Source of the DNA: a virus
IMG/VR virus record: IMGVR_UViG_3300032326_001438
Span: 1-21,929 of that record
Reading direction: 5' to 3' (one strand)
Length of the DNA: 21,929 nucleotides
This document shows, piece after piece, positions 1 to 21,929 of the stretch. A model generated the notes under the pieces. That model ran no database searches and was not told the origin of the DNA. It was given only the letters and a program-made list of their open reading frames with translations. Position 1 is the first letter of the stretch, and each line of letters starts with the position of its first letter. A program made the translations under genes and the position numbers.

Positions 1-2
1 AT

Positions 3-746
3 ATGGAAAATCAAGCAATCGAATACGGACAACAAAATTTTACGTTACCACACGATGTAGTACCACTACCATCGGGAGGAATATTTTATAAAAACAAAAA
101 GAAATCTATCAAGGTAGGATATCTAACGGCTAATGATGAAAACATTTTAATGGGGGGTGGAAATGATATGACCACAACACTATTAAGAAGTAAAATCTAT
201 GAACCGGACTTAAAAGTTGAGGATATGTTAGAAGGTGATGTGGAGGCAGTTTTAATCTTTTTGAGAAATACTGGTTTTGGACCGGAGATTAATTTGAATT
301 TAATCGACCCTTCAACAAGAAAATCATTTCAGGCGACAGTTCCTTTAGATGAATTAAATGTTATTAATGGTCAAATACCTAATGAAGATGGTAGTTTTAT
401 TATACAACTACCTAAATCACAGGCAACAATTAAATTAAGACCATTAACTTATGGGGAGGTTTTAGAAATAAGTAAGTTAGAAGAATCATATCCCAAAGGG
501 AGAGTAGTTCCAAAAGTTACTTGGAGATTACAAAAAGAAATTATAGAAGTAAATGGAACTACTGATAAAGCAGAAATAGCTAAATTTGTCGAACAAATGC
601 CAATTTTGGATTCAAAATTCATAAGAAAATTTATGAATGATAATGAACCAAGATTAGATTTAAGTAGAGTTGTAATTACCCCATCAGGAGAAAAGATGAC
701 AGTTAATGTCGGATTTGGGGTTGACTTTTTTCGTCCTTTCTTCTGA
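3..746 (+). CDS. T4 gp26-like tail/baseplate hub assembly chaperone
   Basis: This 247-residue soluble protein probably acts as a cytoplasmic chaperone during baseplate hub and tape-measure assembly and is likely absent from the finished virion. The N-terminus (residues 14-30, LPHDVVPLPSGGIFY) followed by a segment like KVGYLTANDENIL resembles the 'LPS.G..Y ... L...DE..L' start of T4 gp26-type proteins; T4 gp26 itself is about 208 residues. The C-terminus (NVGFGVDFFRP) matches the 'FF.P' ending I associate with this family. It lies just upstream of the tape measure gene, where tail-assembly chaperones usually sit. The ATG at 3 is the first visible codon and its leader lies outside the window, so an earlier start cannot be excluded. 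The 3' end overlaps an open +1 frame that may be joined by frameshifting. The family call is from memory of motifs, without a search. Confidence 0.62.
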   Translation: MENQAIEYGQQNFTLPHDVVPLPSGGIFYKNKKKSIKVGYLTANDENILMGGGNDMTTTLLRSKIYEPDLKVEDMLEGDVEAVLIFLRNTGFGPEINLNLIDPSTRKSFQATVPLDELNVINGQIPNEDGSFIIQLPKSQATIKLRPLTYGEVLEISKLEESYPKGRVVPKVTWRLQKEIIEVNGTTDKAEIAKFVEQMPILDSKFIRKFMNDNEPRLDLSRVVITPSGEKMTVNVGFGVDFFRPFF

Positions 747-885
747 TTATAGAAAAGGACAGATAGATGAATTCTACTATTTGAACAAATTAATGAACAT
801 AACTTATCAAGATTTTCAAGCAATGCCTCTATTTGTTAGAAAATATTTATTAGATAAGTGGATTGAAGATAACTCAAAGGACTGA
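706..885 (+). CDS. Overlapping out-of-frame tail-chaperone extension, candidate +1/-2 frameshift product
   Basis: This frame is open from 700 to the TGA at 883-885 and is shifted +1 (equivalently -2) from the gp26-like gene. Read alone from the ATG at 706 it gives 59 residues. It contains DEFYYLNKLMNITYQDF followed by QAMPLFVRKYLLDKWIEDN, which looks like the compact second domain of tail chaperones ('Y..L......Y.....MP...R..L...I'). The overlap holds a T6-C run (726-732, zero-frame codons GAC TTT TTT CGT). A Phe-tRNA on TTT (729-731) could move +1 onto TTC, or -2 onto TTT, giving a fusion of about 293-294 residues. The ATG at 706 has only a distant AGGAG (about 15 bases upstream), so frameshifting is favoured over independent initiation. 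The protein-like sequence supports that it is translated; the mechanism is inferred. Confidence 0.6.
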   Translation: MSDLGLTFFVLSSDYRKGQIDEFYYLNKLMNITYQDFQAMPLFVRKYLLDKWIEDNSKD

Positions 886-900
886 AAACTCAGTCCTTTT
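876..900 (+). terminator. Rho-independent terminator after the chaperone frames
   Basis: A perfect 10-bp stem, AAAGGACTGA (876-885) pairing with TCAGTCCTTT (890-899), closes an AAAC loop and ends in a short T-run. The TGA stop of the out-of-frame chaperone extension lies inside the left arm. A terminator right after this stop, rather than after the zero-frame stop at 746, supports 885 as the true end of the chaperone unit. Confidence 0.8.
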
Positions 901-901
901 G

Positions 902-909
902 TATTTATA
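902..909 (+). promoter_or_regulatory. TATTTATA motif, candidate late promoter element for the tape measure gene
   Basis: TATTTATA followed by an A-rich stretch lies 19 bases upstream of the tape measure ATG and just after a terminator, where a new promoter would be expected. The same octamer precedes two other late genes in the window (2770-2777 and 15856-15863). It is the reverse complement of the T4 late promoter core TATAAATA, so it is not a plain T4-type late promoter in the direction of these genes. AT-rich octamers are common here, so the role is tentative. Confidence 0.33.
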
Positions 910-928
910 TTAAAACACCATTCAAATT

Positions 929-2764
929 ATGGCAGCAGGAGACGAAAAAGACAAATTAAAAGAAGGAACTGAAGAATCGTTAACGTTCGCTCAAAAACTT
1001 GGAAAAGAGGCGACAGTAACATGGCAAACATTAGGGAAGACAATTGAGGAAACTTATAATGCTCAAGTCGAACTTAATAAAACCTTTGGACAAGGACAGG
1101 AAAGGCTTTCTGAAATGTATAAGTCAATTTCAGATGCTGCTCCAAGAGTTGCCCGTTTGGGTGGGGACATGAAAGATGTTCAATCTACAATGATTGGTAT
1201 TGCAGACGCCTCAAGACGTAATGTTATTGCAAACACTGAAGATGTAGAAAAACTTTATGCAGCGACTCAAGTTGTTGGGGGTAGTGCAGCAGAATTAAGT
1301 ACCGCGTTTTTAGATGTTGGTGTTGGTATTGAACAAGTTGGAAAACAATTAGAAGACTCTGTTAACTATGTTCGTAGTATTGGTGGTAATACCAAAGCGG
1401 TTATGAAAGATGTTTCCGATAATATGGGGCAGATGAATCGATACCAATTTGCCGGAGGTGTTCAAGGGTTAACTAAAATGGCGGCACAAGCATCTATGTT
1501 ACGATTTGATATGAAAGAAACATTTGCATTAGCTGAAAAAGTACTTGACCCTGAGAGTGCAATTGAAGTAGCATCTGCTTTTCAAAGATTAGGAGTGTCC
1601 GCGGGTAATTTGGCGGACCCATTCCAATTAATGAATATGTCTATTAATGACCCATCAGGATTACAAGATAGTTTAGCGGATGTTGCAAAACAATATACAT
1701 ATTTTGACGAAAAGACAAAAACATTTAAGATTAATCCTCAAGGAGTTTTAACATTAAAAGAAATGGAAAAACAAACAGGGGTTAGTGCAAAAGAAATGTC
1801 AAAAATGGGACTTGCTGCCGCGGAATTAGACCAAAGACTTTCAGCGGTTAATATGGCTGGTTTGAATATCAAAGAAGAAGATAAACAATATCTTGCCAAT
1901 ATTGCTAAAATGGGTGAAGGTGGTGATTATGAAGTTAAACTTACAGATGACAAGGGTAATGAGTATACTAAAAAGTTAAGTGAGGTTACTCAAACCGAAA
2001 TGGATAAACTGATTAAAGAACAAAAAGAAGGTCCTAAAACATTAGAAGAGATTGCTAGGTCACAACTTACTATTGACGAAGCAATGTTAGCAGATATTAG
2101 AGGATTGAGGGTTGCTTTTGAACAAGGAATTACAAGTCCAAAACAGGTGAGACAAGGTATTGCGGGGGCTCAAAGAGCGAGTAAGACAATTCTTGGTGAA
2201 ACTTCTGATAAATTTGGAAAAACAAAAGATTATAGGGATTTAAGTGAAGGTATATTAGATACTTTAGGTAAGGTTGCAACAGAATTAAAAGAGGGTAATA
2301 AACCTCTTACGGATGTATTATCAAATGGATTAAATGGTCTTGGAAGTACTTTAGATGCATCTCAAAAAAGATTTACTGAAGTATTAAAAGAAGTTGGTGA
2401 AAATATTGCAACAAAACTAACAAATAAGACAGTTGGTGAGAGCACGCTTAAAAGTGGGTTTCAAAAAATTAATGAGATTTCTGGTGTTAAATCACCAAGT
2501 TCCGCATCTCCATTAAATGCGTCGTCAGGAAATAAAATAGAAACATTACAAAATACACAAAGCAACACAACAACTCAAACAACTAAAGGAACTGTTGATG
2601 TTGGAGGAAAAATTGAAGTTGATGTTAAGGTACCTGTGGGTATGAGTGCGGAACAAACTAAACAATTTATTGATTCTGTGTTTAATGACTCTAAGTTTAA
2701 AGACTATATCCTTAGATTAACTACTCCGGATAACTCAAAAGAACCTGTTTCAAAAACTTACTAA
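929..2764 (+). CDS. Tail tape measure protein (T4 gp29-like)
   Basis: This 611-residue protein probably sets tail length by running through the tail tube lumen, and may be released during DNA ejection. The length is close to T4 gp29 (590 residues); at about 1.5 angstroms per residue it predicts a tail near 90 nm. The sequence is largely helical, rich in Ala, Gln, Lys and Glu, with coiled-coil-like stretches at about residues 10-80 and 130-230, a Gly/Ala-rich middle, a low-complexity Ser/Thr/Asn/Gln linker (about 520-560) and a compact C-terminal piece starting near KIEVDVKVPVGMSAEQTKQF, as is usual for small tape measures of T4-like phages. It directly follows the tail chaperone frames, the standard position. 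The ATG at 929 has no Shine-Dalgarno sequence but follows the terminator and a TATTTATA motif. No peptidase or lysozyme motif was seen. Confidence 0.8.
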   Translation: MAAGDEKDKLKEGTEESLTFAQKLGKEATVTWQTLGKTIEETYNAQVELNKTFGQGQERLSEMYKSISDAAPRVARLGGDMKDVQSTMIGIADASRRNVIANTEDVEKLYAATQVVGGSAAELSTAFLDVGVGIEQVGKQLEDSVNYVRSIGGNTKAVMKDVSDNMGQMNRYQFAGGVQGLTKMAAQASMLRFDMKETFALAEKVLDPESAIEVASAFQRLGVSAGNLADPFQLMNMSINDPSGLQDSLADVAKQYTYFDEKTKTFKINPQGVLTLKEMEKQTGVSAKEMSKMGLAAAELDQRLSAVNMAGLNIKEEDKQYLANIAKMGEGGDYEVKLTDDKGNEYTKKLSEVTQTEMDKLIKEQKEGPKTLEEIARSQLTIDEAMLADIRGLRVAFEQGITSPKQVRQGIAGAQRASKTILGETSDKFGKTKDYRDLSEGILDTLGKVATELKEGNKPLTDVLSNGLNGLGSTLDASQKRFTEVLKEVGENIATKLTNKTVGESTLKSGFQKINEISGVKSPSSASPLNASSGNKIETLQNTQSNTTTQTTKGTVDVGGKIEVDVKVPVGMSAEQTKQFIDSVFNDSKFKDYILRLTTPDNSKEPVSKTY

Positions 2765-2769
2765 TAATC

Positions 2770-2777
2770 TATTTATA
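2770..2777 (+). promoter_or_regulatory. TATTTATA motif upstream of the OmpA-domain baseplate gene
   Basis: The second copy of the intergenic TATTTATA octamer, followed by AAATAAAAAT, lies 15 bases before the ATG at 2793 in a 28-base gap. Position and sequence match those upstream of the genes at 929 and 15878. It is a candidate late promoter element or A/T-rich translation leader. Confidence 0.33.
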
Positions 2778-2792
2778 AAATAAAAATCATAG

Positions 2793-5700
2793 ATGTCAAA
2801 TAGTCCATTAGATTACGTAAATTCGGATGGTTTCAGAAAGAAATTAATAACAAGGAATTTAGTGCCTTACGCTAAATCTCCAAGTAGACCTTCTGTTCAA
2901 GTTCCGTATGAACATATTCAGTCAGATTTATCGGTTATTGATAGTCCTGACCAACTTATTGATGTCCCATCATTAGCTAATCAACTGTATCCTTTAAATC
3001 GATATGGTAATGAAGGTGGATATCAACAAGTTCCCGACCCAAATGGATTAACTAATAGTATTTCTAATCAAGGTGAATATGGACCAGGTCAACAAGATGC
3101 TCATATTGTTGATGAGGGTTATGACGCGGTAAGGTTATGGAGACCATTAAATGCTTATGCTGATGGGTTAAATGTGTTTGACTCGGCAGAATCATTTTCA
3201 AGTTTAGAGACAGTTAGACCTGACCAAGACAGACAAAGTAACGGACAACCATATCCGGGACCAATTGTTCCATCATCGTATTCTCCATTATCAATCTTAT
3301 TATCAACTAACCCAACCGGTAGTAATGGTAATCTAAGTCAAGATTCATATATTGCTCGTTTAGGTGCACAAACACTTAGAAATGAATTCCAAGAAAGAAT
3401 TGCCGCTCGAATAAGATTAGAGACGATAGGACAAGCCAACATATTAAATGTTACAAGTGGTACTGACTTAGTTAATATTTTATCAGGACAAGTTCCAATA
3501 TTAGAACCAAACTGGCAAATAACCGTACCATCAAATCCAATCACAGCTGCCGCTGATTTTGCACTTAGATTAGGTGGTAGTATTTTACCTATAAGTTTAA
3601 TTCCGGGTTCTTATTTTGACCCAGCGATTAATCCGGGTCAACCTACAACAATTCAACAAGTTACAAACGCAATTGCAGGAACAACTGTTGGAAACTTTTT
3701 TAATCAATTATTAGGTGCGGGTCAAACCGGGTCACAAATTTTTTATAACAACACAGGTGCTGGTCAAAAATCACGTTTGTTTAAAAACATTGATTATAAC
3801 AAATACAAACCAAATTTTGATAGAAGTGTATTTGATAGAGTTGCCGGTGCGTTAACCGGGACATTATCTGATAACAGTAATTTTTATGTTGGTTCAAGAA
3901 ATTCTGACCCGTCAAGAATATTTTCTCCGGGAGGTGATTTACCTGTTGACCAATTTGGTAAAGAACAACAATCACCGGTATATGGGCCTCAAGAGTTGGC
4001 ACAACTTTATGAAGGACCAAGTAAAGATGTTAGATTAGGTGCTAATGGACCTACATATTCTAATGGTGGTGGTATTGAAGGTGGTTTTACTTGGGTTTCT
4101 CCAAAGTATAAAGATAATGCCGGAAAAAAAGTTGGTTTAGGTGGTGTTGTTACAGATGAGGATGAAGACTTTAAACCTTCATCATATAACACAACTGAAT
4201 CAACAAACAGGACTTTTAAGGGGGGTTCTATTTTAGATGACACTCAGAGATTAATTAATAGTCAACCTCAAGGAGGTCGAAGATTACAACACGTAGGTAA
4301 TGCTATTGACCAAGTTAGTAAAGTTTTCCATGACGGATATAAAGAAATAACTAAAGGTTCTCAGGTTTATCGATATGTTGGTGATATTGGACAAGAAGTT
4401 GGAACCGAGTATTGTCGTATTTTTGCAAAAGATGTTCCATATCTACAATATAATGATTTACAAAAAGTAGATGGTATAACAACATCGGGTAGAAGATTTT
4501 CTGATTCGGTATTTGATAATACCTATAACTTAAACATTGCCCCAAACAAACAAGAAGGGGGACAAGATTCAACTAACCTTATTGGTGGGATGAATAATGG
4601 ATATGCCAAAAAATATATGTTTTCATTGGAAAACTTGGCTTGGAGAACTTCAAGTACTCCGGGATATTCAGTTTCTGATTTGGCAATATGTGAGAGAGGA
4701 CCTAATGGTGGTAGAGTTATGTGGTTTGCTCCTTATGGATTAACTTTTACTGAACAAACATCTGCGAATTGGAATTCAAGTGAGTTCCTTGGTAGACCGG
4801 AACCTATCTATACATATAAGAGTACATCTCGTTCAGGTAGTTTAACGTGGAAGATAGTTGTTGACCATCCATCTGCGTTGAATGTCATAGTTAATAAAAT
4901 ATTAAATAATGAAACTAATAAAGTTAGAGTTGATAGTATTTTAGAATCATTCTTCGCTGGATGTAGAAAATATGATTTATATGAATTAGCTAAAAAATAT
5001 TATACGGTTAATCCAAATGATTTATTTCTCTTACAAGAAGCGATTTCGTCAAAAGAAACAACTAAAGAACAAACCGAGTATATTAAGAAAACTGTTCAGA
5101 CCGGTGTTAATTCACCAACAGGTGCGGATGTTAACGTATCTCAAGAAGGTGGTGGTGGAAACACTAACGTTGATTTTACCAAATATAATCAGTTAGGGTT
5201 TTATTTTGGTAATGATTATCCGAAAAAAGATAAGCCAATTCCTAATTACACTGAAGAATTTACAAGATATACTAGTTCGGGTAATAGACAATACTATAAT
5301 AGTAAACCAAACGCTCAAGAAACTAATGTATTTTTTGATTCAGTAGTTATCCCTAACTATAATTTAGCAAAAGAATTTGTTAATGATTTGGCAAAACAAT
5401 TAACACAATATAAAGATAGTGATGGTACAATAACAGTCACCATTGACGCTAGTTGTTCTGCCCCTGCAACTGTATCATATAATAAAGAATTGGCTCAAAG
5501 AAGGGTTGATTCCATTCTTAAATTTTTTAATGAAAGTGCGGTTTTGCAACCATTTATAAAAAACCAAAAATTATTATTTAAGGGAACTGTTCTTGGTGAA
5601 AATGCTCAAGTATTACAATTTGATACTGTGAAAAAAGAGTTTAAAATTGGTAAAAACGTGAATTGTACTGATAGTGACCCTAACGCAGTTAATGGTGATA

Positions 5701-7841
5701 CTCAAGTTGGTCCTAATGATGTTACAACAACAAACGCAATGGCTTGTAGACGAGGATATGTTAAAGCAATATTACCAACAATCAAACAACCAACGACTAC
5801 ACCACCGGCGCAATACACAACAATTGTTGAGGAAAATAAAGTATTAAAAACGGTTAAAGAAGAAGTTGTTACTCAAGAATATAAACCAAGGGATAATATT
5901 ACTAAACGTGTTTTAAGAGCTTTATTATCTGAGTGTGACTACTTTGAAACAATCAAAGCTGAGACACCTATGGTTTATGATAACCTTAAAGATAAATTAA
6001 AGTTTTTTCAACCAGCATTCCATTCAACAACACCTGAAGGATTAAACTCTCGTCTTACATTTTTACAACAATGTATGAGACCAGGAGATACTATTCCAAC
6101 AATTAAAGATATTGCGGGTAAACAACAATTACAATATAATAACGCTACAAATACATCATTTGGGGCACCTCCGGTATTAGTATTACGTATTGGGGATTTT
6201 TATAATACTAAAATTATACCTGAATCATTAAGTCTCGCGTATGAATCGTTAGATATTAATCCAGAAGGGATTGGTATTCAACCAATGATTGCGAATGTGA
6301 CTTTAGGGTTTAAATTTGTGGGTGGTAGTGGATTAAAAGAATCTATTGATAAATTACAAAATGCGTTAACGTTTAATTATTATGCTAATACTGAAATTTG
6401 GGATGATAGAGCGGATGCTACCTCACAGGAAGATTTCTTAAAAGTTTTAGATAAAGAATTTTTGGCAATGGCATCTCCTCCTCAGGCACCGGCAATTAAT
6501 CAAGCCGCGGTTGAGAATGGGCAAAACAATAATAGTACAATTGGTGTTACATTAACAAATGTTATATCAGGAAATACTGAAACAGGGACTCTTAGTTATT
6601 CTGACTTTATGGTTAAGTTTGTCAATGAAACTCAAACATATTTCCAAACGGTTGTTAACAAAACAAAAGAAAGTGTTAATCAATATAATAATGCGGTTAG
6701 GCAACAATGGATGTTGGAACGTTCTTATACCCAAGGTAATTTTGTAGTTGACCCAAAGGCATCTGTTTTATTTGGAAAACCGAGTAATGTTGAAAAAAGA
6801 TTTGACACAATTTTTGGTGAATTAGAATCGAATATTCAAAGTGGGGATGAAGGGTTTATTACTTTTATGTCGTCGACTGTTTGTAATTTCTCGCCTAAAG
6901 TGATTCGTCAGTTAAAAGAAAATTATAAAAATTTTGTTAAAAACAAACGAGCGTCATTTCAAAATGCTATAACTAAAATAACTCAAGATATTACAACTAC
7001 AGAACAGACGTATATTCAAACAATCGGTAGGGCTAATATTATTAATTTTAACGCAACAAGTTACCCTAGTGGTACTGATGGATATCAGGCAAAATCAGGA
7101 CCTGTTAAAGTGTATGTAACTAGTGGAACATCGGACGTTCATGCGTCATCAACAGGTGTTTCTGATACGTTAGTTGAACTTGATAATGACATTAGAAAAA
7201 TATACGATAGCATCCAAGAGTTTAATCTTCTGATATGGAGTGAGACTGAGTTTATTAATCCATCAGACAAATTAGCTTATAAAGGTACTTTAGTTTTTGA
7301 AACGGATACTAAAGGTAAATCTTTGGACAGTAGTATCACTGTTGAAAATGTGTTTAAACCATTTAGTAAAAATGCTAAATTTGAGAATAATATTTTTAGA
7401 AGAGTTTACATGATAGTTTCTGATGATGTTGTTGATACTAAAAAATATGAAACATTTAAAACTGCCATGATTGGTAATATTATTAACAATAGTGGTTTAT
7501 TAAGTGGTGGTTTTGATGATGTCGAAGCTAAGTTTGACAACTATTGGGTTACACAAACAAGACCGTTGTTTGTTGATGAAAATAATACAACAAAGGCGTT
7601 TATTGATGATGTTGAGAAAAATAAGTTGAAAAATTATTTAAAATTTACACCATTCGATAAAAAAACACGTGTATTTACCTACACAACAGATACTGATGGA
7701 AGTGACAATAAGATAAAATCACAAAAAACTATGATATCTTCATTAGCGGATACCACAAATAGAAATACAGATAATAATAAATGGAATTCCAATGATGGAG
7801 TTTCGACAGGAGCATACATATCAAAAGTAAAACTTAATTAA
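2793..7841 (+). CDS. Large baseplate/tail-tube-cap region structural protein with OmpA-like domain
   Basis: This 1682-residue protein occupies the place where T4 carries genes 48 and 54 after the tape measure, so it is probably a baseplate component at the tube-baseplate junction. Visible parts: a Pro/Asn/Gly-rich N-terminal third; a segment around residues 640-695 (KYMFSLENLAW, then MWFAPYGLTFTEQTSANWNS and a VVDHPSALN end) that I recall from phage baseplate proteins; an OmpA-like region at about 835-955 (NYNLAKEFVNDLAKQL, then TVTIDASCSAP, then YNKELAQRRVDSILKFF); a beta-rich segment at about 1120-1185 (PPVLVLRIGDFY ... NPEGIGIQPM) like baseplate hub/cap modules; and a helical C-terminal third. 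The OmpA-like part could bind peptidoglycan during infection. The next gene starts on the last base of this gene's stop (TAATG), implying coupling. It is much larger than T4 gp48 (364) or gp54 (320). The baseplate role is likely; the exact equivalent is uncertain. Confidence 0.6.
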   Translation: MSNSPLDYVNSDGFRKKLITRNLVPYAKSPSRPSVQVPYEHIQSDLSVIDSPDQLIDVPSLANQLYPLNRYGNEGGYQQVPDPNGLTNSISNQGEYGPGQQDAHIVDEGYDAVRLWRPLNAYADGLNVFDSAESFSSLETVRPDQDRQSNGQPYPGPIVPSSYSPLSILLSTNPTGSNGNLSQDSYIARLGAQTLRNEFQERIAARIRLETIGQANILNVTSGTDLVNILSGQVPILEPNWQITVPSNPITAAADFALRLGGSILPISLIPGSYFDPAINPGQPTTIQQVTNAIAGTTVGNFFNQLLGAGQTGSQIFYNNTGAGQKSRLFKNIDYNKYKPNFDRSVFDRVAGALTGTLSDNSNFYVGSRNSDPSRIFSPGGDLPVDQFGKEQQSPVYGPQELAQLYEGPSKDVRLGANGPTYSNGGGIEGGFTWVSPKYKDNAGKKVGLGGVVTDEDEDFKPSSYNTTESTNRTFKGGSILDDTQRLINSQPQGGRRLQHVGNAIDQVSKVFHDGYKEITKGSQVYRYVGDIGQEVGTEYCRIFAKDVPYLQYNDLQKVDGITTSGRRFSDSVFDNTYNLNIAPNKQEGGQDSTNLIGGMNNGYAKKYMFSLENLAWRTSSTPGYSVSDLAICERGPNGGRVMWFAPYGLTFTEQTSANWNSSEFLGRPEPIYTYKSTSRSGSLTWKIVVDHPSALNVIVNKILNNETNKVRVDSILESFFAGCRKYDLYELAKKYYTVNPNDLFLLQEAISSKETTKEQTEYIKKTVQTGVNSPTGADVNVSQEGGGGNTNVDFTKYNQLGFYFGNDYPKKDKPIPNYTEEFTRYTSSGNRQYYNSKPNAQETNVFFDSVVIPNYNLAKEFVNDLAKQLTQYKDSDGTITVTIDASCSAPATVSYNKELAQRRVDSILKFFNESAVLQPFIKNQKLLFKGTVLGENAQVLQFDTVKKEFKIGKNVNCTDSDPNAVNGDTQVGPNDVTTTNAMACRRGYVKAILPTIKQPTTTPPAQYTTIVEENKVLKTVKEEVVTQEYKPRDNITKRVLRALLSECDYFETIKAETPMVYDNLKDKLKFFQPAFHSTTPEGLNSRLTFLQQCMRPGDTIPTIKDIAGKQQLQYNNATNTSFGAPPVLVLRIGDFYNTKIIPESLSLAYESLDINPEGIGIQPMIANVTLGFKFVGGSGLKESIDKLQNALTFNYYANTEIWDDRADATSQEDFLKVLDKEFLAMASPPQAPAINQAAVENGQNNNSTIGVTLTNVISGNTETGTLSYSDFMVKFVNETQTYFQTVVNKTKESVNQYNNAVRQQWMLERSYTQGNFVVDPKASVLFGKPSNVEKRFDTIFGELESNIQSGDEGFITFMSSTVCNFSPKVIRQLKENYKNFVKNKRASFQNAITKITQDITTTEQTYIQTIGRANIINFNATSYPSGTDGYQAKSGPVKVYVTSGTSDVHASSTGVSDTLVELDNDIRKIYDSIQEFNLLIWSETEFINPSDKLAYKGTLVFETDTKGKSLDSSITVENVFKPFSKNAKFENNIFRRVYMIVSDDVVDTKKYETFKTAMIGNIINNSGLLSGGFDDVEAKFDNYWVTQTRPLFVDENNTTKAFIDDVEKNKLKNYLKFTPFDKKTRVFTYTTDTDGSDNKIKSQKTMISSLADTTNRNTDNNKWNSNDGVSTGAYISKVKLN

Positions 7842-8164
7842 TGGCATTTCAATATTGGAATAGGTATAGTGAATTTCTAATTAACGGTGAACAAACCGTT
7901 GTACCTTACGTGCAGTTACCTCAAAAACCTACGGATAAAGCATTTATTTATAAAGTGGGTAGAAGTCGATTGGATAAAGTATCTCAGGATTATTATGACT
8001 CACCATATTTTGGTTGGTTAATACTTCAAGCTAATCCTCAATTTGGTGGTTTAGAAAATACCATATATGATGGTGCGGTATTGATTATACCATTTCCATT
8101 ACTACCTTCATTACAGGACTATAAGGGGGCCTTAGAAAATCATTTTTATTATTATGGCAGGTAA
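7841..8164 (+). CDS. gp53/LysM-like small baseplate wedge protein
   Basis: This 107-residue protein resembles the core of T4 gp53-type wedge proteins and tail protein X: Y-x-V-x-x-x-R-L-D-x-V-S-Q-D-Y-Y (about residues 37-52), then YFGWLILQANPQFGG (56-70), and a hydrophobic strand ending in IIPFP, which together follow the LysM-like pattern 'G..L..I...YY....W..I...N......I..G..L.IP'. In contractile tails this fold clamps wedge or hub subunits in the baseplate. T4 gp53 is longer (196 residues), so this is a minimal version. It lies between the two giant baseplate genes, overlapping the upstream stop by one base (TAATG) and the downstream start by 11 bases, so all three are probably translated together. 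The LysM-like fold is likely from the pattern; whether it is the wedge protein or a hub connector is unresolved. Confidence 0.62.
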   Translation: MAFQYWNRYSEFLINGEQTVVPYVQLPQKPTDKAFIYKVGRSRLDKVSQDYYDSPYFGWLILQANPQFGGLENTIYDGAVLIIPFPLLPSLQDYKGALENHFYYYGR

Positions 8165-11100
8165 CTTAAGAGCAGACAACAACGGAGATATATTAGTAGA
8201 GTTTGATTACAATAATATTATTGTTGTTGACCCTAACAAAACAATTGACTCGGCGGGTAAAATACAGGAAAGATTAATAGACCATGAGAGTTTAGTAATG
8301 TATGCAAATTTGGAGGCAGAAGTTCTTCCAAGAACTAAACTTGCAGTAGGAGGAAGTCCTGAAGATAGAATTAGAACAATTTCTGTTGCTAAAATGAATT
8401 TCTTAAAACCAACCAAAGATTCGTTTTTAGGTGTAGGTTATTATGATGAGTTAACTGGTGAGAATACAACAAAATTCAAAGGTGATAATCAAATGATGGA
8501 AAAGGCTGTAGTCCCAAAAGATGGTGACACACCTTATATTATTAGTTCTCCGGCAAATTTAAAAGATGTTTTTGATAATGGTTTATTAGGTATTACCCAA
8601 ATTAATGTTACTACTAATTCATCATTTGTTCCTTCGGTTACAATGGAGTTAGAAGATGTCCAAGGTAAAGCATTATTTCAATTAGGGAATAATTCTCCAT
8701 ATGCGGCATTTTTTAATTTACCTTACCCACCATTTTACCTGACATTAAAAGGGTTTTATGGACAAGCGATTAGATATCAATTAAATTTAGAAACTTTTAA
8801 TGCAAGATTTAATTCATTTAGTGGAAATTATCAAGTTAGTTTAAAGTTTAAAGGTTATAAGTTTAATGTCCTTAATGAAATCTCAATGGGACATTTATTG
8901 GCAGTTCCTCATATGTATGGACAAACTTTTAATGTTTCAACAACTCCGGGAGGTACTCAAGAATCTAATAAGGCCGCGGAATCTCAATCAAGTGCTCAAG
9001 GTGTTATTTCCAAAAACAACTCACAAAGTGGTGATGCTTTTACAACTCAAATAGTTTCAGAAAGAGGTTATCAAAAAATTGCTGAGGTTTATAGTGAATA
9101 TAAGGCTAAAGGATTAATTGCTCCTGATTTACCTGAATTAACCGTATTTCAATTAATGACTAAGTTAAGTACGTTTGAGAATAATATAATGAATTCATTT
9201 CCTAAGGCCAAAGTTGAACCTTTGACTAATATTCGAAATTATAAAGAAATTCTGAAACAATATTTTTCTTCCGTTAGAGGTGCGAATGTTTCTTGGTTTA
9301 ATACTTATCTTGACCCAAAACCAATTATTTTAAACAATACAAATGAAAGAGTTTATGTTTATAAAAAATTAGGTCAAACGGAAAAAGATGCTGCGACTAA
9401 ATTATTGGAAAGTTATATTACCAAATTTAACAAGGCTTTAGCCGAAAATGCCACTTTAGGTAATAATGGTGAGTCTCCAATTCCAAATCCAATTAAATTT
9501 AAAAATCTTACTATTGACCCACCTGCTGACGGGGCTATTAATTGGAAGGAAACGGTTAGAGTGCAAACAGGTAAAGTATTACCGACCGAAGAGGATATCA
9601 AAGCATTGAAAGAACAAATATACCAAACAAAAATTCCTGTTGTTGCGGTAACTGAAGTTAATGGGAGACAAGCTCCTGAAGTTGTAAACACGACTTATTT
9701 TATATTTGAAGGTAATAATAGATTTGATAGTCAAATTTCATTACTTGAAACAAATGCTAATAAAAAATTATCAGAATATGAGTCATTAATTTCTGCAGAA
9801 TTATTAAGAAAAATTGAAGATACCTCAACAGGATTAGGGTTTACACCTACCGTAAGAAATATGATTGCTGTTGTTATGGCGTCAGCAGAGGCTTTTATTC
9901 GTTTATTGGACGATGTACATACAAATGCTTGGAATGTTAAATATGACCCTGTTAGAAAACAGGCAATTATGGACAATACGTCATCTGCTCAAAGTTCTGA
10001 AACAAGACAAAATTTTGAGATTTCTACTAGTGCTCAAGAATCAAATCAAGGGTTATCAAATGCTAAAGAGCCGGTTTATCCATGGCCTTTATTCTTTGTC
10101 GAAACACCTGAAGATAAAAAAGGTAGATTCCAATTAAAATATATTGCGGACCCAACGGTTGTTGATTTAACACAAGGGTACTTGTTTGATAAATGGCCTG
10201 AAGTTGAATTTGTTGAGGAGTATATGAAAGGTATAACACAAAAATTCAGTGTACCAATTGCACCACCACCATTAGATAATGAAAGAGATACTAATAGAAT
10301 CAACATTAATGCAATTGAATTTCCGTCTGCCGGATTACCTTATGTTAATAAGGAAGAGGTAAAATTCTTTTATGAAATTTGGGAAAGACAATTTTTAACT
10401 TCACACTATTCAGGGTTAATTAGAGCAAACTCTAATCAGATTGATGAACTAATTAAGTTAAATGTTGAGGCAGAAGTTAATAATATTGTGAAAGGTCTTG
10501 GAATAAGTTCTCCATATTTAACATTAAAACTTAAAAATTATAATTTAAAGGCGAATTCGTATCCTGAGTTCTTGAGTACTATTTCAAATAATGGTACCGG
10601 AAGAGCGTATCAGGATTATATTCGTGATTTCTTTGTTACACCATATATTAAAAATTTGGTAGACAACTCTTATAGTATTTTATCGACATCAGATATTGGA
10701 AAAATACCTCAAGTAAGTACTAAATCGTTAGCTCTTGAGAAATTATTAACAAACGCTTCAAATGAGCCATTAGTTGTGGATACATTACCTTATACAGACC
10801 CTACGTGGTGTCTAACTAATTTAAGTTCAAGTAATAAATCGGTGGGTAATGAAGTGTACAATACAAAGAAAACTTTAAAAATATTTGAGCCAAGAAAAAT
10901 TATTTCAAATTTTAATGATGTTTATAATTTTACGACCAATAGACCGGTTACAAATTTTTCATTTTATCAAAATGAAAATCCGTCATTAGTTGCGGTACAA
11001 TTTAATTTATTAAATCCTTATGGGTTTGTTGATTATTATAAGAGTCGAGAACCTAAAAATTTTATTGCAACTGAGGGGTATTGTGATTTTACAACGCCAA

Positions 11101-14100
11101 CAAATCAGTTACCATTCAAAACCACAACTTCTATGTTGAATACACCGTATTTTGTTAATTCAATAATAAATGGTGTTCAAAATAATAGAAGTAGTGACCC
11201 ATATCCATATGTTCAATCAGCTTACCTTTTCTTAAATTCATTACCATTAGCGACTTTAAGAGAAAGATATAAAACTAATACAGGGACCTTTGTTGAGGAA
11301 TTAGATTATATTTCATCTTGTTTGAAAAAATTTGGTGCAATTCATAAATTACCTTATGCTTGGATATTAAAGTATGGGTCAATTTGGCATCGTTATAAAA
11401 AATACAAAGAATCTAATGTTGATATTTTAACAACTGCTTGGACTAACTTTGACTATACAACAAATTATAGCCCTATTTTACGTTCAAATACTCAAAACTA
11501 TCAGTTTAAATATAATAGTGACCCTATTTCAATAACATTACAAGAAGAGACACCGATTACTGCGAACATGAATATTGGATTTTATCCTAAAGTAATTAAT
11601 GACTTCAACGTTTTTTATAATGGGTTTGAATTGTATGATAATTACACTAACGATGAAATTCAAAAAAGCGTGGATGGTGGAATGAAGTTGTTTAATTATA
11701 AAGACTCTAATATAAATGCAAACCAAAACGGTAAATCATTAAGTGTTACGACATATTCGGTTTTACTTAGTAGTAGTAATTATTACCCTGAAGTTAATTG
11801 TAATCCTGTTAATAATACTAAAGGTACCGACTATTTTGTGGTTCCGTCATTTGGTAACACTTTAAATCAATCTGAGGTTGCTTGTATTGGTGATTTAACA
11901 ACAGGTAACAATACTAAAGTTGATTTAACCTCAAACCCTAGTGTTTATAATGGTTCGGTTAGAACTTTATGGTCAGCGCCTAACTATGGATATTTTGATG
12001 CTAATCAAATTGCATACCCTCAACCGGATTCTTATATTAATTTAATTAATAGTGGAGAGACACAATCTCCATTATACTTTTTGAATGGAGATAATTACAC
12101 TAAAATTGAAGAGATATTTTCAGTTTTTGATAAAAAAATATTAGATTCATTTGAACAAGAGTTTTTAAATTTTAGTAAACCGATTACCAATAGTTCAACA
12201 GGTGCGGAAGTTTCTCAGTTTGAAACATCAGTAGTTCAAGTTAATGCTACATTTAGAAATTTCCAATCATTATTTAGAAATTTAATGACGGTGCCGGCTC
12301 AAGGAAATGGTGTTTTGGACCCTGAATATTTTTCGAAAATTATTGATGTTCAATATAATATTTTCCAAGCGGGTATCAAAGATTTTATGAATTATGATAT
12401 TTTATTTAGATATGGTAATCCGTCAAATTATAAAAGAAGAATTTTTGATTCATATCTTTCACATAATAACGTGCAAAAAGTTGTTGACCCAATTCAATTC
12501 CAACCATATGTAAAAAATACATTACCAACTAAAACAAGTACATTAAGTCTTAGTCAGTCTCAATCGTTAAATCCAAATGCTTGGATTGCTCTTGAAACAG
12601 AAGTTGGGTTCTCAACAATAAATAATGTTAGATATAGTAGTACCGGTTCATATATTACAGATTTCTTTATTGATAATAATATTTTATTCTCAGTTGAGAA
12701 TGTTGTATTATTGGCACCAATTATCAAAATGTATGCAACTCAAAAATTAAAAAATCCAACTACTACCGTTGCTCAATTTCAGGCTCAGATTAACCAATAC
12801 CTAACTAATGAGAGTGTGTTACAAGATAATTTTTTAAATCTTGTTTTAGATGGAGTTAGACGAGGATTACCTGACCAACAACAATTACCTGAAAAAACAA
12901 TTCAAAGTGTAATTGATGGACAACAAAGTAAAGTTGAGAATTACGAGGTATTCAAAGCGTTAAATGATAAATGGATTGCGGGTGGAGATTACAAAACTAA
13001 AACATTGTTTGAAGATATTTTATTTTTGGATAGAGCGTCAAGAAATATTGGTGATACTATCTTATTGGATATTTTTGAAATGAGGAGTATGTTTAGTCAG
13101 AAATCTTTAAACGAAACCATGAGTGTTTATACGTTTATTAGTGGATTATTGATTAAGAATAATTTTACTGTGATGAACCTACCTGCCTATATTAATTTTT
13201 ATAATGTTCAGGATGTTGATGGTACAACAATACCAAATAGAGCCGAAGGGTCTTTAGAGTTTGCCAATAGTTTATGGGGAACATTTTTAGATGTCGATTA
13301 TAGAAAATCAAGTTCTAAAATGGTTTGTTTTTATGTTGGGAAACCATCTCAATATTTGGACTTACCAAAAGGTAATTTTAGGTTTAGAGATGACGGTTTT
13401 AATATGAGTCGTGCCTCTGAAAATCCTTTGATTGAAAATCAAGTTGGTAAAAAAGATTGGGGGGTTTCAAATAAGTGTGTTGGGTTTACCGTTGATATTG
13501 GAGTAAGAAATCAAAATGTATTTTACTCATTCTCTGTTTCTCAGGATAGTGGTACTGCTACTTCTGAATCAATTGCGACACAGATAAATATGGTTGACCA
13601 ATCTTCAGGTAAAAATGTTGCAACACAAAATGCAGGTTTGTATAACCTTTATAAACAAAGAAGTTATAAATGTTCTGTTGTTTGTTTAGGAAACGCTCTA
13701 TTACAACCAACGATGTATTTTAATTTAAGACACGTTCCAATGTTTAATGGTCCATATATGATACAGCAAGTTTCACATTCAATACAACCTGGTCAATTCC
13801 AAACTCAATTTGAGGGTATTAGACAAGGAGTATATGATTTACCTGCAATTGATAGTTTTATTCAAAGTATTAATCAAAATTTATTAACAAAAGTTGAGGA
13901 ACTTCTTAAAATTAAGAAAGATACTATTAATGTATTAAGTGCGTCAACAGAATCTAATAAAACAAATAATACAGTTCAATCTGCAAATAATACTAAAGGA
14001 ACACCAAATGAATGTGAAAGTCAGGTACTTCCAATTTATTTGGCTAAAAAATATCAGGCGACAAATGCTGTTCTTACTAAGATGACTGAAAAAGAATTTG

Positions 14101-15845
14101 CGGACGTTCTTAAACGAATTATGCCAAATAACCCTGAGTTAGCAACAATTATTTATTGTATTGCTTATCTTAGAACTTTCCAAAAAGATAGTAATAGTAA
14201 ATTAGGTGTGTTTAATGGTTGGAATAATAACTTTGCAACGGCACCATTAAATGTTGATTACGGTCAGATTGATGACACATTCCTTAGTACATATTCTTGT
14301 GTAAATCTTAATCCAAATCCTTCAACTAAAGGAACAACACCTGTTGCTAATTTCGCATCGGTTGATACGTTTGTGTCGTTTATGACTGCTAGATTACAGG
14401 AAAGAGTTCCACAAGTATTGACCTTAGGCCTTGTTAAATATTATGCTTGTTATTGGCCGGTTAAAAATGTTAGTGAATCTACTTATGATTCACATACTAA
14501 AGAATATACTGAAACTAAAGAGACATTTGATAAGGCGTTAACATCGGCACTTAGTGTTGGTGTTGCGACTAAAGCGATTGTTGAAGATTTGAAAAATCAA
14601 ATTAATAAAGTTGAAAGTCAAGGTACTACAAATGGTGTTCCAAATACTGCAGCGGTTACCTCACAATTAGCATGTCCACCAACATCAATTACTTCATTCT
14701 CTCCTTTATCAGGTAATACTGGAACTATAGTTCAAGTTAATGGAGTTAGTTTTAATGGTGCAACCTCAGTTACAGTTAATGGAGTTAGTGTTCCTGCGAC
14801 AGAATTCACGGTATTTAATAATACGACATTAAGGTTTAACACACCAATAATTGGAACGGGTACTGTAGTTAATAAAGGTAAGATTGTTATTGTGACTCCT
14901 AATGGTACCGTAACAAGTACAAATGATTATACATTTGACCCATCAATCGCTGCGTCATCTGCTGCATCTCCGGGTGGGTATGAAAACCCTCAAAATCAAA
15001 CTGCAAATGCAACTCAATCAGAGACACCAAATACTAACCCTCAAAACACAGGACCTTTAACTATGATTGGTACTGCGGTTCAATTAAATGCTAGTAAGAC
15101 TCAGTCATTAAATGTTAAGATAAATCCACAATCTACAGGTTATGTATTATCACCTAATCCTGATATGAAATATGTTGTGTATGAATTGGAAGAAGTTAAT
15201 GGTAAGGTAACTCGAAAATATATTTCACAAAGTGTGATAGGTGTTGGAGGACAAGTAACAAATAATCAATTCAATGTTACCTTAAATGATGTTGAAAGTT
15301 ATTTTATAAATGATATACCAAAAATTGAAGGTAAAACACAAATAGATATTGTGTTTATTCTTAAAGCGTATAAAGGACAAGAACAACCTGTGGTACAACA
15401 ATTCCCGTTCAAAGTTTGGTATACATTACCAAATCAATCTCAAGTTCCTGTTGACAATGTTCCATCTAGTCAAACATTACCAACATTCCCACCTCAACAA
15501 ATTGCGTTCATTAAAATAGGTGAGTCTACTGAGTTACAAGGAAATGGTTGGAGTTATTATAATATTAAAAAACCGGATGGAGGATATATTACATATCAAT
15601 TAACAACTCAAGAACCATTTGACGAACCAAAAACTCTGAATAATAGAGTTTTATATGCTGAAACATATGAAATTGCAAGTTATGGTGGTAGTGGAGGTGC
15701 ATCCACTAAATACACTAATTTAATTAATATTAATAAATTGGGGAATTTTAGATTACAAGTACAATATAAACCGTATGGTAATACATCTCCGATTGGTGGT
15801 GAAGTTTTAGTTCAAACTATAGTAAGTGACGTTTTCACTTTATAA
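8154..15845 (+). CDS. Giant multidomain baseplate hub protein (gp27-like modules, IPT/TIG domain)
   Basis: This 2563-residue protein is probably the central hub of the baseplate. Residues about 160-215 (VPSVTMELEDVQGKALFQ, then NLPYPPFYLTLKGFYGQ) match an N-terminal module I recall from phage baseplate hub proteins. Residues about 1836-1900 (YKCSVVCLGNALLQPTMYFN, then PMFNGPYMIQQVSHSI) look like the gp27/gpD/VgrG hub fold ending in 'G.Y.I..V.H.I....f.T.F'. Between them lie about 1600 residues I cannot assign. Residues 1952-2143 form a helical unit faintly like a muramidase or glucosaminidase. Residues 2174-2262 are an IPT/TIG Ig-like domain (ITSFSPLSGNTGTIVQVNG ... YTFDP). A Ser/Gln/Asn linker (about 2265-2300) precedes a beta-rich end (2300-2563). 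T4 gp27 is 391 residues, so this is greatly enlarged. The ATG at 8154 overlaps the preceding gene by 11 bases. The hub call is moderately firm; domain jobs are inferred. Confidence 0.62.
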   Translation: MAGNLRADNNGDILVEFDYNNIIVVDPNKTIDSAGKIQERLIDHESLVMYANLEAEVLPRTKLAVGGSPEDRIRTISVAKMNFLKPTKDSFLGVGYYDELTGENTTKFKGDNQMMEKAVVPKDGDTPYIISSPANLKDVFDNGLLGITQINVTTNSSFVPSVTMELEDVQGKALFQLGNNSPYAAFFNLPYPPFYLTLKGFYGQAIRYQLNLETFNARFNSFSGNYQVSLKFKGYKFNVLNEISMGHLLAVPHMYGQTFNVSTTPGGTQESNKAAESQSSAQGVISKNNSQSGDAFTTQIVSERGYQKIAEVYSEYKAKGLIAPDLPELTVFQLMTKLSTFENNIMNSFPKAKVEPLTNIRNYKEILKQYFSSVRGANVSWFNTYLDPKPIILNNTNERVYVYKKLGQTEKDAATKLLESYITKFNKALAENATLGNNGESPIPNPIKFKNLTIDPPADGAINWKETVRVQTGKVLPTEEDIKALKEQIYQTKIPVVAVTEVNGRQAPEVVNTTYFIFEGNNRFDSQISLLETNANKKLSEYESLISAELLRKIEDTSTGLGFTPTVRNMIAVVMASAEAFIRLLDDVHTNAWNVKYDPVRKQAIMDNTSSAQSSETRQNFEISTSAQESNQGLSNAKEPVYPWPLFFVETPEDKKGRFQLKYIADPTVVDLTQGYLFDKWPEVEFVEEYMKGITQKFSVPIAPPPLDNERDTNRININAIEFPSAGLPYVNKEEVKFFYEIWERQFLTSHYSGLIRANSNQIDELIKLNVEAEVNNIVKGLGISSPYLTLKLKNYNLKANSYPEFLSTISNNGTGRAYQDYIRDFFVTPYIKNLVDNSYSILSTSDIGKIPQVSTKSLALEKLLTNASNEPLVVDTLPYTDPTWCLTNLSSSNKSVGNEVYNTKKTLKIFEPRKIISNFNDVYNFTTNRPVTNFSFYQNENPSLVAVQFNLLNPYGFVDYYKSREPKNFIATEGYCDFTTPTNQLPFKTTTSMLNTPYFVNSIINGVQNNRSSDPYPYVQSAYLFLNSLPLATLRERYKTNTGTFVEELDYISSCLKKFGAIHKLPYAWILKYGSIWHRYKKYKESNVDILTTAWTNFDYTTNYSPILRSNTQNYQFKYNSDPISITLQEETPITANMNIGFYPKVINDFNVFYNGFELYDNYTNDEIQKSVDGGMKLFNYKDSNINANQNGKSLSVTTYSVLLSSSNYYPEVNCNPVNNTKGTDYFVVPSFGNTLNQSEVACIGDLTTGNNTKVDLTSNPSVYNGSVRTLWSAPNYGYFDANQIAYPQPDSYINLINSGETQSPLYFLNGDNYTKIEEIFSVFDKKILDSFEQEFLNFSKPITNSSTGAEVSQFETSVVQVNATFRNFQSLFRNLMTVPAQGNGVLDPEYFSKIIDVQYNIFQAGIKDFMNYDILFRYGNPSNYKRRIFDSYLSHNNVQKVVDPIQFQPYVKNTLPTKTSTLSLSQSQSLNPNAWIALETEVGFSTINNVRYSSTGSYITDFFIDNNILFSVENVVLLAPIIKMYATQKLKNPTTTVAQFQAQINQYLTNESVLQDNFLNLVLDGVRRGLPDQQQLPEKTIQSVIDGQQSKVENYEVFKALNDKWIAGGDYKTKTLFEDILFLDRASRNIGDTILLDIFEMRSMFSQKSLNETMSVYTFISGLLIKNNFTVMNLPAYINFYNVQDVDGTTIPNRAEGSLEFANSLWGTFLDVDYRKSSSKMVCFYVGKPSQYLDLPKGNFRFRDDGFNMSRASENPLIENQVGKKDWGVSNKCVGFTVDIGVRNQNVFYSFSVSQDSGTATSESIATQINMVDQSSGKNVATQNAGLYNLYKQRSYKCSVVCLGNALLQPTMYFNLRHVPMFNGPYMIQQVSHSIQPGQFQTQFEGIRQGVYDLPAIDSFIQSINQNLLTKVEELLKIKKDTINVLSASTESNKTNNTVQSANNTKGTPNECESQVLPIYLAKKYQATNAVLTKMTEKEFADVLKRIMPNNPELATIIYCIAYLRTFQKDSNSKLGVFNGWNNNFATAPLNVDYGQIDDTFLSTYSCVNLNPNPSTKGTTPVANFASVDTFVSFMTARLQERVPQVLTLGLVKYYACYWPVKNVSESTYDSHTKEYTETKETFDKALTSALSVGVATKAIVEDLKNQINKVESQGTTNGVPNTAAVTSQLACPPTSITSFSPLSGNTGTIVQVNGVSFNGATSVTVNGVSVPATEFTVFNNTTLRFNTPIIGTGTVVNKGKIVIVTPNGTVTSTNDYTFDPSIAASSAASPGGYENPQNQTANATQSETPNTNPQNTGPLTMIGTAVQLNASKTQSLNVKINPQSTGYVLSPNPDMKYVVYELEEVNGKVTRKYISQSVIGVGGQVTNNQFNVTLNDVESYFINDIPKIEGKTQIDIVFILKAYKGQEQPVVQQFPFKVWYTLPNQSQVPVDNVPSSQTLPTFPPQQIAFIKIGESTELQGNGWSYYNIKKPDGGYITYQLTTQEPFDEPKTLNNRVLYAETYEIASYGGSGGASTKYTNLININKLGNFRLQVQYKPYGNTSPIGGEVLVQTIVSDVFTL

Positions 15846-15855
15846 CATAACGATA

Positions 15856-15863
15856 TATTTATA
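15856..15863 (+). promoter_or_regulatory. TATTTATA motif upstream of the 74-residue late gene
   Basis: The third intergenic copy of TATTTATA, followed by ATAAAAACAA, lies 14 bases before the ATG at 15878 in a 32-base gap. The repeat of octamer, A-rich downstream part and spacing to the start across three late genes is the reason for listing it. Confidence 0.33.
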
Positions 15864-15877
15864 ATAAAAACAATTTT

Positions 15878-16102
15878 ATGAACATAAAATCAGCATTAGA
15901 CAACTATCTTGGGAAATCAACTAGAGTTTCTCAAACAGATAACGGTGACGGAACACAACAAGTTTGTGATTTAGACACAGGGGATTGTTATACAATCAGA
16001 GAAAGAGATGGTCTTATTGAAAGAGCCGGACACCAAACAACTATTAATAGAAAAGTTAGAGTTGAAACGGCAGGAGGAATTAAACAATTATTAAACGGAT
16101 AA
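15878..16102 (+). CDS. Small protein of unknown function in the late module
   Basis: I do not recognise this 74-residue protein. It has no signal peptide or membrane segment. The centre holds two cysteines seven residues apart in VCDLDTGDCYTI, between polar strands (RVSQTDNGDGTQQV and LIERAGHQTTINRKVRVETA), suggesting a small beta-rich fold. The D-x-D-x-G-D-x loop (DLDTGD) could be a metal-binding or simply a tight turn; this is speculative. It lies 32 bases after the hub gene behind a TATTTATA motif, and 5 bases before the next gene, so it is probably expressed late with the coiled-coil protein. Coding is supported by tight spacing on both sides and sensible composition. A virion or assembly role is inferred from context only. 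Confidence 0.7.
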   Translation: MNIKSALDNYLGKSTRVSQTDNGDGTQQVCDLDTGDCYTIRERDGLIERAGHQTTINRKVRVETAGGIKQLLNG

Positions 16103-16107
16103 TCGAA

Positions 16108-16806
16108 ATGGGTTTAGACAAGAAATTAATACAAGAAATTGCAAGATATCATAATATCAACAAGTATATTATGGAACAAGAGGCGGAAGTTCCTGAAGAC
16201 CCAACAGCGGGGTTAGAGGCGTTAACGCCACCACCACCTGCGGGAGGAGAAGTTCCACCGGCACCGGCACCTTCTGAGGCAGTACCACCACCAGCACCGG
16301 GAGAAGGGGCACCACAACCAATTGATGTTGCCAATGACCCTGACGTTGAAAAAATTGACGATGAGGGACAATCAGAAGAAACAAGCGCTGAAGGTGAAGA
16401 ATCTGAAGAACTTGAAATAACTGATTTAGTTAATTCTCAAAAAAATATTGAAACAAAACAAGAAGAATATTTTGAAAACTTGTTTAACCAATTGTCTAAC
16501 TTAGAAGCTAAATTAGGTGAGATGGATAATGTAATGAATAAATTAAACTCACTTGAAAATAAAATTGAGAAGTATCGTGAAAAAACTCCTCAAGAAAAAT
16601 TAGAGTTGAGAAGTTACGATTCATATCCATTCAACCAAAAACTTTCACAATTCTTCGATGACAAACAAGATGAGATGGAAAAAACAGGAAAAAATGATTA
16701 TGTTTTAACTTCAGACGAAGTTGAAGATATTAATGTGAATGATATTAAAAATTCATTCCAACCTGGTTCTCAAGAAGATGACTACAAAACATCATTCAAA
16801 CGATAA
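16108..16806 (+). CDS. Acidic Pro/Ala-rich coiled-coil protein, putative structural or assembly protein
   Basis: This 232-residue protein has a clear segmented build but no family I can name. Residues 1-25 form a short amphipathic helix (KKLIQEIARYHNINKYIMEQ). Residues about 25-75 are a disordered Pro/Ala/Gly/Glu linker with PPPP and APAP runs. Residues about 75-107 are strongly acidic. Residues about 108-158 are a heptad-rich coiled coil (LFNQLSNLEAKLGEMDNVMN and on). A mixed tail ends in TSFKR. Such architecture suits an oligomeric tether, fibre connector or scaffold. It is the last gene before the strong terminator at 16817, so it closes the late transcript. The ATG at 16108 is 5 bases after the preceding stop and lacks a Shine-Dalgarno sequence. 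The GC-richer codons in the Pro/Ala part reflect amino acid content rather than foreign origin. Confidence 0.72.
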   Translation: MGLDKKLIQEIARYHNINKYIMEQEAEVPEDPTAGLEALTPPPPAGGEVPPAPAPSEAVPPPAPGEGAPQPIDVANDPDVEKIDDEGQSEETSAEGEESEELEITDLVNSQKNIETKQEEYFENLFNQLSNLEAKLGEMDNVMNKLNSLENKIEKYREKTPQEKLELRSYDSYPFNQKLSQFFDDKQDEMEKTGKNDYVLTSDEVEDINVNDIKNSFQPGSQEDDYKTSFKR

Positions 16807-16816
16807 CAAAAAATTC

Positions 16817-16844
16817 AAAGGTGTCTTAACGGACACCTTTTTTT
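16817..16844 (+). terminator. Strong rho-independent terminator ending the late module
   Basis: A 9-bp perfect stem, AAAGGTGTC (16817-16825) with GACACCTTT (16832-16840), encloses TTAACG and runs into seven consecutive T residues (16838-16844). It begins 10 bases after the stop of the coiled-coil gene and directly precedes the promoter of the gp32-like gene, marking the border between the tail and replication modules. Confidence 0.88.
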
Positions 16845-16845
16845 A

Positions 16846-16877
16846 TTTGACTTCACAAGTTTTATCACCTATATTTA
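16846..16877 (+). promoter_or_regulatory. Sigma70/Bacteroidota-type promoter of the gp32-like gene
   Basis: TTGACT (16847-16852) and TATATT (16870-16875) are separated by 17 bases, a good sigma70-like promoter. The same bases also fit the Bacteroidota pattern TTTG (16846-16849), a 20-base gap, then TAnnTTT (16870-16876, TATATTT). It sits right after a terminator and about 33 bases before the ATG at 16910. It is likely read by host RNA polymerase, for early or middle expression of the replication genes. Confidence 0.62.
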
Positions 16878-16909
16878 AAGAACAATTTAACAACTTAATT
16901 TTATAACAC

Positions 16910-17764
16910 ATGAGTTCATTAGACGCCGTATTGGCACAGTACGAAAATTCAAAACAATCAGGGGGCGGGGCCCAAGGGAAAATGTCGCAAGACGAAAGAA
17001 TGAAAAAATATTTTGCACTTATCTTAGGTGATAAGGAGCAATCTGGACAAAGAAGAGTTAGAATCTTACCTACGAGTGATGGTTCTTCACCATTTAAAGA
17101 AGCTTGGTATCATGAGATTCAAGTTGGTGGACAATGGCAAAAATTCTACGACCCGGGAAAAAACGATAACGAACGTTCACCTTTAAACGAGGTTTACGAA
17201 GAGTTAATCTCAACCGGAAAAGAATCGGACAAACAATTGGCGGCTCAGTATCGTTCTCGTAAATTCTATATCGTAAAAGTTATCGATAGAGATAGAGAAG
17301 AAGACGGACCAAAATTTTGGAGATTCAAACACAACTACAAAAATGATGGTATCTTAGATAAAATCATTCCAATTTGGAGAAATAAAGGGGATATTACCGA
17401 CGCTCAAATCGGTAGAGATTTAATCATTGAATTGACTAAAGCAAAAACTCCAAAAGGAAAAGAATATACAACTGTATCTACAATTATGTATGAGGACCAA
17501 GGTCCGGTACATACTGACCCGGCTCAGGCTAATGAGTGGATTACTGACGAATTAACTTGGTTAGACGTTTACTCTAAAAAACCGGTAGAATACCTTGAAG
17601 CTATTGCTCGTGGAGAAACTCCAAGATGGGATTCGGAAAAAGGTGGATACCTTTACGAAAGTGATTCAGTAAATACAGAATCATTTGGTGGAGGAAAACC
17701 TCAAAGTTCTGCACCGGTTGACCCTCAAGCAAACGATGAGATAGACGAAGATTTACCTTTCTAA
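16910..17764 (+). CDS. gp32-like single-stranded DNA binding protein
   Basis: This 284-residue protein coats single-stranded DNA during replication and recombination and should interact with the neighbouring recombinase and helicase; T4 gp32 is 301 residues. Visible parts: an N-terminal region for cooperative self-contact; an OB-fold core with the gp32-like run RVRILPTSDGSSPFKEAWYH (about residues 47-66), then RSRKFYIVKVIDR and KFWRFKHNYK; and a flexible acidic C-terminus ending IDEDLPF. There is no cysteine in the whole protein, so the zinc-binding subdomain of T4 gp32 (one His, three Cys) cannot be formed. The ending resembles bacterial SSB tips such as DDDIPF, which recruit host repair and replication proteins. 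It has its own promoter and is bracketed by terminators, suiting a protein needed in large amounts. The ATG at 16910 has no Shine-Dalgarno sequence. Confidence 0.88.
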   Translation: MSSLDAVLAQYENSKQSGGGAQGKMSQDERMKKYFALILGDKEQSGQRRVRILPTSDGSSPFKEAWYHEIQVGGQWQKFYDPGKNDNERSPLNEVYEELISTGKESDKQLAAQYRSRKFYIVKVIDRDREEDGPKFWRFKHNYKNDGILDKIIPIWRNKGDITDAQIGRDLIIELTKAKTPKGKEYTTVSTIMYEDQGPVHTDPAQANEWITDELTWLDVYSKKPVEYLEAIARGETPRWDSEKGGYLYESDSVNTESFGGGKPQSSAPVDPQANDEIDEDLPF

Positions 17765-17776
17765 AATAAAACAATT

Positions 17777-17814
17777 AAACTTGGACACTTAGTTAGACAA
17801 GATGTCCAAGTTTT
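17777..17814 (+). terminator. Hairpin terminator after the gp32-like gene
   Basis: An 11-bp stem, AAACTTGGACA (17777-17787) with TGTCCAAGTTT (17803-17813), encloses a 15-base loop that can add a small inner pairing, and is followed by TTTTAATAAT. It lies 12 bases after the gp32 stop. The long loop and broken T-run suggest partial termination, giving more gp32 message than message for the downstream genes. Confidence 0.68.
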
Positions 17815-17828
17815 AATAATATTATCAT

Positions 17829-18125
17829 ATGACGTTTAAAGAAGAAATTGACTTACAATTAAGAGACAATAAAATGTTATCTTATGAAATTCTAAGTCAA
17901 CTAAAAGATAAAACATACTTCTCAGGTAGAAGTAAACAAATTGGTGATAGTGTTTTATTTGGTATGATAGATGAAGGTACTAATGAAGATGGTGTGATAA
18001 GTAGTAGACTGATTACTTTTCACGAAGAAGAAATTAATGTACTATATGAGGAAGATTCTTCAAAATACAATAGGAATAAATCAAACAAATTACCACACAT
18101 TAAAAAAATAGAAAATGGCGATTAA
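17829..18125 (+). CDS. Unknown 98-residue protein between gp32 and UvsX
   Basis: I do not recognise this small acidic, probably soluble protein. The N-terminus looks helical (TFKEEIDLQLRDNKMLSYEI, then LSQLKDK), the middle beta-rich (SVLFGMIDEG ... ISSRLITFHEEEINVLY), and the C-terminus is charged (KYNRNKSNKLPHIKKIENGD). Its last 11 bases overlap the start of the recombinase gene, so translation is probably coupled. T4 has a helicase loader (gp59, 217 residues) near gp32, but this protein is less than half that length and shows no gp59 feature I can see, so I make no such claim. A recombination-accessory role is possible from position alone. Coding support is the overlap arrangement and the lack of a competing frame. 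Confidence 0.72.
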   Translation: MTFKEEIDLQLRDNKMLSYEILSQLKDKTYFSGRSKQIGDSVLFGMIDEGTNEDGVISSRLITFHEEEINVLYEEDSSKYNRNKSNKLPHIKKIENGD

Positions 18126-19116
18126 GAAAAACGATTTCAAATCAATTAAAGATAAATTCTCGGTATCGGCAAAATACAAACCACAAAGATTTTTTGACTT
18201 AGGTCCGGATTTCTTGGATGCGGTTGGATTACCGGGACCTGCTATTGGGCATATTAATATGTTCTTAGGTCACTCTGATACAGGTAAAACAACTGCTCTT
18301 GTGAAAACAGCGGTAGATGCTCAAAAGAAAGGTATTCTTCCTGTGTTTATTATTACAGAACAGAAATGGTCATTTGAACACGCTAAATTAATGGGATTTG
18401 ATTGCGAGGAAGTGGTTGATGAGGAAACAGGTGAATTAGATTGGGATGGATTTTACATATTCAATAATAACTTTGACTACATCGAACAAATTACTGACTA
18501 TATCAATAACTTACTTGATGAACAAGAAAAAGGAAACTTAGATTATAGTTTATGTTTTATGTGGGATTCAGTAGGTTCTGTGCCTTGTAAAATGACTTAT
18601 GAAGGTAAAGGTGGTAAACAACACAATGCATCAACATTGGCAGATAAGATTGGTATGGGTATCAATCAAAGAATCTCGGGTTCTCGTAAATCTGATTCAA
18701 AATATGAAAACACTTTAATCATTGTTAATCAACCTTGGGTTGAATTACCGGATAATCCTTTTGGACAACCAAAGATTAAAGCTAAAGGTGGTGAGGCGAT
18801 TTGGTTAAACTCATCATTAGTTTATTTATTTGGAAATCAAAAAGGAGCGGGAACTACAAAGATTACTGCAACCAAAGACAAAAGAACTATCAAGTTTGCT
18901 TCAAGAACAAAAGTGTCGGTTATGAAAAATCACATCAATGGATTGGGTTATGACGATGGAAAAATTATTGTTACACCACACGGATTCATTGCGGGAAAAG
19001 ACACTGCGGAAGAAAAAATTAATATTGAAAAATATAAAAAAGAATACGCAGAATATTGGAAAGACATCATCGGAACTGATGGTGATTTTGACCTAAAAGA
19101 AGAAAAAGAGGCATAG
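18115..19116 (+). CDS. uvsX: UvsX/RecA-type recombinase
   Basis: This 333-residue ATPase forms filaments on single-stranded DNA and performs strand exchange for recombination-dependent replication and repair, displacing the gp32-like SSB. Motifs: Walker A GHSDTGKTT at residues 52-60; a likely catalytic Glu in FIITEQKWS (E82); Walker B with CFMWDSVGS at about 147-154 (D151); and a RecA-like L2 region after LIIVNQPW (about 201-208) leading to GGEAIWLNSSLVY. T4 UvsX is 391 residues, so this version is shorter, mainly at the C-terminus, which ends in an acidic tail. The ATG at 18115 lies in the last codons of the 98-residue gene (11-base overlap). The gp32-UvsX-nuclease-helicase order supports a compact replication/recombination operon. 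The family is clear; orthology to T4 UvsX rather than another RecA branch rests on these motifs and context. Confidence 0.92.
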   Translation: MAIKKNDFKSIKDKFSVSAKYKPQRFFDLGPDFLDAVGLPGPAIGHINMFLGHSDTGKTTALVKTAVDAQKKGILPVFIITEQKWSFEHAKLMGFDCEEVVDEETGELDWDGFYIFNNNFDYIEQITDYINNLLDEQEKGNLDYSLCFMWDSVGSVPCKMTYEGKGGKQHNASTLADKIGMGINQRISGSRKSDSKYENTLIIVNQPWVELPDNPFGQPKIKAKGGEAIWLNSSLVYLFGNQKGAGTTKITATKDKRTIKFASRTKVSVMKNHINGLGYDDGKIIVTPHGFIAGKDTAEEKINIEKYKKEYAEYWKDIIGTDGDFDLKEEKEA

Positions 19117-19130
19117 TTTATTCACCATTA

Positions 19131-19146
19131 AATCACCACTGTGATT
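19131..19146 (+). promoter_or_regulatory. Small hairpin covering the GTG start of the 5' nuclease gene
   Basis: AATCAC (19131-19136) pairs perfectly with GTGATT (19141-19146) across a CACT loop, placing the GTG start codon inside the right arm. A six-pair stem at an unusual start may lower translation of the nuclease relative to the upstream recombinase. The stem is short, so this could be chance. Confidence 0.25.
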
Positions 19147-20142
19147 AAAACATTATTAATTGACGGGTCCAACTTAATGAAGATTGGATTCCACGGAGTA
19201 AAAGACCTATACAATGACGGAAGTCACTTAGGTGCCATTTACCACTTTATAAATACAATTCGGAAATTCCTTGAGGAACATAACTATGATAAGGTAGTTG
19301 TGTTCTGGGATGCCGAACATAGTTCATCCACTCGGAAAGAACTTTATCCTCAATATAAGGGAAATAGAAAACAAGATATGAATGAGTTTAAGTACGAGTC
19401 ATATCTACAACAAAACGCTCGTATTAAAGAATATCTTGAAGAAGTCTTTGTTAGACAAGTTGAGATGGTTTACAATGAGGCGGATGACTTGATTGCTTAT
19501 TATTGTCAAAAGGCAACTAACGAAGAGATTACCATTTTTTCGTCAGATAAAGACCTTACACAACTTATTTCGGACCTGGTGACCATCTACTCTCCAAACT
19601 TAAAACAATACTTTAAACAGGGTGATATGATTACCATCAATAAAGTTCAAATACCACATTATAATGTATCACTTTGTAAGATTCTCACCGGAGATAGTTC
19701 AGATAATATTAGTGGTATTGAAGGTTTAGGTGAAAAAACTTTGGTTAAATTATTCCCGGATATGCTGGTTAAACCATGCACTATTAACGAAATAAGAGTT
19801 AATGCTGGGATTCTCACGCAAGTAAAAAAATCAAAAGTTTTGGAAAATATTTTGACCGGCAAAAGTAAAAATGGTATACTTGGTGAAGAGTTTTATGCTA
19901 CAAATGAAAAAATAGATAATTTATCTAACCCTTTAATTACAGACGATGGAAAAGAATTAGTTGACCAAATTATTACAGACACTATTGACCCGACAGATAG
20001 GGGATATAAAAATTTAATGAGACTTATGATGGAAGATGGTCTCTTCAAATATCTTCCAAAAAACGATGAAGCTTGGGTAAATTTCCTAAGACCATTCATG
20101 AAATTAACAAGAAAAGAAAAACGAAACACAAACAAAAATTAA
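19141..20142 (+). CDS. rnh: RNase H / FEN-family 5' nuclease (T4 Rnh-like)
   Basis: This 333-residue nuclease probably removes RNA primers and adjoining DNA from lagging-strand fragments, as T4 RNase H (305 residues) does. FEN/PIN-type metal-binding acidic residues are visible: D8 in LLIDGSNL; D57 in VVFWDAEHS with the basic stretch STRKELYPQYKGNR (about 63-76); E113, D115 and D116 in NEADD; D136 and D138 in SSDKDLTQL; and D185 and D188 in TGDSSDNISG. The run SGIEGLGEKT (191-200) is the helix-hairpin-helix DNA contact. The start is GTG at 19141: the next ATG (19177) would remove D8 and the first strand, so GTG is chosen. It lies 24 bases after uvsX and 4 bases before the next gene. The nuclease family is clear; T4 Rnh rather than another phage 5' exonuclease is favoured by neighbours and length. 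Confidence 0.87.
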   Translation: MIKTLLIDGSNLMKIGFHGVKDLYNDGSHLGAIYHFINTIRKFLEEHNYDKVVVFWDAEHSSSTRKELYPQYKGNRKQDMNEFKYESYLQQNARIKEYLEEVFVRQVEMVYNEADDLIAYYCQKATNEEITIFSSDKDLTQLISDLVTIYSPNLKQYFKQGDMITINKVQIPHYNVSLCKILTGDSSDNISGIEGLGEKTLVKLFPDMLVKPCTINEIRVNAGILTQVKKSKVLENILTGKSKNGILGEEFYATNEKIDNLSNPLITDDGKELVDQIITDTIDPTDRGYKNLMRLMMEDGLFKYLPKNDEAWVNFLRPFMKLTRKEKRNTNKN

Positions 20143-20146
20143 ATTT

Positions 20147-20599
20147 ATGAGAGAGCAAGAAAGCACTAAGATGGAATTTTTATTGACATTAAACGATAAC
20201 ATCGTAGTCCAAAGATTCTTTAACGTAAGAGGGTTTAACCCAAAAGCAAAAAGTTCGGTTGAACTATATGAATTTGTTGCTGAGTTCAAAGAAGAACTTC
20301 AAGAATACTTGAAAATGAAGACTTTAGTCTACATGATGGACAATAAAGATTCTATTATTCATGACCCAAGTATTATGGACACATCGTTCACTGATGGACC
20401 TGAAATGTTTAACATTATTATCAAATTAGGGGAACAGACAATTTGTCATAGAATTTTTGACGGAAAATTTTATCCACCAAAAGTTCGTTATACTGTCGAT
20501 GTAAGACCTTTCTTGAAGGAAACACTTCGAGGATTGACTGACATTTTTTCAGATAAAAAATTAAGTTACAATTATTTGGAACTTGACTTAAGTAAGTAA
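20147..20599 (+). CDS. Unknown 150-residue protein between RNase H and helicase
   Basis: I do not recognise this protein. It is soluble and mixed alpha/beta. Strands near MEFLLTLNDNIVVQRFFNVR and FNIIIKLGEQTICHRIFDG look like two copies of a similar 'hydrophobic strand, turn, IV/IC-x-R-x-F' unit, suggesting an internal duplication; between them lies a helical acidic part (VELYEFVAEFKEELQEYLKM). The C-terminal part (VRYTVDVRPFLKETLRGLTD) is helical. The ATG at 20147 follows the RNase H stop by 4 bases; a second in-frame ATG at 20171 (MEFLLTL) would drop only a polar leader and is a reasonable alternative start. Its place in the replication operon suggests a DNA-replication accessory role, which is inference from position. 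Confidence 0.75.
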   Translation: MREQESTKMEFLLTLNDNIVVQRFFNVRGFNPKAKSSVELYEFVAEFKEELQEYLKMKTLVYMMDNKDSIIHDPSIMDTSFTDGPEMFNIIIKLGEQTICHRIFDGKFYPPKVRYTVDVRPFLKETLRGLTDIFSDKKLSYNYLELDLSK

Positions 20600-20636
20600 G
20601 TATTTAATAATACAAGGGTAACTTTTAAAACAATTT

Positions 20637-21929
20637 ATGAACAAAAATTTCGATTATTTAGGGAACACATTTCAATTACAATTACTGAATCAGATTATAT
20701 TAGATAAGGACTTTTCATCTTCAATTATGGATGTTATTGAGCCAATCTATTTCGACAACAAGTACTTTAAAATCATTTTACAAATGACAAAAGAGTACCA
20801 CAAGAAATATGAATCTACTCCTAATTTCGATACTCTTGAGCAGATAGTTAAGTCTGAAATCTCCCAAGAGATGGTTGCCAAGATTGTTTTGGACACATTA
20901 ACTCAAGTTAAAGAGGCTCCATTTGAAGGAACCACTTTCGTTCAGGAGAAAGCCTTGAAGTTCTGTAAACAACAAGAACTTCAAAAGGCTATGGACAAAG
21001 CTCAAAAGATTATTACTCAAGGGGACTTCGAGTCTTATGATAAGGTTGAAGGACTTGTGAGAGATGCATTACAGGTTGGAGAGATAGATAAAGGTCAAAC
21101 TGATATCTTCGCTAATTTAGACACAGTACTTGATGAGGATTATCGTCATCCAATTCCAATGGGGATTAAGGGGATTGATAAATTACTTAAAGGTGGATTG
21201 GCGAAAGGTGAGATTGGAGTTATATTGGCACCAACTGGTGTGGGTAAGACAACTATCTTATCTAAAATTTCAAACACAGCGTTTAACCTTGGTTATAATG
21301 TACTTCAAATATTTTTTGAGGATAATCCAAAGATTATTCAAAGAAAACACTTCACTATGTGGACAGGTATCGAACCGGATAACTTAGTTCAAAATAAAGA
21401 AGAAGTGATGAGTAAAATCACTGAGATTAAGGAGACAATGCAAAACAGATTGGTTTTGAAAAAATTAGCATCAGATACGATGACTATGAGTCAAATTAAG
21501 AATCAAGTTAGAAAGATGATTGCGGATGGTATTAAGATTGATATGGTTTTATTAGATTATATCGATTGTGTATTACCGGAATCAAGTAGTAAAGATGAAT
21601 GGAAAGCTGAAGGGTCAGTAATGAGAGGTTTTGAGGCTATGTGTCACGAACTTGATTTAGTTGGTTGGACGGCAACACAGGGTAACAGAGCTTCAATTTC
21701 ATCGGAAGTTGTAACTACTGACCAAATGGGTGGGTCAATTAAAAAGGCTCAGGTTGGTCACGTAATTATCTCTGTTGCTAAAACATTACAACAAAAAGAG
21801 ATGGGTCTTGCAACTATTGCGATTACCAAAAGTCGTTTAGGTCAGGATGGAGTTGTGTTCGAGAATTGTAAATTCAATAATGAATTACTTGAAATCGACA
21901 CAGAAAGTTCAGTAACATTCTTAGGGTTC
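20637..21929 (+). CDS. DnaB/gp41-type replicative helicase, 3' end beyond the window
   Basis: The frame stays open from the ATG at 20637 to the last base, giving 431 residues with no stop. It should be the hexameric 5'-3' helicase that unwinds the replication fork; T4 gp41 is 475 residues, so most of it is probably here. Residues 1-140 form the helical N-terminal domain (LLNQIILDKDFSSSIMDVI and on), then a linker leads to the RecA-like motor: PMGIKGIDKLLKGGLAKGEI, Walker A APTGVGKT (about 198-205), Walker B VLLDYID (about residue 300), a switch-like ATQGNRAS segment, and a late ITKSRLGQDG segment like the conserved 'K.R.G..G' of DnaB-family helicases. The 37-base leader has no Shine-Dalgarno sequence. 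It follows the 150-residue unknown in the same operon. The family is firm; a fused primase cannot be judged beyond the visible part, but the N-terminus shows none. Confidence 0.92.
   Translation, partial: MNKNFDYLGNTFQLQLLNQIILDKDFSSSIMDVIEPIYFDNKYFKIILQMTKEYHKKYESTPNFDTLEQIVKSEISQEMVAKIVLDTLTQVKEAPFEGTTFVQEKALKFCKQQELQKAMDKAQKIITQGDFESYDKVEGLVRDALQVGEIDKGQTDIFANLDTVLDEDYRHPIPMGIKGIDKLLKGGLAKGEIGVILAPTGVGKTTILSKISNTAFNLGYNVLQIFFEDNPKIIQRKHFTMWTGIEPDNLVQNKEEVMSKITEIKETMQNRLVLKKLASDTMTMSQIKNQVRKMIADGIKIDMVLLDYIDCVLPESSSKDEWKAEGSVMRGFEAMCHELDLVGWTATQGNRASISSEVVTTDQMGGSIKKAQVGHVIISVAKTLQQKEMGLATIAITKSRLGQDGVVFENCKFNNELLEIDTESSVTFLGF

Follow-up and report, generated by a model that had tools for sequence, protein, structure and literature searches.

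Absence of GATC from a stretch of T4-like phage DNA and repeated switching of the GATC-free state among its uncultured relatives

Full elimination of restriction sites is a known phage strategy, as described in a survey of phage genomes (PMC6286503) and for Staphylococcus phage K and the enzyme Sau3A (PMC6532042). Like the phages described here, phage K, with a large genome (given as 140 kb), has lost its GATC sites, and this loss is explained by Sau3A restriction in the host, a case in which both host and enzyme are known (PMC6532042). In the survey of Rusinov et al. 2018, near-complete elimination of palindromic type II sites (ratio < 0.1), as found here, was strongest in non-temperate dsDNA phages, accounting for 7.5% of cases in the main lifestyle analysis (PMC6286503). 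That survey covers phages with known hosts (PMC6286503); the present comparison traces the trait through close relatives on a gene tree, where the state changes at least 11 times. Within one phage group, as here, about half of the pelagiphage genomes (n=33) show depletion of GANTC, and the density of the motif clusters on their tree (PMC9516812). Unlike in pelagiphages, GATC stands at zero in many of the contigs studied here, with the zero state scattered over the tree, and unlike phage K the phages belong to an uncultured T4-like group, whose close members are either unpurged or purged of different palindromes. What is new is the extent of the purge, the repeated switching in close relatives and the lineage-specific footprints.

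The DNA under study, called the window, is the whole stretch of 21,929 bases, which is also all that its source record contains. An exact count over positions 1 to 21,929 gives 0 GATC on either strand, as the earlier note had claimed from reading the letters by eye; base composition predicts 65, in line with its rough estimate of 60-70, and the Markov comparison that it proposed gives an expectation of 57 (order-1) or 59 (order-2). Among the 256 tetramers GATC has the largest deficit (z -7.7) and is the sole one with a count of 0. By the criterion of elimination (an observed/expected ratio under 0.1 where 15 or more sites are expected), GATC is eliminated from the window (0/59). Shuffling of synonymous codons in 13 ORFs (21,471 nt, 2,000 shuffles, proteins kept) yields a mean of 55.1 GATC (sd 5.1, minimum 35) and none of the 2,000 shuffles reaches 0. 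The window carries the following genes, all on the + strand:

3..746, +, baseplate hub-like protein of 247 aa (PHROG 150 baseplate hub, E 9e-12)
929..2764, +, large ORF of 611 aa, by its position possibly a tail or baseplate protein (cluster c17, in 25/37 contigs; PHROG search without match)
2793..7841, +, very large ORF of 1682 aa, by its position a probable baseplate or tail structural protein (cluster c12, in 27/37 contigs; PHROG search without match)
7841..8164, +, baseplate wedge-like protein of 107 aa (PHROG 7145, E 2e-4)
8154..15845, +, giant ORF of 2563 aa, by its position a probable baseplate or tail structural protein (cluster c8, in 32/37 contigs; PHROG search without match)
16910..17764, +, single-strand DNA-binding protein, gp32-like (PHROG 1192, E 7e-11)
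18115..19116, +, UvsX-like recombinase (PHROG 97, E 6e-15)
19141..20142, +, 5'-3' exonuclease (PHROG 107, E 4e-35)
20637..21929, +, DnaB-like replicative helicase, truncated by the window end (PHROG 19, E 3e-59)

UvsX, the gp32-type SSB, the DnaB-like helicase and the baseplate hub and wedge proteins make up the gene set of a T4-like myophage in the broad sense, and a Gp23 major capsid match was found among the proteins of the relatives. The phage of the window, one of a large group of uncultured T4-like phages, is on this gene content probably virulent. The nearest named relative by UvsX is Flavobacterium phage immuto (Immutovirus), which shares the gene order SSB-UvsX-exonuclease-helicase. 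The window nevertheless falls outside Immutovirus, with no match by megablast against phage records and with amino acid identities to immuto of 45% in UvsX and 27% in the helicase. GATC is near normal in immuto (510/579 expected) as against 0 in the window. Immuto has annotated 7-deazaguanine DNA-modification genes, and none of the six has a homologue among the ORFs of the 37 contigs analysed here, mostly fragments; on this ground DNA hypermodification was rejected as an explanation.

Using uvsX as the anchor gene for finding relatives and building the tree, a survey set of 130 sequences was assembled, comprising the window and 129 relatives picked by similarity. GATC is absent from 74 of the 130, and 32 have an observed/expected ratio of at least 0.7. 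The closest relative of the window (G001, 98% identity in uvsX DNA) contains 1 GATC in 34,167 bases, where 91 are expected. Together, 22 of the 37 contigs hold 1 GATC in 1,166,667 bases against 3,077 expected, and the large zero contigs include ones of 143 kb (0/401 observed/expected), 115 kb (0/311) and 112 kb (0/321); two more contigs, of 215 kb and 177 kb, have 0/563 and 1/409, respectively. Within the 22 low contigs the purge extends to genes found in a single contig (90 genes, 62 kb; 0 vs 161 expected), to genes common to 2-5 contigs (0 vs 370) and to intergenic DNA (0 vs 29). For Asp codons followed by a codon starting with C, GAT is used in 0/1,825 cases in zero contigs vs 1,049/1,618 in normal contigs, while in other contexts GAT makes up 77% and 75%, respectively. 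On the uvsX gene tree at least 11 changes occurred between the zero and non-zero states, and a zero and a non-zero relative with 89.8% DNA identity over 5.2 kb contain 0 and 13 GATC; the trait hence changes between relatives no further apart than this.

Other words have been purged in sister lineages. Private purges (observed/expected) comprise CCGG (0/70) and CATG (0/137) in G005, CCGG (0/52) in G020, ACGT (7/198) in G013, TCGA (1/23) in G018 and TTTAAA in G011 (0/192 in 326 kb). An apparent purge of CCSGG was rejected as separate evidence because CCGG lies inside both its words; CCWGG is not emptied in the phages concerned. Such lineage-specific purging of restriction-type palindromes would be predicted if the phages avoid type II restriction by their hosts.

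Loss of GATC in this lineage is thus quite likely a result of avoiding type II restriction by the host, with other palindromes purged by the sisters; the selecting agent and the choice of hosts are what we infer here. Known type II enzymes that cut the palindrome GATC include Sau3A (PMC6532042) and MboI-type enzymes (PMC5608340). If enzymes of the MboI/DpnII/Sau3AI type were common in the hosts, which for the window's T4-like phage are probably Bacteroidota, any leftover GATC would be cut at entry, and the lineage would have shed every GATC in the visible sequence, mostly through changes of one base, largely synonymous ones. Sisters in other host pools would purge other palindromes, or keep or regain GATC, and a pressure that follows the host would produce repeated changes of state like those on the uvsX tree (at least 11). 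The earlier note had likewise proposed GATC-specific host restriction: the site-specific deficit and the purges in sisters fit this, while the cutting enzyme itself is presumed. Its further suggestion of long exposure is not borne out by the 89.8%-identical pair. One member of the Bacteroidota, Prevotella intermedia, has a type II system for GATC whose enzyme is MboI-like (PMC5608340). Counting against host restriction is F. psychrophilum, the one Flavobacterium species compared from the published record, in which a common orphan methyltransferase, one that has no cognate endonuclease, methylates GATC (PMC11837570). A pattern-based UvsX scan of bacteria and archaea (84,980 species, one genome per species) pointed to no host, its single match being a distant one in a Pelagibacterales MAG (24% identity), and a lake methylome study (PMC6329791) gave no lead on the host. 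Enrichment of the Bacteroidota-type promoter motif in the window is only weak, with 6 copies vs 3.7 expected and a maximum of 6 in shuffles. The missing words may be an imprint from which the restriction enzymes met by uncultured phages can be read. As closely related contigs carry different imprints, the imprint is testable as a means of pairing phages with host populations, and the speed of purging or regaining hundreds of sites could be measured, for which the pair of about 90% identity gives a rough scale.

A variant of restriction, which we consider improbable, holds that both states of GATC are unsafe, since hosts with MboI/DpnII-type enzymes coexist with hosts having DpnI-type, methyl-dependent ones, and only absence of the site protects. 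The orphan methylation in F. psychrophilum would suit it, as would the finding that GATC, there a type IIM site, falls short of expectation in 46/46 phages with hosts that encode the enzymes concerned; the same authors, however, credit orthodox type II systems for that deficit (PMC6286503). Also in its favour, a D12 (Dam-family-like) methyltransferase occurs in six contigs, both zero (G009, G017) and non-zero (G011, G013, G031, G043), so owning such an enzyme is no substitute for purging. Against it, neither kind of enzyme was identified in a host, and as to the specificity of the phage methyltransferase, the match to TIGR00571 (dam) lies well below its cut-off. Methyltransferases as the switch of the GATC state were rejected, D12 and N6/N4 enzymes being present in both zero and non-zero contigs; a C5 methyltransferase was found in 1/43 contigs.

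There is a similarly small chance that a GATC-specific nuclease of the phage itself, acting without a protecting methylase, destroys host DNA, so that the phage must be GATC-free. Counts of 0, or within one of it, over hundreds of kilobases fit a constraint acting in every infection. No member of a known GATC nuclease family was found in the contigs searched, neither of the DpnII family (0/30 contigs, then 0/20 more) nor of the MutH/Sau3AI family (0/26), and the other words purged in sister phages could not be explained by one enzyme. The best candidate by association was the cargo gene of cluster c47, which combines a zinc-ribbon-like part with an L5 gp82-like domain. In contigs covering its slot it was at first seen in 8/9 zero vs 0/3 non-zero ones, G011 (observed/expected 0.25), one of the three, having only a fragment, and the gene-content scan gave p 0.0098 (best of many clusters, uncorrected). 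Over 151/152 slot loci it is present in 81/102 zero loci vs 6/49 others (4/49 if the gene is required in its slot), and is thus missing from the slot in 21/102 zero loci. With phylogenetic control the association does not reach significance (11 independent pairs, median p 0.5; on average 2.3 pairs the same way and 0.1 the other way), and c47 was rejected as the GATC switch.

The 147 ORFs of zero contig G017 were in addition compared with G056, G059, G013, G043 and other contigs. Eleven have counterparts in both of the large zero contigs, G056 and G059, but in neither normal one, G013 or G043; 8/11 of these were rejected afterwards: ORFs 83, 86, 97, 98, 106 and 109 are missing from zero contig G009 despite the presence of flanking genes there, ORFs 97 and 98 are also present in normal contig G031, ORF 16 has matches in the normal contigs G038 and G048, and ORF 134 is found in 18/80 loci with normal GATC. 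The remaining three, ORFs 140, 142 and 144, lie at a position beyond the end of G009, and their relatives, in 3, 10 and 3 loci respectively (those of G017 included), all have zero GATC, which favours a phage nuclease. ORF 140 matches the Pfam family DUF6878, and ORFs 142 and 144 have no Pfam match. A partial match to ORF 140 is seen in G011. That the zero state is self-imposed in this manner, by a putative GATC nuclease shredding host DNA, with lineages that swap specificity purging another palindrome, seems quite improbable. Such a putative nuclease may be one of the leader-tagged cargo proteins, which are possibly injected and of which c47 and ORF 142 of G017 are examples; the word missing from a lineage would in that case point to the lineage's own nuclease and not to that of the host.

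Dam/MutH repair is largely gammaproteobacterial, and escape from methyl-directed mismatch repair, in which MutH nicks at GATC, is a highly improbable cause here. This kind of avoidance has been discussed for enterobacterial phages and phiX174, which lacks GATC and whose mutation rate falls when sites are added (PMC5014478). In phiX174-type avoidance only GATC would be affected; here sisters purge other palindromes, and mismatch repair leaves their CCGG, CATG, ACGT, TCGA and TTTAAA purges unexplained, as it does the GATC-containing relatives with DNA identities as high as 89.8%. A compositional or assembly artefact, in favour of which only the low GC content speaks, is scarcely credible, given Markov and codon-shuffle nulls both far above 0, separate contigs from many metagenomes, and normal GATC both in related phages of similar GC content and in immuto.

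Besides GATC, the earlier note had listed other palindromes as present in the window, and they are, yet several are low (observed/expected): CATG (17/52), CTAG (11/34), GCGC (3/8) and AGCT (21 vs 51 by codon shuffle). TATATA also has a count of 0, vs 8.0 by codon shuffle. A Vsr-type repair gene (PF03852) is present in 0/43 contigs, and such repair was rejected as the origin of a further imbalance in the window, where the non-palindromic CCAG is scarce (6 vs 46 by codon shuffle) and CCGG is in excess (50 vs 21.6 by codon shuffle).

GATC is wholly absent from the window, as the earlier note had claimed from reading alone: the count is 0 against 59 expected under an order-2 Markov model, and among all 256 tetramers none has a greater deficit and no other is missing altogether. 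When synonymous codons were shuffled within 13 window ORFs, preserving proteins and codon usage, GATC appeared 55.1 ± 5.1 times, with a minimum of 35 in 2,000 shuffles. Thus, neither base composition nor codon usage nor the encoded proteins account for the absence. The record, which holds these 21,929 bases and nothing beyond, encodes a baseplate hub-like protein, a wedge-like protein, SSB, a UvsX-like recombinase, a 5'-3' exonuclease and a DnaB-like helicase, and hence represents a fragment of a T4-like phage; three large ORFs have no PHROG match, and no DNA-level match to any phage record was found. Among named phages, Flavobacterium phage immuto is the closest in UvsX (45% at the amino acid level), from which we infer a Bacteroidota host, backed weakly by a promoter test.

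Relatives were taken from two UvsX scans of IMG/VR, each yielding the best 80 of at least 600 candidate stretches, chosen by similarity and not at random; after removal of five repeats of the same contigs from 134 loci, 129 remained, giving 130 sequences with the window (115 different uvsX sequences). In this similarity-picked set GATC is missing from 74 of the 130, while one further sequence lies below 0.1 of expectation, 12 at 0.1-0.35, 11 at 0.35-0.7 and 32 at 0.7 or above. Other four-base palindromes do not follow this pattern, the runner-up for absence being CCGG (13 of the 80 sequences in which 8 or more are expected). Among 37 contigs, including the window and two covered in part, 22 are at zero or, in the closest relative of the window (G001), at one site, and these low contigs together contain 1 GATC against 3,077 expected in 1,166,667 bases. 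Two more large contigs have 0 of 563 and 1 of 409 expected sites, and in a second sample based on another anchor gene 102 of 151 loci scored (from 152) fall below 0.05 of expectation.

Purging of the low contigs is thorough, with no GATC even in genes unique to one contig of the set (161 expected; 90 genes, 62 kb) or in intergenic DNA (29 expected), so that newly gained genes are either purged fast or come from donors purged beforehand. Replacement is largely synonymous. Before a codon starting with C, aspartate is never encoded by GAT in low contigs (0 of 1,825) versus 1,049 of 1,618 in 11 normal contigs, the share of GAT in other contexts being alike (77% and 75%); this is the zero count in another form, yet it reveals codon exchange that leaves the amino acid unchanged. 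Of the zero/normal pairs found, the most similar is 89.8% identical over 5.2 kb, where one member has 0 sites and the other 13. In 113 partly redundant alignments of at least 80% identity, 751 of 933 GATC sites are one base away from the zero relative, most commonly as GACC (270) or GTTC (233). At least 11 switches between zero and non-zero states are required on the uvsX tree and likewise at least 11 on a second tree, counts that recombination of the tree genes between phages may inflate and that give no direction of change. The GATC sites of four partly depleted contigs are evenly distributed (variance/mean 0.48-1.15 over bins of 5 kb), and one contig, G011, is similarly poor in GATC in its widely shared (0.28) and private (0.23) genes, which fits slow purging or slow regain rather than recently imported blocks.

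Avoidance of sites cleaved by host type II enzymes explains a pattern that is site-specific, palindrome-based, lineage-specific and switching; the selecting agent would probably be a host GATC enzyme, and hosts would differ among phage lineages. Prevotella is reported to have a GATC system whose enzyme resembles MboI (PMC5608340), and in F. psychrophilum one of the two commonest systems recognises CCGG (PMC11837570). Virulent dsDNA phages are known to rid themselves entirely of a type II site as a strategy (PMC6286503). The 140-kb phage K likewise lacks GATC, there linked to Sau3A (PMC6532042), and pelagiphages are likewise depleted in part of the group, but of GANTC (PMC9516812). Among open-licence PMC papers, judged mostly by title, none was found describing GATC loss in this group.

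That an enzyme encoded by the phages themselves lies behind the absence is unlikely: DpnII-family genes were found in 0 of 30 and then 0 of 20 more contigs and MutH/Sau3AI-family genes in 0 of 26, in a search of incomplete contigs that recognises known nuclease families. The cargo gene c47, with an L5 gp82-like domain, is commoner where GATC is at zero (81 of 102 loci, against 6 of 49 others), but this link runs along the split into two main clades and is not significant once phylogeny is controlled for. Two methyltransferase families occur in zero and non-zero phages alike. When the 147 ORFs of zero contig G017 were compared with zero contigs G056 and G059 and normal contigs G013 and G043, 95 were matched in both former, 11 of them in neither latter. 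Six of these 11 are missing from zero contig G009 despite the presence of their flanks, and ORFs 16 and 134 are also carried by contigs whose GATC is normal. ORFs 140, 142 and 144, the candidates left, are located past the end of G009 and have close relatives at 3, 10 and 3 loci (G017's own included), all at zero. The slot between cluster c32 and the next core gene holds variable cargo (e.g. loci L421, L424, L427, L434 and L437), whose products combine an alike N-terminal leader (MKIxITExQ-like), which may direct packaging or targeting, with zinc-ribbon-like, L5 gp82-like or HExxH-containing bodies, an HNH-like ORF adjoining (types other than gp82 judged by eye). In longer c47 proteins of 481-505 aa (G020 17208-18725; G022 9241-10686), a C-terminal D...QxK-like stretch could, by eye, belong to a PD-(D/E)XK nuclease fold.

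Beyond GATC, sister lineages have emptied other palindromes that are typical type II restriction sites. G005 lacks GATC, CATG (0 of 137 expected) and CCGG (0/70); CCGG is gone or almost gone from G020 (0/52), G022 (1/55) and G027 (0/18), ACGT almost gone from G013 (7/198) and G032 (5/42), and TCGA likewise from G018 (1/23), G024 (2/25) and G054 (3/37). The 326-kb G011 lacks the hexamer TTTAAA (0/192, highest-order Markov), while retaining 25% of GATC. Some contigs have no second emptied word at the threshold used. AGWCT is strongly depleted in G017 (21/163), G021 (2/58), G031 (4/73) and G051 (4/39). CCAG/CTGG is depleted in the window (22 versus 78 expected) and in G001, G002, G003, G017 and G021 (0.29-0.32), where CCGG is in excess (50/34 in the window; 1.17-1.40), other contigs ranging over 0.39-0.64 and 0-1.12, respectively. 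This resembles the imprint of very-short-patch repair directed to CCGG, which would convert CTGG to CCGG; a Vsr family gene was found in 0 of 43 contigs. The non-palindromic pentamer ACAGC/GCTGT is almost gone from G005, G006, G020, G022 and G038 (0-1 versus 17-28 expected), perhaps through avoidance of an asymmetric site. TATATA is a second lineage-specific missing word of the window (0/14, order-2 expectation), G001 (0/23), G003 (0/78) and G004 (0/48), and the close relative G002 contains it (49/90).
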